In this document: positions 1 to 64,000 of the stretch, piece after piece
Numbering within the stretch: the first letter of the stretch is position 1
Layout of the letters: each line of letters starts with the position of its first letter
NCBI GenBank assembly: GCA_017309115.1
Contig: JAFLEF010000043.1
Location: forward strand, 1 to 64,000
Direction: 5' to 3'
DNA length: 64,000 nt
Source: Verrucomicrobiota bacterium
GTDB lineage: Bacteria > Verrucomicrobiota > Verrucomicrobiia > Limisphaerales > UBA9464
Translations under genes and position numbers: made by a program
The notes under the pieces: generated by a model
The model's input: the letters and a program-made list of their open reading frames with translations, nothing else
Databases searched by the model: none
Told to the model about the DNA's origin: nothing

Positions 1-114
1 GCGCTCCAGTCCCGCCACCTGCGGGTGACTCACCAACTGGAGAGCCGGATGCGGGAGATCCGCACGTCCGGTTCGGAGGGAGGGGTGGGGTCAATCCCCC
101 ATTCCTACCTCTAT
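1..114 (+). mobile_element. 3' end of a group II intron (domains V and VI)
   Basis: Positions 42-75 read as a 34-nt group II intron domain V. The AGC catalytic triad is at 43-45, a lower stem GAGCC/GGTTC encloses an upper GCGG/CCGC stem, and the cap is a GAGA-type loop. Positions 76-114 fold as domain VI: a G-rich strand pairs with a C-rich strand around a TCAA loop, with an unpaired A near 107 as the likely branch point. The intron should end with the AT at 113-114. Only this tail is inside the window, so the intron-encoded reverse transcriptase and the inserted target lie upstream. Domain V recognition is confident; the exact 3' splice site is inferred from family rules. Confidence 0.8.
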
Positions 115-171
115 AAACGCTCCGCGCACCGCTTCCCGCTTCTCGGTCTCCCAACTCTTAACCGGCCCCCG

Positions 172-222
172 GGTAGGGCGACGCTCCGCGGAGCCGTGCC
201 CGTGTGGAGAAGTGACGCGCAT
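172..222 (+). repeat. GTAG-type palindromic repeat, copy 1
   Basis: The segment begins GTAGGGCGACG and contains the perfect palindrome GCTCCGCGGAGC followed by CGTG and TGACGCG. The same word order recurs at 38546-38592. A GTAG tetranucleotide just 5' of a palindrome is the layout of REP elements, so this may be a REP family distinct from the GGAG family elsewhere in the window. Confidence 0.5.
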
Positions 223-283
223 TCTCGCCAGTCACGCAAAGCCCGCTTTCCCCTTCCCGCCTTTGTCTCTCAACTACCCACAA

Positions 284-420
284 ACCGGTTGAGAGTTGAA
301 AGTTGAGAGTTGAGAGAAACATCCTGGAATCCAGCACGTTAAGAGTGGCGACGGGTTTGTGGACGCAATGCGGATCCGGTTTACCGGTTTTGGCTTCTCT
401 CAACTCTCAACTCTCAACTA
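284..420. repeat. Inverted TTGAGAGTTGA / TCTCAACTC arrays downstream of glpD
   Basis: Tandem GTTGAGA units at about 288-317 face tandem CTCTCAACT units at about 396-420, so the two arrays form a large inverted repeat. The right arm reaches the last codons of glpD, and on the minus strand the structure sits directly downstream of that gene, where it could end transcription. Related arrays lie at 8979-9022, 38678-38710 and 45806-45827, making this a dispersed low-complexity family between genes. Confidence 0.55.
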
Positions 421-1988
421 TTGGTCGCCCCCACCAAAAATCCCCGCGCCACCCGGCCGAAGTCCGCCACCTGCTGCGCTTCCCACGCCGCATCCCGCTG
501 AAGTTCCCGAGCCATCAAGGACGCTACCTTCGGCGCCATGGCCAATGCCGCCCGCGCATTCAGGAACAGCGCCCGCGTTCTTCGCGCCAGCACATCCTCC
601 ACCGTGCGCGCCATTTCGTAGCGAACCGCCCAGACCACTTCGGCGCCGCCAATCGGTAGAGCGGCGTCCAGCGGTTCACCCAACATCGGATTCTGCTGAA
701 TCAAATCCTGCAGCGCGACGGCGTCGGATCCGTAGAAGGCCAACGGACCGAACCGGTCAGCGTGCTGATGATACCCGTGGATGTTCAGATGTCGGGTAAC
801 ACTCGGACGCTCCGTCAGGTGGGCCAGTGTCGCTGCCTGGTTCACACAGTCCTCCGCCATGTTGCGATAGGTCGTCCATTTGCCGCCGCACACACTCACC
901 AATCCACAGGCGTCGATGTGCAGCGTGTGATCCCGCGACAACGCCGCCGTGTTCGTGCTGTCCCCCGATTTCACCAGCGGCCGAATCCCCGCAAACACGC
1001 TCAGAATATCCGCCCGGGTCGGCGTCTTCTCCAAATACAGCGCCGCCGTGCTCAACATGAACTCAATCTCCTCATCCAGCGCCACGGGTTCCACACTCGC
1101 GGACTCCACCGGCGTGTCGGTGGTGCCGACGAGCGTGTGACCATGCCACGGAATGGCGAACATCACCCGACCATCGCTGGTGTGAGGTACCATGATCGCC
1201 GTGTCGCCTGGAAGGAACGAGCGGTCGAGGACCAAGTGCGCTCCCTGACTCGGGGCAATCATCGGCCGGGTTTCGGGCTGCGCGAGATGCCGCACTTCGT
1301 CGGTGAACGGGCCGGTGGCATTGATAACCACCTTCGCTCGAGCCGCAAATTCCCGACCCGACACCAGGTCCCGAGCCGTCACGCCATTCACCAGACCATC
1401 ACTGTCCTTCAACAGCGCGGTGACCGGCGCGTAATTGAGCACCGTCGCTCCCTGCTCCACCGCCGTGGTGGCCAAATTAATCAGCAAGCGCGAGTCGTCG
1501 AACTGCCCGTCGAAGTACACCACTCCACCGCGAAGCCCATCCGGCTTGATGTTGGGCAGGCTCTGCAACGTTTCCTCCTTCGAGAGGAGACGGGAAGCGC
1601 CGAAGCCATATTTGCCTGACAAACCCTGATACAGCTTGAGCCCGATTCCGTAGAAGGGTCCCTCCCACCACGCGTAACTCGGCACCACGAAGCGCAATTC
1701 GCTGACTAAATGCGGCGCGTTCTGCCGCAGAATTCCCCGTTCCTTGAGCGCTTCCATGACCAGGGACACGTTCCCCTGTTCGAGATAACGAACGCCGCCG
1801 TGAACCAGCTTGGTGCTCCGACTGGACGTGCCCTTTCCGAAATCGTGACGTTCCAACAACAACGTTCGATAACCGCGTGCCGCCGCGTCCAGCGCGACGC
1901 CCACCCCGGTGGCCCCACCGCCAATCACCAGCAGATCCCACGGTTCGGTCTGGGTGAGGACCCGATTGAGCTGTTCGGTTCGTTTCAT
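414..1988 (-). CDS. glpD: Aerobic glycerol-3-phosphate dehydrogenase
   Basis: This 524-residue flavoenzyme oxidises glycerol-3-phosphate to dihydroxyacetone phosphate and passes electrons to the quinone pool at the membrane. The N-terminal Rossmann motif [16 protein letters not shown], the stretch [18 protein letters not shown] and [14 protein letters not shown] are family hallmarks. A DAO C-terminal helical domain follows. The ATG at 1988 is preceded by a clear GGAGGAA ribosome-binding site, and the ATG overlaps the glpK stop (ATGA), indicating translational coupling. A longer in-frame start at 2042 would lie inside glpK and adds residues unrelated to the family. Length is normal for GlpD (about 500). 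The gene is last in the glpF-glpK-glpD operon. Confidence 0.95.
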
Positions 1989-3517
1989 GATTTCTTCCTC
2001 CGGGTTCGTCGGGTTTTGGGCGTGGGAGCTGGCACTGCCCAACTCCGCGCCCGCTGCAAGGCATCGTTCCAGCGAAGTCGCAGTTCCTGCGCGCGCTCGG
2101 CCTTCATCTGGGGTTCAAAGACCTTTTCAATCTTCCACTGGGAAGCAATGGCCGAGGGTGATTTCCAGAAGCCCACGCCCAAGCCGGCCAGATACGCGGC
2201 TCCCAGGGCGGTGGTTTCCGTGACCGAGGGTCGCACTACCGGAATGCGCAGGATATCGGCCTGGAACTGCATCAGCGGTTCACTGCGGGAGGCTCCGCCG
2301 TCGACGCGCATCTCCGGCACCGAACGCCCAGTGTCGGCCACCATGGCATCCAGCAGGTCCGCTACCTGAAAGGCGATTCCCTCCAGGGTTGCCCGCGCCA
2401 GATGCGCTGCCGAGGTGTCCCGCGAAATGCCGATCATCAGACCACGCGCGTAGGAATCCCAATGCGGGGCGCCCAAACCCGCGAAGGCCGGAACCAGAAA
2501 CAACCCGCCACTGTCCGGAACCGATTCCGCGAGCAGATTGACCTCCTGAGCCGAGCGGACCAATTGCAGGCCATCCCGCAGCCACTGCAACGCCGCCCCG
2601 CCGATGAAGACGCTGCCTTCCTGCGCATACTCCATGCGGTTACCCAGCTTCCAGGCCACCGTGGTGATCAGCCGGTTCTTGGACAGGATCGGTTTCAGTC
2701 CGGTGTTCTGCAGGAGGAAACAGCCCGTGCCGTAAGTGCACTTGGTGAAGCCCGGCCGCAGACACATCTGACCGAACAACGCCGCCTGCTGATCGCCCGC
2801 GATGCCGCTGATGGGAATCTTGCTCAGGCCGAGCGAGGTGGAGATCTCGCCGTACACTTCGCTGGAGGACTTCACCTCGGGCAATACTTCGCGCGGGACC
2901 CGGAACAGCTTCAGTAAGGTGTCATCCCATTCCCCGGTGTGCAGATTGAAGAGCAGGGTCCGCGAGGCGTTGCTGACATCCGTGATGTGCGTCTGGCCAC
3001 TGGTCAACTTCCACACCAGCCACGAGTCGATGGTCCCGAACGCCAATTCACCGGCCTCGGCGCGTTTCCGGGCTCCCGGAACATGATCGAGAATCCAGGC
3101 GAGTTTGGTGCCGGAGAAGTAGGCATCCAACAACAACCCGGTGCGCTTCTGAATCAACTTCAACGCCCCATCGGCCCGCAAGCGATCGCACTCCGGCGCC
3201 GTCCGGCGGTCCTGCCACACGATGGCCGGATACACCGGATCCCCGGTCGCCCGATCCCACACCACTGTGGTCTCGCGCTGATTGGTGATTCCCACCGCCG
3301 CGATGTCCCGGGGACGCAATCCGCCGCGACCCAGCGCCTCGACGGCGACGGTCATGATGGAGAACCAAATTTCCTGCGGATCATGTTCGACCCAGCCGGA
3401 CTGCGGGTAGATCTGACGAATCTCTTTTTGAGCGACGGCGCGGGTTTGACCCTCGGCATCGAACACAATGGCCCGGACGCTGGTGGTTCCCGCGTCGAGA
3501 GAGAGGATATAGGACAT
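1985..3517 (-). CDS. glpK: Glycerol kinase
   Basis: The 510-residue FGGY-family kinase phosphorylates glycerol with ATP to sn-glycerol-3-phosphate, the substrate of the neighbouring GlpD. The N-terminal [26 protein letters not shown] and IVWQDRR motifs bind ATP and glycerol. [13 protein letters not shown] carries the catalytic aspartate, and [18 protein letters not shown] is typical of the C-terminal lobe. The last residues form a basic tail ([10 protein letters not shown]) beyond the usual GlpK end. The stop overlaps the glpD start by the ATGA arrangement. The gene is 30 bp downstream of glpF on the same strand. No strong Shine-Dalgarno precedes the ATG. Confidence 0.96.
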
Positions 3518-3547
3518 AGCGCGAAGGGAATTGAGACGGGAAAGGAA

Positions 3548-4276
3548 TTAGGATCCGTAAAGGAACTGCTGGGCGAAGGCTCCCACCAAACCGCCGACCA
3601 GCGGACCGAGCACGGGAATCCAGGCATAGGACCAGTCCGAGTCCCCTTTGCCGGAAATGGGCAGGACTGCGTGGGCCAAGCGCGGACCCAGATCCCGGGC
3701 GGGATTGATGGCGTATCCCGTGGGTCCCCCAAGCGACAAACCAATCGAGAACACCAGCAGACCGACCAGGAGCGGTCCGAAGCCGGAGGTCCAAGCGGGT
3801 TCCGGGAGGTTGGCTTTCGATGGCAGCGCCAGGGCGCCAAAAACCAACACCGCCGTGCCAATCGCTTCGCAGAGAAAATTGCTGCCCGGGCTGCGAATGG
3901 CCGGTGCCGTGCAGAACACCGCGCGTTTGGCCGCAGGATCCGGTGTCTCCCGCCAGTGCGGCAGATACGCCAGCCACACCAGGATGGCGCCGACAAAGGC
4001 CCCGGCAAATTGAGCCGCGAGATACCCCGGGACCTTGGCCGCCTCGAACTTCCCGATGGCCGTTAAAGCGAGCGTGATGGCGGGATTCAAATGGGCTCCG
4101 CTGATGGAGCCGACGCAATACACCGCGAGCGCAACCGCCAGTCCCCATCCGGTCGCGATGACGATCCACCCGGAGTTTTGGCCCTTGGAGCGAGCCAGCA
4201 CGACATTGGCGACCACGCCATCACCCAGCAGGATCAGAAGAGCCGTTCCGAGAAACTCCGCGAAGTAAGGCGACAT
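3548..4276 (-). CDS. glpF: Glycerol uptake facilitator (aquaglyceroporin)
   Basis: A 242-residue MIP-family channel with six hydrophobic membrane spans and the two half-helix NPA signatures, HLNPAIT in the first repeat and INPARDLGPR in the second. The Asp after the second NPA-Arg is typical of glycerol-conducting GlpF rather than water-only AqpZ. It should let glycerol diffuse across the inner membrane, where GlpK traps it. It is the first gene of the minus-strand glp operon. Upstream (4277-4418) I see no confident promoter or GlpR-type operator, and the start lacks a strong Shine-Dalgarno. Confidence 0.95.
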   Translation of the reverse strand: MSPYFAEFLGTALLILLGDGVVANVVLARSKGQNSGWIVIATGWGLAVALAVYCVGSISGAHLNPAITLALTAIGKFEAAKVPGYLAAQFAGAFVGAILVWLAYLPHWRETPDPAAKRAVFCTAPAIRSPGSNFLCEAIGTAVLVFGALALPSKANLPEPAWTSGFGPLLVGLLVFSIGLSLGGPTGYAINPARDLGPRLAHAVLPISGKGDSDWSYAWIPVLGPLVGGLVGAFAQQFLYGS

Positions 4277-4418
4277 GGATCAAGGCAGTTGAGTGAAGCC
4301 GACGAGAACGCCGAGCCACCTGGTTCAAATGGGAATGCCGCAACCTAAATCGCGAACGTCCCCTGGAGGAAGCGAATTTCCAGAACGTCGAATCACCCAC
4401 CTACTGTCACCTACGGTC

Positions 4419-4490
4419 GGGATGGACCGCCGGGCCGTCCCCGCGCTTCCGAGCGAAGCGGAGGAACGCGGCGCTTTGCTGGTCAGCGCC
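4419..4490 (+). repeat. Dispersed GC-rich repeat family B, copy 1
   Basis: The segment begins GGGATGGACCGCCGGGCCGT and ends GGTCAGCGCC. An inverted copy with the same ends lies at 47283-47355, the central 20-25 bases differing. Both copies sit beside REPIN-like repeats. The function is unknown. Confidence 0.6.
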
Positions 4491-4530
4491 AGAAGTCGTG
4501 CCATGGTATCTCGAAGGACGGCCAGGGGAC

Positions 4531-4685
4531 GGTTTCCCGCGGAGTGCGCAGAGGACGCGGAGGAAGAACCGTTCGGAGTCCCGCCTTTAGGCGGCGGAGC
4601 GCCAGGCTACCCCAGCCGTGGGAAATTCCCTCAGAAATGCCGGCAACCAACGCGGGACCGGCTAAAGCCGGAACTCCGTGCCGCC
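4531..4685 (+). repeat. REPIN-like repeat (core 4575-4677) with conserved left flank
   Basis: The core has two inverted REP units. The left is GGAG-TC-CCGCCTTTAGGCGG (GGAG at 4575-4578). The right is the reverse complement of the same plan, CCGGCTAAAGCCGG followed by CTCC at 4674-4677. A GGAG or GTAG tetranucleotide next to a short palindrome is the REP signature recognised by RAYT transposases, and two inverted REPs form a REPIN. The 40 bases to the left (GTTTCCCGCGGAGTGCGC and on) are also shared with the copies at 6105 and 7757. Confidence 0.75.
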
Positions 4686-4692
4686 CAATCTT

Positions 4693-6049
4693 GGGGACAG
4701 ACCCTGGGGTAACGAATCCCCAATTGACGTGGGGTGGAAATCGCGGTGAACAGACGACAGCCTGGAGTAGGCGCCAAGAGTGGATACATCCGGAGTTACC
4801 CCGCTAGGGAGGCTCCGGGTAGGAAGAACTGCAGCGCCGACTGTGAGCGAGTGGCAGCGGCCGATCGGGGGAGTAGGATCGCCGCGAGGCGTCAGTGGAA
4901 GACCCGGCGGCGGAAGTCGCGCAGGGTGTAGAGCGGTTCGGTGACTCCGCGCATTCGTCGGGCACCTGTCTTTCGCCGGGGGCCGAAGTGGCCGCTGTTG
5001 GCAGTATAGACAGCTTCCACAAACTCCTCATCGCCCAGGGCAATGCCTTGGGTCAGATAACGCACACTCACCTGCGCCAACTGCGTCAGTCTCACTTGGC
5101 CTTTGGCCTTCAACACCTCCAGCACCTGTTCCGGGCTAAACCCCGGCTTCAACGGTTCGCCCGTTTCCTGAGTCCCTTCCCGACCCGCTTCTCCCCACTG
5201 GAAGAGCCGTTGCCGATACTCCGCCAAAGCCTCCTCTTCCGAAGGGTTCCTTCCTTCGGCGTACTGCATCAGGCTCTGGATGCCCAGTCGGGCCCCGGTA
5301 CTCCCCGTTAGGGCCGCCCCGTAACCGCACCAGGGGTACAGCCCGGGATCGGTTACAATCCGGGCTCGAATCGGGTTCAAATCCAGATACCACGCCACCA
5401 CCAGCAAGGAGGCGGCCGAACCCTGCACCAGCACACTCTTGAATCGTTCTTCCCAGAGCGTGCCCCGTCGGCCATGCCGCCGGTTGAACCACTGCGTAAA
5501 GCGCCCTTTGAGCCGCTTCATGAAACCACTCAGACTCCACATGTCCCGACACTTGCGCTCCAGATACGCCCGTTCCCCCGCCGCATCTCCCGCCCGCTGG
5601 AAAACCTCCAACTCCTGCCGCGCCCGAGCCGGGGTCAAGGTCGACGCGGACAGCCCAGCCAATCGCTTCAGAAAGGCCTCGGCGCTTAGCGGCTGGGAAG
5701 GCCGGGGCGGCACCTCCAACTCTAGGTGAAAGTGATTGGACATCACGCAATAGTTCAACACCCGGATCCCGCAGAAGGTCGCATACTCCCAGAGTAGTTT
5801 CACAAACTGTTCCTTCTCCTCCTGCTCAAAGCAGTGCCGTCGGTCCACCACCCGCGACATACAGTGGAAGAAGTGCGTCCCATGTCCGGGAATCTGCTGA
5901 ATTCGGGGTACTCGCATATCCCACCACTCCACCACGTTCTCCGCCCCTTCCGCCATCGCCACATTTAACGAGCCACGCGACCCCTCAAGTACCCGACTTT
6001 ATCCGGGACTCGGCAAGACTGATGTCCTTGCACTCTAGGGTCTGTCCCC
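4693..6049. mobile_element. RAYT unit bounded by inverted GGGGACAGACCCT 13-mers
   Basis: The 13-mer GGGGACAGACCCT lies at 4693-4705 on the plus strand, and its exact inverse at 6037-6049. The two bracket a Y1-type transposase gene. More copies occur at 6107, 7731, 7759 and 8036 (plus strand) and 7214 (inverse), with variants at 6346, 7190, 7999 and 46090. Inverted REP flanks around a RAYT gene are a known arrangement, so this is the probable mobile or formerly mobile unit. The 190 bases at 4706-4891 hold no recognisable gene. Confidence 0.6.
4892..5962 (-). CDS. REP-associated tyrosine transposase (RAYT, Y1_Tnp family)
   Basis: A single-strand DNA transposase of the HUH/Y1 type. The metal-binding HUH motif is in VMSNHFHLELEV near residue 75, the R-rich helix RLKGRFTQWFNRRH and GTLWEERFKSVL follow, and YLDLNPIRARIV contains the probable nucleophilic tyrosine. 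The C-terminal ~130 residues go beyond the Y1 domain and include EEEALAEYRQRLFQWG and a final basic region, as in larger chromosomal RAYTs. At 356 residues it is longer than the E. coli RAYT (165). Possible starts are GTG 5962, ATG 5956 and ATG 5917; the last (MRVPRIQQIPG) fits the usual family beginning best. Unlike insertion sequences, RAYTs are normally single-copy and act on REP repeats, many of which lie nearby. Confidence 0.85.
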   Translation of the reverse strand: MAMAEGAENVVEWWDMRVPRIQQIPGHGTHFFHCMSRVVDRRHCFEQEEKEQFVKLLWEYATFCGIRVLNYCVMSNHFHLELEVPPRPSQPLSAEAFLKRLAGLSASTLTPARARQELEVFQRAGDAAGERAYLERKCRDMWSLSGFMKRLKGRFTQWFNRRHGRRGTLWEERFKSVLVQGSAASLLVVAWYLDLNPIRARIVTDPGLYPWCGYGAALTGSTGARLGIQSLMQYAEGRNPSEEEALAEYRQRLFQWGEAGREGTQETGEPLKPGFSPEQVLEVLKAKGQVRLTQLAQVSVRYLTQGIALGDEEFVEAVYTANSGHFGPRRKTGARRMRGVTEPLYTLRDFRRRVFH

Positions 6050-6104
6050 AGAGTTCGACGAGTCACGGGTCGAGAAACTCCGCAACCAGCGATGATTCGG
6101 TACC

Positions 6105-6358
6105 GTGGGGACAGACCCTCAAGTGCCCCATTATGGTCGGCGCCGAAAGTCGAGACGTGGAACTCTCTTGGCGGAGGAGGGTTTCCCGCGGCGTGCGCGG
6201 AGGACGCGGAGAGAAGATCGTTCGGAGTCCCGCCTTTAGGCGGTGGAGCGCTTGGCTACCTCGACCGTGGGAAACTCCTCGAGAACTGCCCCCAACCGAC
6301 GCGGGACCGGCTAAAGCCGGGACTCCGTACCGCCGCGGTGACGACAGGGACAGACCCT
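6105..6358 (+). repeat. REPIN-like repeat (core 6224-6326) plus ~120 bp conserved flank
   Basis: The core is 103 bp with GGAG at 6224-6227, palindrome CCGCCTTTAGGCGG, and a right unit CCGGCTAAAGCCGG then CTCC at 6323-6326. The 13-mer GGGGACAGACCCT starts the unit at 6107 and a variant ends it at 6346-6358. The whole segment is nearly identical to 7757-8011, with only a handful of differences by eye, pointing to a recent duplication. Confidence 0.75.
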
Positions 6359-6369
6359 GGAAACTGCCA

Positions 6370-7108
6370 ACTGTTTGACCAATTGCCCCGTCAACCCTTC
6401 GTTCCCGAAGAACCGGAACCCCTGACGCTGGAGGAACAAGATCGGGTGTATGGCAACGATGCGCTGGGGCAATGGGCGGTTGGCGCCACGGCGAGCAGTG
6501 AGTATCGAACCACCGACTATTCGGCATCCCGGGCGACAGGTGCTCCAGATGTCACCCGGTATGGGGACAGTCCCAAAGCGTGGGCGAGTCGATTGGCCGA
6601 TTCCGGTGAGGAATGGTTGGAGCTAACGTTTCCAAATGCGGTCAAGGCCGGCGCGGTGCGGGTGCGTCAGGTGTATAATCCGGGAGCGATCAACCGGGTG
6701 GAGGTGTTCGATGCGTTGGGAATCGGTACGATCGTGTTTCAGGGAATCGACACGAACGCTTATCCGGCGAACCAGATCGCGTGGTTCATCGCTAAATTCC
6801 CCCGGACCAGCGGACCGGTGCAGCGCGTGCGACTCACCCTCGATTCGGCCCGGGTCAAAGGATGGAACGAAATTGATGCGGTCCAACTGGTGGCTGGTCC
6901 GGAGATCCCTCCCTTGACCCCGACGCTCAGTTACGCGTTCGAGACCGGCACTGGAATTCTCCAGATCGCTACCTGGCCTGACGGATTCATTCTTCAGCGA
7001 TCGCCTCAACTCTCACCGGCCGACTGGCAACTCTATGCCGACAAACCTCCCGTGAACATTCCGTCCGGGGAAGCATCCTCCTTCTTCCGTCTGATCGAAG
7101 CCCGGTGA
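6370..7108 (+). pseudogene. 5'-truncated gene: discoidin-like C-terminal domain
   Basis: From about 6400 the reading frame encodes a compact domain (GQWAVGATASSEY, ATGAPDVTRYGD, EEWLELTFPNAV, VRVRQVYNPGAINRVEVFD, RVRLTLDSARVKGWNEIDAVQLV) resembling a discoidin / F5-8 type C beta-sandwich found at the C-terminus of secreted proteins in Verrucomicrobiota (recognised from memory). About 75 further residues (GTGILQIATWPDGFILQRSPQL) look like a fibronectin-type or beta-rich end. No ATG with a sensible N-terminus exists; upstream in-frame sequence is only the translated repeat at 6105-6358. The repeat therefore seems to have replaced the gene's 5' part. A GTG at 6448 could still start a fragment. 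Confidence 0.55.
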
Positions 7109-7213
7109 ATCGCCGCCCACCTGATGCTGCCACAGCATCACGACTTCAGGTGTCCCTACCGTCGCTCTGCCGCTTCAGCGAACCTCAGACTCTGTCCCCA
7201 AACTTCAGACTTC

Positions 7214-7342
7214 AGGGTCTGTCCCCAGGGTACGGAGTCCCGCCTTTAGGCGGCGGAGCGCCTAGTTACCTCGGCCGTGGGGAACTCCTTGAAAACTGCC
7301 GGTAGCCGACACGGGACCGGCTCAGGCCGGGACTCCGTACCC
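7214..7342 (+). repeat. 13-mer plus REPIN-like repeat (core 7234-7336)
   Basis: An inverse 13-mer (AGGGTCTGTCCCC, 7214-7226) is followed by a 103 bp core with GGAG at 7234-7237 and CTCC at 7333-7336. The right palindrome is a variant, CCGGCTCAGGCCGG. A degenerate 13-mer is at 7188-7200. Between this unit and the transposase fragment at 7498, positions 7346-7368 form a hairpin (GCCCAA...TTGGGC) that may be the left end of the IS1634-type element. Confidence 0.7.
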
Positions 7343-7497
7343 GGTTAGCCCAAGTTTCGCAGATTTGGGCAATGAGCAGCGATGTTTGGCCATTGCGGTG
7401 CTGGAACTCCTGATTTTTTGGGGTTTTCCCGTGTCGATCCCTTGTGGGCCGACCTTGGGGGATTGCCCCTGGCCGGGGTGGGTTATCTTCAGCGGGC

Positions 7498-7728
7498 ATG
7501 TTCCTCAAACGACGTGTCCGGCACAAAGACGGCAAGGACCACATCTACTACTCGCTCTGCGAGAGCCTGCGGGTCCATCGCGGGCGCGTCATCCAACGGC
7601 AGGTGCTGCACTTGGGCGAGTTGAACACGACGCAGGTCGAGAGTTGGCAGCGGACGCTGGAGATCATTGATGGGGATGACTCGGGCCGGCGGTTGCAGCG
7701 GCGGCTCTTCGCGGATCGCGAGGGGACC
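7498..7728 (+). pseudogene. N-terminal fragment of an IS1634-type transposase
   Basis: The first ~75 residues (MFLKRRVRHKDGKDHIYYSL, then CESLRVHRGRVIQRQVLHLGEL) match the conserved N-terminus of IS1634/IS1182-related DDE transposases, followed by an LNTTQVESWQRTLEII helix. Homology stops near 7728, where the frame enters GGGGACAGACCCT repeats and a REPIN-like unit. The DDE catalytic core is missing, so the element is dead. The break at a repeat suggests that the repeat inserted into, or recombined with, the insertion sequence. Confidence 0.75.
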
Positions 7729-7730
7729 GT

Positions 7731-8048
7731 GGGGACAGACCCTCAGGTGCCCCACCGTGGGGACAGACCCTCAGGTGCCCCATTATGGTCGGCGCCGAAA
7801 GTCGAGACGTGGAACTCTCTTGGCGGAGGAGGTATTCCCGCGGAGTGCGCGGAGGACGCGGAGAGAAGATCGTTCGGAGTCCCGCCTTTAGGTGGTGGAG
7901 CGCTTGGCTACCTCGACCGTGGGAAACTCCTCGAGAACTGCCCGCAACCGACGCGGGACCGGCCAAAGCCGGGACTCCGTACCGCCGCGGGTGAGGACAG
8001 GGACAGACCCTGAGAACTGCTGAGAATTGAGAAACGGGGACAGACCCT
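7731..8048 (+). repeat. 13-mer cluster and REPIN-like repeat (core 7876-7978)
   Basis: Exact 13-mers lie at 7731-7743, 7759-7771 and 8036-8048, with a variant at 7999-8011. The core has GGAG at 7876-7879 and CTCC at 7975-7978, 103 bp apart, with palindromes CCGCCTTTAGGTGG and CCGGCCAAAGCCGG. The segment 7757-8011 is a near copy of 6105-6358. Confidence 0.75.
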
Positions 8049-8218
8049 GGGAACTGAAAATTTTCGCGGAGCGGGGATTGCGGGCGCAACCTTCGGCTAA
8101 TCGCGTCAATGCCTCCGGCACTAAACGCGACCGCCAGTCGCCATACTCTGCGCCCAATGTTGTCCTAGTGGATTGCCGCGGAAAAAGCGGGGTTTGCGGT
8201 TCGGCCGCGAATTCAGTC

Positions 8219-8232
8219 GGACAAATTTGTCC
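8219..8232. promoter_or_regulatory. Perfect 14-bp palindrome GGACAAATTTGTCC, candidate operator
   Basis: This perfect palindrome lies in the 270-bp intergenic space before the NusG-like gene, about 90 bp upstream of its chosen ATG. A second, shorter inverted repeat CAACA-CA-TGTTG lies at 8289-8300. Symmetric sites of this length often bind dimeric repressors. No regulator gene of obvious type lies beside it, so the binding protein is unknown. The rest of 8049-8320 holds no recognisable gene. Confidence 0.4.
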
Positions 8233-8320
8233 ACCTAACTCGGGACAGATGGAGAAATGGAGCGGATTTCGGGTCGGCACGCGAGTTGCAACACATGTTG
8301 GCCAGCGTCCGACCAACCGC

Positions 8321-8890
8321 ATGACTTTCGATCTGCAACCGGCTCACTCGTCTCCGGATTCTTCGTCCGGTTCCGCTGCTTCGAGTGCGGGGTGGGCTTG
8401 GTATGCGGTTCAGACTCGGCCGGTCGCGGAGGAAGTGGCAGCAGAAACCTTGCGGTCGCTCGATTTGGAGACGGTTCTGCCGCGGGTCAAGCGGCTTCAG
8501 GGTCGGGGTTCCACAGCATCATTCCGAAGGCGTCCGCTATTTCCCGGCTACTTGTTTGTACGCTGCCATCCGGAGCGACACCTCCACGCGATCCGATACT
8601 CGCGCGGAGTGATCCGGTTGGTCGGCGGACGCGAGCATCCGGCCTCCATTGAGGAGGCGGTTATTGAGGCGTTTCGTAACCGCATGGATGCCGACGGGTG
8701 CGTGGAATTGGACGAACCGGGATTCCAACGCGGGGACCGGGTGCAAATCGAGTCGGGACCGTTTCGTGGCCTGCTTGGGGTTTTTGAACGCGGTCTCGAA
8801 GACCACCTGCGCGTGGTGATTTTGTTGGAGGCGCTACAGCAGGCTCAGCTCGTGCTGGACCGCCGTTGCCTCAGTCGAGTGGGGACCTAG
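8321..8890 (+). CDS. NusG/RfaH-family transcription antiterminator at the head of the eCIS operon
   Basis: The 189-residue protein has the NGN fold signatures WYAVQTRPVAEEVAAETL and FRRRPLFPGYLFVRC, then a KOW domain (GDRVQIESGPFRGLLGVFER). NusG-family proteins bind RNA polymerase across the clamp and suppress pausing; specialised paralogs (RfaH, LoaP, and AnfA1 of the Serratia afp cluster) act on one long operon. The gene is immediately upstream and co-directional with 29 kb of eCIS genes, so an operon-specific role is likely. Start choice is uncertain: ATG 8321 begins just before the NGN core, while ATG 8249 would add 24 residues. Neither has a strong Shine-Dalgarno. A ~30-residue low-complexity Ser/Pro/Ala leader precedes the NGN domain. 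Confidence 0.85.
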   Translation: MTFDLQPAHSSPDSSSGSAASSAGWAWYAVQTRPVAEEVAAETLRSLDLETVLPRVKRLQGRGSTASFRRRPLFPGYLFVRCHPERHLHAIRYSRGVIRLVGGREHPASIEEAVIEAFRNRMDADGCVELDEPGFQRGDRVQIESGPFRGLLGVFERGLEDHLRVVILLEALQQAQLVLDRRCLSRVGT

Positions 8891-8940
8891 CCCACTGCGT
8901 CGGAACCAGGCACGAAGGAAGAGCGGATCAAACCGCTGAT

Positions 8941-8952
8941 GGCGGCAGCCTG
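8941..8952 (+). promoter_or_regulatory. ops-like element GGCGGCAGCCTG in the eCIS leader
   Basis: The 12-mer matches the enterobacterial RfaH-recruiting ops element GGCGGTAGCGTG at 10 of 12 positions. It sits 50 bp after the NusG-like gene and 141 bp before the first eCIS gene, on the coding strand. Whether a Verrucomicrobial NusG paralog reads the same site is unknown, so this is a suggestive match only. Confidence 0.3.
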
Positions 8953-8978
8953 TCCGGAGATTTCTCTACCGATAAATC

Positions 8979-9022
8979 AGCTGAGAGCTGAGAGCTGAGA
9001 GTTGAGTTGAGAGTTGAGAGAA
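8979..9022 (+). repeat. GAGAGCTGAGAGTTGA array in the eCIS leader
   Basis: Five or six imperfect copies of (A)GCTGAGA/GTTGAGA lie between the antiterminator gene and the first eCIS gene. The family recurs at 284-420, 38678-38710 and 45806-45827. The remaining leader (9023-9092) shows no clear promoter. Confidence 0.55.
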
Positions 9023-9092
9023 AAGAACCCGAAACGAGACGATTCCGGTTCTGGCCGCTTTCCACGTTCGACTCCCGCTGAAACCCTGATTC

Positions 9093-9695
9093 ATGGCTCG
9101 AGATTCTGCTATTGCCGTTGTCAGCCGCGCGCTCGTGGGGCTGTTGGAGGATGCCTGTCCGCGGACACGGTTCCCCAGCGCGACGTTCCGATTGGTGCAG
9201 GCGACGGATTTGGAAGGAAACGCGCGACCCGTGGATCAGGGCGTTACAGTGTATTTGTTTCGCACGCTGTTCAGCACCAGCCGGCGGACCCTGCCACCGC
9301 GAACTGATGCCCAAGGTCGAAAATTCCGCGCGTCGGTCCCAGTCGACCTCCAGTATTTGGTAACGGCTTGGGCGGCTGACGTGGAACAACAGCAGCGGCT
9401 GCTGGGATGGGCGATCCGAACGTTGGATGACAATCCCATCCTGCCGGCAGGCTTTTTGAATCGGTTCGTACCGGGCGGTGAGAACGTGTTTGGCGAAGCG
9501 GAGACCGTGGAATTGCTGGGCGATCAGCTTTCCCTTCAGGATCTGTATAACGTCTGGGACGTGGCCGGTCACCGGCATCAGCCCTCCGTGCCGTACACCG
9601 TTCGCCAACTGGCCCTGGAGTCGGATCGGCCGCTGAGTGAGCACCCGGCCGTGCAGACCCGTGAGTTCGTCATGGGGTTGATGGATCAGAAGTGA
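9093..9695 (+). CDS. eCIS tail terminator / cap protein (DUF4255, Afp16/Pvc16-like)
   Basis: A 200-residue DUF4255 protein, matching the Pvc16 N-terminal family that caps the distal end of the tube and sheath and sets their length. Family features include the N-terminal helix IAVVSRALVGLLEDACP, the segment VTVYLFRTLFSTSRRTLPP, and VPVDLQYLVTAWAADVEQQQRLLGWAIRTLDDNPIL in two parts (VPVDLQYLVTAW; QQQRLLGWAIRTLDDNPIL). It is the first structural gene of the cluster, whereas afp16 is last in the Serratia locus; DUF4255-first order is common in non-proteobacterial eCIS loci. Its stop overlaps the next ATG (TGATG). Confidence 0.88.
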   Translation: MARDSAIAVVSRALVGLLEDACPRTRFPSATFRLVQATDLEGNARPVDQGVTVYLFRTLFSTSRRTLPPRTDAQGRKFRASVPVDLQYLVTAWAADVEQQQRLLGWAIRTLDDNPILPAGFLNRFVPGGENVFGEAETVELLGDQLSLQDLYNVWDVAGHRHQPSVPYTVRQLALESDRPLSEHPAVQTREFVMGLMDQK

Positions 9696-10564
9696 TGCGT
9701 ATTCCCCCGTCATTCCGCGAAGTGGATCGGTTCAGTCGGGTGTGTCCGGTGGGCTTGCGATTCTGGGACCCGGTGGACGCCGGATGGATCGACGATGGTC
9801 TCGAAGTTTTTGTGCGACCGGTGGGCCAGGAGTGGCCAAGGCAAACCCGGAATCCGGGTCAGCGGCTGCGCGCCACGCGCCGGGGTGCCTGGGTGGGGCA
9901 TGACTTGGCGGGATTGGGTTCGCTCGAACTGGGCCAAGGCGATGATGCGTACTGGGCGGACGTGGGGGTTGGTCGGGAGTACGACCTCGATGTGACGGAC
10001 ACCCTGGATCGATTTGTCCCAGTGCGGCTGCGAACCCGTCTGCCCGTTCGCGGCTGGTGTTCGCCCGCGTGTGTGGCGTCGCCGCCGAACCTTCCGTTGG
10101 GTGCCGTTCCCCTGTTCTCGTCGTCGTCGCGTCCGGTTCCGGCGGGGCGGGCAGTGGTGCGGATGGACCTTTGGGATACCGAACAGGAGCGTCCGGCCGC
10201 GTGGGCGCTGCTCACGGTGACGGCGCAGACCCCGACGGGTCCCTACACAGCCACCGGGATGGCGGGTGCGAACGGTTCCGTGGCGGTGATCTTTGCGTAT
10301 CCGGAACTGCCGCCGCCAAGTGGGCCAACATCGCCGCCTACGCAGGGAATGAATTTGTCGGACCAGTCCTGGCCGTTGCTGGTCGATGTGCGGTACGGGG
10401 CGTTGACCGGCGAAGGCGCTGCCGCTCCGGAACTGTGCACGGTCCTCGCGCAGCCTCTGACGAGCGTGGAGAACCTGATTCCGCCGGTGTTGCTGGCCAC
10501 CCGCGAACTATCCCTTTTCTCGAGCACCGATTTGTTCCGCCGTGGGCGGGTGGTGCCGGGGTAA
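9695..10564 (+). CDS. eCIS-associated protein of unknown function, next to the cap gene
   Basis: A 289-residue protein I cannot assign to a named family. It is rich in beta strands: a first half (VCPVGLRFWDPVDAGWIDDG, LEVFVRPVG) and a central stretch AVVRMDLWDTEQERPAAWAL with VTAQTPTGPYTATGMAGANG that looks like a carboxypeptidase-regulatory or Ig-like fold. It has no signal peptide or membrane segment. The ATG at 9695 overlaps the DUF4255 stop, so the two are translationally coupled, which suggests a shared job at the distal cap; additional cap or cap-adaptor proteins are known in some eCIS. Function is inferred from position only. Confidence 0.6.
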   Translation: MRIPPSFREVDRFSRVCPVGLRFWDPVDAGWIDDGLEVFVRPVGQEWPRQTRNPGQRLRATRRGAWVGHDLAGLGSLELGQGDDAYWADVGVGREYDLDVTDTLDRFVPVRLRTRLPVRGWCSPACVASPPNLPLGAVPLFSSSSRPVPAGRAVVRMDLWDTEQERPAAWALLTVTAQTPTGPYTATGMAGANGSVAVIFAYPELPPPSGPTSPPTQGMNLSDQSWPLLVDVRYGALTGEGAAAPELCTVLAQPLTSVENLIPPVLLATRELSLFSSTDLFRRGRVVPG

Positions 10565-10607
10565 ACCAGACGGCGACGCCTGTCGCCCGACCAAGCAGGA
10601 GAATACT

Positions 10608-12632
10608 ATGCCGGAATACCTGGCTCCGGGCGTTTACGTTGAGGAAACGTCCTTTCGCAGCAAATCCATTGAAGGGGTTAGCACCACGACCACGGGCTTT
10701 GTGGGCCCGGCGCGCTACGGGCCGGTTTTTCAACCGGCCGATGTTCTGACGAGTCTGGCCGACTTCGAACGCGTCCATGCCGGTGGTGGACGTCTGAGGT
10801 TTCGCGACGAATCCGGCACGGAAACTGGCGAGACGGACAACTTCCTGTGGCACGCCGCCCGGGGCTTCTTCGCTGAAGGGGGACGAAGGTTGTATGTGGC
10901 GCGGATCTTCCGCCCGCTGCCGGATTCCACGGGCGCGGAACAAACCTATCCGCCTAACTTCGCCGATCCTAGCTACACGCCCTTCAATCACGATTCGACC
11001 GAGGCACCCCTGTGGGACGATGGCCACGGCCGGAGCCAGATCGGCTCGTTGCTGAACATCCGATCGCGATTCCCGGGCCAGGCGAGCAACCTGATTGTGC
11101 GCCTGCGCGTGCGGGCGGGGCAGAGTGTGCTCGGCGCCGAATTGGATGCCGCCCGCTCGACGCCGTCTGGTCCGGTGTATCGTCCCAAACTCGGTGCCTT
11201 GATGCATGGCGACGTGGTGTGGATCGAAGGTTCAGGCAGTCTTCCAGCCGGCGGCTATTTCCAGGTAGAACGCGATCGCGTGGCGGACGTGTGGCGTTTC
11301 TTCGACGTGCTCAATTCGCTGCCGACCGGACGCACGGTGGAGGAGTTGGGATTGGTCCTCAGTCCGAATCGAGGCGAAGGCGATTCCATTCGCGTGGTCA
11401 CCGTCACCGTCAACGTGCTCTCCGATGATCGCGATCATGACCTGGGAAGCTGGGCGGACCTGCCCCTTGATCCCGGGCATCAACGCAGCGGTTCGTCCGA
11501 TTCGCTGTTTGCCCGATTCGAAGTCGCTCCCTCCTCCATCGCCGAAGCCCGCTCATTGCCGTTGGTGATGGCCCCGCCGCCCGCCGGAACCAATGGCGTG
11601 CAGATCCTCGAGGCGCTGCAGACGCAGTGGTTGGCGGATCATCCGGGAGCCACGACCCAGGATTGGCTGGAGGGTTTGGAACTGGGCAATGACCTGGAAC
11701 TGATTCTGCAAGGCGGCAACGACGGGCAACGTCCGGGAGCGGTCGAGTACGAAGGTAGGGCGGATGACACCGCCGACTTCAAGACGGGACTACGGCAGTT
11801 GGAAGACGTGGAAGACATCTCCATCGTCGCCGCGCCGGGCTGCACCGCGCAGTACGATTCCGAGAACGATCGCAACCAAGCCAACGCCACGCTCGGTCTA
11901 CTGATCGGTCATGCCGAGCGCATGCGTTATCGGATCGCCGTGCTCGATTCGCCGCCGGCGCAAAGCTTGGCGGACGTCCGAAACATCCGGGCCAAACTCG
12001 ATTCGAAGCACGCCGCTCTCTACTACCCCTGGGTCACCGTGCTGGATCCAGTGTCGCGCCGGGAACTCAATCTACCGCCCAGCGGCTTCGTCTCCGGCAT
12101 CTACGCGCGTAACGACATTCAACGCGCGGTGTGGAAGGCGCCGGCCAACGAAGTGGTGACGCTGGCCATCGGATTCGAGCAGTTGCTGAACAAGGGTCAG
12201 CAGGAAGTCTTGAATCCTCTCGGGATTAACTGTTTTCGGTTCTTCGAAGGCCGCGGCTTCCGACTCTGGGGTGCGCGGACTATCAGTTCAGATCCGGAAT
12301 GGAAGTACGTCAATCTGCGGCGGTACTTCGCCTACCTGGAACGTTCGATCGACAAGGGAACCCAATGGGCGGTCTTCGAGCCGAATGGGGATCAGTTGTG
12401 GGCGAACGTTCGGCGCACCATTGAGGATTTCCTGCTCAATGAATGGCAGCAGGGCGCGCTCTTGGGCGACAAGCCGGAGAAGGCGTTCTTCGTCAAATGC
12501 GACCGCTCCACGATGTCGCAAAACGACCTCGATAACGGCCGGTTGATCTGCCTGATCGGCATCGCTCCAGTGAAACCCGCCGAGTTCGTCATCTTCCGCA
12601 TCGGGCAGTGGACCGCCGACCGGAAGGTCTGA
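10608..12632 (+). CDS. eCIS contractile sheath protein (Afp2-type)
   Basis: This 674-residue protein forms the contractile outer sheath. The N-terminus PEYLAPGVYVEETSF with the following STTTTGFVGPARYGP is the tail-sheath signature, including the extended arm used in subunit handshakes. The C-terminal domain (EWKYVNLRRYFAYLERSID, WAVFEPNGDQLWANVRRTIE, FVIFRIGQW) is the strongly conserved sheath core. The middle ~300 residues are an insertion domain expected on the particle surface, making it longer than Afp2 (about 350-480). The ATG at 10608 has an AGGAG site 8 bases upstream. Confidence 0.93.
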   Translation: MPEYLAPGVYVEETSFRSKSIEGVSTTTTGFVGPARYGPVFQPADVLTSLADFERVHAGGGRLRFRDESGTETGETDNFLWHAARGFFAEGGRRLYVARIFRPLPDSTGAEQTYPPNFADPSYTPFNHDSTEAPLWDDGHGRSQIGSLLNIRSRFPGQASNLIVRLRVRAGQSVLGAELDAARSTPSGPVYRPKLGALMHGDVVWIEGSGSLPAGGYFQVERDRVADVWRFFDVLNSLPTGRTVEELGLVLSPNRGEGDSIRVVTVTVNVLSDDRDHDLGSWADLPLDPGHQRSGSSDSLFARFEVAPSSIAEARSLPLVMAPPPAGTNGVQILEALQTQWLADHPGATTQDWLEGLELGNDLELILQGGNDGQRPGAVEYEGRADDTADFKTGLRQLEDVEDISIVAAPGCTAQYDSENDRNQANATLGLLIGHAERMRYRIAVLDSPPAQSLADVRNIRAKLDSKHAALYYPWVTVLDPVSRRELNLPPSGFVSGIYARNDIQRAVWKAPANEVVTLAIGFEQLLNKGQQEVLNPLGINCFRFFEGRGFRLWGARTISSDPEWKYVNLRRYFAYLERSIDKGTQWAVFEPNGDQLWANVRRTIEDFLLNEWQQGALLGDKPEKAFFVKCDRSTMSQNDLDNGRLICLIGIAPVKPAEFVIFRIGQWTADRKV

Positions 12633-12671
12633 TCCGCGTTCCGCCCCTCTCAACCTTCAACACTCTAGATT

Positions 12672-13124
12672 ATGGCTGTCCTACGCGAACGTCCCTACGT
12701 CCAGTTCAACTTCCTGGTCGATCTCGGCACCGGCAACACCGAGGGCCCCGAGGCTGGTTTCCAGGAGTGCAGCAACATCGGCATGGAAGTCACCGTGGCC
12801 GAGTATCGCAACGGCAACGAAAAGGAGAACAGCGTCCGTAAGATCACCGGACTCAACAAGTCCACCGACGTCACCCTCAAACGTGGCGTGATCGGTTCGC
12901 TGAATCTCTACCAGTGGCTGAACGAAATCCGAAATGGCAACCAGTCGGCAATGCGGACGGTCACCATTCATCTGCAAAACGAAGACCACACCGCCATCGT
13001 GCAGACTTGGAAACTGCTTCGGGCGCGCATCATCAAACACGTCAGCGGACCCATGAACGCCAAGGGCACGGACGTGGCCATGGAGGAACTCACCCTCAGT
13101 TACGAGCGGCTCGAGATGGAGTAG
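12672..13124 (+). CDS. eCIS inner tube protein (gp19 family, Afp1-type)
   Basis: A 150-residue T4 gp19-like tube subunit. The start RPYVQFNFLVDLG, the central VTLKRGVIGSLNLYQWLNEI and the end MEELTLSYERLEME form the Hcp/gp19 beta-barrel pattern. It should polymerise into the hexameric inner tube that is expelled on contraction. It follows the sheath gene by 39 bp, the usual sheath-tube order. A second gp19-like tube gene at 14918 probably supplies the baseplate-proximal ring. Confidence 0.92.
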   Translation: MAVLRERPYVQFNFLVDLGTGNTEGPEAGFQECSNIGMEVTVAEYRNGNEKENSVRKITGLNKSTDVTLKRGVIGSLNLYQWLNEIRNGNQSAMRTVTIHLQNEDHTAIVQTWKLLRARIIKHVSGPMNAKGTDVAMEELTLSYERLEME

Positions 13125-13185
13125 TCCCGTTCGAGGGACCCGACCTTCCAACCGCGGTCCGATCGATCTCAGTTCCGACGCGTCC

Positions 13186-14916
13186 ATGCGACGAGCGCCC
13201 GCCATTCGGTTCGACACGGTTTCACCGCCGTCCGGGGAATCCCTGCCCCGGATGGATGTGCCGCTGTGGATTGGCCTGGTGTCTCCGGGCGGCCCGACGG
13301 CTCCGGTGCCTGTGGAAAGTGTGGAACAGTTCGAGCGGATCTTCGGCGGCGAAGTGCTGCTGGGCTGGAATCCGGTGCGGAAACGGAATGAGGTGTCCTG
13401 GTTGCCGCGGGCCGTGCGGCGCTTCTTTGCGCAGGGTGGTCAGCGCTGCTGGGTCTTGGGAATTCCCTACACCTACGGCGATCCGCTGACGCCCGAGCTG
13501 TGGGTCCACGAAGAACTGACGTCGGCCACCGTGGCGGATCTGCCGGCCCTGGCGGAAGCGGTGGTGACCCGTGGAGGACTTCTGCGGGGACTGCACGCCG
13601 CCTTCAGTCTCACCGAGCCGTCGCTCATTGCGCTGCCGGATCTGTCTCACGGGGTGGTTCGTCCGGTGGCGGCCCGGTCGAATCCGACGCCGAGCGCGGC
13701 CACGCCAAAGGAGGAGCACACGGTACGCGAAACGTTCCGTCCGTGTTCCTCCGATCGTCTTCCGGCTCCCCGACTCCGGGTGGAACGGTTGGAAGTTCCG
13801 GCGCCCGGGCTGCGTCTGCTGTGGACGCACCGGACCTCCGGAGCCAACGCCGTGGAAGTGCAGGAAGCGGGCGAACCTGACTTCCATCAGCCCGGCCTCC
13901 TCTTCCGGGGAGCGGGCCATCAAGCCACCGTCTGGGGTTCCTTCCCGGCGCTTCGTTACTTCCGGGCACGTTCGCTCGCGGGAGACCAGGCGAGCGCGTG
14001 GAGCGATCCTGTGGCTTTGATTCCGGAGATCCCGGAGGAACACAGTTTTGAAGTGGCGCCCGTGGATGCCGCCCGGAGAACGGAGATTCAAGGCGTCCAA
14101 CGAGCGCTGCTCCGATTGTGCGCGGCCCGGGGTGATACCGTGGCAGTGTTGGCAGTGCCGGAAGCCGTGTCCGCCGGGGACGCACGGTCCTTTGCCGAAG
14201 ACCTGGGTGATTCCAATGCTCTGTTCGTGCCCATCGGCCGACGAGGCATTCCACCTTTGAGTTCAAGCGAACAGAACGTTCTGTCCTTTGGGATGTTGGT
14301 TCATCCGTGGCTGGTGGAGCGGAACGCCGACGGAAGTCTGGTGTCGGTGCCGCCGGAAGCCGCGATGGTCAGCTTGATCGTGAAGCGGACTCTGGCGCGG
14401 GGCGTCTGGTACGCCCCGGGCAACGAACCGCTGACCGGGGTGATCGGACTGGAGCCCGGACTGAGCCGGGCGGATCAGAAGGTCCTAATCGCGTCCGGAA
14501 TCAACGTGCTTTCGAACGAGCCCAAGGGCGTGGTCAGTCTGACCGCCAACACGCTGACGGCCGACGAGGCGTATCGGCCGCTGGTCGTGCGCCGGTTGCT
14601 GGCTCTCTTGCGTCGGCTCGCGCTGGAGCGGGGTCAGCGGTACGCCTTTGAACCGCTTGGCGAGACGCTGTTGCGCACCGTCCAGCACAGCTTTGAGGAA
14701 CTACTGGGACGGCTATTCGCGCGCGGAGCGTTCGCTGGAAAAACGCCAGCAGCGGCGTATCGGGTCGAGACCGGTCCTACGGTGAACCCGCCGACCAACC
14801 TGGATCTCGGACGACTGGTCGTGGAACTCCGCGTGGCGCCCGCGTTGCCGCTGACCTTCATCACCCTTCGACTCGAGCAGGCTGGCGGGCAGGGCCTGAT
14901 CACCGAGGTCAATTGA
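13186..14916 (+). CDS. Second eCIS sheath-like protein with FN3-like insertion
   Basis: The 576-residue protein keeps the sheath layout. The N-terminal part (DVPLWIGLVSPGGP, FERIFGG, VRRFFAQGGQRCWVLGIPY) and the C-terminal core (YAFEPLGETLLRTVQHSFEE, ALPLTFITLRLEQ) are sheath-like, but the long N-terminal arm of the main sheath is missing. Residues ~196-278 (RLRVERLEVPAPGLRLLWTH to ARSLAGDQASAWSDPV) look like a fibronectin type III domain, an unusual insert that could decorate the particle or contact the baseplate. Its position between two tube genes matches afp3/afp4. The likely role is the baseplate-proximal sheath ring. Confidence 0.8.
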   Translation: MRRAPAIRFDTVSPPSGESLPRMDVPLWIGLVSPGGPTAPVPVESVEQFERIFGGEVLLGWNPVRKRNEVSWLPRAVRRFFAQGGQRCWVLGIPYTYGDPLTPELWVHEELTSATVADLPALAEAVVTRGGLLRGLHAAFSLTEPSLIALPDLSHGVVRPVAARSNPTPSAATPKEEHTVRETFRPCSSDRLPAPRLRVERLEVPAPGLRLLWTHRTSGANAVEVQEAGEPDFHQPGLLFRGAGHQATVWGSFPALRYFRARSLAGDQASAWSDPVALIPEIPEEHSFEVAPVDAARRTEIQGVQRALLRLCAARGDTVAVLAVPEAVSAGDARSFAEDLGDSNALFVPIGRRGIPPLSSSEQNVLSFGMLVHPWLVERNADGSLVSVPPEAAMVSLIVKRTLARGVWYAPGNEPLTGVIGLEPGLSRADQKVLIASGINVLSNEPKGVVSLTANTLTADEAYRPLVVRRLLALLRRLALERGQRYAFEPLGETLLRTVQHSFEELLGRLFARGAFAGKTPAAAYRVETGPTVNPPTNLDLGRLVVELRVAPALPLTFITLRLEQAGGQGLITEVN

Positions 14917-14917
14917 T

Positions 14918-15397
14918 ATGGCCAATCCCGCCCGCGAAACGACGGAGCATCCCTTCACGGCCTTTCGCTTTGCCGTGGAGATTGAGATTCCCGGAGTGAC
15001 CGCGAACGCCTGTCACGGCGCCTTTGCCGAATGTGACGGCGTGGAGCTGACCCTCGACGTGAAGACGATTCGGGAAGGCGGCAACAATGCGGCGCCCATC
15101 CGTCTCACCGGTCCGATCAATCTGGGCACTGTCACCCTTAAGCGCGGCATGACGGCCAATTTCGATCTGTGGGATTGGCTGACGGCGTTGCAGGAGGAGG
15201 GCAACGGCAAGCTGCGAGCGACGACCAAGATTGTCGTGATGGCGTCCGACGGGACCGAGAACGCTCGCTTCGTGTTGAAGCGATGTTTGCCGGTGAAACT
15301 CAAGGCCCCGGCGCTCAATGCCAAGGACGGCATGGTGGCGGTGGAGGAATTGCAGATGGTTTACGAATCCTTGGAGTTGGTGAAACCCCGACGCTGA
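14918..15397 (+). CDS. eCIS tube-initiator / second tube protein (gp19 family, Afp5-type)
   Basis: A 159-residue gp19-like protein: HPFTAFRFAVEIEIPGV, VTLKRGMTANFDLWDWLTAL and VAVEELQMVYESLELVKP parallel the tube protein at 12672 but with changed loops. In AFP/PVC the afp5-type tube protein forms the ring that adapts the tube to the spike. It begins 1 bp after the sheath-like gene, and the next gene starts 1 bp after its stop, so expression is tightly coupled. Confidence 0.88.
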   Translation: MANPARETTEHPFTAFRFAVEIEIPGVTANACHGAFAECDGVELTLDVKTIREGGNNAAPIRLTGPINLGTVTLKRGMTANFDLWDWLTALQEEGNGKLRATTKIVVMASDGTENARFVLKRCLPVKLKAPALNAKDGMVAVEELQMVYESLELVKPRR

Positions 15398-15398
15398 T

Positions 15399-16151
15399 AT
15401 GGCCGACGCCGCCCCCTTGGTGAAAGCCGAGCTCCGTGAGCTCGACGAGAACTTCGAGAACGAAAAGAACCCGGAGCGTACCGCCATCGTGCAGTTCAAT
15501 CCCGAGTCGTTGAAGGTGAGCTTCGCCAATCAGGTGAAGACACCCGAAGGCTCCGGAGATCAGCGGGGTACTCCGGCGCGGCAATTCGTTGGCGCGGGGA
15601 CCACGAAGCTGGCTCTGCTCGTGTGGTTCGACGTGATGGCGCTGCCCGACGGCGAGAACACCGAGAACGACGTGCGCAATCTTACTCGCAAGGTGTCCTA
15701 CTTCATTACACCGCAGGAAACCACGGATCGTCCGCCGAAGTTCGTGCCGCCGGCGGTGCGGTTCATTTGGGGTTCCTTCCAGTTCGACGGCATCATGGAG
15801 TCGCTGGAGGAATCGCTGGAATACTTCTCCGCCGACGGTCGGCCGCTGCGGGCCAGCATGTCCTTCACGCTCACGCAGCAGAAGATCAAGGCCTTCACCG
15901 TGCCAGCCAGTGAGCGCGGCAAACGTCCGCCTCCGGCCACAGCGGCTGCCGGGAGTGCGGGGGCGGATCCCTCAGCGGCTGCCGGAACCAAGCCGCTGAC
16001 CGCTGCGCCCGCCGGCGCTTCGCTTCAAGGCTTGGCCGAAGGCGCGGGATTGGGTGCGGATTGGAAGCAGATTGCTTCCGCCAATGGCATCGAGAATCCC
16101 CGGCTGCTCCAACCCGGTCAGCTCATCGACCTTAACGTGTCCACCCGCTGA
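15399..16151 (+). CDS. eCIS LysM-containing baseplate adaptor (Afp7-type)
   Basis: A 250-residue protein. Residues 1-175 are the CIS tube/baseplate adaptor domain (AIVQFNPESLKVSFANQVKT is the family hallmark). A flexible Ala/Pro-rich linker follows (about 175-205), then a LysM domain to the end (WKQIASANGIENPRLLQPGQ). In T4 the gp53-type LysM domain clamps neighbouring wedges and hub; Afp7 is its eCIS equivalent. The gene order tube2-LysM-small protein-hub follows afp5-7-6-8. Confidence 0.9.
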   Translation: MADAAPLVKAELRELDENFENEKNPERTAIVQFNPESLKVSFANQVKTPEGSGDQRGTPARQFVGAGTTKLALLVWFDVMALPDGENTENDVRNLTRKVSYFITPQETTDRPPKFVPPAVRFIWGSFQFDGIMESLEESLEYFSADGRPLRASMSFTLTQQKIKAFTVPASERGKRPPPATAAAGSAGADPSAAAGTKPLTAAPAGASLQGLAEGAGLGADWKQIASANGIENPRLLQPGQLIDLNVSTR

Positions 16152-16154
16152 CCT

Positions 16155-16331
16155 ATGCCTGTGATCATCGATCAGTTTGAAGTGATTCCCGCGGGAGAAC
16201 GGCCTTCGGCCACTCCGGCTGCCTCGACTGCGAGCGCGGAGTCCTCCGTCAGCGAAGTCGAACTGGCGGCAACCTTAGCGGCGGTTCTGCGCGACGCCGC
16301 CGAACGTGCCGAACGGGTTCGCGCCAGCTAG
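16155..16331 (+). CDS. Small eCIS protein, DUF5908-like (Afp6-type)
   Basis: This 58-residue gene starts at ATG 16155, three bases after the LysM gene, and ends with TAG at 16329-16331. It begins MPVIIDQFEVIPAGE and ends in an amphipathic helix (SEVELAATLAAVLRDAAERA) with a short basic tail. Size, the MP-hydrophobic-strand start and the acidic/Arg-rich helix agree with DUF5908 (Afp6/Pvc6), whose role is not well understood. The position between the LysM adaptor and hub genes is the conserved place for it. Confidence 0.72.
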   Translation: MPVIIDQFEVIPAGERPSATPAASTASAESSVSEVELAATLAAVLRDAAERAERVRAS

Positions 16332-16348
16332 GGCACCTGACCTCCTCC

Positions 16349-17416
16349 ATGTCCGCCCGGGAACAACTGCTCCAAGCCTCGCGGCCCTCGTTCGAAGTCG
16401 AGGGAACCGCGAATGCGCCACTGGCGGACGGGCTGTTGGGTCTGTTGATCGTTGAGACCACGGAGGGCTTGTACCGCTGCGAAGCCACCTTCGGGAATTG
16501 GGGTCCTCGCAATGGACAAACCGGCTTTCTCTATTTCGACCGGCGGGATCTGGATTTCGGATTCAAGTTCAAGGTGAAGCTCCAGGATACGGTGCTGTTC
16601 CAGGGACGAATCACCGGGCTCGAAGCTCGTTTCGGCGAAGGCTCCGCGCCGGAACTGACCGTGCTGGCGGAAGACGCGCTTCAGGATTTCCGAATGACCC
16701 GACGCACCCGAACGTTGGAGGAGCTGACCGACGCCGACCTGGTCCGACGGTTGGCCTCGGATCACGGGCTTCAGGCGCAGGTTCAACTCGACGGGCCCAC
16801 GCATCCTGTCCTGGCCCAGGTGAATCAGAGCGATCTCGCGTGGCTGCGAGATCGGGTTCGGGCGGTGGGCGGCGAGCTGTGGGTGGAGGATCGGACACTG
16901 CACGCACGACGACGAGATTCGCGGAATGGCACACCGATCGCCTTGACCTATGGCCGGCAACTGCGCGAGTTCCGAGTGTTGGCCGATCTGGCCGGTCAAC
17001 GGACCTCGGTCATCGCCAGTGGGTGGGAAGTGTCGTCGAAATCAGCGGTGCGCGAGGAGGCGCAGGCGAGTGTTTTGGGCAGCGAAGTTTCGGGCGGTGA
17101 ATCGGGGCCGGCGCTGCTGGAAGCGAAGTTTGGCGCCCGGAAGGAATCCCTGGTTCATGGAACTCCCGCCCAATCCCAGGAAGCCCGGGCGCTGGCGGAA
17201 AGTTACTTCAAGACCCTAGCCCGTCGCTTCCTCACTGGACGCGGCGTGGCGGAGCCGACCCCCGGACTGCGCGTGGGCGCATCGGTGGATCTTACCGGGC
17301 TGGGTCCGTTGTTCAGCGGACGGTACTTCGTCGCGGAAGTGCGTCACTGCTTTGATGGCAAGCTCGGCCTGCGCACCGAGGTTCACGTTGAACGACCCTG
17401 GTTGGGTCGGCCGTAA
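16349..17416 (+). CDS. eCIS spike hub (gp27 / phage gpD-like)
   Basis: The 355-residue protein matches the phage late control gene D / gp27 hub family, the upper half of a VgrG-like spike: LYFDRRDLDFGFKFKVKLQD, VLFQGRITGLEARFGE, ELTDADLVRRLASDHGL and NQSDLAWLRDRVRAVGGELW. A trimer forms the pseudo-hexameric hub joining tube to spike. In Afp8/Pvc8 the hub and the needle are one polypeptide, whereas here the needle is the next gene, 6 bp downstream. Confidence 0.87.
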   Translation: MSAREQLLQASRPSFEVEGTANAPLADGLLGLLIVETTEGLYRCEATFGNWGPRNGQTGFLYFDRRDLDFGFKFKVKLQDTVLFQGRITGLEARFGEGSAPELTVLAEDALQDFRMTRRTRTLEELTDADLVRRLASDHGLQAQVQLDGPTHPVLAQVNQSDLAWLRDRVRAVGGELWVEDRTLHARRRDSRNGTPIALTYGRQLREFRVLADLAGQRTSVIASGWEVSSKSAVREEAQASVLGSEVSGGESGPALLEAKFGARKESLVHGTPAQSQEARALAESYFKTLARRFLTGRGVAEPTPGLRVGASVDLTGLGPLFSGRYFVAEVRHCFDGKLGLRTEVHVERPWLGRP

Positions 17417-17422
17417 CTGTTC

Positions 17423-18139
17423 ATGTCCGACGTCTCACCAGTGCGGAGTTTCACGGAGGCCCGGGTTCCGACGGGGCTGGGCGGACGCTGGTATGGCGTG
17501 CACACCGCGCTGGTGATCGATCTGCGCGATCCCGACGGATTGGGTCGGGTCAAGGTGACCCTGCCGTGGAGTCCCGATCCCGACGGTTCCCGCTACGAAG
17601 CGTGGGCCCGACTCGCCACGCTGCAGGGCGGCAACAACCGGGGCAGTTGGTTTGTGCCGGACGTCGATGACGAGGTGCTGGTGGCGTTCGAGAACGGAGA
17701 TCCGCGGCGGCCGTATGTGCTGGGCGGATTGTGGAATGGTTCGGATGCCCCGCCCGAGTCCATGGATGGCGCGGGCAACAACTACAAGAAAGTGCTCCGC
17801 TCCCGAAACGGAGTGAAGATCACGATGGACGATCAGGACGGCCAGGAGCAGTTCATTGTCGAGACGCCGGGCGGACAGAAGATCACGTTGAAGGATGGTC
17901 CGGGGTCCGTGGAGATCCAGGATAGCAACGGGAACTCGATGAAGTTCGAAGCCGCGGGCATCACGGTGAATGCCTCCGCCAAGGTGAACATCTCGTGCAG
18001 TCTGGCGGAAGTGTCGGCGAGCCTGCTGACGGTCAACGCCGGCATGTCCCGCTTCAGCGGTGTGGTGCAGTGCGACACGCTGATCAGCAACACGGTCATC
18101 AGCGCCACCTACACCCCGGGCGCGGGCAACATTTGGTAA
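17423..18139 (+). CDS. eCIS spike needle (gp5/VgrG OB-fold and beta-helix)
   Basis: The 238-residue protein has a gp5-type OB-fold (DPDGLGRVKVTLPWSPDPDG, FVPDVDDEVLVAFENGDPRR, YVLGGLWNG), which is the phage_base_V signature. The trimeric needle follows as a repetitive region (NGVKITMDDQDGQEQFIVET, GGQKITLKDGPGSVEIQD). A hydrophobic end with small residues forms the tip. It should trimerise below the separate hub. No PAAR gene follows, so the tip is apparently made by this protein or by an unrecognised partner. Confidence 0.9.
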   Translation: MSDVSPVRSFTEARVPTGLGGRWYGVHTALVIDLRDPDGLGRVKVTLPWSPDPDGSRYEAWARLATLQGGNNRGSWFVPDVDDEVLVAFENGDPRRPYVLGGLWNGSDAPPESMDGAGNNYKKVLRSRNGVKITMDDQDGQEQFIVETPGGQKITLKDGPGSVEIQDSNGNSMKFEAAGITVNASAKVNISCSLAEVSASLLTVNAGMSRFSGVVQCDTLISNTVISATYTPGAGNIW

Positions 18140-18145
18140 GCGATC

Positions 18146-20152
18146 ATGAACCGGCACGTCATTCGCTGGACGGCACCGTCCCCGTTGTGGTCGGAGTTGC
18201 TGAATCAGACCGCGGCAACGGGCGGCTTTGGCGAGCCCACGATTCTACGGTTTGCGACCGATTCGTTCATGCAGGACTTCCTGGATCAACTGGCGACGGA
18301 TCCGCGTCGGCTGGGCGAGTTTCGGGCGGTGCGGGAAACCTGGAAGGGAGCGCAACCGGCTCCGGTTGTTGAACGTCCTTCCGCGGCGTTTCGATTGCCG
18401 CTGCAACGTCAGGGCAATGCCCGGCGGCGTTCGCTCGGAAGCGGAGCCCGACCGGCCGAGATCGGTGAGGCGACCTCGCAGCCGGTGCTCAAACTCTACC
18501 AACCCGCTCATCAGCGGCACTATCTGCTGAGCGCGTGTCTGGTGTGTCAGACCCCGGGTTTGCCCGACCGCCGAGTGGAGAGCGGCCGCTCGGAGAAGGT
18601 GAGTTTCGTGGTGCGGCGACTGTTTCCCTCGGCGGACGGACTCTTGTGGGACGAGTACGCGTGGATCTCCGATTCGAAGCGGCCCCATTGGGAGCGGGTT
18701 CCCCGGACACCGGATGGACTGCCGGGTCGGGGCGTATTGGCGAACGAGGAGCGTCTGCCGTTGTTCCCCGCGGGATGCGTGGAAGACGATCAGCGCCCGC
18801 GCCGAATCTTCAGCGGTGTCATTCCCGTGGGCCGACGAGAGGCGTATCTGGCCGCGCAACGATTCACGACAGCACCCACCGGCGATCTTCCGGACCGAAC
18901 CACGGTCAAGACCGCCCGGAAGATTCTGCTGCGTCAGACCGTGATCGAACCGTGGAAGGCGTTGCGGGCGCAAATGGAGCAGGTTCGCATCGCTTCGGAT
19001 CCGGCCAACAAGGTCTCTGACCCGGCCCCTTCCGGTAACCTCAGTTACAAGGACGCCCGGGAACAGGCGCAAGTGGTGTCGTGGTTGCTGTTGCTGGATC
19101 TCGCGGAATTCCTCCAGCAACACGTGAAGTTGCTTTGGCCGGCCGTGGTCAGCGGAGCTCGGCCTGCCGCGGGTCCGCTGCGAGAGGCGTACGATGTCCT
19201 GCAAAACACCACGCTGAATGCGACCCTTAGGACCCAACTTCTCGCGGGCATCGCTCCGGCGCCGCAGGTTCCGCTTAATCTGCGCGAGGCGTTGGCACTA
19301 TACGGCAGCGGCTCGGGCCTCAACACGGCGTTGAAGAATCAGCTTGAGACGGTGGATCAGCCGTACGACCGGGCGGATCCCAACAAACGCGCGCTCTGGC
19401 CCAACTTCCTATTTCCCCTGGCCGATCCCACGGGATTGGCGCCGTATCCTAGCGTCACTCCGCTGCCCGCCCTGAGTGAGGCCGAGCAGACTGACGCGTC
19501 GTCGGAGTCGGCCGATGAGCTCGATGAGTTGGCGGCAGTTTTGACGCGCGCGTTGCCGGAAATTCCGGACAGTCCCCAGCCCGAGATTCCCCTGGCCGCG
19601 CAGTCTCCGGAGGATCCGGCCGATTCTCTGACTGGCTACTTCCGACTCCGCTGCGTGTACGAACGCCCGAGCTGCGGACCGTTGCATGAGGACGTGGTGA
19701 GCGATCCCACGCCACCGTTTGAAATGGCGGGATTCTTCGATCCCGATGCGCCGGCCCGACCCATTCGCATTGGCTTACCCATCGACACCACGCCGGCGGG
19801 ACTGCGGAAGTTCAACAAAAACACCGCCTTCGTGCTCTCCGACACCCTGTGCGGTCAGGTGAACCGGATGAAGAAGATTACCTTCGGCGACCTAGTCCGT
19901 TCCGTACTGCCGTGGCCGCTGCACAAGGATCTCTCCGTCGGCGACATGACCCCGTGCGCCAAATCCGGGGGCGCCTCCTTCGGCACCATCTGCTCCCTGT
20001 CGATCCCGATCATCACGATCTGCGCGCTGATCCTGCTGATCATCATCGTGACCCTGCTCGACTTCATTTTCCGCTGGCTGCCGTTCTTCATGATCTGTTT
20101 CCCAGTTCCCGGACTGAAGGGAAAGAAACCGCTGGTTCCTTCCACTCCATGA
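18146..20152 (+). CDS. Unassigned eCIS protein with C-terminal hydrophobic hairpin
   Basis: A 668-residue protein between the spike and gp25 genes, the slot that afp10 (PAAR) holds in Serratia, but with no PAAR motif. Most of it is soluble and unrecognised; residues ~465-510 are acidic and Pro-rich. The last ~50 residues contain a very hydrophobic run (IITICALILLIIIVTLLDFI, then FRWLPFFMICFPVPG), enough for one long or two short membrane spans. Membrane segments are not expected in a soluble particle component. It might anchor the particle, insert into a target membrane, or be packed against the spike. The stop overlaps the gp25 start (ATGA). Confidence 0.55.
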   Translation: MNRHVIRWTAPSPLWSELLNQTAATGGFGEPTILRFATDSFMQDFLDQLATDPRRLGEFRAVRETWKGAQPAPVVERPSAAFRLPLQRQGNARRRSLGSGARPAEIGEATSQPVLKLYQPAHQRHYLLSACLVCQTPGLPDRRVESGRSEKVSFVVRRLFPSADGLLWDEYAWISDSKRPHWERVPRTPDGLPGRGVLANEERLPLFPAGCVEDDQRPRRIFSGVIPVGRREAYLAAQRFTTAPTGDLPDRTTVKTARKILLRQTVIEPWKALRAQMEQVRIASDPANKVSDPAPSGNLSYKDAREQAQVVSWLLLLDLAEFLQQHVKLLWPAVVSGARPAAGPLREAYDVLQNTTLNATLRTQLLAGIAPAPQVPLNLREALALYGSGSGLNTALKNQLETVDQPYDRADPNKRALWPNFLFPLADPTGLAPYPSVTPLPALSEAEQTDASSESADELDELAAVLTRALPEIPDSPQPEIPLAAQSPEDPADSLTGYFRLRCVYERPSCGPLHEDVVSDPTPPFEMAGFFDPDAPARPIRIGLPIDTTPAGLRKFNKNTAFVLSDTLCGQVNRMKKITFGDLVRSVLPWPLHKDLSVGDMTPCAKSGGASFGTICSLSIPIITICALILLIIIVTLLDFIFRWLPFFMICFPVPGLKGKKPLVPSTP

Positions 20153-20550
20153 AACTCACTGCCGCTGAACTTCAGTTGGGGGCGGGCCTGAGCTTTCCCC
20201 CGCGGGTGGGATCCGACGGCCGCCTGGTGTGGTCGGGCGGCGAGGAGAACATCCGGGAATCCATCCGGATCATCCTGCTCACGAATCGGCTCGAGCGTCT
20301 TCGCCGACCGGAATTTGGCGGCAATCTGAAACCTTTTCTGTTCGAGCCGAACACCCTGGCTACGCACACCCGCTTAAAGGATCGGATTGAGAAGGCCCTG
20401 GCCCGCTGGGAACCGCGCATCCGGGTGGAATCGGTCCGCGTGGACTCAGCAGCGGATGATCGGGAAGCGGCGGTGGTCACCGTCACTTACCGCCTGGTGG
20501 CCACGCAGGCCACGGAACGACTGACCTTGTCGGTAACTCTCGCCGCTTAG
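20149..20550 (+). CDS. eCIS baseplate wedge protein gp25-like (Afp9-type)
   Basis: A 133-residue gp25/lysozyme-like wedge protein lacking lysozyme function, as usual for the family. NIRESIRIILLTNRLERLRR with PEFGGNLKPFLFEPN is the signature; the EPR-like contact becomes EPN here. It links wedge to sheath and starts sheath assembly. ATG 20149 overlaps the upstream stop (ATGA), which settles the start; a longer upstream extension in this frame would lie inside the previous gene. Confidence 0.93.
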   Translation: MKLTAAELQLGAGLSFPPRVGSDGRLVWSGGEENIRESIRIILLTNRLERLRRPEFGGNLKPFLFEPNTLATHTRLKDRIEKALARWEPRIRVESVRVDSAADDREAAVVTVTYRLVATQATERLTLSVTLAA

Positions 20551-20554
20551 TTTT

Positions 20555-22834
20555 ATGCCCCTCCAAGTACCCGTATTGGACGATCGGACGCAGGCGCAGC
20601 TGGTGGAGGAAACTCTGGCGCGCGTACCAGTCCACACCCCGGAGTGGACCAACTTCAACGCGGGCGATCCCGGGGTCACCCTAGTCGAGTTGTTCGCGTT
20701 CCTGACGGAGAATCTGCTCTACCGCGCCAATCAGATTCCCGAGCGGAACAGAAAGAAGTTTCTGTCGCTGCTCGGTCTGCCCCTGGCGCCGGGCAGTTCG
20801 GCCCAGGGACTGGTTTCCTTCGCCAATGAACGAGGCGAATTGCGCGCGGCGACCTTCGCTACCGGCTTCGAAGTAAGGGCGGGCGAGGTGCCGTTCCGAA
20901 CAGAGTCGGGTCTGGAAGTGCTGCCGATCGAACTGGCGGTCTTTGCCAAGCGACGCCTCGCCGCGGATGCCTCGACGGAGCAGTACTACCGGGAACTGTA
21001 CCGGTCGTTCCAACAGCAGGAGGCCCCAGCCCACGTTCAACTGTACGAGACCACACCTTTCAGCGGATTCGGAGATTCCGGGGTGAAGGTGGATGAAGAC
21101 ACCGTGGACGGGTCGCTCTGGATCGCGCTGCTCCAGCGTCCGGTGGACAAGCCCTTCGCCGCTCGTCGACCGGCCACGTTGGAAGCCCTCGCCGGACGGA
21201 TGCTGACGCTCGGATTGGTTCCGCTCGTGGAATCGACGGGGCTGGGCCGGCATCTGCTCCTGGGCGGTCGCGAAGAACGGTTGCGTGAGAAGGTTCGAGT
21301 GGAGCTGGTGCGCGATCCGGTGGCGCCGTCGCGGGAGCCGCGGTTTCAGCGTTTGGCCGAGTTTGAAATGCCGGAGACACCCGCCACGGTAGAAATCCGG
21401 TTACCGGAGCGCGCTGCCCTGGACTTTCGGAATGAACTGGAACCCTTGGAAGCCGGCGCCGGCGAACGACCTCCCGGTTTGGAAGACACCGACTCGGGCG
21501 AGCGGCTGATCACTTGGCTGCGGGTCACTTGGCCCACGGGAAGTTCAGCTCGCGTCGGCTGGCTCGGGGGCAATTGTGCCGCGGTCCGTCAGCGCACCCG
21601 AGTTCAGGGCGAAGTGCTCACTCCCGGCACGGGCGCTCCGGATCAATTCGTCACGTTGGCCAACCGGCCCGTTCTCCCGGGGACGGTGCGGGTGTGGGTT
21701 CAGGGCTTCGCCTCGGCGTGGGAGGAGATCGAGGACTTGTTCGCCGCCGGACCAGAAGTGGCGACGACGGATCCGCGCCAGCCGCCCGGAGTGGCCAGTC
21801 CCGCCGTCGGCCCGACAAATGTGTTTCAGCTCGATGCCGAGGCCGGGACCCTGCGGTTCGGCGACGGATTTCGCGGACGCCGGCCCCCTGCAGGAGCGGA
21901 GGTGCGAGTCGACTACGATTTCGGCGTCGGCAGCGCGGGCAATGTGGAGCGGGGCGCGATCAAGTCGGGCGTGGGCCTTCCACCCGGATTCAAGGTCGCC
22001 AACCCGGTGCGAACCTGGGGCGGCGGCGACGCGGAGTCGGTGGCGGCGGGAGAGCAGCGCATTCCCCGGTTTCTGCAACATCGGGATCGGCTGGTGACCG
22101 CCGAGGACTTTGAAAGCATCGCGTGGCAAACGCCGGGAATTGAACTGGGTCGGTTGGATGTCCTGCCCGCCTATCATCCCCGGCTCTCGCCTAACGAACC
22201 CGGCGACGCTCCTGGCGTGGTGACCCTGCTGGTCGTGCCGCGGCGCGATCCCGTGCATCCCGAAGCGCCGGCACCGGACTCTTCCTTCCTGAATGCGCTG
22301 TGCGAGTACCTCGAGCCCCGTCGGCTGGTGACCACTGAGTTGTTTCTGCGCGGACCCACCTACGTTGATCTCTGGCTTGCGATTGGTTTCAACGCTGTCG
22401 CCGGCCGTTCCTTCGCCGAAGTGCGGGATGAAGTCGAGGTGGCGGTGCGACAGTTTCTCTCGCCCTTGCCGCTGAATCCTGGGCCGCCCGCGGACGCTCC
22501 GGTGCTGGAGCGGGAGACGCCGGAGGATCTCGTGCGGCGGCGGGGCTGGCCATTGCGGAAGTCGATCACGACGGGGGAACTCATGGTGATCGTCAGCCGG
22601 GTGTCAGGCGTCGCCTCGGTCAATCGCGTGGGACTGGCCGTTGGGGAAGAAGCCGAATCGGCCACCGTCGAGCTCTCCGGACTCGAATTGCCGCGCATCG
22701 CTCGACTTTCGGTGACCGAGGGCGAACCCATCAGTCTCGCCGACTTGCGTGGACGGACCGCCGTGTCGGCAACGGGGTCGGATCCGAATGCCCCGCGACC
22801 GATCGCGGTTCCCGTGATTCCCCGCGAGTGCTGA
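20555..22834 (+). CDS. eCIS baseplate wedge protein, gp6/J-like (Afp11-type)
   Basis: The 759-residue protein starts LDDRTQAQLVEETLARVPVH, TPEWTNFNAGDPGVTLVELF and AFLTENLLYRANQIPERN, the signature of putative baseplate assembly proteins of the gpJ/gp6 class. DAEAGTLRFGDGFRGRRPPA and the C-terminal segment EDFESIAWQTPGIELGRLDV are further family marks. It should form the iris-like wedge ring with the gpI-like partner encoded next. It follows gp25 by 4 bp, as expected for afp9-11-12 order. Confidence 0.92.
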   Translation: MPLQVPVLDDRTQAQLVEETLARVPVHTPEWTNFNAGDPGVTLVELFAFLTENLLYRANQIPERNRKKFLSLLGLPLAPGSSAQGLVSFANERGELRAATFATGFEVRAGEVPFRTESGLEVLPIELAVFAKRRLAADASTEQYYRELYRSFQQQEAPAHVQLYETTPFSGFGDSGVKVDEDTVDGSLWIALLQRPVDKPFAARRPATLEALAGRMLTLGLVPLVESTGLGRHLLLGGREERLREKVRVELVRDPVAPSREPRFQRLAEFEMPETPATVEIRLPERAALDFRNELEPLEAGAGERPPGLEDTDSGERLITWLRVTWPTGSSARVGWLGGNCAAVRQRTRVQGEVLTPGTGAPDQFVTLANRPVLPGTVRVWVQGFASAWEEIEDLFAAGPEVATTDPRQPPGVASPAVGPTNVFQLDAEAGTLRFGDGFRGRRPPAGAEVRVDYDFGVGSAGNVERGAIKSGVGLPPGFKVANPVRTWGGGDAESVAAGEQRIPRFLQHRDRLVTAEDFESIAWQTPGIELGRLDVLPAYHPRLSPNEPGDAPGVVTLLVVPRRDPVHPEAPAPDSSFLNALCEYLEPRRLVTTELFLRGPTYVDLWLAIGFNAVAGRSFAEVRDEVEVAVRQFLSPLPLNPGPPADAPVLERETPEDLVRRRGWPLRKSITTGELMVIVSRVSGVASVNRVGLAVGEEAESATVELSGLELPRIARLSVTEGEPISLADLRGRTAVSATGSDPNAPRPIAVPVIPREC

Positions 22835-22864
22835 GGTGGGATCGTCAGTGGGAGACTCTGTTTC

Positions 22865-25774
22865 ATGGATGCCAACGGCACACGTTTTGAGCTGATCCTG
22901 GGTCGAGCCGACTGGGCCCGGTGCTCGGAGATGGCGCCGGGGTCAGGGGTGGCGACCCGATTGGCGGACTTGTGGGACGCCCGTCCGCCGCGCGACGCGG
23001 TGGGGTTGGGCTGGGATGCGGAACGTCAGGAACTCACCCTGCGCCCGGAACTCACCCTGTTTGTCGGCGCGCCGGGTGATCGTCGGGTGACCGAATCCGA
23101 CCGGCGCTCGGTTGTGGCCGATGCGCACGGCAATCTCTACTGGATTGGCTCGGATCAACGGTCGGTCCTGACGCGCGGTGTGGAGGACGTTCGAGAACGG
23201 CAATTCTGGCCGCGACCCTCACCGGTGGCGCCAGCGACGGGGGACTTCCGGGCTGTCAGCGAACCGGCCCCGGAAGACGGTCCAGAGTTCCGAGCGCTGT
23301 TCGTCTCAGAGGATGGATTCCTCGTGGTAGGAACGGAGTCGCCTGGCGGCCTGTTGTGGTTTGATCTCGTGGGTGGGGGTTCGCCGCGAGCCCGTCATTT
23401 CCCGACGGACTTGGGCCTAGTACCTGCGGGATTTGCTCGGCGGGTGGGCGGAGGTTTCTGGATGTTGGATCGGCGGCACCGGCGACTTTGGGAGTTCGAC
23501 CGGCAATTCCGTCTGATCACCCGCAATGACCCACCGGTGGATGTGCGTGGGCTGTTTCAGGGAGGCGGAATGAGTCCGGAGCGCGTCGATCGTGAACCTA
23601 CGCCCGCCGATGCCATTTCAATTCCTTCGAACGATCCGATCAGCGTGCACGCCTTGCACGATGGCAGCCTGCTGATCGTGGATCGGCATCCGCTGATTCG
23701 AATCCCCAAGCTCCGACGTTATCATCAGTCCCGTTGGTCCAAGATCCTCGGGCTCGAAGCCCTCGCTCAGGCGTTTCCGAGAGGCTTCTCCTTCCGCGTT
23801 CATGAGGTGGCGGTGGTCCCGGGATCCGCGACCACCCTGGATCGAATGGTTCTGATTCCGGAGTCGGGCAATCAGGCGTTCCTGGTCTTCCTTGAGCCCG
23901 GAGAACCGCGTTGGACAGCTCGGGTTCAAACTGACTTCCTCCCGCTTCGGCTCTACACGGGTCGTGCTCTCGCGGTGGTGCCCGGCGACATTTGGTACGA
24001 CTCCGCGGGACAGTGGGTGCCGCTGCGGCGTCAGGATCGTCCGCGGTATGTTCGCGAGGGCTGGGTGCAGCTGCCTGTCTCGGACGCTCGGCTGCCCCAG
24101 GCGGTGTGGCATCGCGTCATGCTTGATGGCAGTTGGTCGGCGGAGGCTCAGGTGCTGGTTGAGGCCCGCGCCGCCGATCGTGAGTCCGACCTCAACGACG
24201 CGGACTGGCAACCACAACCCCAGCCCTATCGGCGGGGAACCGGCAGCGAACTGCCCTGGCTTTCTCCCGAGGCGTCCGGTGGTCGGGCGACGTGGGAATT
24301 GTTGCTCCAGAACGTGCGGGGCCGGTTCGTGGAACTGCGGTTGAAGTTGTCAGGCAACGGCCGGGTCACGCCCCGGTTGCGGGCGGTCCGTCTTTACGGT
24401 CCACGGTTCTCTTACGTGAAGAACTACCTCCCGGAGATTTACCGGGACGAGGATCTCTATCGTGCGGCCGGTGGGTCGGCCGACTTCTTCGATCGGTTCG
24501 TCGCCAACTTCGAAGGTCAGTTCACTGCCTGGGAGGATCGCATCGCCAGTCTCCAGGTGTTTTTCGATCCACGACTCGCGCCTGCGGAGACGCTGGGTTG
24601 GCTGGCGGGTTGGCTGGGAGCCGTGCTCGATCCGGCGTGGGATGTCGCTCGACAACGATTGTTTCTGCGGAATGCCCTGGAGTTGTACCGCTGGCGGGGA
24701 ACGGCGCGCGGACTCGAACTCGCCCTGCGCCTAGCACTCGATCCCTGCTTGACCGAGCAACAATTGCGCAATCCCGACTTGAAGGCCGCGAACCGGTCAT
24801 TCCGTCTCGTGGAACACTTCACGCGCCGACGGGCGTTGGCTCCGGTTCGGACCAACGTGCCGAGCGCGCCCGGTTGTCCGCCACTGGTCACGTCGCGGTG
24901 GACGCCAGATCTCGGCGCTGCGGACCTGCATCAGCGTTACCAGCGGGCCCAACCCGCGGGCAGTTCGCCGATGAACTTTCCCGTCCGGCGGCCGGCGACG
25001 GATTCGGCGGCGTGGGAACAGTTCTGCCGCGAACAGCTGGGCTTTGTGCCGCTGGCGGGCTGGACGGACCGCGAACAATGGCAACGCTTCCTCGAAGAGC
25101 GGTATCAATCACTGGAGTTGTTGAACGAGAGTCACGGCTCCCTGTGGGCGGAGTTCGGGGAAATTCTACTTCCGGAACGACTGCCCGATGGCGGCGCGCT
25201 TCGGGAGGATTGGGAAGCCTTCAACGCTGAGCAGCGAGGTCCCGACGAAACGCAGCAGGCCCTGTTGTGGCTGGAATTTCTGCATCGGCGTTATCGAACG
25301 GTGGCGCGACTGGCGACGGCGTATCCGAATGCCACTTCGTTTGAATCCGTGGTCCTGCCGGCCGCCTTGCCGGTGACCGCGTTGGCGTTGCGGGATTGGT
25401 ACGAGTTTGAAGGTACGGTGCTGGCACTGCAGCAGACCGCCCATCGGTTCACGGTGCTGATTCCGGCCAAGGCGGGCGGCGGCCTGAACGTGGCCGAGTC
25501 GCAGCGCCAACGACTGGCGCTCGCCGACCGGGTCATCCGCCTGGAGAAACCGGCGCACACAGTCTACGACGTGCAGTTTTTCTGGGCCTACTTCCGGGTG
25601 GGTCAGGCCCGACTCGGCGAGGACTCCCTGCTCGGACGCAGCAGTCGTTTGCCGGAACTCCTCGGCCCATTCGTCCTGGGAGAGAGCGCCCTTGCCCAGG
25701 GGTATTTGACGGAACCCGGGCTGCCCGCGGATCGAATCCGTCTGACGAATCCCGCACCCCCGCCAATCTCGTAA
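22865..25774 (+). CDS. eCIS baseplate protein, gpI-like domain with propeller-like N-terminus (Afp12-type)
   Basis: A 969-residue protein. From residue ~517 (YVKNYLPEIYRDEDLYRAAG, FEGQFTAWEDRIASLQVFF, TLGWLAGWLGAVLDPAWDVA, LYRWRGTARGLELAL) it matches the phage tail protein I / TIGR02242 domain that pairs with gp6/J proteins in wedges. The first ~500 residues contain repeated beta-rich blades (DAHGNLYWIGSDQRSV, FVSEDGFLVVGTESPGG, RRHRRLWEFDRQFRLITRND), suggesting an NHL- or propeller-like domain, as in other eCIS Afp12 homologs. Residues ~690-800 form a further inserted segment. It probably encodes wedge plus periphery of the baseplate. Confidence 0.83.
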   Translation: MDANGTRFELILGRADWARCSEMAPGSGVATRLADLWDARPPRDAVGLGWDAERQELTLRPELTLFVGAPGDRRVTESDRRSVVADAHGNLYWIGSDQRSVLTRGVEDVRERQFWPRPSPVAPATGDFRAVSEPAPEDGPEFRALFVSEDGFLVVGTESPGGLLWFDLVGGGSPRARHFPTDLGLVPAGFARRVGGGFWMLDRRHRRLWEFDRQFRLITRNDPPVDVRGLFQGGGMSPERVDREPTPADAISIPSNDPISVHALHDGSLLIVDRHPLIRIPKLRRYHQSRWSKILGLEALAQAFPRGFSFRVHEVAVVPGSATTLDRMVLIPESGNQAFLVFLEPGEPRWTARVQTDFLPLRLYTGRALAVVPGDIWYDSAGQWVPLRRQDRPRYVREGWVQLPVSDARLPQAVWHRVMLDGSWSAEAQVLVEARAADRESDLNDADWQPQPQPYRRGTGSELPWLSPEASGGRATWELLLQNVRGRFVELRLKLSGNGRVTPRLRAVRLYGPRFSYVKNYLPEIYRDEDLYRAAGGSADFFDRFVANFEGQFTAWEDRIASLQVFFDPRLAPAETLGWLAGWLGAVLDPAWDVARQRLFLRNALELYRWRGTARGLELALRLALDPCLTEQQLRNPDLKAANRSFRLVEHFTRRRALAPVRTNVPSAPGCPPLVTSRWTPDLGAADLHQRYQRAQPAGSSPMNFPVRRPATDSAAWEQFCREQLGFVPLAGWTDREQWQRFLEERYQSLELLNESHGSLWAEFGEILLPERLPDGGALREDWEAFNAEQRGPDETQQALLWLEFLHRRYRTVARLATAYPNATSFESVVLPAALPVTALALRDWYEFEGTVLALQQTAHRFTVLIPAKAGGGLNVAESQRQRLALADRVIRLEKPAHTVYDVQFFWAYFRVGQARLGEDSLLGRSSRLPELLGPFVLGESALAQGYLTEPGLPADRIRLTNPAPPPIS

Positions 25775-25859
25775 GTCCAGCGAAGCGATCGGCGCTCTCC
25801 GTTATCCCACCCGACCGAGCCACCTCCCTTTCTTTCCTCAACCTCATCCTGATTCTGCC

Positions 25860-28139
25860 ATGAGCCAGTTCTGCACCTGTTCCACCTCGGGAACCGCCTG
25901 TCCGCCTGTTCCGACCAAGCACGTCAATTTCGTCGAAGGAATGGTGCTCGGCGTGGACGACTTCACGCAGGAGTTTGCCTACCACCAGGACCGTGACCGC
26001 AGCCTGGCTCGGGATCTGATCGGCTACGGAACCGTCAGCGGTTTGCGACTGTTCCAGCGCGGCACGACGGCCAACGTGGAACTTGGAGTAACCCCGGGCG
26101 AAGCGCTGACGCCTTGCGGGGACCTGGTTCGCGTGTGCAGCGATCAGTGTGCGTCCCTCAACGATTGGCTGACCCGGGCGGCGGAGGCGGGGCGTCCCGT
26201 GGAGGAACAACTCGCCACCCATGTGGAACTGCTTGGGTCGCCGCCGGAACGCTGGGTTCGACTCCAAGTGGTCCTGCGCTACCACGACTGTGAGACGGAT
26301 CCGGTGGGAATTCTGGGCGAACCCTGCCGTTCCGATGCTGAGTCGGTCGCGGCGTCGCGACGGAAGGACAGCTTTCGACTGGAACTGCGATTCCAACCGT
26401 CGCGTCAGCGGGAGGAGTTGGCGATTCGGGATGTCGTGCAGTGGCTGCGGGGAATTCCGGTGATCACCGAAACGCCGTCGGATCCGGGTTCAACCGTGGC
26501 TGAGGTACTGGCGGCCTTGCGGGCTTCGGCGACTGAATGGACTTCTCCGCCGGCGCCCGCGTCCCCGCCTTCGGACTTTCTCTTGGGCAGTCCTCCGGCA
26601 TTTCTCGCGATTCCCCGGACGCAGGCCGGAGAGTATTGGCGGGAGGTTTTCCGCGTCTGGGTGACGGAACTCCGACCCCTGTGGCAACTCCGGTGCGGCG
26701 GGTGCGGGGAAACCTGTTCCTGCAACACCCCGACCCCCACGGCAGATCCCGGAGGCGCGCCGGAACCCTGGCTGTGGTTGGGCGAAGTCCGGATTCCGCT
26801 GAACAATTCCAATCAGGTTCGGGACGCCGCCTTGATCGAAATTGACGATCGGCAGCGACCCTATGTGCTGCATCTGCGCCTGATTCAGGAATGGATGCTG
26901 GGTCGGTTGAGCGATGAGGTTTCGGCGGTCAACCAGCACTCCGCTCTCGGTGGTCTCAGCCTGGGCGATGATCATCCCCAATATCTGAACAATGGCCGTG
27001 GCGATGCCCGCTACTCGCCGTTAAGTCACACCCACGACTTAGACGCCCTGAATGATGTGAGTACGATGGGGGCTACAGACAATCAGGTGCTCACCCGCAT
27101 GGCCGGGCAATGGGTGGCGCGAACACCGGCAGCCGGAGTGACGGATCATGGTGGTCTGACGGGATTGGGCGATGACGACCACCCGCAGTACCTGACGAAT
27201 GGTCGCGGCGATGCCCGCTATTCGCCGTTGGGTCACACGCACGATCTGGACGCGCTGGCGGACGTGAGTACGGCGGGAGCGTCCGAAAACCAGGTGCTCA
27301 CCCGAGTGGGTGGGCAATGGGTGGCGCAGACACCGGCGACCGGAGTAACGGCTCACGGGGCTTTGACCGGACTGAGCGTGGGTGATGACCACCCGCAGTA
27401 TTTGACGAGCGGTCGGGGCGACACTCGTTACTCACCGTTGGGCCATTCCCACGCTTTGAGTTCGCTCGCCGATGTCAGTGTGTCGGGAGCGAGCTCTGGG
27501 CAAGTGCTGACCTTTGATGGCAGTCGTTGGACGGCTCAGGCTGCGGGTGGCGGCCAGGTCACCGGGAATTTTGTGGACCGTCGTTCGGATTCCCGGTTGG
27601 GCATCGCCGCCGCCGGCATTGTGCGACTGGGCCGTGCGCGTTCGCCGGGATATGGCGGACTGCGGGTGGTTCGCATCGAGCCCAACGATCCCGGAGTGGT
27701 TGTCCTCACGTTTGCCGGCTACGTCACGCCGGCCGGCCGTCACCAATACATCGTCAAGGCCCTGGCGGTGGGCACCGGTAAGTTGTTTCCGACGGTTTGT
27801 TTCGGTCGGTTCTTGGACGGTAATGAGGGGTTCACTCTTGAAGTCGGTTTGGGTGATTCGCCGATGGACCCGGAGCGGCTTGCTCGCTTGGAATTCATGA
27901 TCGAGGTCAGCGAGTTCGGGACGGACCTTCCCGGCTTTGACGAAGCAGTCCGGGAGGGTCGGGAGCCGGTTCGTCCGGATGTGCCGGTGCCCGTGGATCC
28001 TCTACGGGGTCGTGTCACTCCCACTCCCACTCCCACGCCTACGCCATCGCCCGCTCCGACTCCGACTCCGACTCCGACTCCGACTCCGACGCCCACTCGT
28101 CCGATCCGCACTCCGCGGACCCCGCGGAATCCGCAATGA
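25860..28139 (+). CDS. eCIS tail fibre with 69-residue repeats and Thr-Pro tail (Afp13-like)
   Basis: The 759-residue protein has a Cys-rich start (CTCSTSGTAC) and an N-terminal attachment-like domain (NFVEGMVLGVDDFTQEFAYH, IGYGTVSGLRLF) shared with the next gene. A CGGCGETCSC motif near residue 280 may bind metal. Residues ~368-564 hold three repeats of ~69 residues with GDDHPQYL, GRGDARYSPL, GHTHDL, GQWVA and TPATGV, the pattern of trimeric phage fibres, where HxH triplets bind metal along the axis. After a globular domain the protein ends in a (TP)n tail, residues ~720-750. It is expected to be the receptor-binding fibre. Upstream, 25775-25859 is pyrimidine-rich and holds no gene. Confidence 0.8.
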   Translation: MSQFCTCSTSGTACPPVPTKHVNFVEGMVLGVDDFTQEFAYHQDRDRSLARDLIGYGTVSGLRLFQRGTTANVELGVTPGEALTPCGDLVRVCSDQCASLNDWLTRAAEAGRPVEEQLATHVELLGSPPERWVRLQVVLRYHDCETDPVGILGEPCRSDAESVAASRRKDSFRLELRFQPSRQREELAIRDVVQWLRGIPVITETPSDPGSTVAEVLAALRASATEWTSPPAPASPPSDFLLGSPPAFLAIPRTQAGEYWREVFRVWVTELRPLWQLRCGGCGETCSCNTPTPTADPGGAPEPWLWLGEVRIPLNNSNQVRDAALIEIDDRQRPYVLHLRLIQEWMLGRLSDEVSAVNQHSALGGLSLGDDHPQYLNNGRGDARYSPLSHTHDLDALNDVSTMGATDNQVLTRMAGQWVARTPAAGVTDHGGLTGLGDDDHPQYLTNGRGDARYSPLGHTHDLDALADVSTAGASENQVLTRVGGQWVAQTPATGVTAHGALTGLSVGDDHPQYLTSGRGDTRYSPLGHSHALSSLADVSVSGASSGQVLTFDGSRWTAQAAGGGQVTGNFVDRRSDSRLGIAAAGIVRLGRARSPGYGGLRVVRIEPNDPGVVVLTFAGYVTPAGRHQYIVKALAVGTGKLFPTVCFGRFLDGNEGFTLEVGLGDSPMDPERLARLEFMIEVSEFGTDLPGFDEAVREGREPVRPDVPVPVDPLRGRVTPTPTPTPTPSPAPTPTPTPTPTPTPTRPIRTPRTPRNPQ
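26961..27550 (+). repeat. Three in-gene direct repeats of ~207 bp (tail fibre)
   Basis: Units start near 26961, 27166 and 27373; the first two are the closest and the third is truncated and divergent. All three stay in frame and encode the fibre repeat with GDDHPQYL and THD motifs. Such arrays can expand or shrink by recombination and change fibre length. Confidence 0.85.
28015..28101 (+). repeat. Simple repeat coding for a (Thr-Pro)n tail
   Basis: Two tandem hexamer blocks, ACTCCC at the left and ACTCCG (CTCCGA register) at the right, encode alternating Thr and Pro with one SPAP interruption. The array is in frame and could slip during replication. Confidence 0.8.
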
Positions 28140-28179
28140 ACCCGGGAATCGGTAACTCGGTTTCCCAACTCCCACGTCC

Positions 28180-31101
28180 ATGCCCAATCCCACCACGCTT
28201 GAAACACGGGTGCTCGGTGACGCCCGCGTGCGTTCGCCGCATTACTTCAACGGCCGGCTGCTGTCCCGGGAGGATCTCGACGCTGAGCACTCCGCTGGAC
28301 GCGCTCGGGATCAACGCCTGGGTCGCGCCTTGGGTTCCGGAATCGCCCACGGTTTGCTTGTCACGGAACAGTCGCGGAATCAGCCGGTGATTGTCTCCGT
28401 CTCGGCGGGACTGGCGGTAACGGATTGCGGTGAGGTCCTGGAATTGACCGAGGCGCTGACGTTGCGCTTGGAGAAGCCGCCGACGCCAGCTCGCCCGACG
28501 ACCCGAGCCGACTTCGATGACTGCCGCACCCCATCGGGAGCAGCGCCGGATCAGGCCGGGGCCTACGTACTCACCTTGTCGGCAGAAACAGTGACGGAAG
28601 GCCGGGCACCTGTGGCGGGATTGGGGAATCGGGTGTCGCCCTGCAATGCAGGTCAGCGTGCGGAGGGACTGAAGTTTCGGTTGGTTCCGCTCTCGGCCAG
28701 TTCGGTGACGGCCGGTTTGCGCGCGCGCAATCAACTGGCCTGGCAATGCCTGGGCCTGCTGGACACTTCCGTGATTAGCCACCAGCAGCAGCCGTTTGTC
28801 CTGCCGGTCCCAACTTACGGATTTCCCGTTCTGGCGGGCGGTCAACTCACACCGGGCGAAGTGCCGCTAGCCGTGGTGTACTGGAGCGCTCCCGGGGTAT
28901 TTGAGTTTCTGGATATGTGGTCGGTGCGCCGGCGGATCGCGCGGCCGGATTCCGTCGAAGACTGGTCGCTCTTTGGCGGAGACCGCCGGCTCGCGGTGGC
29001 GGAGGCGTCGTTCTGGCAATTTCAGGATCAGATCGAAGGACTGATTCCCGCTGCGAACCTGGCGACGGCGCCTGCGGGAACTTGGTTCGATGTCTTGCCC
29101 GCGGGAGGATTTCTCCCAGTCGGGACGCAGCGATTCGATCCGGCCGTGTTTTTCGAGGAGTTTCAGGTGCGCGAAGTGGAGAGCGATCCTGGCTTGTTGC
29201 GGTTGCTCCTGACGGCTTCGTGGCATCTGGATCCACTCCGAGTTCCCACTTCGGGTACTGCTCAGGCGGATCGACCGGCGGTGGAGGTTCACCAATTTCC
29301 GGGAATCACCGACTTCGTGTTTTTCCTTCGCACCCAGGCGTCTCCAGTGGTGGTGCCGGAACAGGAGACGGAACAGGAAGCCGTTGTGGTCACCCCTGAA
29401 CCCGTTGCCGAAGAGGGGCGCATCCGGGCTCTGCTGGCGTTCGATCCCCTGCCGGTTCCGAAGGCGGGCCAAAAGCTTCCGGTGGTCTCGGTGAAGGCCT
29501 ACGACAAGAGCGGAGTATTGGTGGCCACGGCGCGCTTGAAGAATTCGCGGGCCGATTCGGATTGGGCGGAGCCGAAGCGCACTCGGAAGATCAAGGCTAA
29601 CGCAACGGCTGTGCTGACCTACGAGTTCGAGCCAGTGCCCACCGGCGACTACACAGTGACCGCCACTTGCGATGGCTACGTGGCGGACCACGATCTCGCT
29701 CACGTCACCCGAAACGGAATCGTCGTGGTGGAACTTTTGCTGAAGAAGCGCACGTCGAAGGGACCCGTTCGCCGGCCGGACCAGGGTGCCAAGTTCGAGG
29801 GAACTCTCGACGACCGCTTCGGCAACAAGTTCAAGAAGGTGTGGCCGGTGCCCGATTGGTGGCCGGAAGAAGACGTGACGAAGATTCGTGATCGCTGGGG
29901 ACCGCGCCCGGGTTGCGATCCGCTCGGTCCGGAAAGGGACGTGATGAAGGAGGTGCTGACCGAGGTGTTGGTGGATCAGGATCTGCCAGTGACCCCGGGG
30001 GACTTCGAGATCTTCATCGACCCCGGTTACCGGGCGGGCGCGACGTCGGAGGGACCGTATGCCATGGCCGTCTTCGCCAATGGTGGCGGCATTCCGCTCG
30101 TGCTGGTTCCAGCCGAGTCAGCGCTGCCCAATTCCGTGTCGGTGTCCCGCTCCGGCGCGCCCGAGTTCGCGGAACTGGGGGTCGAGGGTAAGGCCGCACT
30201 TCCCAGTGAACTGGATGTGGTCGCTTCGCTGTGGACCGGCAAGGCAGCGACTACGCTCGGTATCAGTTCCAACAGCGCCCGCAGTTTGTTGCACGAGACG
30301 GCGGCGGCCGTGGAAACGTCGTTGAACCAACACACCTATTTGCCCGGAGTGACGGCGGAATTCGGACAAGCCCTGGCGACGGCCGGGCTCAGCACGGCGG
30401 CGCTGGCGAATCAAACAGTGGATCAACTGCAGGTTGTCGCCCGCCAAGCCAACGTGAATCTCTCCAATGACGCGCTCGGTCGGATTATTGACTATGCCCA
30501 AAAGGCCGCGCCTGCGGGCAGTTGGTCCGTGGGTTCGGCGGATCTGGGACTGAGCACCGATCAGATGTCCCAACTGGGCGCCCAGGGAATCCAGTCGTTG
30601 GGCCAACTGCAGGCCGCCTTGGCGACTTCGGGTTCGCCGGTGGCGACTCAACTGGGACTGGATGCTGCGGCCGTCACGGAACTGGCGAACCGCGTTGACG
30701 CCGAACTCACCGAACGCGCTGTGTCGTATGGCCGGGAATCTTCACTGAGTTCCCTGACCGGACTGGCCAGTGGTGAGGCCGAAGCGTTGGTGGAGTCGGG
30801 CGTGGGATCGATGGCAGATCTGGCCGGTGCGAACGCCCGGGACGTGGCGGCGGCTTTGGGAGTTTCCGAGGAACGCGCCACCAACCTGATTCGCGAAGCC
30901 ACGGTGCGGGAAGTCTCGGACAAGACTGGGCTCAGTCGGGATCAAGCAACCCAGTTGATGACCGAAGCGGAGGTCTCGCGAATCACGGAGCTCCAAGCGG
31001 AGAAACTGGAATCGGCACGATCCACCTTTGGTGGGGCCGATTTAAGCGAGGCACGGGTGGGAGTACTCTTGAACCTCGGCTCCCGGAGGGGTCGCTCCTG
31101 A
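28180..31101 (+). CDS. Large eCIS-associated protein: fibre-type N-terminus, beta domain, helix-hairpin-helix-like C-terminus
   Basis: A 973-residue protein of unassigned role. Residues ~15-90 (SPHYFNGRLLSREDLDAEHS, LGSGIAHGLLV, VSAGLAVTDCGEVLEL) resemble the N-terminus of the preceding fibre protein, suggesting docking to the same baseplate site. Residues ~425-525 (VKAYDKSGVLVATARL to GDYTVTATCDGYVADHD) look like a carboxypeptidase-regulatory beta-sandwich. From ~690 to the end, short repeated helical pairs (GLSTAALANQTVDQLQVVA, GVGSMADLAGANARDVAAAL, GVSEERATNLIREA) resemble DUF4332-type helix-hairpin-helix modules. It could be a second fibre or a baseplate scaffold. No tape-measure character is evident. 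Confidence 0.6.
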   Translation: MPNPTTLETRVLGDARVRSPHYFNGRLLSREDLDAEHSAGRARDQRLGRALGSGIAHGLLVTEQSRNQPVIVSVSAGLAVTDCGEVLELTEALTLRLEKPPTPARPTTRADFDDCRTPSGAAPDQAGAYVLTLSAETVTEGRAPVAGLGNRVSPCNAGQRAEGLKFRLVPLSASSVTAGLRARNQLAWQCLGLLDTSVISHQQQPFVLPVPTYGFPVLAGGQLTPGEVPLAVVYWSAPGVFEFLDMWSVRRRIARPDSVEDWSLFGGDRRLAVAEASFWQFQDQIEGLIPAANLATAPAGTWFDVLPAGGFLPVGTQRFDPAVFFEEFQVREVESDPGLLRLLLTASWHLDPLRVPTSGTAQADRPAVEVHQFPGITDFVFFLRTQASPVVVPEQETEQEAVVVTPEPVAEEGRIRALLAFDPLPVPKAGQKLPVVSVKAYDKSGVLVATARLKNSRADSDWAEPKRTRKIKANATAVLTYEFEPVPTGDYTVTATCDGYVADHDLAHVTRNGIVVVELLLKKRTSKGPVRRPDQGAKFEGTLDDRFGNKFKKVWPVPDWWPEEDVTKIRDRWGPRPGCDPLGPERDVMKEVLTEVLVDQDLPVTPGDFEIFIDPGYRAGATSEGPYAMAVFANGGGIPLVLVPAESALPNSVSVSRSGAPEFAELGVEGKAALPSELDVVASLWTGKAATTLGISSNSARSLLHETAAAVETSLNQHTYLPGVTAEFGQALATAGLSTAALANQTVDQLQVVARQANVNLSNDALGRIIDYAQKAAPAGSWSVGSADLGLSTDQMSQLGAQGIQSLGQLQAALATSGSPVATQLGLDAAAVTELANRVDAELTERAVSYGRESSLSSLTGLASGEAEALVESGVGSMADLAGANARDVAAALGVSEERATNLIREATVREVSDKTGLSRDQATQLMTEAEVSRITELQAEKLESARSTFGGADLSEARVGVLLNLGSRRGRS

Positions 31102-31108
31102 ACTCCAG

Positions 31109-33115
31109 ATGATTCGGTCTCCCTCCGCGGCGTTGCGAATTCGTGAGCTTCGCGCGCGACTTCCCATTCGAGAGGCGGTGGGAGCGCGCTTCGCCTTGGA
31201 GCATCAAATTGCCGGGAGCGTGGCTCCCGAGGCGATTCTGCCAGTGGGTGCGTGGTTGGTGGTCCGATCGCTGCGGGATCCGCAGCCACGTGCGCTGAGT
31301 TGTCGGCATGATCGAGTGATGGCGCCGGCCGCCTGGCAAAGCGCGTTTCGCGGGCGCCTGGAACAGATGCTGGCGGCGGCGGGGCGTCCGATTAACGGAG
31401 TCATCACTGGCGACACCGAGGCCGTGCTGTTCCGGCATTTGGGGGAACTGCTCGCCTGTCTGGCCCAATCGTGGCGGGCGGGACGGGTGGGGCAGGAATG
31501 GTGGTGGCGAAGTCTGTTGGGCGAACTTCGTCCGGAATCCTGGGTGGACGCCTGGACCTTTCACGCCGAGGCCATTCCCTCCGCTCTTTCGCAACTCGCC
31601 GCCCACGCTGCCTTGGAATCCACGCTCGCCCCGCTTCCGTCCCGGGAGACGTCGGCGCTGATCGCGGCCCTGGTGCAGCGCTTCCAATTGGACCCCTGCC
31701 TCCTTCCGGACTCACCGATGAATGCCTGGCTCCATCCCGCACTTGGCTCCGTTCCCCAGGTTGATTCTCCGGCGCAAGAATCCGCCTCGACGGCGGCGAC
31801 GTTCCCGTCTCCTCCAGCTGTTGGCACGGAGGAAATACCTCAAGAGCCCTTCGCTTCCGGCAGGGAATCCACGCCAGTTTCGAGTGAACTGACCGCACTG
31901 TTGCCCGAGGTCACGGGTTCTGGGTGGTCGCGCTCCGCACTCGCAGTGGTGGCGATTGGATTGATCCTGGAGCGGGCGCCGCAGCGGGTTCGCGCCGCGG
32001 AGTTTGGGGCGCAGATGGCTCAGTGGATGGAGGCGATTCGCCCTGTTGAGCCGATTACGGAGCCACCGCGAAGACCACAGAACTCTCCGAAGGCTAAGTC
32101 GCGGTTTCCTTCTGAGACTCCTGCGTCCGGTTCTGAGTTCGCCGCGCAATTTGAGACCGTCCAACAGGAAGTCGTGCGCCCACCCGCGGAAGATTTCGCG
32201 AAGTCTGAGTCGCCGGCGCTTGATACAGCCATCGTCCACAACTTGCCCACCGCGGCGGAGGCTCGGAACTCGGAATCAGAATTCTCCGGAGCCGCCACCC
32301 GCGCGGACGGCGGACAGGATTGGATCCGAGACGTAGTGGTGAGGGAGGAGTTCGCCACTGCGGCGGGCGGCTTGTTCTACCTCACCAACGTGGCCTTGGC
32401 GCTGGGTCTATACGGTGATTTTACTCAGCCTCGACGACCGGGAATTGAACTGCCGTTCTGGGATTTTCTGGCCGTTATTGGGGACCGCGTTCTGGGACCT
32501 GCCTTCCGCGCGGATCCGCTCTGGGAGTCGCTGGCCCATTGGTCGGGACGCGAGCCCAATGAGCCGCCGGGGGGCCGTTTCATTCCCCCTGCGGACTGGT
32601 CTCTGGAGACGTCCTGGTTGGTGCCGTTCCAAGAATCACCAGCGATCTCCTGGCTGTGGGCGAAGGGACAATTGCGGGCGTGGCATGACGCGGGATTTGT
32701 GGCCTTGGATCGGGCTTGTGCCTCGGCCGACGCCGCGGAGACCGAAGTACTCCGGTGGTTACCGGAAGGTTGGACGGCGAAGCGTCTGATGGACCCGCGG
32801 CTGACGGGTCCGGTGGCCCCGCGGGATCCCGCGGAATCCGCCACCGCTCGTCAGCGCCGCGCCCTTCGCCGGTGGCTCGCTCGGTTGCTCCCGTATCTGC
32901 AGGCCCGGTTGCGCCGGGCGCTTCCGTCGCTGAACGAGGAACATCTTTTGCGAAGCGTGCTTCGGCAGCCCGGACGGATCCGCTGTTCGCCCACGGAAGT
33001 CGTGGTGCAGTTCCCGCTCGTGTCGCATCCCCTGGCGATCCGGATGGCTGGGCTCGATCGCGATCCCGGCTGGGTGCCGGCAGCAGGACGTTCCATCTCC
33101 TTTGTCTATGACTGA
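31109..33115 (+). CDS. Conserved-looking eCIS protein of unknown function preceding the AAA+ ATPase
   Basis: A 668-residue cytosolic-type protein with no signal peptide. The first ~200 residues are mostly helical (FRHLGELLACLAQSWRAG), followed by a Ser/Pro/Glu-rich low-complexity linker (~210-390) and a second folded region starting at AAGGLFYLTNVALALGLYGD and DFLAVIGDRVLG, a motif I associate from memory with uncharacterised proteins of other eCIS loci. The C-terminus (RALPSLNEEHLLRSVLRQPG, VVQFPLVSHPLAIRMAGLDR) is also globular. It overlaps the ATPase gene by 8 bp, so a partnership with the ATPase in assembly is plausible but unproven. Confidence 0.6.
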   Translation: MIRSPSAALRIRELRARLPIREAVGARFALEHQIAGSVAPEAILPVGAWLVVRSLRDPQPRALSCRHDRVMAPAAWQSAFRGRLEQMLAAAGRPINGVITGDTEAVLFRHLGELLACLAQSWRAGRVGQEWWWRSLLGELRPESWVDAWTFHAEAIPSALSQLAAHAALESTLAPLPSRETSALIAALVQRFQLDPCLLPDSPMNAWLHPALGSVPQVDSPAQESASTAATFPSPPAVGTEEIPQEPFASGRESTPVSSELTALLPEVTGSGWSRSALAVVAIGLILERAPQRVRAAEFGAQMAQWMEAIRPVEPITEPPRRPQNSPKAKSRFPSETPASGSEFAAQFETVQQEVVRPPAEDFAKSESPALDTAIVHNLPTAAEARNSESEFSGAATRADGGQDWIRDVVVREEFATAAGGLFYLTNVALALGLYGDFTQPRRPGIELPFWDFLAVIGDRVLGPAFRADPLWESLAHWSGREPNEPPGGRFIPPADWSLETSWLVPFQESPAISWLWAKGQLRAWHDAGFVALDRACASADAAETEVLRWLPEGWTAKRLMDPRLTGPVAPRDPAESATARQRRALRRWLARLLPYLQARLRRALPSLNEEHLLRSVLRQPGRIRCSPTEVVVQFPLVSHPLAIRMAGLDRDPGWVPAAGRSISFVYD

Positions 33116-35159
33116 CACCACCGACTCCACTGGATTGCGGGACGCGTTGCTGGACCAGTATGACATCAGTGCGGCGACCCATCTGGAATTAATTCTTCAC
33201 GGGTCGGCGTTGGCCTTGTTCGCCTTTGCCGCGGAGACTCAGGAAGGACGGGATTGGCTGGGCGAATTTCCGGTTTTGGAGAGCTACGTGGGACCGGCGC
33301 AGACCCTCGGTGCGGCCGCCGAATCCCCGGCGTCGCTAGCGGTTGCTTGGAGTCGCGCCGTGGGCGAGTGGTCCCAGGCCGGTGGTGAGTCGTTGCCGCT
33401 GGTGGAACTGTCCCGCGTGACCGGATGGAGCTGTGGTTGGGAATTCGCGTTGGCTCCAGCCTTGGTGGAGGAGGATCCGCGGCTGGGGCCGTTCGTGCAG
33501 GAACTCACTGGCCAGCCTCGCCTCAGTTGGAGCGCGCTGCGGAGCGTGTTCCGGCGCCGGGAACTTCCCGTGCCGGCCAGTTCCTGGGCGCGACGATTGG
33601 TCGACCTGGGATTCTGGACGCGCACAGAGGACACCGGCTTCGCCGCAGTTCCCCAGGTGGCCGCGCCAATTTGGGAGGCGCTGGCCGGCGAAGTGCCGCG
33701 ACTTCCTGGTTCCGGCCTGGAAGGGATCCCGTGGGAACGTCTGCGAAGTTTGGACGAACTGGTGATTCCCCCTTCGCTGCGACGGGAAGTTGAATCGTTG
33801 GCGGAGGTGGTGGGGCAAGGAGATGTCCGACGACTCTGGCTGTGGAGTCATCCTCATAACGGACGTCGCGCCGTCGCCGAAGCGCTCGCACGCCAACGCA
33901 GCCGCGGCCTGCTGCTGGTCGACGGCGATCCCCGCGGTCTGGCCGAACGCATCCGACTGGCGGGAGTGTTGTCCGTGCTGTTGCGGGCGATTCCGTGTCT
34001 GCGTCTCGAACCGGGCGGAATGGAGTCCGGAGTTTTTGAACTGACCGGGTCGTTGGGAGTTCCCTGGATCTTCACCGCCGAGCCCGGAACGCCGCTCACG
34101 GGAAATCAGGCGTCCGGCAGTTTGCATTTGAGCTGGGGCTTGCCCGAGACCGGACCCCGGGAAGAACTGTGGCGCCGCTTTGGTCCCACCTTGGAGCCCG
34201 CCGCCCGCGCGCGCCTCGCCCGGCAACGCAGGACGGCCAGTGGCTGGACCGCGCGCTTGGCGTCCCTGGCCGCGACGCATGCGCAGATCGCCGGGCGGCA
34301 GCGGACCGTGCTTCCCGACGTGGTTCGCGCCGAGCGGGAACTCACCCAGGCGGAACTCGGAACCGCGGCGCGACGGCTGGAGCCGGTGTCGGGCTGGGAG
34401 GATCTGGTGGCGCCTCCGATGGTGCTGACCGAATTGCGCGTGCTGGCCGAACGGTGCCGGCTGCGGGAGGATCTGCGGCATCAGGTGGGTGGTGCCGGCG
34501 GGAATGCCGGCGTGCGGGCCTTGCTGGGAGGTCCGAGTGGCTGCGGCAAAACGCTGGCCGCGCGCGTGCTGGGGGCAGTGCTCGAGTTGGAAGTTTATCG
34601 GGTGGATCTGTCGTCGGTGGTGAACAAGTACCTCGGCGAAACGGAGAAGAATTTGCATCAGCTGCTCACCCGGGCCGAGCAGTGCGGCGTCCTGATGTTG
34701 CTCGATGAAGGCGATTCCCTCCTGGCACCCCGCACCGCAGTGGGCAGCGCCCATGACCGCTACGCCAATCTGGAAACCAACTTCCTGCTGCAACGGTTGG
34801 AGACGTTCGAGGGGATCCTGATCATCACCACCAACGCCCGGGAGCGGATCGATTCGGCCTTTCAGCGGCGCATGGATGTCATCCTGGATTTCCCGGCGCC
34901 CGGACCCGACGAGCGGCGGGTTTTGTGGAACGTGCATTTGCCCGCGGAACACGACGTTGAGCCGCGGTTGCTGGACGAGGTGGCGGTGCGGTGCGCGTTA
35001 ACCGGCGGACAGATTCGCAACGCGGTTTTGCACGCGGCGCTGTTGGCTGCGGGACAAAGCCGTCTCGTGGATGACGCGAGTCTGCTCGCCGCAGTGCAAC
35101 GCGAGTTCACCAAGCTCGGCGGCGTGTGTCCGCTGCGCCGAGTCCTGCCGGTGAACTGA
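33108..35159 (+). CDS. eCIS AAA+ ATPase (Afp15/Pvc15-type)
   Basis: The 683-residue protein has a ~460-residue N-terminal part and a C-terminal AAA+ module. The Walker A motif GGPSGCGKT is at residues 474-482, Walker B MLLDEGDSLL has D533-E534, sensor-1 is IITTN, and the arginine-finger region is FQRRMDVILDFPAP. Afp15-type ATPases are required for particle assembly or cargo loading in AFP/PVC. ATG 33108 is chosen because it gives an 8-bp overlap with the previous stop; a TTG at 33102 is possible. The gene lies 19 bp before the probable effector, consistent with a loading function. Confidence 0.9.
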   Translation: MTDTTDSTGLRDALLDQYDISAATHLELILHGSALALFAFAAETQEGRDWLGEFPVLESYVGPAQTLGAAAESPASLAVAWSRAVGEWSQAGGESLPLVELSRVTGWSCGWEFALAPALVEEDPRLGPFVQELTGQPRLSWSALRSVFRRRELPVPASSWARRLVDLGFWTRTEDTGFAAVPQVAAPIWEALAGEVPRLPGSGLEGIPWERLRSLDELVIPPSLRREVESLAEVVGQGDVRRLWLWSHPHNGRRAVAEALARQRSRGLLLVDGDPRGLAERIRLAGVLSVLLRAIPCLRLEPGGMESGVFELTGSLGVPWIFTAEPGTPLTGNQASGSLHLSWGLPETGPREELWRRFGPTLEPAARARLARQRRTASGWTARLASLAATHAQIAGRQRTVLPDVVRAERELTQAELGTAARRLEPVSGWEDLVAPPMVLTELRVLAERCRLREDLRHQVGGAGGNAGVRALLGGPSGCGKTLAARVLGAVLELEVYRVDLSSVVNKYLGETEKNLHQLLTRAEQCGVLMLLDEGDSLLAPRTAVGSAHDRYANLETNFLLQRLETFEGILIITTNARERIDSAFQRRMDVILDFPAPGPDERRVLWNVHLPAEHDVEPRLLDEVAVRCALTGGQIRNAVLHAALLAAGQSRLVDDASLLAAVQREFTKLGGVCPLRRVLPVN

Positions 35160-35178
35160 ACGCACTTCTTCGTTCCTC

Positions 35179-38100
35179 ATGCCTGGCGTCACCCGTCCCC
35201 TGCCTCCGCGCGCGCGGCGGCCAGCGGTCCCGCCGCGTCAGGATCCCCGGTTCCGCAAAGTTGAAGAACGCATCCAGGGCAACAACCGCAAACTGAAGAA
35301 GCATCCGCCTGCCCGGCAGAAAGCGAAGGAGGCGCAGTCAGCCGCCGTCGCTCCGCCCAAGGAACGGCTGGCGGGTGCGCAGGCCAATTCGGTGGACGCG
35401 ATGCAGTCGGCGCCCACGGGCAAGCCGGAGCCCAGTGGATTCCTCGCGTTGCTCCGTGCCGAGATCGAGAAAGTAATGCCGCAGAATCTCGATGAAGCGG
35501 ACAACTTCATGGAGGGCGGCCAGAAGGAGCAGATGCGCTCCGCAGTCTCCGGCAATGTCGAAGCGCAGTCGGAACAGGCCGCGGCCGGAATTCAGGGTGC
35601 GACCGAGACCGCCCCGGATCCCAGTCAGGTTCCCGCGCAACCCACCACGCCGATCCCGGGCGAGCCGGCGCCGGCCGCAGTTCCCGTTCCCGCCGCGGAG
35701 GGAATGCCTACGCCCAAGCCGGATGGTGATATCTCCTTCAAGGCCACGAAGGACGAGGCGGATAGCCGGTTGAAGGAAGCCGAGGTTACGCCCGAGCAGT
35801 GTAAGAAGGCCAATGACCCCCGTTTCAGTCAGGTCCTGACCGCCAAGGCCGCCAGCGATCAACAGTCGGAACAAGCGCCAAAACTCTATCGCGCGGCGGA
35901 ACGAAAACCGCTGGCGACCGCGGCGAATCTAGCGACTTCCGAAACGCGCTCCGGACTGGGTCGGATGCGAACGTCCCACGGTCGAGCGAAAGACGGAGTC
36001 CGGAATCGCCAGGAGGAGGCGAAGAAGCGCAACGAGTCGCGGCGCAAGGCCGTGGCCGATCACATCGAGGGAATTTATCTCCAGACCAAGACCAAGGTGG
36101 AGGCCAAATTGGCCACCCTGGAGACGGTCGTGTTGCAGCAGTTCGACGCTGGGGCCAGTGCGGCGATCGAACAGATGAAGTCCGACTCGGAACGGGACAT
36201 CGAGAAGTTCAAGGACGAGCGCTACAGCGGGATCAGAGGCAAGGGCCGTTGGATCGCCGATTTGTTCCGGCCGGTTCCCCCGGAGATTAAACAAATCCTC
36301 CAGCGCAATCGCGCGGTGTTCACCCAACGCATGGATTCTTTGGTCGTACGGATTTCCGGCACGGTCGATCGAATTCTGGGCGAAGCGAAGGCGGAGATCG
36401 GCAAGGGTCAGGCGCGCATCAAGGCTTACGTGGCGGGATTGCCTGCGGACTTGCAGGCCGTGGGTCGCGAGGCGGAAGGCCGGGTGAACGAACAGTTCAC
36501 GGCGCTCACCGAACAGGTGAACGGCGCGGCCAACGCCCTCGCGCAGAAGCTGGCGCAACGCTACAAGGAGGCGGGCGAGAAGGCCGACGCCGAACTGAAG
36601 AAGATCGAGGAGGCCAACCAGGGCGCGTTCTTCGGCTTCGTTAAAGCGCTCGGCGAGATCGTCAAATTGCTCCTCGAGTTTAAGGACAAGCTGATGTCCG
36701 TCCTGCGCAAGGGACTGGCCACCATCAAGCTCATCCTGGCCGACCCGATTGGCTTCCTGGGGAACCTCATTGCTGCGATCAAGGGCGGCATCGCGGCGTT
36801 CGTCGCCAACATCTGGACCCATCTCAAAGCCGGTTTCATCAAGTGGCTCGCCGGTCCACTCGCAGGCGCCGGGGTGGCCATTCCCAAGGACTTCTCCCTT
36901 CCCTCCATTTTCAAGCTGGTGATGGACCTGCTGGGCCTCACCTACGAGAAGCTGCGCGCCAAGGCGGTCAAACTGATCGGCGAGCGCAACGTCAAGATCC
37001 TGGAGCGGCTCTTCGAGTACGTGAAGACGCTCATCACCGAAGGACCCGCGGCGCTGTGGGAAAAGGTGAAGGAGGACCTGAGCAACCTGAAGGCGATGGT
37101 GGTCGACGCGATTCAGGATTGGATCGTCACCACCATCGTGAAGCAGGCGGTGATCAAGCTGGTGTCGATGTGTAATCCCGCCGGCGCGATCATCCAGGCG
37201 CTCACGGCCATCTACAATACGGTGATGTTCTTCATCGAGAAGGCGCAGCAAATCTGGGCTTTCGTCGAGGCGATCATCAACTCGGTTCACGCCATCGCGA
37301 CCGGGGCCATCGGCGGCGCCATTGCTTGGATCGAACAGTCGTTGGCGCGCCTGATTCCCGTGCTGATCGGATTCCTTGCGCGGTTGATCGGGCTGGGCGG
37401 CATCACGGAGAAGGTGGTTGGCATCATCAAGAAAGTGCAGGCGGCGGTGGATCGAGCCATCGACAAGGTCCTGGCGAAGATCGTGGCGACGGTGAAGAAG
37501 TTGTTCGGGAAAGCAGTGGCGGGAGCCAAGGCGGTGGGCGCGAAATTGGTCGAATGGTGGAAGGTCCGGAAGTCCCTGCGAACGCGCGACGGCGAGGCGC
37601 ACAGTCTGTACTTCGCGGGACAGGGCCGCAGCGCGAAGCTCACCGTCGCGAGCGCGCCCATGGAGGTGAAGGCCTTCGTGGCGTCCAAGGCGGCGGAGAT
37701 CAAGGCCGACAAGACGGGCAAGAAGAAGGCCGCCGCCGCGGCGCTCAAGCCCTTTATTGATGCGGTGGAAAAGGCTGAGGCGTATCCGGAGGACCAGCAC
37801 GAAAAGGCGCAGAAGGAAATCAGCGACGCCATGAACGCGATGGGGCCCTTCCTCATCGAGTTGCTCAGCAGCACCGACTGGGGGTCCGATGAGAATCCGC
37901 TGCCGCTCGATTACACCAAACGACGCGCGGGTTCATATCCGGTGCTGTACTTCGGTCCCAAGTCGGCCTCCCGCATTCCCCAGTCCCTGCTTCAGGGCGG
38001 CAGTAAAACCGAGATCGATAAGATTCTGACCAAGCCCGAACGCGATGCCTGGAAGAGCCAAGGCAAAATCATTACCCGCTATGCCCCGTACCAAAAGCAG

Positions 38101-38463
38101 GCGCTCCCGGCCGGCGGCCCGACCATTGGGCTCGACGCCGCGTATCAGGTCGAGGTCGGAAAGAAAGTGAAGTACAAGGCGGGGAAGACGGCAGGGGGCG
38201 GACTCATCAACAGTTTGTTGCATCCGTACGGCTACCGGGCGCGGTCGGAGGGCAAGGACGGCGACCACATCGTCGAGATGCAAATCGGGGGACCGAATGC
38301 GATCGGAAACCTGTGGCCTCTCGACAAGGGCGAGAATCGTTCGAGCGGCGCCGCCCTGGCGGGTCGGAAGGTGACGACACCGGAGGGCAAGTCGCTCGGC
38401 ATCGACGAAGCCAACAAGAAGCGGAAGAACAACCTGACCCTCATGATCGTGAAGACGCTCTGA
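35179..38463 (+). CDS. Probable eCIS cargo / tape-measure-like protein with C-terminal HNH-like nuclease motif
   Basis: A 1094-residue protein. Residues 1-260 are basic, Pro/Ala-rich and probably disordered; ~270-470 are charged coiled-coil helices; ~480-830 are hydrophobic and amphipathic helices (GFLGNLIAAIKGGIAAFVAN, GGAIAWIEQSLARLIPVLIG) as in the central part of eCIS-associated toxins. A linker leads to a C-terminal domain with DHIVEMQIGGPNAIGNLWPL starting at residue 1029 and GENRSSG after it, an HNH-type pattern (H1030, N1044, N1053 or nearby). The DUF4157 peptidase domain of many eCIS cargos is absent. It is the last gene of the string, directly after the ATPase, and no immunity-like gene follows. 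Because no other tape measure was found, its long helical body could also serve that role. Confidence 0.7.
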   Translation: MPGVTRPLPPRARRPAVPPRQDPRFRKVEERIQGNNRKLKKHPPARQKAKEAQSAAVAPPKERLAGAQANSVDAMQSAPTGKPEPSGFLALLRAEIEKVMPQNLDEADNFMEGGQKEQMRSAVSGNVEAQSEQAAAGIQGATETAPDPSQVPAQPTTPIPGEPAPAAVPVPAAEGMPTPKPDGDISFKATKDEADSRLKEAEVTPEQCKKANDPRFSQVLTAKAASDQQSEQAPKLYRAAERKPLATAANLATSETRSGLGRMRTSHGRAKDGVRNRQEEAKKRNESRRKAVADHIEGIYLQTKTKVEAKLATLETVVLQQFDAGASAAIEQMKSDSERDIEKFKDERYSGIRGKGRWIADLFRPVPPEIKQILQRNRAVFTQRMDSLVVRISGTVDRILGEAKAEIGKGQARIKAYVAGLPADLQAVGREAEGRVNEQFTALTEQVNGAANALAQKLAQRYKEAGEKADAELKKIEEANQGAFFGFVKALGEIVKLLLEFKDKLMSVLRKGLATIKLILADPIGFLGNLIAAIKGGIAAFVANIWTHLKAGFIKWLAGPLAGAGVAIPKDFSLPSIFKLVMDLLGLTYEKLRAKAVKLIGERNVKILERLFEYVKTLITEGPAALWEKVKEDLSNLKAMVVDAIQDWIVTTIVKQAVIKLVSMCNPAGAIIQALTAIYNTVMFFIEKAQQIWAFVEAIINSVHAIATGAIGGAIAWIEQSLARLIPVLIGFLARLIGLGGITEKVVGIIKKVQAAVDRAIDKVLAKIVATVKKLFGKAVAGAKAVGAKLVEWWKVRKSLRTRDGEAHSLYFAGQGRSAKLTVASAPMEVKAFVASKAAEIKADKTGKKKAAAAALKPFIDAVEKAEAYPEDQHEKAQKEISDAMNAMGPFLIELLSSTDWGSDENPLPLDYTKRRAGSYPVLYFGPKSASRIPQSLLQGGSKTEIDKILTKPERDAWKSQGKIITRYAPYQKQALPAGGPTIGLDAAYQVEVGKKVKYKAGKTAGGGLINSLLHPYGYRARSEGKDGDHIVEMQIGGPNAIGNLWPLDKGENRSSGAALAGRKVTTPEGKSLGIDEANKKRKNNLTLMIVKTL

Positions 38464-38474
38464 GGGGGGGTTAT

Positions 38475-38503
38475 CCGCAGATTTACGCAGATTTACGCAG
38501 ATT
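38475..38503 (+). repeat. CGCAGATTTA tandem repeat after the eCIS operon
   Basis: Three near-identical decamers (CCGCAGATTTACGCAGATTT and one more) lie 11 bp after the eCIS stop. The same family appears, in inverted pairs, at 42181-42210 and 42298-42331, so it brackets the glycosyltransferase gene. It may act in transcript ends or as a dispersed intergenic repeat. Confidence 0.6.
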
Positions 38504-38545
38504 CGATCTTGAGGAAAAGGTCGTGGCGCTCGAAACGCCCTTCCC

Positions 38546-38636
38546 GGTCGGGCGACGCTCCGCGGAGCCGTCCGTGTGTGGAGGACTGACGCGTCTCTTC
38601 GCAGAGACGCGTACGGCTCGGTAGAAACCTCGCCCT
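38546..38636 (+). repeat. GTAG/GTCG-type palindromic repeat, copy 2, with inverted right end
   Basis: GGTCGGGCGACGCTCCGCGG and following bases match 172-222. The right end (ACGGCTCGGTAGAAACCTCG then CCCTACC) is roughly the inverse of the left, so two REP-like units face each other around a GACGCGTCTC/GAGACGCGT hairpin. The CTCTCAACT array at 38678-38710 follows. No gene is seen in 38464-38716. Confidence 0.55.
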
Positions 38637-38716
38637 ACCCTCCTTACCGCTTACCGCTTACCGCTTACCCGCCTTTACCTCTCAGCTCTCAACTCTCAGC
38701 TCTCAGCTTCTCCGAG

Positions 38717-41700
38717 ATGCTCATCTCCTGCCTCATGCCCACTGCGGATCGCCGGGCCTTCGTGCCTCGGGCGATTCGTCAGTTTTTGGAGCAGGATTAT
38801 CCGGAGCGCGAACTGGTCGTGCTCGATGACGGTCGGGACGCGGTTGGGGACTTGATTCCTTCTGATTCGCGCATTCGGTACCTGCGGCTGCCACAACGAC
38901 TGATCCTGGGCGAAAAGCGGAACCTCGCTGTCCGGGAAGCGCAGGGAGGACTTCTGGCGCATTGGGACGACGACGATTGGATGGCGCCTTGGCGATTGCG
39001 CTATCAGGTGGAGCGGTTGCTGGCGTCCGGAGCCGATCTGTGTGGTCTCGACCGGGTGTGGTTCATGGACGAGGAAAGTCAGCACGCTTGGCAGTACGTC
39101 TATCCGCGAGACCAACGCCGTTGGGTCTGCGGCGGAACGCTCACCTATCGCCGCGCCTTCGCGTTGCGGAACCCATTCCCGAAGGTGAAACAGGGGGAGG
39201 ACACGCGCTTTGTCTGGGCAGATGCCTCGGCCCGGTTTGAAGTCTTGGAGAACCCCGACTTCTACGTCGCGCGGGTGCACCGTAAGAACACCAGTCCCAA
39301 AGCTACCGCGGGTGCCTTTTGGCATCCGGTAGCGTGGACGCGGGTGCAGGACGTCATGGGCTCCCCAGCAGCGCCGGTTCGGGTGGCCCCGGTGGTTGCC
39401 GAAACCCAGGCGCTAGTGAGGAAGCCAGTCCTCGTGGCGGCCGGTGGTGGTGTGGGCGACATCTTGCGAATGACGCCCTTGATCCGGGCGCTGGCGCAAT
39501 TGGGTCATCCCGTGGATGTGCTGCTGACTCCGGACTATCCCGGGACGGCCACGTTGCTGGAAGGTGCTCCGGAGATCCGTCGGCTCCGCGTGCTAGCGGG
39601 AAAGAGGGGTTCCCTCCCAAGTGACTTCCTGACCTCGCCGTACGACTGGGCCTTCTCCAATGCGCTGACGGGTGGGGTCGCGAATGTGGTGAAGTCCGAG
39701 CGGCGTCAGACCTTTGACTTGGCAGAGTGGCGGGCGCTGGGTGACAGCGTGTGTGTGGAGCGAATGGCCCGACTGGCTGGCTGGACCGGGCCAATGCCGG
39801 AACCGTTCGCGCGCGCGTCCGATCGGGACTTCCAACTTCCCGCGGGAACCGTCGCACTGCATCCCGGGTGCAAGCGAACCTGGCCGTGGAAGAAGTGGCA
39901 TGGCTTTGCCGAGCTGGCGGAACGATTGGAACACGTCGTGGTGGTGGGCACGCCGGAAGATCGAGACGTGACCGGAACCTACTTCGGGAAACCGTTCGCC
40001 TGGCCCGAGCATGTGCGGGACTTCACCGGGCAACTCGATTTGCGCGACACGGCGGCGTTACTGCGGCAGTGCGCCGCGCTGATCAGCAATGATTCCGGCC
40101 TGTTGCATCTCGGAGCGGCTGTCGGCACTCCCACCTGGGGAATCTTCGGACTGACGAGTCCGGGCCGTGAGTTGATGCCGTCGTCCCGGGCGCAGGCGAT
40201 TGAGAAGCACCTTCCCTGCGAAGCTGCTTGCCGTCAGCAGCCCTGGGGCCGCCGGAACTGCGAGCATCAGCTGGAGTGTCTCAAGAAGTTGTCAGTGGAG
40301 GACGTTATGGCAGCGATGAAACTGGCAGTTCCGCAGCGGTCCGGCTTCACCATTTTCCCCGCCCGAAGTGATCCGAGGTCGCGGCGGGTCGAGCGGGTGA
40401 CGGTGGCGGCACGGGTGTCAGGGGGACTGGGCGACGTGTTGCTTGCAGGGGCGTTGCTGCGGGATTTGTTCGCTGAGTTGAAGGACTGCGAGATCGACGT
40501 GTTCCATCACTCCCCGGACGCCGCCCGAGAGGTTTTGCAAGGGGCCCGCTTCGTTCGCTCGGTACGCTCCCAGGCGGAGTTTGGTGCGGCGCGTTTGCGG
40601 GGTGATCTGGTCGTGGAGATCACCCAGTTCGTCCGACTGGAATGTCGTCAACCGGCGCGATTGGAAGCGATCTGTCCTGGCTTTGTTGCGCGGCAGGCCG
40701 AGTGCGTCCGCCGGTTGGAGAACTATCGGGGCCTGGTCCAAGCGCATCCGCAGCTGGACGGGCTGTGGGGTCGGATTTGCGTGCAGGAAGGTCGCAACCG
40801 CCGCACCGGACCTCGGTATTTGGCCGGCCTGCCGGAGGACGACGAGCTCTTCGCGGCGCCGGATCTCCGAGGCTACCGCTTCTTCGAAGAGCAGCTCGCG
40901 ACCCGGGGCGCGTATGTGACGGTCCACGATGGCTTCGACACAACGCAAGGTCTGGCTCCGGGCACCGCTACCAAGTGCTGGCCGCTGCAACACTGGGAGG
41001 AATTGGTCGCGCAGATTCACCGGGAACAGCCGGGGATTTTGGTGGTGCAACTGGGCAGTCGCACTAGTCGCCCCATCCCGGGTGTGGACTTGAATCTCGT
41101 GGGACGAACGACGCTCGCGGAATCGGCTTGGGTATTGAAGAACGCCCGGGCGCATGTAGACGGAGACTCTGGGCTCGTTCATTTGGCGCGAGCGCTCCAC
41201 GTTCCGGCAGTGGTGCTGTTCGGTCCGACCGATCACGAGTTCTTCGGATATCGGGAGAATCAGAATCTGTGCCCTTCGGGCTGTCGCAATTGCTGGTGGT
41301 CCACGCCGACGTGGCTGGCGCGGTGTCCGCGGGGTTTGGCCGAGCCGGAATGCCTGGCGTCCATCCTGCCTGACCGGGTGTTGGCCGCTCTGGCCCCTAT
41401 GCTCGAACGTTCGACCGTAATGCGAATTACGCCGGAAGCCGGTCGGCTCTATGACACTGCCACGCGGCAACGGTTCGCCGCGGTGTTGGAGGATCTCTTT
41501 CGCCGATTGGAACTGCCGCCGGTGCCGATCTCCCAGCACTCGCAATCCGCCGACTCGGGTTTGTATCTGCACGCTTCGAAGCAATGGGAGTACCTGTTCG
41601 CGTGGGAACAGCTGCAGCGGGCTGAAGGTGGTTCGCTGGCCGGGCTGAAGGTGGCCGATGTCGGCGGTGGGCGGGGAGCATTGGCGCCGTATCTGGCGGG

Positions 41701-42181
41701 GTGCGGGGCGTCGGTGGATTCCTTCGATCTCGACTACCTGTGGGACAGCGCTGGGGATCCAGAAGTTGAAGGGCGCTTTCTCCGTTGGGCGGAGGCGCAC
41801 GGTGTTCGATCGCGGTTTGCGTCGTTGTTTAATCTGCCGGTGCCAGATGCGACCTACGACGTCGTGACCTGCATCTCCGTGGTCGAGCATGTGCCCTTCA
41901 AACGGGCGGCCTTACGCGAGGCCCTGCGGGTGCTCAAACCCGGCGGCCGCTTGATTCTGACCTTCGACTTCTCCGCCACGCCGGAGCGGCATCAGGACGC
42001 CCTCCGGTGCGAGATCTTCAGTCCGGAGTCGCTGGCGGCAACCCTGCGGGAATTGGCCAGTGTTTGGGAGTTCTCCGAGGAGTCGTTGACTCAAAGCCTC
42101 CGGGAGATTCAGAACGACCGGGTGTTGGGCATCCCCGAAGGCATGACCGTCGGTGGTCTGGTGCTGCGCCGGGAGGGTTAA
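38717..42181 (+). CDS. Four-domain glycosyltransferase/methyltransferase fusion (GT2-GT9-GT9-SAM)
   Basis: A 1154-residue cytoplasmic fusion. Residues 1-210 are a GT2-type transferase (MLISCLMPTADRRAFVPRAI; nucleotide-sugar and metal motif HWDDDDW). Residues ~236-560 are a GT9 heptosyltransferase-like domain (AAGGGVGDILRMTPLIRAL; ALHPGCKRTWPWKKWHGFAE; ISNDSGLLHLGAAVGTPTWG). Residues ~565-900 are a second GT9-like domain (SGGLGDVLLAGALLRDL; VDGDSGLVHLARALHVPAVV). From ~979 a class I methyltransferase follows (VADVGGGRGALAPYLAGCGA; CISVVEHVPF; LREALRVLKPGGRLILTF). It probably builds and methylates a glycan, acceptor unknown. ATG 38717 is used because upstream in-frame sequence is repeat-derived. 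Convergent with the sigma-54 activator. Confidence 0.85.
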   Translation: MLISCLMPTADRRAFVPRAIRQFLEQDYPERELVVLDDGRDAVGDLIPSDSRIRYLRLPQRLILGEKRNLAVREAQGGLLAHWDDDDWMAPWRLRYQVERLLASGADLCGLDRVWFMDEESQHAWQYVYPRDQRRWVCGGTLTYRRAFALRNPFPKVKQGEDTRFVWADASARFEVLENPDFYVARVHRKNTSPKATAGAFWHPVAWTRVQDVMGSPAAPVRVAPVVAETQALVRKPVLVAAGGGVGDILRMTPLIRALAQLGHPVDVLLTPDYPGTATLLEGAPEIRRLRVLAGKRGSLPSDFLTSPYDWAFSNALTGGVANVVKSERRQTFDLAEWRALGDSVCVERMARLAGWTGPMPEPFARASDRDFQLPAGTVALHPGCKRTWPWKKWHGFAELAERLEHVVVVGTPEDRDVTGTYFGKPFAWPEHVRDFTGQLDLRDTAALLRQCAALISNDSGLLHLGAAVGTPTWGIFGLTSPGRELMPSSRAQAIEKHLPCEAACRQQPWGRRNCEHQLECLKKLSVEDVMAAMKLAVPQRSGFTIFPARSDPRSRRVERVTVAARVSGGLGDVLLAGALLRDLFAELKDCEIDVFHHSPDAAREVLQGARFVRSVRSQAEFGAARLRGDLVVEITQFVRLECRQPARLEAICPGFVARQAECVRRLENYRGLVQAHPQLDGLWGRICVQEGRNRRTGPRYLAGLPEDDELFAAPDLRGYRFFEEQLATRGAYVTVHDGFDTTQGLAPGTATKCWPLQHWEELVAQIHREQPGILVVQLGSRTSRPIPGVDLNLVGRTTLAESAWVLKNARAHVDGDSGLVHLARALHVPAVVLFGPTDHEFFGYRENQNLCPSGCRNCWWSTPTWLARCPRGLAEPECLASILPDRVLAALAPMLERSTVMRITPEAGRLYDTATRQRFAAVLEDLFRRLELPPVPISQHSQSADSGLYLHASKQWEYLFAWEQLQRAEGGSLAGLKVADVGGGRGALAPYLAGCGASVDSFDLDYLWDSAGDPEVEGRFLRWAEAHGVRSRFASLFNLPVPDATYDVVTCISVVEHVPFKRAALREALRVLKPGGRLILTFDFSATPERHQDALRCEIFSPESLAATLRELASVWEFSEESLTQSLREIQNDRVLGIPEGMTVGGLVLRREG

Positions 42182-42331
42182 CCGCAGATTGGCGGATTAA
42201 CGCAGATTTTTCGGGAAACGATTTCTGCTTGTGGCTAGTGCGATCGTGAGTGTCCCTCTGGAGACCCAACTACCGACCTCTTTTTCTCCGAAGTTTCTAA
42301 TCTGCGTTAATCTGTGTTAATCTGCGATTAC
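42181..42331. terminator. Inverted CGCAGATTAA repeats between convergent genes
   Basis: The left arm, CCGCAGATTGGCGGATTAAC and following bases (42181-42210), is complementary to the right arm at 42298-42331 (ATCTGCGTTAATCTGTGTTA and on). The pair lies between the stops of two convergent genes and would fold into a long stem with a ~87-nt loop, so it may end transcripts from both sides. It is the same family as 38475-38503. Confidence 0.5.
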
Positions 42332-42358
42332 CATCTCCCCCTCCGCAACCCAGGCCGC

Positions 42359-43771
42359 TCAGCGATCACGCACGGCAGAGGGAACGGAAGCGGCGGTGGA
42401 GGTCAACCCGTGCTTGCGCATGAGTTCCCAGAAGGCACGGCGATGCTTGCCGCTGGCTTCGGCGGCGTGGCTGATGTTGCCGCCGTGGGCGCGCAATAAA
42501 TCGGAGAGGAACGCTCGCTCGAAGTCGGCTACCGCTCGGGCCTTGAGCTCCTTGAAGTCGGTGGCGAGCGGCTGCGCTTCGGCCTCGTCGAAGACCACGT
42601 CATCGGGTTGCAGCAAATCCCGGTCGGCTAGGACCACGGCGCGCTGAATGACGTTCTCGAGTTCCCGAATGTTTCCCGGCCAGGAATAGCTGAGCAGTTT
42701 CTGGCGGGTTGGGGCACTGATCCCGCGAACGAGCGCCCCGAATTGATCCGCGTATCGACGCAGAAAGAAGTCGGCCAGATCGGAGATATCCTCCCGGCGT
42801 TCCCGCAGCGGAGCCAGCCGGATGGGAATGATGTTCAACCGATAGAACAGGTCGGCGCGGAAGCGTCCAGCCTGCACGGCGTCGCGCAGATTCCCATTGC
42901 TGGCGGCCAGCACCCGAACGTCGGCAAGGCGGGATTGCCGCGCTCCGACAGGTCGGAACTCCTTCTCCTGAAGAAACCGGAGCAATTTGACCTGGGCGGG
43001 CGGCGCGAGGCTGTCGACTTCATCCAGGAAGAGCGTTCCTCCCTCGGCTTCGGCCACCAACCCCTCGGCCGCGCGCTGCGCACCGGTGTAGGCGCCCGCC
43101 GTGTGCCCGAAAAGTTCGTTCTCCACGAGGTCCAGCGGGAGAGCGCCGCAATTCACCGGAACAAACGGACGTTCCAGTCGCGGACTGAGCCGGTGCAGCG
43201 CGCGGGCGAACAGTTCCTTCCCGGTGCCAGTTTCCCCGGCGATGAACACGCTGGCCTCACAGCGCGCCAGGGAGGGCAGCTTGCGCAATTCAGCCACCAG
43301 CGCCGGGCTGTGGCCCACGATGTGCCCGAGTCCCAACCGATCCTTCATGGATTGAAGATCCTCATCGGGAGCTGGGCCGAGCTCGCCGGCTTCCTCCAAG
43401 TGGTGCTGCAGTCGGGGCAGGACATCTACCGGGCGGAGAGGCGCGACCAGGAAGTCGCAGAATCCCTCGTGCAAGGCGGTGAGAATGGCGTCGGGTTCCC
43501 CGTCCGCCGCGACGAGGAACCAGGGAAGATCCCGGGGAAGTCCGAGCCTCTGAGGCAGCCCGGCGAGATCGGCCGCGCCGGTGGCTCCGGAATGAACCAC
43601 GAATCCCGCCACCGGTGAATCTGCCCCGCGTCGCTTGGGGCGCGAGCCGGGCTTGGGCATCAACGTGGAGCGTACCACCGAATAGCGGCCCGTGGATTCC
43701 AGCAGCTGTCGCAGGGATTCGCCGAGGACGCTCGTCTTCGGTTCCAGAATCCAGATGCGACGGGTCTCCAT
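42359..43771 (-). CDS. Sigma-54-dependent transcriptional activator with degenerate receiver
   Basis: A 470-residue NtrC-family protein. Residues ~1-125 look like a receiver domain (RRIWILEPKTSVLGESL, AILTALHEGFCDFLVAPLRP) but the usual phospho-accepting Asp strand reads GFVVHSGA, so phosphorylation control is doubtful. The AAA+ domain has Walker A GETGTGKE, the sigma-54 contact loop GAYTGA (variant of GAFTGA), Walker B GGTLFLDEV and the R-finger region RFRADLFYRLN. A Fis-type helix-turn-helix ends it (LRAHGGNISHAAEASGKHRR). It should open promoters with a -24/-12 element; none was recognised near the eCIS. ATG 43771 is preferred over 43852, which adds a basic, unrelated leader. Confidence 0.9.
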   Translation of the reverse strand: METRRIWILEPKTSVLGESLRQLLESTGRYSVVRSTLMPKPGSRPKRRGADSPVAGFVVHSGATGAADLAGLPQRLGLPRDLPWFLVAADGEPDAILTALHEGFCDFLVAPLRPVDVLPRLQHHLEEAGELGPAPDEDLQSMKDRLGLGHIVGHSPALVAELRKLPSLARCEASVFIAGETGTGKELFARALHRLSPRLERPFVPVNCGALPLDLVENELFGHTAGAYTGAQRAAEGLVAEAEGGTLFLDEVDSLAPPAQVKLLRFLQEKEFRPVGARQSRLADVRVLAASNGNLRDAVQAGRFRADLFYRLNIIPIRLAPLRERREDISDLADFFLRRYADQFGALVRGISAPTRQKLLSYSWPGNIRELENVIQRAVVLADRDLLQPDDVVFDEAEAQPLATDFKELKARAVADFERAFLSDLLRAHGGNISHAAEASGKHRRAFWELMRKHGLTSTAASVPSAVRDR

Positions 43772-44027
43772 GGCGGTACGGGGAAGTCTAGTCGCGGCCG
43801 GATGCCGGGCGTGGGTTCGGCCGCGAAACGCCGAGCGGACCGCCGTTGGCATGCCCGAGGGATCCGCTCATCAGAAACATGCCTGCCACGGCCGAAGGGA
43901 CGGCGAACCAGGGTCGCTCTGGAGTGGGTGGGATCATCACCAGGGGGCAGTCGAGTGGATAATCAAAACGTGCGCCGTTGAGCCGGGCTTACAATCCTTT
44001 TTCTGGGGTACGCGTGGAGTGTTTCCG

Positions 44028-44044
44028 GAACGTTGCGAACGTTC
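44028..44044. promoter_or_regulatory. Inverted repeat GAACGTT-GCG-AACGTTC upstream of ggt
   Basis: A perfect 7+7 inverted repeat with a 3-base centre ends 48 bp before the gamma-glutamyltransferase ATG. CCG and CGG outside it extend the symmetry with one bulge. This suits a dimeric regulator or an mRNA hairpin; the cognate protein is unknown. The rest of 43772-44027 holds no recognisable gene. Confidence 0.4.
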
Positions 44045-44092
44045 TCGGAAAACAGGGCGTGCGAGCCGACCGATCCCGTGTTAGCGACACGC

Positions 44093-45799
44093 ATGGGTGT
44101 GAAGCTGTCGTTGCTCGTGCTCCTCGCTATGTCCTCGCTCGCCTTGTCCGCCGCGGAACCTCCCCGGGCCCGCTCCAGTCCCTGGTCCACGCGTTCGGAA
44201 GTCATCGCGCCCAAAGGCATGGTCTGCACCAGCCATCCGCTGGCGACCCAGGCCGGACTCGAAGTGCTGCGCGCCGGCGGTTCGGCCGTGGATGCCGCGA
44301 TTGCCGCCAACGCCTGCCTGGGCCTGATGGAACCCGTGAGCTGCGGCATCGGTGGTGACCTGTTCGCGCTGGTGTGGGATCCGCAAACGCGCCGACTCCA
44401 CGGTCTCAACGCCAGTGGTCGTTCGCCGTACGGCATGTCGCTGGAGTACCTCCAGAAGCAGGGGCTGAAGTTCATTCCGGGATTTGGTCCCTTGCCGGTG
44501 ACGGTACCGGGATGTGTGGATGGCTGGATGACCCTGCATGGCCGGTTCGGTCGGACGCCTCTGATCACCAATCTCGCTCCGGCCATCCGCTACGCGCGTG
44601 ACGGATTTCCCCTGTCGGAGGTAATTGCCGATGCCTGGGCGCGCAACGTGGAGCTGATTGCGAAGTATCCCAATGTGCTGGCCCTGTATGCCCCCGGCGG
44701 AAGCACCCCGCGGAAAGGTCAGGTCTTTCGTAATCCCCAGTTGGCCGACACCTACACCCGGATCGCCACGGGCGGTCGCGACGCGTTCTATCGGGGCGAC
44801 ATCGCCCGCACGATCGCGACGTTTCATCAGGAGCAGGGCGGATTCCTGAGCGAAAAGGACTTCGCCGATCACACGTCAAATTGGGTTGAACCGATCTCCA
44901 CCACCTACCGCGGCTACACCGTCTGGGAACTGCCGCCCAACGGCCAGGGCCTCGCGGTGCTGCAGATGTTGAATTTGCTCGAAGGCTACGACCTCAAATC
45001 GATGGGGTTTGGTTCGCCGACGTATCTGCACACCCTGGTGGAAGCCAAGAAACTCGCCTATGCCGATCGCGCCCGGCTCTATGCCGATCCGGATTTCTTT
45101 CAAACCCCGGTGGCCGAACTGGCTTCGAAGGACTACGCGGCCCGGCGACGGGCCTTGATTCAGCCGGAGCAAGCCGCCCAGCGGGACGATCCCGGACTGC
45201 CCGCCCTGCGGACCAGCGACACCATTTACCTCTGCGTGGCGGATGAGCGGGGCATGATGGTGTCCCTGATTCAGAGCAACTATCGGGGCATGGGCAGTGG
45301 CATGGTGCCGCCGGGACTGGGCTTTGCGCTGCAGGATCGCGGGGAAGCCTTTGATCTGACCCCGGGGCGTCCCAATACCTATGCGCCCCACAAGCGTCCG
45401 TTCCACACCATCATTCCCGCGTTTGTGACTCAGGACGGCGAGCCCGTGATGGCCTTTGGCGTGATGGGCGGCGACATGCAACCGCAGGGTCATGTGCAAA
45501 TTCTGGTCAACCTCTTCGACTTCGGAATGAACCTGCAGGAAGCGGGCGATGCACCCCGGGCGTACCACACCGGATCCAGCGACTCGAACGGACTACAAAT
45601 GACCGACGGCGGTGTGCTGAGCCTGGAGCCCGGCATCACGGCTGAAACCCGGGCGGAACTGGAGCGCAAGGGCCATCGGCTGGGCCGCGCCGGCACGCCC
45701 AACTATGGCGGATATCAGGCCGTGGCCTGGGATCGCACCAACCGCGTCTGGATCGGCGCCAGCGAAACCCGCAAAGACGGCCAGGCGGCGGGATATTAG
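44093..45799 (+). CDS. ggt: Gamma-glutamyltransferase (exported)
   Basis: The 568-residue Ntn-hydrolase precursor cleaves gamma-glutamyl bonds such as those of glutathione, usually in the periplasm. The start at ATG 44093 gives a signal peptide (VKLSLLVLLAMSSLALSAAE). [31 protein letters not shown] and ELPPNGQGLAVLQMLN are family motifs. The autoprocessing/nucleophile Thr is in ALRTSDTIYLCVADE (Thr377), and the catalytic large/small subunit boundary lies just before it. MGGDMQPQGHVQILVNLFDF is the conserved small-subunit motif. An upstream in-frame ATG at 44033 would place non-signal residues in front. It stands alone as a transcription unit. Confidence 0.94.
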   Translation: MGVKLSLLVLLAMSSLALSAAEPPRARSSPWSTRSEVIAPKGMVCTSHPLATQAGLEVLRAGGSAVDAAIAANACLGLMEPVSCGIGGDLFALVWDPQTRRLHGLNASGRSPYGMSLEYLQKQGLKFIPGFGPLPVTVPGCVDGWMTLHGRFGRTPLITNLAPAIRYARDGFPLSEVIADAWARNVELIAKYPNVLALYAPGGSTPRKGQVFRNPQLADTYTRIATGGRDAFYRGDIARTIATFHQEQGGFLSEKDFADHTSNWVEPISTTYRGYTVWELPPNGQGLAVLQMLNLLEGYDLKSMGFGSPTYLHTLVEAKKLAYADRARLYADPDFFQTPVAELASKDYAARRRALIQPEQAAQRDDPGLPALRTSDTIYLCVADERGMMVSLIQSNYRGMGSGMVPPGLGFALQDRGEAFDLTPGRPNTYAPHKRPFHTIIPAFVTQDGEPVMAFGVMGGDMQPQGHVQILVNLFDFGMNLQEAGDAPRAYHTGSSDSNGLQMTDGGVLSLEPGITAETRAELERKGHRLGRAGTPNYGGYQAVAWDRTNRVWIGASETRKDGQAAGY

Positions 45800-45805
45800 G
45801 GGAAG

Positions 45806-45860
45806 CTGAGAGCTGAGAGCTGAGAGAACGGAACGGGGAAGCGGGAAGCGGGAAGGCTGG
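45806..45860 (+). repeat. GCTGAGA array and GCGGGAAG repeats after ggt
   Basis: AGCTGAGAGCTGAGAGCTGA and CGGGAAGCGGGAAGCGGGAA are two short tandem blocks following the ggt stop. The first belongs to the family at 8979-9022. Confidence 0.55.
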
Positions 45861-45907
45861 TGGCGCGAGGTTTCTGCCGAGCCGTTTGCGTCCGTTCCCG
45901 ATTCCGG

Positions 45908-46102
45908 TACGGAGTCCCGGCTTCAGCCGGTCCCAGGTCGGCTGCAGGCACGTCTCAAGGAGTTCTCCCACGACCAAGATAACCAGGCGCTCCGCCCCCT
46001 AAAGGCGGGACTCCGAACGACTCTTTCCCCGCGTTCTCCGCGCTCTCCGCGGGAAACCCTCCCCAGGCCGTCACTCGGGAAAAGACGGTGGGGATAGACC
46101 CA
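45908..46102 (-). repeat. REPIN-like repeat (core 45911-46014), inverted, with 13-mer variant
   Basis: Same family as 6105-6358, in the opposite orientation. GGAG is at 45911-45914 and CTCC at 46011-46014, and the conserved 'left flank' now lies on the right. A variant 13-mer GGGGATAGACCCA ends the unit at 46090-46102. Confidence 0.72.
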
Positions 46103-46170
46103 AGCATGTTGCCCTTTCGCTACTGTCTGGGCTGTATCGTTGGGGCCCTCCATTCGTACGCTACGCCGAC

Positions 46171-46566
46171 ATGCCACGACGTCCTAAAGTACCCATTCAG
46201 AATCGAAGTCATTCGGGGTGGTGGATTTTCCGGGAAGTTCAGCAATGGGTATCGAATCGGCAGAAGTCCCTCTCGGAGGGCAGTCGCTGTCCCGTGTGGG
46301 AGAACACAAGGCTGATTCGCGCTCGTAGTCGCGATGAGGCGTATCGAAAGGCACTCCGTATTGCACGAGCCGGACTCCCGTCGAAGACCGATGGAGGCGA
46401 GTGGCGCTTTGCGGGGATCTCATTGCTGTTGCCCGTTTATGAAGACTTGGAGGACGGCGCTGAGATTCTTTGGACCGATCTTGGGCGGCTCTCGGTGAAG
46501 CAGATCAAGGGACTGGTAAAGTCTAGAAAGCAGCTTCCGGTGTTTGATGACCGCGACGATCGGTAA
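46171..46566 (+). CDS. DUF4288-like small protein
   Basis: A 131-residue cytosolic protein resembling DUF4288. The N-terminal strand GWWIFREVQQWV, the ENTRLIRARSRDEAYRKALR helix, the EWRFAGISLLLPVYEDLEDG block and GAEILWTDLG at the end of the domain are its marks. The family is small, widely scattered in bacteria, often near accessory islands, and has no established function. It lies between two REPIN-like repeats. Its base composition is less GC-rich than the neighbours, consistent with, but not proof of, gene transfer. Confidence 0.65.
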   Translation: MPRRPKVPIQNRSHSGWWIFREVQQWVSNRQKSLSEGSRCPVWENTRLIRARSRDEAYRKALRIARAGLPSKTDGGEWRFAGISLLLPVYEDLEDGAEILWTDLGRLSVKQIKGLVKSRKQLPVFDDRDDR

Positions 46567-46676
46567 GAGGCATTGGGTGGAAGACTGCCCACCGAAGTAA
46601 ACGGCGGCCGCATCGCACTTCAAGATTGTCCGCTGCAGAAGTCAGTGTCATTCCGGCTCTGTGAAAGAGTGAACGA

Positions 46677-47087
46677 ATGATTGAAGGGGCTTCCCTTATG
46701 GACGAAATCCTACGACAGGTTTTCCCGACGAGACGGGCAGCGCGCTTCGGTCCGCAGCGTTCCGCCAGCGAAGATGCGGCGTGGGCCGAATCGCTGGAGT
46801 GGCAAACGAATGAGTACGCATTCCATAGTCTGTTTCAGAGCCTCGTTCGCCGATTGGATATCGGTTACCGCGAGCGCGGTCTTCGTTGGGACCAACTCTC
46901 GACTCGGGAGGAATTGATGGCTGCCGCCCGACGCGCGGCGGCGTGGTATGGACAGGCTTCAACGCAATACCGTCGTGAGGGCATCTACGGTTACTTGTAT
47001 CGGGAACTCGACCACGTGCTGGACCGTCGAGTTCGTCGGGCAGTGGAGTCGGTGCGCGCCGCTCCCCGGAAATCGCCACGCTCCTGA
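46677..47087 (+). CDS. Hypothetical protein
   Basis: A 136-residue helical, Arg-rich protein that I do not recognise. It has no signal peptide or membrane segment. Visible blocks are ESLEWQTNEYAFHSLFQSLV, DQLSTREELMAAARRAAAWY and GYLYRELDHVLDRRVRRAVE, all probably helices. ATG 46698 (MDEILRQVF) is an alternative start. The preceding 110 bases (46567-46676) show nothing clear. It lies in the second repeat island, so it may be accessory. Confidence 0.45.
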   Translation: MIEGASLMDEILRQVFPTRRAARFGPQRSASEDAAWAESLEWQTNEYAFHSLFQSLVRRLDIGYRERGLRWDQLSTREELMAAARRAAAWYGQASTQYRREGIYGYLYRELDHVLDRRVRRAVESVRAAPRKSPRS

Positions 47088-47100
47088 GCTGCGCTCGGAG

Positions 47101-47250
47101 GCGGTACGGAGTCCAGGCTTTAGCCGGTCCCGCGTCGGCTGCAGGCACTGCTCAAGGAGTTTTCCCGCGACCACGGTCACCGGGCGCTCCGCCGCCTGAA
47201 GGCGGGACTCCGAACGATTCTAACTCCGCGTCCTCCGCGGGAGTCCGCTT
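47101..47250 (-). repeat. REPIN-like repeat (core 47108-47211), inverted
   Basis: GGAG at 47108-47111 with a degenerate palindrome CAGGCTTTAGCCGG, and CTCC at 47208-47211 with CCGCCTGAAGGCGG. The core is 104 bp. The conserved flank with CGTCCTCCGCGGGA follows on the right. Confidence 0.72.
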
Positions 47251-47282
47251 CGCCGTCACGCGAGGTTCCACGGCACGACTAC

Positions 47283-47355
47283 GGGCGCTGACCCGCAAGG
47301 GCCGCGTTCCGGCGCTGCGCGCGCAGACGCGGGGACGGCCCGGCGGTCCATCCCT
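47283..47355 (-). repeat. Dispersed GC-rich repeat family B, copy 2 (inverted)
   Basis: The inverse of 4419-4490: it starts GGGCGCTGACCC and ends CGGCCCGGCGGTCCATCCC. It sits next to a REPIN-like repeat like copy 1. The rest of 47356-47433 is a short A/T-richer leader to the antitoxin gene. Confidence 0.6.
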
Positions 47356-47433
47356 ACCTCATTGACGTGTCCGTGAGGGTCTGTGCCTCGAATGACCATT
47401 GACCCCCGAGCGTGAAACTCTAGCGTTTCACAG

Positions 47434-47688
47434 ATGAGCAGCGCCACCGCCAGTATCCGCGAACTTCGAACTGATTTCCGATCGGTTAAGCGCAAAATTG
47501 AGCAGCATGGCGAGGTCACCATCACTGACAACGGCGAACCCGCCTATGTCGTGCGGCGCTTCGTGCCCGAGGCCAAAGCAGCGAAGCCCATGCCCGATTA
47601 CTACGCACGCATTCGGCGTCGACAGCCTCAGGCCCTGAGTGCGTCCGAGACCCGGAACTTCCACTTAGAGAATCGCGGTGAATGCTGA
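47434..47688 (+). CDS. Phd/YefM-type antitoxin
   Basis: An 84-residue antitoxin with the Phd fold: SIRELRTDFRSVKRKIEQHG, EVTITDNGEPAYVVRRF is the N-terminal DNA-binding and dimerisation part, and the C-terminal half (DYYARIRRRQPQALSASE) is the toxin-binding tail. It is expected to neutralise the PIN toxin encoded next and to autorepress the pair. Its last 11 bases overlap the toxin GTG start. Combination of a Phd antitoxin with a PIN toxin is common. Confidence 0.85.
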   Translation: MSSATASIRELRTDFRSVKRKIEQHGEVTITDNGEPAYVVRRFVPEAKAAKPMPDYYARIRRRQPQALSASETRNFHLENRGEC

Positions 47689-48124
47689 AGCGGTATACGT
47701 AGATCCGAGCGCCTTGTGTCGGCTGTACCTCAATCAGGCGGGATCGAGGCAATTGAGCGCTTGGCGCCGTCGGTTAGCGGGTTCATTGCCTGTGACGCAC
47801 CACGAACGCAGTGAAATCACGAACGCCATTGGCTTGGCCGCTTTCCGGGGCGAGCTCTCCAAATCCGGCTGGGAGGAAGCGCTTGCGGAACTCGAGGCGG
47901 ACTTTACCGAGGGGCGGTTGCACCAAGCAGACCTGTTGTGGAGAGGGACTTTGGATCAAGCTGCCGAACTGAGTCGGGTTTACACCCCGGAACTAGGCAC
48001 TCGAGCCGCGGACGTCTTGCACGTCGCGTGTGCGCTTGAACTGAAACTCAAACACTTTCTGACGTTCGATGATCGGCAGCAGAAACTGGCGACGGCCTGC
48101 GGATTGAAGCAGGTGAAGATCTGA
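47678..48124 (+). CDS. PIN-domain toxin (VapC-type)
   Basis: A 148-residue ribonuclease toxin. The conserved acidic residues are visible: D9 in YVDPSALCRLYL, E43/E46 in HHERSEITNAI, D112 in ADVLHVACAL and D131/D132 in FLTFDDRQQKLA. Such proteins cleave tRNA or rRNA in the cytoplasm when the antitoxin is lost. The start is GTG 47678, 11 bp inside the antitoxin gene. The pair lies in a repeat island next to REPIN-like units and may stabilise it. Confidence 0.88.
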   Translation: MNAEAVYVDPSALCRLYLNQAGSRQLSAWRRRLAGSLPVTHHERSEITNAIGLAAFRGELSKSGWEEALAELEADFTEGRLHQADLLWRGTLDQAAELSRVYTPELGTRAADVLHVACALELKLKHFLTFDDRQQKLATACGLKQVKI

Positions 48125-48164
48125 CTGTCATGGCGTGGTCCAGGACTTCCACGGTCGAGGTATC

Positions 48165-48200
48165 TGGGCCCTTCGGCGCCTAAAGGCGGGACTCCGTACC
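48165..48200 (-). repeat. Solitary REP unit
   Basis: GCGCCTAAAGGCGGG followed by CTCC (48192-48195) is one half of the REPIN family. Some flanking bases (TCCACGGTCGAGGT, 48138-48151) look like the interior of a REPIN, so this may be a decayed full copy. Confidence 0.6.
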
Positions 48201-48203
48201 GGT

Positions 48204-49025
48204 TCACTCTCCCAGGCGGTCCCGGTGCGGTTGATGATCCCGATTCCAGAGGCTCAGGACTTCGTCTGTGGTTGCGGAGAATAGGGTCTGGAGGGGAATG
48301 GTTTCGACGTGACCGTCGGCAAAGGCCGCGTGGACCCGACGCCGATGGCGCGCGACATCGAAGGGGACTTGGTTGTCTTGTGGACGCCAAAAGGTCTTTT
48401 CGCGGACAAAGAAAGTGGATGTCCAATAGGAGTCGCCCCAACCGAGGACGCCGTCGCCCAGCGCCAGCATCCGGGACGGATTCGATACCTCGCCATCCTT
48501 TACCGGTATTCGCGGCGGCTCGGGTAACCCGTGGACATTCAGACCGCGTACTTTTCCAGCCAAACCCAGCGGTTCCTGGGAAAGATGAGAATAAAGGCCC
48601 CACGTATTGTAGCCATACCCGATGTCTCCCATCGGGTGCGAATTACGCATCGAAGGACATTCCCACACCGATTGTTTCAACGCGTTGAGAAAACGGGGCG
48701 GAGGCCAGCGGTCGTCCGAAGTCATCTCCCGTTCCAGAACGTGACACCAGAGCCAAACGTTCGTCGTTCCGTCCACTACCTCGGGATTCAACCGTTGGGG
48801 ATACTGCCCGTGGCTTCCCACGTACGAGATTAAGGCGGTCGAGAGTTGTTTCAGGTTGTTCTGACAGCGGGCGTCTTTGGCCCGCCGGACCGTGCCCGAC
48901 ACAGCGCCAAAGCCCAATCCGGCGAGAATGCCGATGATCGCCACCACGGTCAGCAGTTCCACGAGGGTAAAGGCGGCCGCGAATCGGTGGGCTCGGCCGG
49001 AGGGAAATCGGGGTAGGGAGGACAT
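48204..49025 (-). CDS. Type II-secretion-like prepilin (H-X9-DG family)
   Basis: The 273-residue protein has a prepilin N-terminus: a short basic leader, then FTLVELLTVVAIIGILAG with the Glu at position +5, and a helical span. The body holds ARCQNNLKQLSTALISYVGS and the C-terminal H-X9-DG element in RRVHAAFADGHVETIP, as in the many such pseudopilin-like proteins of Planctomycetota and Verrucomicrobiota. The residue before the cleavage site is Ala instead of Gly, which is tolerated in some pseudopilins. No T2SS or T4P assembly gene is nearby. The start at 49025 lies ~410 bp from the divergent gene at 49435. Confidence 0.88.
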   Translation of the reverse strand: MSSLPRFPSGRAHRFAAAFTLVELLTVVAIIGILAGLGFGAVSGTVRRAKDARCQNNLKQLSTALISYVGSHGQYPQRLNPEVVDGTTNVWLWCHVLEREMTSDDRWPPPRFLNALKQSVWECPSMRNSHPMGDIGYGYNTWGLYSHLSQEPLGLAGKVRGLNVHGLPEPPRIPVKDGEVSNPSRMLALGDGVLGWGDSYWTSTFFVREKTFWRPQDNQVPFDVARHRRRVHAAFADGHVETIPLQTLFSATTDEVLSLWNRDHQPHRDRLGE

Positions 49026-49434
49026 GGGGTGATCTGATTGGGTGAATCGTTCTATAGCCGTTGACCCGACTGAAGTGAAATCCTCACGGGACAGTGGTCA
49101 ATCGCGACGCGAAATGCTTGAGGTCGGCTTCTCAGCCTGGATCAGATTGCGTTGGTCGAGCGGACCGGGGCTAGCCCGGACTGCTCACCGACTTTCCGCG
49201 GCGGCTGGCTGGAAGTCCGTCTCGTCGCGTTGGCCTCGCGTTCCTCGTCGGACAGTATGTTCCCCTACAACCCGGCTCGGTACCGCTTCGGCTGCCAGGC
49301 CAGACGGCCATTCGGGGCGCCTCGCGACGAAACCCGGTGAGAAATCCAGGCTAGGCATTTTCCCTAGGTCAGTTTGGGAAGGACGAACCAACTTTCCGCT
49401 TCTGGGCGAGGCCAAAACGCGATTCTCTCAGAGG

Positions 49435-50211
49435 ATGAAGACTATGCTTCGTCTCTCGTTGATAGCTTTGGCCAGTGTCACGGGAGCTTGTGTGCACGCC
49501 GTGGAGGCCAATTTCCAGGCCACCATTTCCGTCTACGGAGATCCTCTCTCCCCGCCGACGGTGGCCTATAACATCCCAGCCGGAGAGAATCTGAGTTTCT
49601 ATACCAGTCGGGAATTGGCCGATGATGTCGTGCTTAGCGGACCCAATCGCGTGGTGGCTGGGATTTCCTTCGAATACTACGCCAACTACGCCGCCACTGC
49701 CGGCCTCACGTTTCGAATGTATGAACGAGAGGAATCAGGAAAGCCCGGAGACCTCATCTACAGCCTGCCCCTCGATATTCTCAACGGGGGCGGACTCGTG
49801 AACATCAGTTTTAACTACGACGTCGCCAATGCGCTGCCGCAGCGGTTCTTCTATTCCGTGCAGTTTGCCGGGGTTCAGTCCTCTCAGGTGGCCGGGATGA
49901 TTATCCCCGATCGTACGGCCACCACGGGGTTTTCTGCGAATCAGCTGCTGGAGAAGCGAGGCAACAATTGGCTGCCCATCAGCTTGAACGCTCAGCCCAC
50001 CAACCGTCTCGGTCTGATTAAGGACGGCAACACCCTGACACTCATCATCGTGGATGCGCCCAATACCGTGGTCGTGGTGGAAACGAGCGCTGGCTTGGGA
50101 GACACATGGATCCCCGTCGCCCAGGTCCAGACTGATTCCCAAGGCGACGCGGAGTATCAGCAGGAAGTCGGAGCTGAGGGACAAGTCTTCTTCCGCACGG
50201 TGGGTTTGTGA
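49435..50211 (+). CDS. Secreted beta-rich protein of unknown function
   Basis: A 258-residue protein with a signal peptide (MKTMLRLSLIALASVTGACV). The mature region contains beta-rich blocks (VAGISFEYYANYAATAGLTF, VNISFNYDVANALPQRFFYS, VQFAGVQSSQVAGMIIPD) and an end (VVVVETSAGLGDTWIPVAQV) similar to the C-terminal stretch of many secreted Verrucomicrobial proteins. ATG 49435 is selected because of the signal peptide; upstream in-frame sequence is unlike a protein N-terminus. The region 49026-49434 holds no gene that I can support, only a possible divergent promoter space. Confidence 0.7.
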   Translation: MKTMLRLSLIALASVTGACVHAVEANFQATISVYGDPLSPPTVAYNIPAGENLSFYTSRELADDVVLSGPNRVVAGISFEYYANYAATAGLTFRMYEREESGKPGDLIYSLPLDILNGGGLVNISFNYDVANALPQRFFYSVQFAGVQSSQVAGMIIPDRTATTGFSANQLLEKRGNNWLPISLNAQPTNRLGLIKDGNTLTLIIVDAPNTVVVVETSAGLGDTWIPVAQVQTDSQGDAEYQQEVGAEGQVFFRTVGL

Positions 50212-50292
50212 ACCGAACCGGGATCCCTCCGAGGAACCAGCGGAGGCTGCTCCCAATCCGCCCATTTTCTTCGCCCCGGTGTAACTGGATCG

Positions 50293-50322
50293 TTGACACT
50301 CTGGCAACAGCTTCGTTACGTT
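50293..50322 (+). promoter_or_regulatory. Promoter-like TTGACA box upstream of the recCBD leader
   Basis: A perfect -35 TTGACA (50293-50298) is followed by a 17- to 18-base spacer and TTACGT/TACGTT as a weak -10. Transcription would start near 50330, ahead of a short ORF, hairpins and a terminator. Confidence 0.45.
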
Positions 50323-50353
50323 TAACGTGTTCCCGAGATCAGCACCCCCCACC

Positions 50354-50419
50354 ATGCGTAACCGCACCATCTCTCCCCTCGGAGAACCCGAGCAATCGGT
50401 CTCCGTCGATGGTTGCTAG
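50354..50419 (+). CDS. Putative 21-codon leader peptide before recC
   Basis: ATG 50354 to TAG 50419 encodes MRNRTISPLGEPEQSVSVDG-C. A hairpin CGGAGA-ACC(C)GA-GCAA-TCGGT-CTCCG lies inside the ORF. No repeated amino acid run typical of classical attenuation is seen, so whether it is translated is unknown. It could also be part of a structured small RNA. Confidence 0.3.
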   Translation: MRNRTISPLGEPEQSVSVDGC

Positions 50420-50436
50420 GTCAGGGTCCTTGATTT

Positions 50437-50463
50437 CCCGATTGGGCGGGTTGGCCCGATCGG
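50437..50463 (+). promoter_or_regulatory. Hairpin directly upstream of the leader terminator
   Basis: GATTGGGC and GCCCGATC pair over 8 bp (one G-T wobble) around a GGGTTG loop. It ends about 15 bases before the terminator stem and might compete with other leader structures, but no alternative pairing with the terminator was found. Confidence 0.35.
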
Positions 50464-50474
50464 TCTGCAGCAGG

Positions 50475-50506
50475 AACCGGCTCCTTCGCGGGAGCCGGTT
50501 TTTTTT
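50475..50506 (+). terminator. Strong intrinsic terminator in the recCBD leader
   Basis: A perfect 10-bp stem AACCGGCTCC / GGAGCCGGTT with a 6-base loop (TTCGCG) is followed by eight T residues. It lies 53 bp before the recC start, so either a short RNA from 50330 ends here or the operon is controlled by attenuation. It cannot serve the secreted-protein gene ending at 50211 alone, because a promoter-like sequence lies between. Confidence 0.85.
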
Positions 50507-50558
50507 GTGTTCAGGGTAGGTCGGCAGTTGACCGACCCCCGGCCTTACCGTTTGCCTG

Positions 50559-53500
50559 ATGGCGATGTCGTGTGGGCTCCATTGGGTCACCAGCAATCGG
50601 CTAGAATCCCTAGCCGAACGTTTGTCCCTGGCCATTCGCCGCGGTCCCCGGAATCCCCTCGCAGCCGAGGTCCTGGTGGTGCAAAGCCTCGGCATGGCGC
50701 GTTGGCTGCAACTCGAACTCGCCCGACGCAACGGGGTTTGCTCGCGGGTCCGGTTTCCCTTTCCCAAAGTATTCCTCCAGGAGGTCTGCCACGTGGTCGT
50801 TCCCGAGGCCGCCCAGGAGAGACGCTTCAGCCCGGAAGCCCTGGCGTGGCGACTTTGGAGTCAGCTGTCGGCGACGGAACGTAGTCCGGCCCTGGCCGAA
50901 CCCATCCGCTACGCCGGTGATGATCCGCGCCGGCGTTTCCAACTGGCCCATCGGTTGGCCGGGCTGTTTGACCAGTATTTGGTGTATCGCCCGGATCTGA
51001 TCGCGCGCTGGACCGCCGGCGAGGACGAATCCTGGCAGGCCGAACTGTGGCGGCGAGTCGGCGGCGACGCCACAGCCTGGCCGGAATCACGTTGGTTGCT
51101 GACCGCCATGGAACGACTGCGGAACGGACCCGACCCGTGGCCGCAATTGCCGGAACGCGTGGCGGTTTTCGGCATTTCTGCCTTGCCGCCCATTTACGTC
51201 GAAGTGCTGTCGGCTCTCGCCACCACGACCGAGGTCACGATCTATCAGTTGCTGGCGTCGCAGGAGTACTGGGGCGATACCGTCTCCCGCCGCGAGGAAC
51301 AGCGGGCGTTGCGTCGGGCGGGGCGAAAGGCTGATGAAGGCGAAGCTCTGCACCTGGAACGCGGCCCCCGACTACTGACCTCACTAGGCCGGCTCGGTCG
51401 CAGTTTCCTCAATTTACTCGCCGAACAAGGCGCCGGCGCCGACGAGGATCCCGAGGGCCAAATGTTCCCGGATCCCGGATCCGACACCCTCCTGCACGCG
51501 GTGCAATCGGACTTGTTGCACCTGACCCAGCGCGGATCTGGAGTAGACGGGCCGCCGTTGCTGTCCTTGCGGGCCGATGACGATTCCCTGCGAGTACACG
51601 CTTGCCACAGTCCGCGCCGGGAACTGGAAGTGCTGGCGGATCAATTGTGGTCGGCCCTCGAAGCGGATCCAACGCTGGCACCCCGGGACATTCTGGTCCT
51701 CACCCCGGACATCGAAACCTACGCACCGTTGATTCAGGCGCTGTTTGGTTCTCCGGAGGAAGAACGACGTCGGTTGCCATTCACCGTCGCGGACCGGGTG
51801 CCGCGGGCGGAGAGTTCCCTGGCGGATGCGTTTCTGCGGCTGCTCAGTCTTCCGGGAAAGCGGTTCGGTCGTAGCGAACTTCTGCCGCTGTTCGAGCGTC
51901 CGGCCTGGCAACGGCGGTTTGGCTGGACCCCCCAGGAGTTGCCTCAAGTGCGCGACTGGCTGGACGAACTTCAGGTCAGCTGGGGTCTCAACGCCGCCCA
52001 ACGGGTGGCGCAGGGGTTGCCCGCCTTTGCCCAAGGCACGTGGCGTCAGGCGGCAGATCAGCTGATGTTAGGTCAGGCCCTCGCTCCGGGCGATGAGGTC
52101 GTGATGCAAGGGATCAGCCCCTATTTGGCAGTGGAAGGTGAAGGGGCGGAACTGGCCGGACGATTCGCCGCGTGTGTGGCGCTGTTGGAAGGACTACCCG
52201 GACGACTCGCTGCGGAACGTTCGTTGCCTCAATGGGCGGACGATTTAACCCGCGTGCTGGAGGACTTCTTTGCGCCGAGTCCGGAGAGCGAAGGGGATTT
52301 CGAGTTGGTCCGCGCGACTCTGGATCGCCTACGTCAGGCCGGGATCGCGGCGGACTTCACGGGTTCGGTGCCGCTCGCGGCGGTGGTGGAACAATTGGGG
52401 CCGTGGTTGTCCGAGGAACGGCGCGCCGGAGGATTTCTGCGCGGAGGCATCACCTTCGCGGCCCTCAAACCCATGCGCAGTGTGCCGGCCCGAATCATCG
52501 CCGTGCTCGGACTCAATGACGGCGCGTTCCCACGACGTCCCAATCCGTTGAGTTTCGATCTGATCGCCGCCGAACCCCGGGCCGGCGACGAATCGCGCGA
52601 GGCGGATGACCGGTATCTCTTCCTCGAAACCCTGCTGTCCGCCCGCGACCGACTGCATCTGAGCTATGTCGGTCGTTCTCTCCGCGACAACGCCGACCTG
52701 CCGCCGTCGGTGGTCATCAGCGAATTGCTGGATCATTTGGGCGGCGGAGTGGTCGGAGGCGAAGCTGCGGTACGTCAGCAGGTACTGATCCGTCATCCGC
52801 TGCATGCGTTCAGTCCGGAATACTTCGGCGCTGGAACCGATCCGCGCCTCTTCAGTTATTCCCAGGAGAATTCCGTGGCCGCCCGGGTGGCGCATCAACT
52901 GACCCAAACCGCGGAGTCGGCCGGTCCCTTCTGCCCGGAACCGTTGGCCGAACCTATCGGTCCCTGGCGCGAAACCACAGTGGTGGAGCTGGCGCGGTTT
53001 CTGGCGAATCCGGCGGCTTACTTTCTGGAACGTCGGCTGGGTCTGCGTCTGCCCGAGATGGAAGCCGCTCCGGAAGATCGCGAGACCTTCACCCTGGATG
53101 CGCTCGAATCCTTCCAGGTGAAGCAGGAATGGTTGCGACGCCTACGGGAAGGCCGGGGCCCAAGTCCGTTGCAGCAACGGTTGGAGGTGGACGGAACGTT
53201 GCCATTGGGGCCGGCCAGTCGGCTGACGCTTCAGGACTTTGACCTCCGAATGCAGGGGTTGCTGGCTCGGGTCACTCCCGACGAACTGCGAACCCTGGAT
53301 CCCTTATCGGTGCAATTGACGCTGGGTCCATACACCTTACGCGGCACGCTTCCGGAGGTTACCTCCGTGGGCCTGCGGCTGATTCGACCAGCGCGCTTCA
53401 AGCCCGCCGATCTGTTGCGCCTGTGGTTGTATCAATTGGTGTGGACGACTCAGAACGGCCCGGGATCCGCGTCCGCCCGGTTGATTGCCGAAGACGAGTC

Positions 53501-53825
53501 GTGGACTGTGCGGGCGCCCGACCAGGCCCGGGCTTTGCTGACCGATCTGCTGGAGTTGCGGGCCGAGGGATTGCGTCGGCCGCTGCCGTTCTTTCCCCGG
53601 GCGGCCTGGGCGTTGACGGGTTCTGGTCGCAAACCGGCGGCGGAGCGGGCCCTGGCGCAGTGGACCGGGAACCCCAATCAACGCGGAGAAGCCAGTGACC
53701 CGGCGTTTGAGTTCTGTTTTGGCGGCGTGGAGCCTCATCCGTTGAACGAAGAGTTTCACCGGTTGGCCCGACGGATTTGCGATCCTCTGCGCGCCGTCGC
53801 CACCAAGGAGAAAGGCCGTCCATGA
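50559..53825 (+). CDS. recC: Exodeoxyribonuclease V gamma subunit RecC
   Basis: The 1088-residue protein (E. coli RecC 1122) is the Chi-scanning and scaffold subunit of RecBCD, which processes double-strand breaks. The N-terminus (HWVTSNRLESLAERLSLAIR, AEVLVVQSLGMARWLQLELA) and QYLVYRPDLIARW, with IAVLGLNDGAFPRRPNPLSF in the inactive nuclease-helicase region and ETTVVELARFLANPAAYFLE, are typical. As expected the helicase motifs are degenerate. ATG 50559 and ATG 50565 are both possible. The stop overlaps the recB start (ATGA), and the three genes form one operon. Confidence 0.94.
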   Translation: MAMSCGLHWVTSNRLESLAERLSLAIRRGPRNPLAAEVLVVQSLGMARWLQLELARRNGVCSRVRFPFPKVFLQEVCHVVVPEAAQERRFSPEALAWRLWSQLSATERSPALAEPIRYAGDDPRRRFQLAHRLAGLFDQYLVYRPDLIARWTAGEDESWQAELWRRVGGDATAWPESRWLLTAMERLRNGPDPWPQLPERVAVFGISALPPIYVEVLSALATTTEVTIYQLLASQEYWGDTVSRREEQRALRRAGRKADEGEALHLERGPRLLTSLGRLGRSFLNLLAEQGAGADEDPEGQMFPDPGSDTLLHAVQSDLLHLTQRGSGVDGPPLLSLRADDDSLRVHACHSPRRELEVLADQLWSALEADPTLAPRDILVLTPDIETYAPLIQALFGSPEEERRRLPFTVADRVPRAESSLADAFLRLLSLPGKRFGRSELLPLFERPAWQRRFGWTPQELPQVRDWLDELQVSWGLNAAQRVAQGLPAFAQGTWRQAADQLMLGQALAPGDEVVMQGISPYLAVEGEGAELAGRFAACVALLEGLPGRLAAERSLPQWADDLTRVLEDFFAPSPESEGDFELVRATLDRLRQAGIAADFTGSVPLAAVVEQLGPWLSEERRAGGFLRGGITFAALKPMRSVPARIIAVLGLNDGAFPRRPNPLSFDLIAAEPRAGDESREADDRYLFLETLLSARDRLHLSYVGRSLRDNADLPPSVVISELLDHLGGGVVGGEAAVRQQVLIRHPLHAFSPEYFGAGTDPRLFSYSQENSVAARVAHQLTQTAESAGPFCPEPLAEPIGPWRETTVVELARFLANPAAYFLERRLGLRLPEMEAAPEDRETFTLDALESFQVKQEWLRRLREGRGPSPLQQRLEVDGTLPLGPASRLTLQDFDLRMQGLLARVTPDELRTLDPLSVQLTLGPYTLRGTLPEVTSVGLRLIRPARFKPADLLRLWLYQLVWTTQNGPGSASARLIAEDESWTVRAPDQARALLTDLLELRAEGLRRPLPFFPRAAWALTGSGRKPAAERALAQWTGNPNQRGEASDPAFEFCFGGVEPHPLNEEFHRLARRICDPLRAVATKEKGRP

Positions 53826-56800
53826 CTCCGGAAGCCTTCGATTTGGCGCGCACTCCTTTGCTCCGGGGGGTGACCTTGTTGGAAGCCAGTGCCGGCACGG
53901 GCAAGACGTTCACCATTGCCGGACTGTTCCTCCGCCTGTTGTTGGAACAGCGCCTGACGGTGGATCAGATTTTGGTGGTGACCTTCACCGAGGCCGCCAC
54001 TGCGGAATTGCGCGGCCGCATTCGGGAACGCCTGAGCGAAGCGCGCGACCTGTTGAGGGCCGGTCACACGGACGATCCGCTGTGGTCGGCGCTCCTGTTC
54101 GCCGGCGAGCCCGGACAACGATCGGAGCGGCTCGCGCAGCTTGAGGCCGCCCTGGAGCAGTTCGACGAAGCGGCGGTGTTCACCATCCACGGATTCTGTC
54201 AGCGTGTGCTTCAGGAACGGGCGTTTGAAAGCCGGGTGTTGTTTGACGCCGAGTTGACTCCGGACGTCACGCCCTTCCTGCGCGAAGTCGCGGACAACTT
54301 CTGGCGTCGTCATTTCTATGAGGCCCCGTTGCGTCAGGTCTGGCTGGCCCAACAGGCCAAGCTGACCCCGGATTCCCTGTTCGAACTGTTGTGTCAGCAC
54401 ACCCAGCAGGCCCAGGTGAAGGTGCTGGCCCGGGGCACCGACAGCCTCTGGACGGCGGCGCTGACCGATGCCGAGTCCGCTCTCAACGCGGCCGGAGTCC
54501 TCTGGCGGAAAGATCGGGAACGGATTGTGGCCTGCTTCGGCGAGAATGGCGGAGTCTGGGGCACGTTGCCCTACAATCGCAGTTCCGAAATGGCGCCCCG
54601 TTTCGCCACCTTGGATCTGCTGTTCTCCGGAGCGCCGCCGCCGTCGAACGGAGCCGAAGTGCTCGCCGAATTCGGACAGTCCGCGCTGGCGCAGGCCAAA
54701 AACAAGACGGTGGCGAAAGCGGAAGTTCCGCGGCAGGCGTTTTTCGCGGCCTGTGACCGGTTTAGCGAAGTCCTCGCCATCTGGGGTTCGCGCATGCGCT
54801 ACGAGTTTCTGACCCGTTCGCGAACGGAACTCACCCGCTTGAAGGAACGTGACCGTCGCTTCGGCTTCGACGATCTGCTGCATCGAGTGGCCGACACCTT
54901 GAGTGGACCGTCTGGACCCGGGTTGGCCACGGCGTTGCGGCGGCGATATCGCGCGGCGTTGATTGATGAGTTTCAGGACACAGATCCGATTCAGTGGCGA
55001 ATCTTCGAAACGTTGTTCGCGACGGATGAATCCTTTCTGCTGCTGGTGGGGGATCCCAAGCAGGCCATCTACAGTTTTCGCGGAGCCGACGTGTTCGCCT
55101 ATTTGCGGGCGCGGAATCGAGCCGCCCGGGAATTCACCTTGGGCGAAAACTGGCGGTCCGAAGCGAACCTCGTCGCGGCGACCAATCAGGTGTTCAGCCG
55201 AAATCCCCGCCCCTTCGCGCTGTCGGAGATTGCGTTTTATCCGGTCGCGGCGCGGGGTCGGGCCGATGCCACGCCGCTCACGGAGGACGGTGTGCGGGTG
55301 CCGCCGTTGCAGGTCTGGTATTGGAATGCCGAGGCAGATCAGAAAGAGACGGTGGGCGACCAAAAGCAGCGACTGGCCGAAGCGGTGGCCGATGAACTCG
55401 TCCGGCTGTTGGGCGGATCGGTTCGACTGGGTGACCGACCGCTCGCCCCCGGGGATGTAGCCGTTCTGGTGGACAGTCATTTCGAAGCCGAACTCGTCGC
55501 GACCGCCCTGACGCGTCGTCGCCTTCCGTCTGTGCAACGCACTCAGCAGAGTGTCTTCGCCACTCAGGAAGCGGCCGCCGTGCAATCCCTGCTGGAAGCC
55601 TTGGTGGAGGGCGGCCGGGTGGGACCTCAGCGAACCGCTTTGACCACGTCGCTGGTGGGTTTGTCGGCGTCGGAACTGGACGCTCTGGAATCCAACGAGT
55701 CCGCCTGGGAAGGCTGGTTGGAAACTCTGGCGCGCTGGTCGGAGTTGTGGTCGCGCCATGGCTTCCTGACGATGTTCGAAACGGTCCTGCGGGAACGGCA
55801 GACGCGAGGCCGGTTACTGGCCCGGGCCGAAGGGGAACGACGGCTGACGAATTTCCTGCATCTGGGCGAACTGCTGCAACATACCGCCGCCCAAGAACGA
55901 CTGACCCCGCGGGCCTTGGTGACGTGGCTGGCGAGTCAGCGAGGTCGCGCGGACGAGGGGGAGGCCGCTGCCAGGGAATCGTTGCTGCGCCTTGAACGGG
56001 ATGCTGCCGCAGTCCAATTGGTGACCTTCCACAGCAGCAAGGGCCTGGAATATCCGGTGGTGTTCTGTCCGTTCGTGTGCCGACGCGTCGAACGCCCCCA
56101 TGCCCCCGTTCTCTTTCACGATCCGGAACAGGACTGGGCGCTGTTCCACGACGTCGGATCGCGCCAGTTGGAAGAGAATCGCCGCCGGATGTTGGGCGAG
56201 AATTTCGCCGAGAATCTTCGGTTGCTGTATGTGGCGCTCACCCGCGCTCAACATCGCTGTTACGTCGGCTGGGGCGTCCTCAAGTACGCCGACATGGCTG
56301 GCCTGTCGTGGTTGCTGCATCCGCCGCCAATCGCGCCGGGGCTCGATCTCGATGACATTCCGGAAACCCTGAAGGAATTCGTGGACGGTCTGGACGACGA
56401 CGATCGTCAGGATGCGGTGACGTCCCTGGAAGGTCCTTCCACCACGGTGCACGCGTTGCCGCCGCTCACCGACCAGCGCTGGCAGCCGCCGGAGGTTCAA
56501 ATTCCGTCGGTCGAAGCCCGAGTGTTTCACCGGGAGATTCGGCGGGACTGGGGACTGGCGAGCTTTAGCACTTTGGCCCAGGGCCAGGTCGAGGAAGCAC
56601 CCGATCGCGACGCCGTGGATCGTCCGCTGCCGAATCCAGTGGATTCGCCCCTGGCGCAATTTCGCGGTACCCGGGCGGGCAATTGTTTGCACGAGGTGTT
56701 GGAGGAGCTGGATTTCACTCAGGCCGATGCCGGCGCAATTTCGGCCAAGGTCAGCGAACGATTGCGCGCCCACGGCTTCCCGACCGAGCTGCTGGCGCCG

Positions 56801-57394
56801 GAGGTCAGCGCCCTGATCGAGCGGGTGCTGTCCGCCGAGGTAGCTCCGGGAGTTTCCTTCCGGGCGGTTGCTCCCGCCCAGTGCTGGCGTGAACTCGAGT
56901 TTCTGCTGCCGCTGAATCGGATCACCCCGGCCGGTTTGCGGGCGGCGTTTGCAGACGCCCTTCCCGAAGGAACAGAGATTGATCTGCTCGCAGCGTTGAA
57001 TCGATTGGGCTTCGCCGAAGTGGAAGGATTTCTCACCGGTTTCATGGATTTGGTTCTGGTGCACGAAGGCCGCTGGTGGCTGGTGGACTGGAAATCCAAC
57101 TGGCTGGGTGACGCGCCGGAAGATTACGGGCCGATGGCGATGCGTCAGGAGATGGTGGGGCAGCAGTACATGTTGCAATATCACCTGTATCTGTTGGCGC
57201 TGGATCGCTTGTTGCGCAGCCGCCTGCCGGATTACGACTACGACCAGCATGTCGGGGGTGTGGTTTATGTCTTCGTCCGCGGCGTGACGGCAACCAACCC
57301 CGAACTGGGACTGTTCCGCGACCGTCCCTCGCGGGCTACCTTGGAAGTCCTCGCCGAACGACTGTTGGGTCCCGTACCGGAGGACGTCCCGTGA
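53822..57394 (+). CDS. recB: Exodeoxyribonuclease V beta subunit RecB
   Basis: A 1190-residue UvrD-like helicase/nuclease (E. coli 1180). Walker A is LEASAGTGKTFTIAGLFLR, and VTFTEAATAELRGRIRERL, DEFQDTDPIQWRIFETLF, GDPKQAIYSFRGADVFAYLR and FHSSKGLEYPVVFCPFV are helicase motifs. The C-terminal nuclease domain has FLTGFMDLVLVHEGRWWLVD followed by WKSNWLG, containing the D-x-K active-site residues. It therefore supplies 3'-5' helicase and nuclease activities. ATG 53822 overlaps the recC stop, which fixes the start; its stop overlaps the recD GTG. Confidence 0.95.
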   Translation: MTPEAFDLARTPLLRGVTLLEASAGTGKTFTIAGLFLRLLLEQRLTVDQILVVTFTEAATAELRGRIRERLSEARDLLRAGHTDDPLWSALLFAGEPGQRSERLAQLEAALEQFDEAAVFTIHGFCQRVLQERAFESRVLFDAELTPDVTPFLREVADNFWRRHFYEAPLRQVWLAQQAKLTPDSLFELLCQHTQQAQVKVLARGTDSLWTAALTDAESALNAAGVLWRKDRERIVACFGENGGVWGTLPYNRSSEMAPRFATLDLLFSGAPPPSNGAEVLAEFGQSALAQAKNKTVAKAEVPRQAFFAACDRFSEVLAIWGSRMRYEFLTRSRTELTRLKERDRRFGFDDLLHRVADTLSGPSGPGLATALRRRYRAALIDEFQDTDPIQWRIFETLFATDESFLLLVGDPKQAIYSFRGADVFAYLRARNRAAREFTLGENWRSEANLVAATNQVFSRNPRPFALSEIAFYPVAARGRADATPLTEDGVRVPPLQVWYWNAEADQKETVGDQKQRLAEAVADELVRLLGGSVRLGDRPLAPGDVAVLVDSHFEAELVATALTRRRLPSVQRTQQSVFATQEAAAVQSLLEALVEGGRVGPQRTALTTSLVGLSASELDALESNESAWEGWLETLARWSELWSRHGFLTMFETVLRERQTRGRLLARAEGERRLTNFLHLGELLQHTAAQERLTPRALVTWLASQRGRADEGEAAARESLLRLERDAAAVQLVTFHSSKGLEYPVVFCPFVCRRVERPHAPVLFHDPEQDWALFHDVGSRQLEENRRRMLGENFAENLRLLYVALTRAQHRCYVGWGVLKYADMAGLSWLLHPPPIAPGLDLDDIPETLKEFVDGLDDDDRQDAVTSLEGPSTTVHALPPLTDQRWQPPEVQIPSVEARVFHREIRRDWGLASFSTLAQGQVEEAPDRDAVDRPLPNPVDSPLAQFRGTRAGNCLHEVLEELDFTQADAGAISAKVSERLRAHGFPTELLAPEVSALIERVLSAEVAPGVSFRAVAPAQCWRELEFLLPLNRITPAGLRAAFADALPEGTEIDLLAALNRLGFAEVEGFLTGFMDLVLVHEGRWWLVDWKSNWLGDAPEDYGPMAMRQEMVGQQYMLQYHLYLLALDRLLRSRLPDYDYDQHVGGVVYVFVRGVTATNPELGLFRDRPSRATLEVLAERLLGPVPEDVP

Positions 57395-59235
57395 ACGAGC
57401 TGCTGCTAGATTTCTCGGAACTGGACCGCCAGTTCGCCGCATTGATGGAGCGGTTGGCCGGCGGTCAACGGCCGGAGTTGCGCTGGGCGGCCGCTCTGGT
57501 CAGTCAGGCGCGGGCGGAGGGTCACGTGTGTCTGGAGTTGCCCCGCTGGGCGGGACGGGAGTGGCAGGAATCCGCGGAAGAAGCGCTCCAGCGTTTTCCC
57601 GCTTTGGATTCCTGGCGGGCCGCCCTGCAATCAGCGAGCGCAGTGGTTGGAGTGCCGGGCGAGGTGAAGCCGCTGATTCTCGATTCGCAGGACCGACTCT
57701 ATCTGCGCCGGTATTGGTGGTATGAACAGGAAGTTGCCCAGGCGTTGGCCGCCCGCGGCGGTCCCGTGCCGGAACCGTCGGATCCGCAACGGCTCGCTGA
57801 CTTGCTGACGCAATTGTTCCCGGCGGAAGCGGACGGCTCGATTCCCTGGCAGCGCGTGGCGGCTTGGACGGCTTCGCAACGGCGGCTGTGTGTGATTTCG
57901 GGAGGACCTGGAACCGGCAAGACCACGACAGTGGTGCGCCTGCTGGCGTTGTTGCTCGAACTGGCGAGTCCCCGGTCGCTGCGGGTTGCGATCGCGGCCC
58001 CCACCGGCAAGGCGGCGGCGCGACTTCAGGATTCCCTGCGGGCGCAGCGGGTCGCCTTGACCGAACGCTTTCCCGCGGCCGCCGGTTTGCCGGAACAAGT
58101 CACCACCTTGCACCGGTTGTTGGGGTACATTCCTGGTTCGGCCGAGTTCCGCCATGGACCGCGGAATCCCCTACCGGTGGACGTCCTGGTCGTGGACGAA
58201 GCCAGCATGGTAGACCTCGCGCTCATGGCGAAACTGCTGCGCGCAGTGCCGGCCGACGCGCGCATCGTGCTGCTCGGCGACAAGGATCAGTTGGCGTCCG
58301 TCGAAGCGGGCAATGTGTTGGGCGACATTTCGGCGGATCCTGAGCTCAATTGCTTCTCGCCTCCGGCGGTGGCCGCGTTCCGGGCCTTGGGCGGCGGTGA
58401 ACTGCCGGTGCGCACCGGCCCGGAGCGACCGTTGACCAATGCGCTCGTGCAGTTGCAGAAGAGCCACCGATTTGGACCCAACAGCGAACTTCAGCGGCTG
58501 AGTCAGGCGGTGAATCGGGGCGATGTTGGAGCGGTGTTGTACGGACTGACCCAACCCGAGGCGCCGGAGCGCGAGATCCGCGGGCGTCTGCTCCCGGGAC
58601 GTCGGGAACTGAAGGAGGCGCTGCGGGAACCGGTCTTGCGGGGCTTCGGTCCAGGATTCCAGGCGGTCGATCCGGCGGCGGCGTTGGCGGGTTTGAACGG
58701 ATTCCGCCTGCTCGCGGCGGTGCGGGACGGCCCGTATGGCGTTCACGCTTTGAACGCGCTGACGGAGGAGATTCTGCGCGAGGCGGGACTGCTGACGCGT
58801 CCGGAGGAATGGTACCCAGGCCGGCAGGTCCTGATCACGGCCAACGATTATTCGGTCAACCTCTTCAACGGCGACCTAGGCGTGGTGTGGCGGGATTCGG
58901 CGGGCACGCCGGCGGTGTGGTTTCCCCAGCCGGACGGAGGAGTGCGGCGGGTGGCCCCGGCGCGTTTGCCGAAGCACGAGACCGCCTTTGCGCTGACGGT
59001 TCACAAGAGCCAGGGATCGGAATTCGGCGAGGTGCTTTTAGTGCTTCCCGACCGGGTCACGCGCGTCCTGACCCGGGAGTTGGTGTACACCGGACTCACC
59101 CGCGCCCGCCGCCGAACGGAAGTCTGGTTTCAGGGGCCGATCCTACGGGAGGCCATTGCGGCGCGCACGGTGCGATCCTCCGGCTTGCGGGATCGCCTTT
59201 GGAGTTCGCCACCGCCGGAGGAGAGTCGGCTTTGA
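57391..59235 (+). CDS. recD: Exodeoxyribonuclease V alpha subunit RecD
   Basis: A 614-residue SF1 5'-3' helicase (E. coli 608). Walker A is ISGGPGTGKTTTVVRLLALL, motif II is VDVLVVDEASMVDLALMAKL, and motif III reads IVLLGDKDQLASVEAGNVLG. The end has the UvrD-like motif AFALTVHKSQGSEFGEVLLV and YTGLTRARRRTEVW. The start is GTG 57391, sharing bases with the recB TGA (GTGA), so recC, recB and recD are coupled. All three subunits are full length, giving a complete classical RecBCD complex. Confidence 0.95.
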   Translation: MNELLLDFSELDRQFAALMERLAGGQRPELRWAAALVSQARAEGHVCLELPRWAGREWQESAEEALQRFPALDSWRAALQSASAVVGVPGEVKPLILDSQDRLYLRRYWWYEQEVAQALAARGGPVPEPSDPQRLADLLTQLFPAEADGSIPWQRVAAWTASQRRLCVISGGPGTGKTTTVVRLLALLLELASPRSLRVAIAAPTGKAAARLQDSLRAQRVALTERFPAAAGLPEQVTTLHRLLGYIPGSAEFRHGPRNPLPVDVLVVDEASMVDLALMAKLLRAVPADARIVLLGDKDQLASVEAGNVLGDISADPELNCFSPPAVAAFRALGGGELPVRTGPERPLTNALVQLQKSHRFGPNSELQRLSQAVNRGDVGAVLYGLTQPEAPEREIRGRLLPGRRELKEALREPVLRGFGPGFQAVDPAAALAGLNGFRLLAAVRDGPYGVHALNALTEEILREAGLLTRPEEWYPGRQVLITANDYSVNLFNGDLGVVWRDSAGTPAVWFPQPDGGVRRVAPARLPKHETAFALTVHKSQGSEFGEVLLVLPDRVTRVLTRELVYTGLTRARRRTEVWFQGPILREAIAARTVRSSGLRDRLWSSPPPEESRL

Positions 59236-59296
59236 CCTTGCCTGAATTTCTGGGGGCTCTCTAGCGTTCCGACTTCAGCCCGAGAACCAGGACGTC

Positions 59297-60463
59297 ATGG
59301 CTCGACACTTCATCCACGGTGGGTTGGCAACGCGAGGAATCCTCACGGGATGCTGCCTTTGGTTCTGGGCCATGTGGGGCTGCGGGTTTTTGGCTGCGGC
59401 CTTTGAGTTCAAGGACGGCGCGTTCCAGGTTTATCCCGGTGACCATTTGCAGGACGTGATCAATCGGGCGGCGCGAAATCCGAAGTTCAAGACGGTCCGG
59501 ATCCATCCCGGCGTCTATCGACCGCGTGCCGCCGGCCAGGCGTTGATTTATCTGAACCGCACGCACGACGGCGTGCGGATTATGGGCGTTGGCCGACCCA
59601 CGCTGACCGCAGCCAATGAGGAAATTGCCGATCGCACGGCCGCTTCGTTTCCGGCGGTGGTCAACCACGTGATTTATCTTGGGGATGGTTTGGGAACGAA
59701 CACCCTGGTGGAGAATCTGCGCCTCACCGGAGCGAATCACTTCGTCACCAACTCCCTTCAGGATCTGATGGAACCCGACCGCACAATTCCCAAGGGACGC
59801 TTCTATTTTGGCGATGGCGGTGCGATCAAAGTCTACCGGCGATCCGCTCCGGTCCTGCGCGATCTGGAGATTGTGGACAACTATGCGAGCCCCTGTGCCG
59901 GCGGCATTTCGATTCAGCAGGAAGGTGCGACCAACGAGGCGGTGCTGGTGGAGAACTGTGTCTTCCGCAACAACCGCGCGGAGGTTACCGGAGCCGCGTT
60001 GGATCTGCTTTGGGGCAGCCGGGCGCGGGTGGTGAACTGCTTCTTCGTGGGCAACATTTCCAACACCGGTCCCGGTGAAGGTGAGAATCCCTTTAACAAC
60101 AACGGAGCCATCACCGTGTTTCCCCGGTCCCGCCTGGAAATGGAGCGATGCACCTTGGTCGGCAATCGGAACGGCGTGGATGATCAGAGCGGACAGGGTT
60201 CCTATTTCGGAACCATTTTCGCTGCCAACACCCGCGACGGAGGTGAGCCGGGGCTGCCGCGGTTCGAGCTCGATTTGCCCCTCGGAGGCGTCGTTCGCGA
60301 GTGCGTGATCTCGGGCGGCAGTCGTGATCCGCACCACGCGCTAACGAAGGGAACCAACGTGCTGAATCCCGAAGGCCTGCGGTTCACGGCCGACTTTGTG
60401 CCCGAGGGGAACCAGTTCCAACGTCACGGATATCGTCCCGGGGTGCCGACCGCCGCGCCGTAA
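59297..60463 (+). CDS. Exported right-handed beta-helix protein
   Basis: A 388-residue protein with a hydrophobic N-terminal export signal (ILTGCCLWFWAMWGCGFLAA). Then come pectate-lyase-like coils: VYPGDHLQDVINRAARNPKF, KTVRIHPGVYRPRAAGQALI, LVENLRLTGANHFV, PVLRDLEIVDNYASPCAGGI, VLVENCVFRNNRAEVTGAAL and RLEMERCTLVGNRNGV, the pattern of parallel beta-helix proteins (DUF1565-like). No catalytic residues of a polysaccharide lyase were identified. A carbohydrate-binding or structural role is possible. It is not in an operon with recD (61-bp gap with nothing recognised). Confidence 0.75.
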   Translation: MARHFIHGGLATRGILTGCCLWFWAMWGCGFLAAAFEFKDGAFQVYPGDHLQDVINRAARNPKFKTVRIHPGVYRPRAAGQALIYLNRTHDGVRIMGVGRPTLTAANEEIADRTAASFPAVVNHVIYLGDGLGTNTLVENLRLTGANHFVTNSLQDLMEPDRTIPKGRFYFGDGGAIKVYRRSAPVLRDLEIVDNYASPCAGGISIQQEGATNEAVLVENCVFRNNRAEVTGAALDLLWGSRARVVNCFFVGNISNTGPGEGENPFNNNGAITVFPRSRLEMERCTLVGNRNGVDDQSGQGSYFGTIFAANTRDGGEPGLPRFELDLPLGGVVRECVISGGSRDPHHALTKGTNVLNPEGLRFTADFVPEGNQFQRHGYRPGVPTAAP

Positions 60464-60520
60464 CTTTTTTGGGGTCCATGGGTTCGCCGACTCACGGGAT
60501 GATTGTGTCGCCAGGCGCCC

Positions 60521-60560
60521 TCCAGTGCCGCCTTCGGGATTGAAAACATCCGGCACTGGA
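60521..60560. promoter_or_regulatory. Inverted repeat TCCAGTGCCG / CGGCACTGGA before the ECF sigma gene
   Basis: Two perfect 10-base arms are separated by 20 bases and end 29 bp before the sigma-factor ATG. They could form an mRNA hairpin or an operator. A similar CGGCACTGGAC word occurs at the end of the sigma-factor gene (~61108-61118). The rest of 60464-60520 holds no gene. Confidence 0.4.
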
Positions 60561-60589
60561 CCTAAGGACGGAGCAACCTACCCCGACTC

Positions 60590-61129
60590 ATGACGCCACC
60601 TCTCCATGCCGCCCAGTTGCTTCCGCAAGTTTATGAGGAATTACGTCGACTCGCGGCGATTCGACTCGCGGCGGATTCGGCCGGACAAACGCTTCAGCCG
60701 ACGGCGTTGGTTCACGAGGCGTGGATGAAGGTGGGAGCTTCCGGGGAGTCATTTGCCGACCGAACCCATTTCTTCCGGACGGCGGCCACGGCCATGCGAC
60801 AGATCTTGGTCGATCGCGCCCGGCGCAAGCTGAGCCGACGTCACGGTGGCGGTCAGTCCCGGGAAACCTGGGTTGAAGACAACATCGCGACGGCGGTGCC
60901 TGATGCCCAATTGCTGGCCGTGGACGAGGCCCTGGCGGAGCTGGCCGAGGAAGATCCGCGGGCGGCAGAGATTGTGGAGTTGAGGTACTTTGTGGGACTG
61001 ACGGTTCCAGAAATTGCCGAAGCCCTGAACCTGGCGCCGCGGACCGTGGACCGCCATTGGGCCTTCGCCCGAGCCTGGTTGATGCGGGCACTTCGCGATT
61101 CCGAAGGCGGCACTGGACCACAGTTTTGA
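60590..61129 (+). CDS. ECF-type RNA polymerase sigma factor
   Basis: The 179-residue sigma factor has region 2 (EELRRLAAIRLAADSAGQTL, QPTALVHEAWMKVG, FFRTAATAMRQILVDRARRK) and region 4 (ELRYFVGLTVPEIAEALNLA, PRTVDRHWAFARAWLMRAL), matching the ECF family (TIGR02999-like) typical of Planctomycetota, Acidobacteria and Verrucomicrobiota. No anti-sigma factor follows. Instead the next gene, 66 bp downstream, is a Ser/Thr kinase, a frequent pairing that suggests phosphorylation control. Confidence 0.92.
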   Translation: MTPPLHAAQLLPQVYEELRRLAAIRLAADSAGQTLQPTALVHEAWMKVGASGESFADRTHFFRTAATAMRQILVDRARRKLSRRHGGGQSRETWVEDNIATAVPDAQLLAVDEALAELAEEDPRAAEIVELRYFVGLTVPEIAEALNLAPRTVDRHWAFARAWLMRALRDSEGGTGPQF

Positions 61130-61195
61130 AAATTCAGTGGCGTGCCGGTGACAGGTTTCTCGTTAGTGCCAGCAGAGGACCCGGTCCCATCAGCC

Positions 61196-64000
61196 ATGAG
61201 AGAACGAGACATCTTCTTTGGCGCCCTCGAAACTCCCGAAGGCGAAGCGCGTGAGGCTTATCTGCGCGGCGCCTGCGGCACCGATCTCGCCTTGCGAAAC
61301 AAGGTGGACGAACTGCTGCGGGAACACGCCAACACCGACAGTTTCCTCGTTCGCCCCGCGGTGGAAGGCCCTGCCACGGTTCTGGGCAGCACCCCCATTG
61401 TGGAGACCGCTGGTTCCCAGATTGGTCGTTACCGGCTCCTGCAGAAGATTGGCGAAGGTGGATTCGGCGTGGTGTACATGGCGGAACAGAAGGAGCCGGT
61501 GAAGCGGCGCGTGGCGCTGAAGATTATCAAGCTCGGCATGGACACCCGGCAGGTGGTGGCGCGCTTTGAGGCGGAACGCCAGGCCCTGGCGATGATGGAT
61601 CATCCCCATATCGCCAAGGTCTTGGATGCCGGAGCCACGGACACCGGGCGCCCCTATTTTGTGATGGAGCTGGTGAAGGGTGTGCCCCTGACCCAGTACT
61701 GCGATGAGCATCAGTTGAACACCCGCGAACGTCTCGAGCTGTTCATTCCGGTCTGCCAGGCGATCCAGCACGCCCACCAGAAGGGAATCATCCACCGGGA
61801 CATCAAGCCGTCCAACGTGATGGTCACGTTGCACGACGGCGTGCCGGTTCCCAAGGTCATTGACTTCGGGATTGCCAAAGCCACCCAGCAGGAACTGACC
61901 GAGAAGACGATTTTCACCCACTTTCAGCAGTTCATTGGGACACCGGCCTACATGAGCCCGGAGCAGGCGGAGATGAGTGGGTTGGACATCGATACCCGTA
62001 GCGACATCTACAGTTTGGGGGTTCTACTTTATGAACTCCTGGTCGGTCGGACGCCCTTGGATAGCCGCGAACTTCTGAGTGGCGGGTACGACGAGATCCG
62101 CCGGCGCATTCGCGAGGAGGAACCCAAGAAGCCTTCCACCCGGGTCAGCACGCTGCAGGACCAGGAGAAGTCGTCCCTGGCCCAGCAGCGAAAGCTCAGT
62201 CCGGAACAACTGTCCAAGGAACTACGAGGCGACCTGGATTGGATCATTCTCAAGGCCTTGGAGAAAGACCGCACCCGTCGCTACGACACGGCCAATGGGT
62301 TCGCCCTCGACATTCGCCGTTACCTGAATCACGAGCCGGTACAGGCGGCGCCGCCGGACGGGACATACCTGTTGCGAAAATATGTCCGCCGACATCGAAC
62401 AGCTCTGTCGATGGCGGCGTTGGTGGTGGGTTTGCTGATCGCGGGTACGGCGGTGAGCACCTGGCAGGCTGTGCGTGCCACCCGGGCCCAGCGGGAGGCA
62501 GAGCGCGCTGTTCAGGCGGAGTTGGCGCAGAAACTGATCGCGCAAACTAAACAGCGGGAGGCGGAAGAGCAGCAAGAACGCGCCAATCGGGAGGCCAGCG
62601 TGGCGCGCAAGGCCGAACGGGAGACGCAGCGAAATCTGTATGCAGCCCAGATGCTCGCCATCCAGGGTGACTGGGAACGGGCCAACCTCCGAGCCCTGCG
62701 AGCCCGTTTGAAGGCGACTGCGGACAATCCCGACCGGGGATTCGAATGGAATCTCTGGCAACAGCGCGCCCGTCAGGACTGGCAGACCGTCCATCTGACC
62801 AACGGGCCGATTTCAGCCCTGGCATATTCTCCGGATGGCGAGTTGCTGGCGATTGGCGATGCGAGCGGAACGCTAACGCTTTGGGATCCAGCGAAGGGTC
62901 GGGCGCGCTGGGCTCGGAAGGGACACCAAGCCAAGATTCGGGACATCAGTTTCTCCTCCGACGGCACCCGGCTCGTGACGGGTTCGGACGATACCTTCAT
63001 CCGGCTTTGGGAACGGGATTCGGGAACGCAAGTGGCGGAATTGGGGGCTGGCGATGGCGTTGTGGCGAGCGTGGGCTTTTCCCGCGATCAGCGGACCGTG
63101 GTGTTTGGCACGCCTTCCCGGCTGGGAGTTTGGGATCCTACCTTGGGCCAGGTCGTGGCCGAATGTACGCCCCCTCCTGAACCGATTAGTTTTGTGAGTC
63201 TGCATCCCGACCTCCAGCAGTTCCTCGTGGGGGGGACGTACGGTGACTTCTCCCTCTGGGATTTTCCCGCGACCAAGGAACGGTTCCGCATTCCCATCAA
63301 TGACCCGGATCGAGTCAACTATAGGTGGATCACAGACGCGACATTAACCCCCGATGGAAGGACCGTGATCTACGGCCACACCGATGGCTGGTTACAGACG
63401 GCTGATGCGGTCACGGGCCGGCCGGTGCGATCACTTAGGTTCGCCAGTATTGAAAGCCTCGACGTGTCACCCGAGGGAACCGTGCTGGTCATCGTGGCTA
63501 ACGAAGTCGTAAAGGTTCTCGAGTTACCCTCCCTGAAGGAGCGGGCTGAATTCCGGGGACATCCGACAATATGCGACGCTGTGGCCATCCATCCCCGCGG
63601 GGCCTTTGTGGCCAGCGGAGACCGGGAAGGCACTCTCAAGATCTGGAATCTCCAGACCAGCCCAAGCCAGCTTACCTTCTCAGCAAGCCAGACCAGTTTG
63701 CGTTCGCTGAGCTTTTCCCGGACGGGCGAGCGGTTGTTGACCTCGGACTGGAGGGGACGGACCGCGCTGTGGGACGCGAAAACGGGACGTGAGATCCGTG
63801 GCTACCCCTTGGCCGGTCCGAGCGCACTGTTTCCAGATGATCAGCGGCTGATTGCGACCCGGGGCGGGTGGGCGTTTGGAGTTAATGGACCCGTGGTGGT
63901 CGAGGTGGCGACCGGCCGGGTGCTGGGCCAGGTACCCACTGAGAATGTGCTCGCCGTCGCGGTCTCCCCGGACGGGACGAGGTTTGTAACCGCCGGACAG
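61196..64000 (+). CDS. Ser/Thr protein kinase with C-terminal WD40 repeats (incomplete at window end)
   Basis: At least 935 residues with no stop before the window edge. A ~75-residue N-terminal segment precedes a Hanks-type kinase (residues ~77-345): [42 protein letters not shown] and [14 protein letters not shown] transmembrane span follows near residue 400 ([20 protein letters not shown]), then a coiled coil ([18 protein letters not shown]). From ~536 there are WD40 repeats ([59 protein letters not shown]), presumed outside the cytoplasm. The N-terminal part with '[19 protein letters not shown]' is a known kinase-tail motif of this group. Likely acts with the ECF sigma factor. Confidence 0.92.

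Follow-up and report, generated by a model that had tools for sequence, protein, structure and literature searches.

A contractile injection system locus of a Verrucomicrobia-type bacterium with a hydrophobic-ended protein in a PAAR-less tip slot

The 64,000-nucleotide stretch of DNA analyzed here (the window) carries a locus for a phage-tail-like contractile injection system (CIS) of eCIS type from a Verrucomicrobia-type bacterium. Sequence comparison places the locus in a CIS group common to distant bacteria, in which the tip slot is held by a protein with a hydrophobic end and the cargo is interchangeable. What sets it apart is the PAAR-less tip slot, a cargo whose scaffold has no DUF4157, and a set of probable regulators and one enzyme gene located partly beyond positions 8321-38463; the locus probably extends to 43852. 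We favor, with reasonable though incomplete confidence, an overall reading in which a contractile particle under sigma-54 and antiterminator control would carry the 18146 protein at its spike in place of PAAR and deliver a scaffold-borne, nuclease-type toxin. Two questions of the field are touched by this locus, namely the way in which the tip of a CIS passes through a membrane and what sets release versus anchoring versus firing inside the producer. With a protein family in a PAAR-less tip slot, with an extreme hydrophobic segment and with members in named strains, a single gene deletion could address both.

The region 8321-38463 reads as a single-direction eCIS-type operon, as the initial annotation had proposed; all features below lie on the forward strand unless stated otherwise. 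Sheath, tube, gp25, J, spike, DUF4255 and AAA ATPase, the combination that marks the eCIS superfamily, occur together in it. The main sheath (10608-12632; Phage_sheath_1, 5.8e-20), inner tube 1 (12672-13124; gp19, 1.6e-34) and the gp25 wedge (20149-20550; 1.4e-22) match their own profiles, and the gp6/J baseplate wedge (20555-22834) matches TIGR02243 at 1.4e-68, its Pfam match (0.001) lying below the cut-off. A Pfam scan of the 10 ORFs outside 8321-38463 showed no capsid, portal or terminase, in agreement with the same annotation; the contig, at 65,856 bp, leaves less than 2 kb outside the window. Because the core profiles are matched and no head gene is seen in these flanking ORFs, the refutation proposed for the eCIS call fails. 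The spike (gp5/VgrG C-terminal type, 17423-18139; Phage_base_V, 6.8e-26), the CIS12-like gp7/I baseplate protein (22865-25774; TIGR02242, 1.3e-22; Pfam gpI, 6.8e-7), the Afp15-like AAA+ ATPase (33102-35159; 1.9e-20) and the second inner tube or tube initiator (14918-15397; 5.7e-30) had been named correctly, each being matched by a profile. So had the second, divergent sheath (13186-14916), matched at 2.4e-5, below the Pfam cut-off; no third sheath was found in the same genome.

Other assignments hold in part. The cap (Pvc16_N/DUF4255, 200 aa, 9093-9695; 4.7e-31) is present but is not the first gene, a place taken by a NusG/RfaH paralogue at 8321-8890. The supposed LysM adaptor (15399-16151) is matched by CIS_tube at 2.9e-24, with LysM (8.8e-4) just under its cut-off, and the gp27-like hub (16349-17416) has no Pfam match and is assigned by NF033848 (VgrG_rel) at 8.1e-28, which is below the cut-off of that profile. 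The 58-aa protein at 16155-16331, labeled DUF5908-like, gave no match to DUF5908 or in other profile searches. Its slot and size, in the Alg6/DUF5908 position, hint at a plug-like small protein: of 31 relatives, 29 have a 52-65 aa ORF that ends near the hub, and 15 of the 31 fit a start pattern of our own choosing. Sheath, two tubes, adaptors and baseplate would assemble as in other CIS, judging by homology and position.

The AFP/PVC (clade Ia) gene order that had been claimed is not the order found here. Although the set of functions is similar, the operon opens its particle genes with the cap, encodes hub and spike separately and gave no PAAR match, whereas in AFP the cap comes last and PAAR is present. 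The AFP sheath, too, is a weaker match (Afp3, 1.4e-47). Four large proteins (starting at 9695, 18146, 28180 and 31109) had been set apart as extras; relatives occupy the same slots in related loci, and by slot they are parts common to the whole sub-lineage and not additions to AFP.

The most distinctive of these is the 18146-family protein (18146-20152), in the tip slot between spike and gp25. Its residues 609-652 form a hydrophobic segment, and among 20 window proteins checked it is the only one with a KD19 above 2. The segment is found in all 35 distinct family members (KD19 2.2-3.2), near the C-terminal end in 33 of them, while length varies among relatives from 509 to about 750 aa in trimmed rows. 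The family occurs in 31 genome loci, which include the sources of two query rows (L043 and L055), and in 3 viral loci; the spike lies upstream in 33/34 loci and gp25 downstream in 33/34. Among the strains carrying it are Derxia gummosa DSM 723, Variovorax, Hydrogenophaga and Roseateles. The 18146-bearing loci cross phyla, and in the sheath tree one branch (98/98) separates 30 rows with the protein from 5 without it.

PAAR is a core eCIS domain (PMC8213781), though not present in every CIS. Neither PAAR (PF05488) nor DUF4280 (PF14107) was found in the source genome, and neither matched in the 18146 loci of 25 genomes. Of 27 genomes, 9 contain PF05488 and 6 contain PF14107, never within an 18146 locus; four genomes have a PAAR at a distance of 10-16 kb from an ATPase that seems to belong to a second CIS. 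Related loci in two genomes (G314 and G326) have neither the 18146 protein nor a PAAR match, which weighs against the replacement reading below. Because no PDB entry matched the 18146 protein better than E 0.15, its placement at the spike is drawn from gene order and PAAR absence. We tentatively hypothesize that the family is a membrane-inserting or tip-docking spike-tip component that stands in for PAAR throughout one CIS group that has spread horizontally, whose machines would cross or sense membranes via a hydrophobic tail and not a PAAR cone; sigma-54 may activate part of this group, and a few members may have their own antiterminator. The protein would sit at or near the spike, and its C-terminal segment would insert into or dock on a membrane, aiding tube crossing or the firing trigger.

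The locus might instead be an ordinary eCIS whose accessory genes evolve fast and whose mechanism is no different, a possibility we consider somewhat unlikely yet serious. The core parts are standard, there are published precedents for an eCIS-associated toxin in Verrucomicrobia, for RfaH-type control and for 3'-end toxins, and some CIS, such as that of Streptomyces coelicolor, simply have no PAAR. Fast-evolving accessories sit poorly, however, with one gene family holding the tip slot across a multi-phylum PAAR-less group and retaining an extreme hydrophobic segment.

Among solved structures, PDB matches place the cytoplasmic CIS of S. coelicolor (9GTP/9GTS, lineage IId) closest in sheath and J. 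The main sheath finds its best solved relative in the Streptomyces CIS (8bky/9gtp, 2.9e-105), with 9ezm nearly as close (8.1e-102), and J matches a single PDB entry at E <= 0.001, again 9gtp (6.1e-38). Both systems have two tube genes and no PAAR; what the present locus has in addition is a fiber-type gene, a second sheath, an occupant of the Afp14 slot and the 18146 protein. These matches raise the possibility that the particle stays inside the producer or at its own membrane, like thylakoid-anchored or Streptomyces cytoplasmic CIS, the 18146 tail serving as anchor or firing trigger; membrane factors indeed decide the mode of action in the tCIS and CisA systems. We regard this as unlikely. 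The Streptomyces CIS has no tail fiber gene, whereas a gene with a phage-fiber-type match is present here, at odds with the fiberless lineage IId. The 18146 slot is also set apart by position from those of Cis13 and of CisA, the latter a distinct membrane protein whose gene in Streptomyces follows those for the baseplate. Moreover, the mode of action is unreliable when read from sequence (PMC12998442).

The fiber itself (25860-28139) combines a CIS13-like N-terminus with phage-fiber-type repeats. The earlier fiber call is backed by one PHROG tail-fiber family (phrog_9729, 2.3e-7, alongside other PHROG families of unknown function) and by an N-terminal CIS13 match (NF053767, 1.9e-5) far below cut-off. 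A second protein (28180-31101) shares the 25860-type N-terminus, of which about 340 aa were recovered in relatives by iterated search, and has a long C-terminus with a weak HHH/DUF4332-like match. Neither protein reaches a KD19 of 1.6, so that a transmembrane helix like that of the thylakoid-anchored Cis13 fiber is not seen. The 25860 fiber, together with 28180, would bind the target. Between DUF4255 and sheath, the 289-aa protein at 9695-10564 is a probable cap adaptor, with the slot and length of AlgoCIS Alg16B (284 aa). This slot holds an ORF in 8/8 loci looked at, and the window protein, those of seven of these loci and one from a further locus (L075) align at 24-31% identity; a PDB sequence search gave no match. 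Cap and cap adaptor would close the particle, by homology and position.

Phage tape measures commonly carry hydrophobic segments, and the 18146 protein could be a luminal or tape-measure-like part whose hydrophobic stretch enters the target only after firing, with 31109 not being the tape measure. The 31109 protein (31109-33115), conserved at its ends and variable in the middle, precedes the ATPase and so takes the slot of the tape measure Afp14. Its family comprises 25 ORFs from an iterated search, and the Pfam matches of the 15 members scanned include no tape-measure family, which speaks for such a role of 18146. Occupation of that slot by 31109 and the differing lengths of 18146 relatives render it improbable.

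Behind the ATPase, the protein at 35179-38463, to which the initial annotation had drawn no attention, is a likely cargo, with a scaffold of about 800 aa, a nuclease-like C-terminus and no DUF4157. In 7 relatives the scaffold retains 30-82% identity per 50-aa block up to about residue 800 and diverges beyond, while total length stays at 1094-1164 aa in these and the window. At least three exchangeable C-termini, nuclease-like and partly recognized by motif only, follow the scaffold. A conserved N-terminal part with an exchangeable C-terminal part is the layout of a polymorphic toxin, and 35179 is predicted to be one. Endonuclea_NS_2 (PF13930) does not reach its cut-off on the window C-terminus (E 0.14) and exceeds it in one relative (L080, 5.5e-7). 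eCIS_core (DUF4157) had no match in the source genome, the same search being positive in 7/12 relatives; it is counted as a core eCIS domain (PMC8213781), though some loci have none. The ~800-aa scaffold would carry the C-terminal domain as an exchangeable nuclease-type toxin, and this arrangement points to a second cargo design beside eCIS_core cargos.

Residues 319-785 (1.2e-7) and 409-842 (4e-7) are matched by tape-measure profiles of PHROG, which, with the similar total length, could make 35179 a tape measure with an attached toxin domain. We hold this to be the least probable reading: long helical proteins readily score against such profiles, two loci of the same lineage (L025 and L077) hold eCIS_core cargos in this slot, so that the scaffold is not needed for tail building, and Streptomyces plasmids carry scaffold homologues around which no CIS gene is annotated within 12 kb. 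The cargo gene is followed by one for a 1154-aa GT2-GT9-GT9-methyltransferase protein by Pfam (38717-42181), which directly follows the cargo in 3/8 relatives as well.

In the sheath tree the nearest relative, with 79% identity across 305 columns, is the eCIS of D. gummosa DSM 723, which has the same scaffold cargo and glycosyltransferase gene but a different cargo C-terminus, and shows no antiterminator match in ~10 kb upstream. Entries of a published eCIS fiber catalogue include a fiber of this strain, possibly of another locus (PMC12923769). The plasmid CIS of Rhodococcus opacus strain 9 (NZ_CP095404.2) follows the order seen here, with cap, adaptor slot, sheath, tube and sheath, and later 58-aa gene, hub, spike, 18146 slot, gp25, J and I. 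Its tip-slot protein matches the 18146 family HMM and also carries the hydrophobic segment. It differs by BTAD regulators upstream and by DUF4157 proteins, which are encoded after the second sheath and ahead of the second tube. AlgoCIS of Algoriphagus (clade Ib), a more distant sheath match (6.8e-44), resembles the locus in its short cap and cap adaptor, small plug protein, LysM tube initiator and cargos with differing C-termini, and differs by the PAAR-like Alg10 and DUF4157 cargos.

Control of the operon would begin at a sigma-54 (-24/-12) promoter-like site, CGGCACGCGAGTTGCA (8275-8290), the sole match to YGGCACGN4TTGCW on both strands of the 64 kb (0.06 expected; at least one match in 6/100 shuffles). 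The site lies within the open frame 8027-8890, yet 30 nt upstream of the ATG at 8321, and consensus scans of 8200-44100 found no sigma-70-like site. Sigma-54-type sites occur at -322 to -403 of DUF4255 in 9/23 relatives, an interval picked after the hits were seen; 13/23, including seven loci (L097-L103) with the closest ones among them, have none in the expected place. Such sites are a lead on the timing of particle production. From the ATG at 8321 runs a 189-aa NusG/RfaH-type antiterminator paralogue (8321-8890) with PF02357 over cut-off (1.8e-18) and RfaH TIGR01955 at 8.4e-26 (90.9 bits against a cut-off of 144.5). Across 196 genomes of the order, the two proteins that match it best, itself aside, are both encoded at CIS loci. 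As the first product, it would keep RNA polymerase going through the operon; the RfaH-type operator in PVC/AFP and the RfaH-related regulator in AFP resemble this control. A weak ops-like element (8941-8952; 10/12 to ops), of a kind frequent by chance in the window, lies in the leader that separates the antiterminator gene from that of the cap. At the far end, on the reverse strand, a candidate regulator is encoded (42359-43852; PF00158, 2.1e-61), a sigma-54 activator of AAA+ type with a Fis-type HTH, which would open the promoter and so start a transcript of ~30 kb. Homologues of this activator lie near CIS genes in 9/93 loci searched, and the source genome encodes an RpoN-type factor.

The window, bases 1-64000 of contig C50 (65,856 bp; genome of 7.53 Mb in 111 contigs), harbors a genuine eCIS-type locus. 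From 8321 to 42181, 21 genes all lie on the + strand with mostly short or overlapping junctions, the widest gaps being 253 nt before 38717 and 202 nt before the DUF4255 cap gene at 9093. Profiles back the cap, the sheath, two tubes, a second sheath (weakly), the tube/LysM adaptor, hub, spike, gp25, J, I and the AAA+ ATPase, and the only two sheath matches in the whole genome both fall at this locus. A phage remnant can be rejected, in agreement with the initial annotation, as profile scanning of 10 flanking ORFs reveals no phage head genes. These ORFs resemble chromosomal genes (FAD oxidoreductase, FGGY kinase, MIP channel, IS200-type transposase, gamma-glutamyltranspeptidase, RecC-like protein), the others being the glycosyltransferase-methyltransferase, the sigma-54 activator and two without match. 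What is new is that this CIS group lacks PAAR, encodes a hydrophobic protein in the tip slot and has a scaffold-type cargo that carries no DUF4157.

A search with the ATPase in 196 genomes of the order yielded syntenic loci. The family of 18146, the protein encoded between spike and gp25, comprises 31 loci on genome contigs plus 3 on viral contigs, found with a four-row 18146 alignment; L043 and L055, which supplied two of its rows, are among the 31. The records are titled Verrucomicrobia, Acidobacteria, Burkholderiales and relatives, Methylotetracoccus, Moraxellaceae and Ktedonobacteraceae. As far as contigs and matches extend, the 34 loci display the order sheath-tube-sheath-tube-adaptor-hub-spike-18146-gp25-J-I-fibre-28180, read from the best tblastn match and iterated search. 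The spike precedes 18146 in 33 of the 34 (L059 is cut off), and gp25 follows it equally often (L054 has no gp25 match). The 18146 member of L073 was detected by iterated search only, and no fibre gene was found there between I and the 31109 relative. Outside the 34, genome G157 (L030/L031) has 18146, with two CIS13-like genes located after the ATPase.

The proteins at 9695, 18146, 28180 and 31109, initially regarded as unusual extras, are not local additions: their relatives occupy the same slots across the lineage. An ORF fills the 9695 slot, between cap and sheath, in 8/8 loci looked at; seven of these (L115 was left out), L075 and the window form the 9695 alignment. Sequence comparison of 9695 with the PDB gave a single match, at E 0.26. 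Iterated searches, counting twice-fetched stretches twice, returned 25 ORFs for 31109 and overlapping sets of 65 and 68 ORFs for the fibre 25860 and for 28180. The place of 31109 before the ATPase is that of Afp14 in the AFP gene order. Excerpts of PMC10066040 describe Afp14 as the tape measure; no tape-measure family matched 31109. Excerpts of PMC8894136, PMC12998442, PMC12237407, PMC8894135, PMC8213781, PMC12923769, PMC10066040, PMC6748792 and PMC10598620 served for comparison, and among the matches listed in a literature search on transmembrane features, lineages and gene order, none was of use.

Searching Pfam, NCBIfam and PHROGs with 18146 yielded no match at E 0.1, and the PDB nothing better than E 0.15. 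The C-terminal residues 609-652 of 18146 form a hydrophobic segment with a KD19 of 3.18, the only value above 2 among 20 window proteins checked, a set without the glycosyltransferase. The segment is present in all 35 distinct family members (KD19 2.19-3.23), at the C-terminal end in 33 and followed by an extension in L073 and L031. It is also followed by an extension in the slot protein of Rhodococcus opacus, which matches the family HMM at 154.8 bits. A plasmid search with the window 18146 as query gave no match, and the plasmid-borne Rhodococcus homologue was recovered via synteny and HMM, indicating that single-sequence searches miss members of this family. We infer a location at the tip and an action on membranes for this protein, as well as the mode of release.

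The absence of PAAR (PF05488) is observed by profile. Of the 27 genomes searched, 25 have an 18146 locus and the other two are G314 and G326; 9 of the 27 have a PAAR match and 6 a DUF4280 (PF14107) match, none of them inside any 18146 locus; the sole match sharing a contig with such a locus lies about 400 kb away (G358:C1). G314 and G326 hold related loci without 18146 and without a PAAR or DUF4280 match. Together with the profile-assigned order, this search rules out the AFP/PVC gene order proposed at first. In G351, G356, G357 and G358, the distance from the PAAR to the ATPase match of what appears to be a second CIS is 10-16 kb (at G351:C42, G356:C75, G357:C97 and G358:C2), and the same genomes carry an 18146-type CIS.

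In the sheath tree (35 rows, 315 columns), a 98/98 branch divides 30 rows with 18146 from 5 without it; the tree has a small outgroup, a midpoint root, several long outgroup rows and one row, L035, that fills 36% of columns. The window belongs to a starred set of ten rows that otherwise consists of Derxia, Burkholderiales, Accumulibacter, Roseateles and one viral contig. Between the window and Derxia gummosa, sheath identity reaches 79%, and the simplest reading is that transfer has taken place between phyla.

The candidate cargo, 35179, combines a common scaffold with an exchanged C-terminus. Residues 1 to ~800 are common to 7/8 relatives examined, with 30-82% identity in blocks of 50 aa; in L095, the eighth, only ~480-840 align. 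Beyond ~800, the relatives diverge unless their C-termini are of the same type. By eye, three motifs can be read: DxDH...LWPL in four proteins (window, L078, L081, L083), GHLLN...NLTP in three (L080, L085, L095) and ESHHxPQK in two (L079, L088). PF13930 exceeds the cut-off in L080 only; L095 (7.9e-4), the window and L078 give weak matches, and the other four C-termini scanned give none. The cargo may be of the nuclease type. eCIS_core (DUF4157) has no match anywhere in the window's genome; it is absent from 5/7 genomes with the full scaffold and lies on another contig in the other 2. Scaffold residues ~474-850 recur in L028, where an eCIS_core domain precedes them, and in L095, together with an HExxH site. 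Among plasmid records, 35 match the scaffold with other C-terminal ends, one annotated as a DddA-like deaminase. Two Streptomyces plasmid records inspected have no annotated CIS gene within 12 kb, in an incomplete gene table. Plasmid pAT6 of Aureibacter tunicatorum (L131) carries a tail-like locus with two DUF2586 proteins and fibre-type genes, as well as an ATP-binding protein adjoining a scaffold-bearing protein annotated as endonuclease. In G281, a 2939-aa ORF (L026 1141-9957, - strand) with an annexin match at 1.5e-8 occupies the cargo slot.

The gene at 8321 (chosen ATG; the open frame begins at 8027) had been taken for a cap and turns out by profile to encode a NusG/RfaH paralogue. Such an antiterminator is not a general part of the lineage: among fetched loci, only the window, G314 and G326 have one beside the CIS, and a search of 387 genomes from the phylum gave 12 more hits, none with a CIS gene in ~1.5 kb of flank (shorter for L120). 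Nor is it new, as RfaH-type control of AFP and PVC is already described in excerpts of PMC6748792. A whole-word search for literature pairing eCIS with NusG found none. The candidate ops element at 8941 is weak because the window contains many ops-like matches. In L032 (5713-6085) and L116 (4655-4807), the leaders that follow the antiterminator genes share a 16-mer, CGAYGTGCGGAGCTTT, about 50 nt downstream of both genes; it is somewhat similar to the PVC operator sequences in the excerpted PMC6748792.

The window has a single YGGCACGN4TTGCW site, which ends 30 nt upstream of the ATG at 8321. We scanned 25 loci, giving 23 distinct relatives with DUF4255 in view (L044 repeats L104; L106 lacks a DUF4255 position). 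A sigma-54-type site with at most 2 mismatches lies at -322 to -403 of DUF4255 in 9 of the 23, an interval set after the hits were seen and with related strains counted separately. The background, 0.054 per kb over 1.88 million strand-bases, predicts about 0.1 site there. L032 has a perfect site 273 nt before its own antiterminator gene. No site stands in the expected place in 13/23, including L097-L103, a set that contains the closest relatives, and L054, with only 168 nt upstream in view. Homologues of the activator (42359-43852, - strand) occur near CIS genes in 9 of 93 partly overlapping loci, the 9 coming from 8 genomes and one viral contig, though such activators are common and the alignments cover mostly their shared domains. 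Judged by title, none of the papers listed on sigma-54 with contractile injection systems deals with eCIS. Control by sigma-54 is proposed here, and we somewhat favor the whole reading of an eCIS particle with an 18146 tip, a sigma-54 start and a nuclease-type cargo; our confidence is lowered by the 13 relatives missing the site and by the apparent second CISs. By eye, L104, L105, L107-L110 and L053 seem to encode a small winged-helix-looking protein between site and DUF4255, as does L116 upstream of its antiterminator; the small protein of L111 and L061 is a different one, resembling DUF3467.

Directly after the cargo, 3/8 relatives carry the GT2-GT9-GT9-methyltransferase gene (38717-42181 in the window), and the two genes overlap by 4 nt in L078 and L079 and are 1 nt apart in L085. 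Our guess is that its product modifies the surface of the producer or one of the particle proteins. Positions 40-114 (+), right at the window's edge, match a Group II intron (RF00029, 54.8 bits). Region 4453-7990 contains three copies of a 237-nt element and four of a 112-nt element, adjoined by a Y1_Tnp (IS200-like) transposase at 4892-5962.
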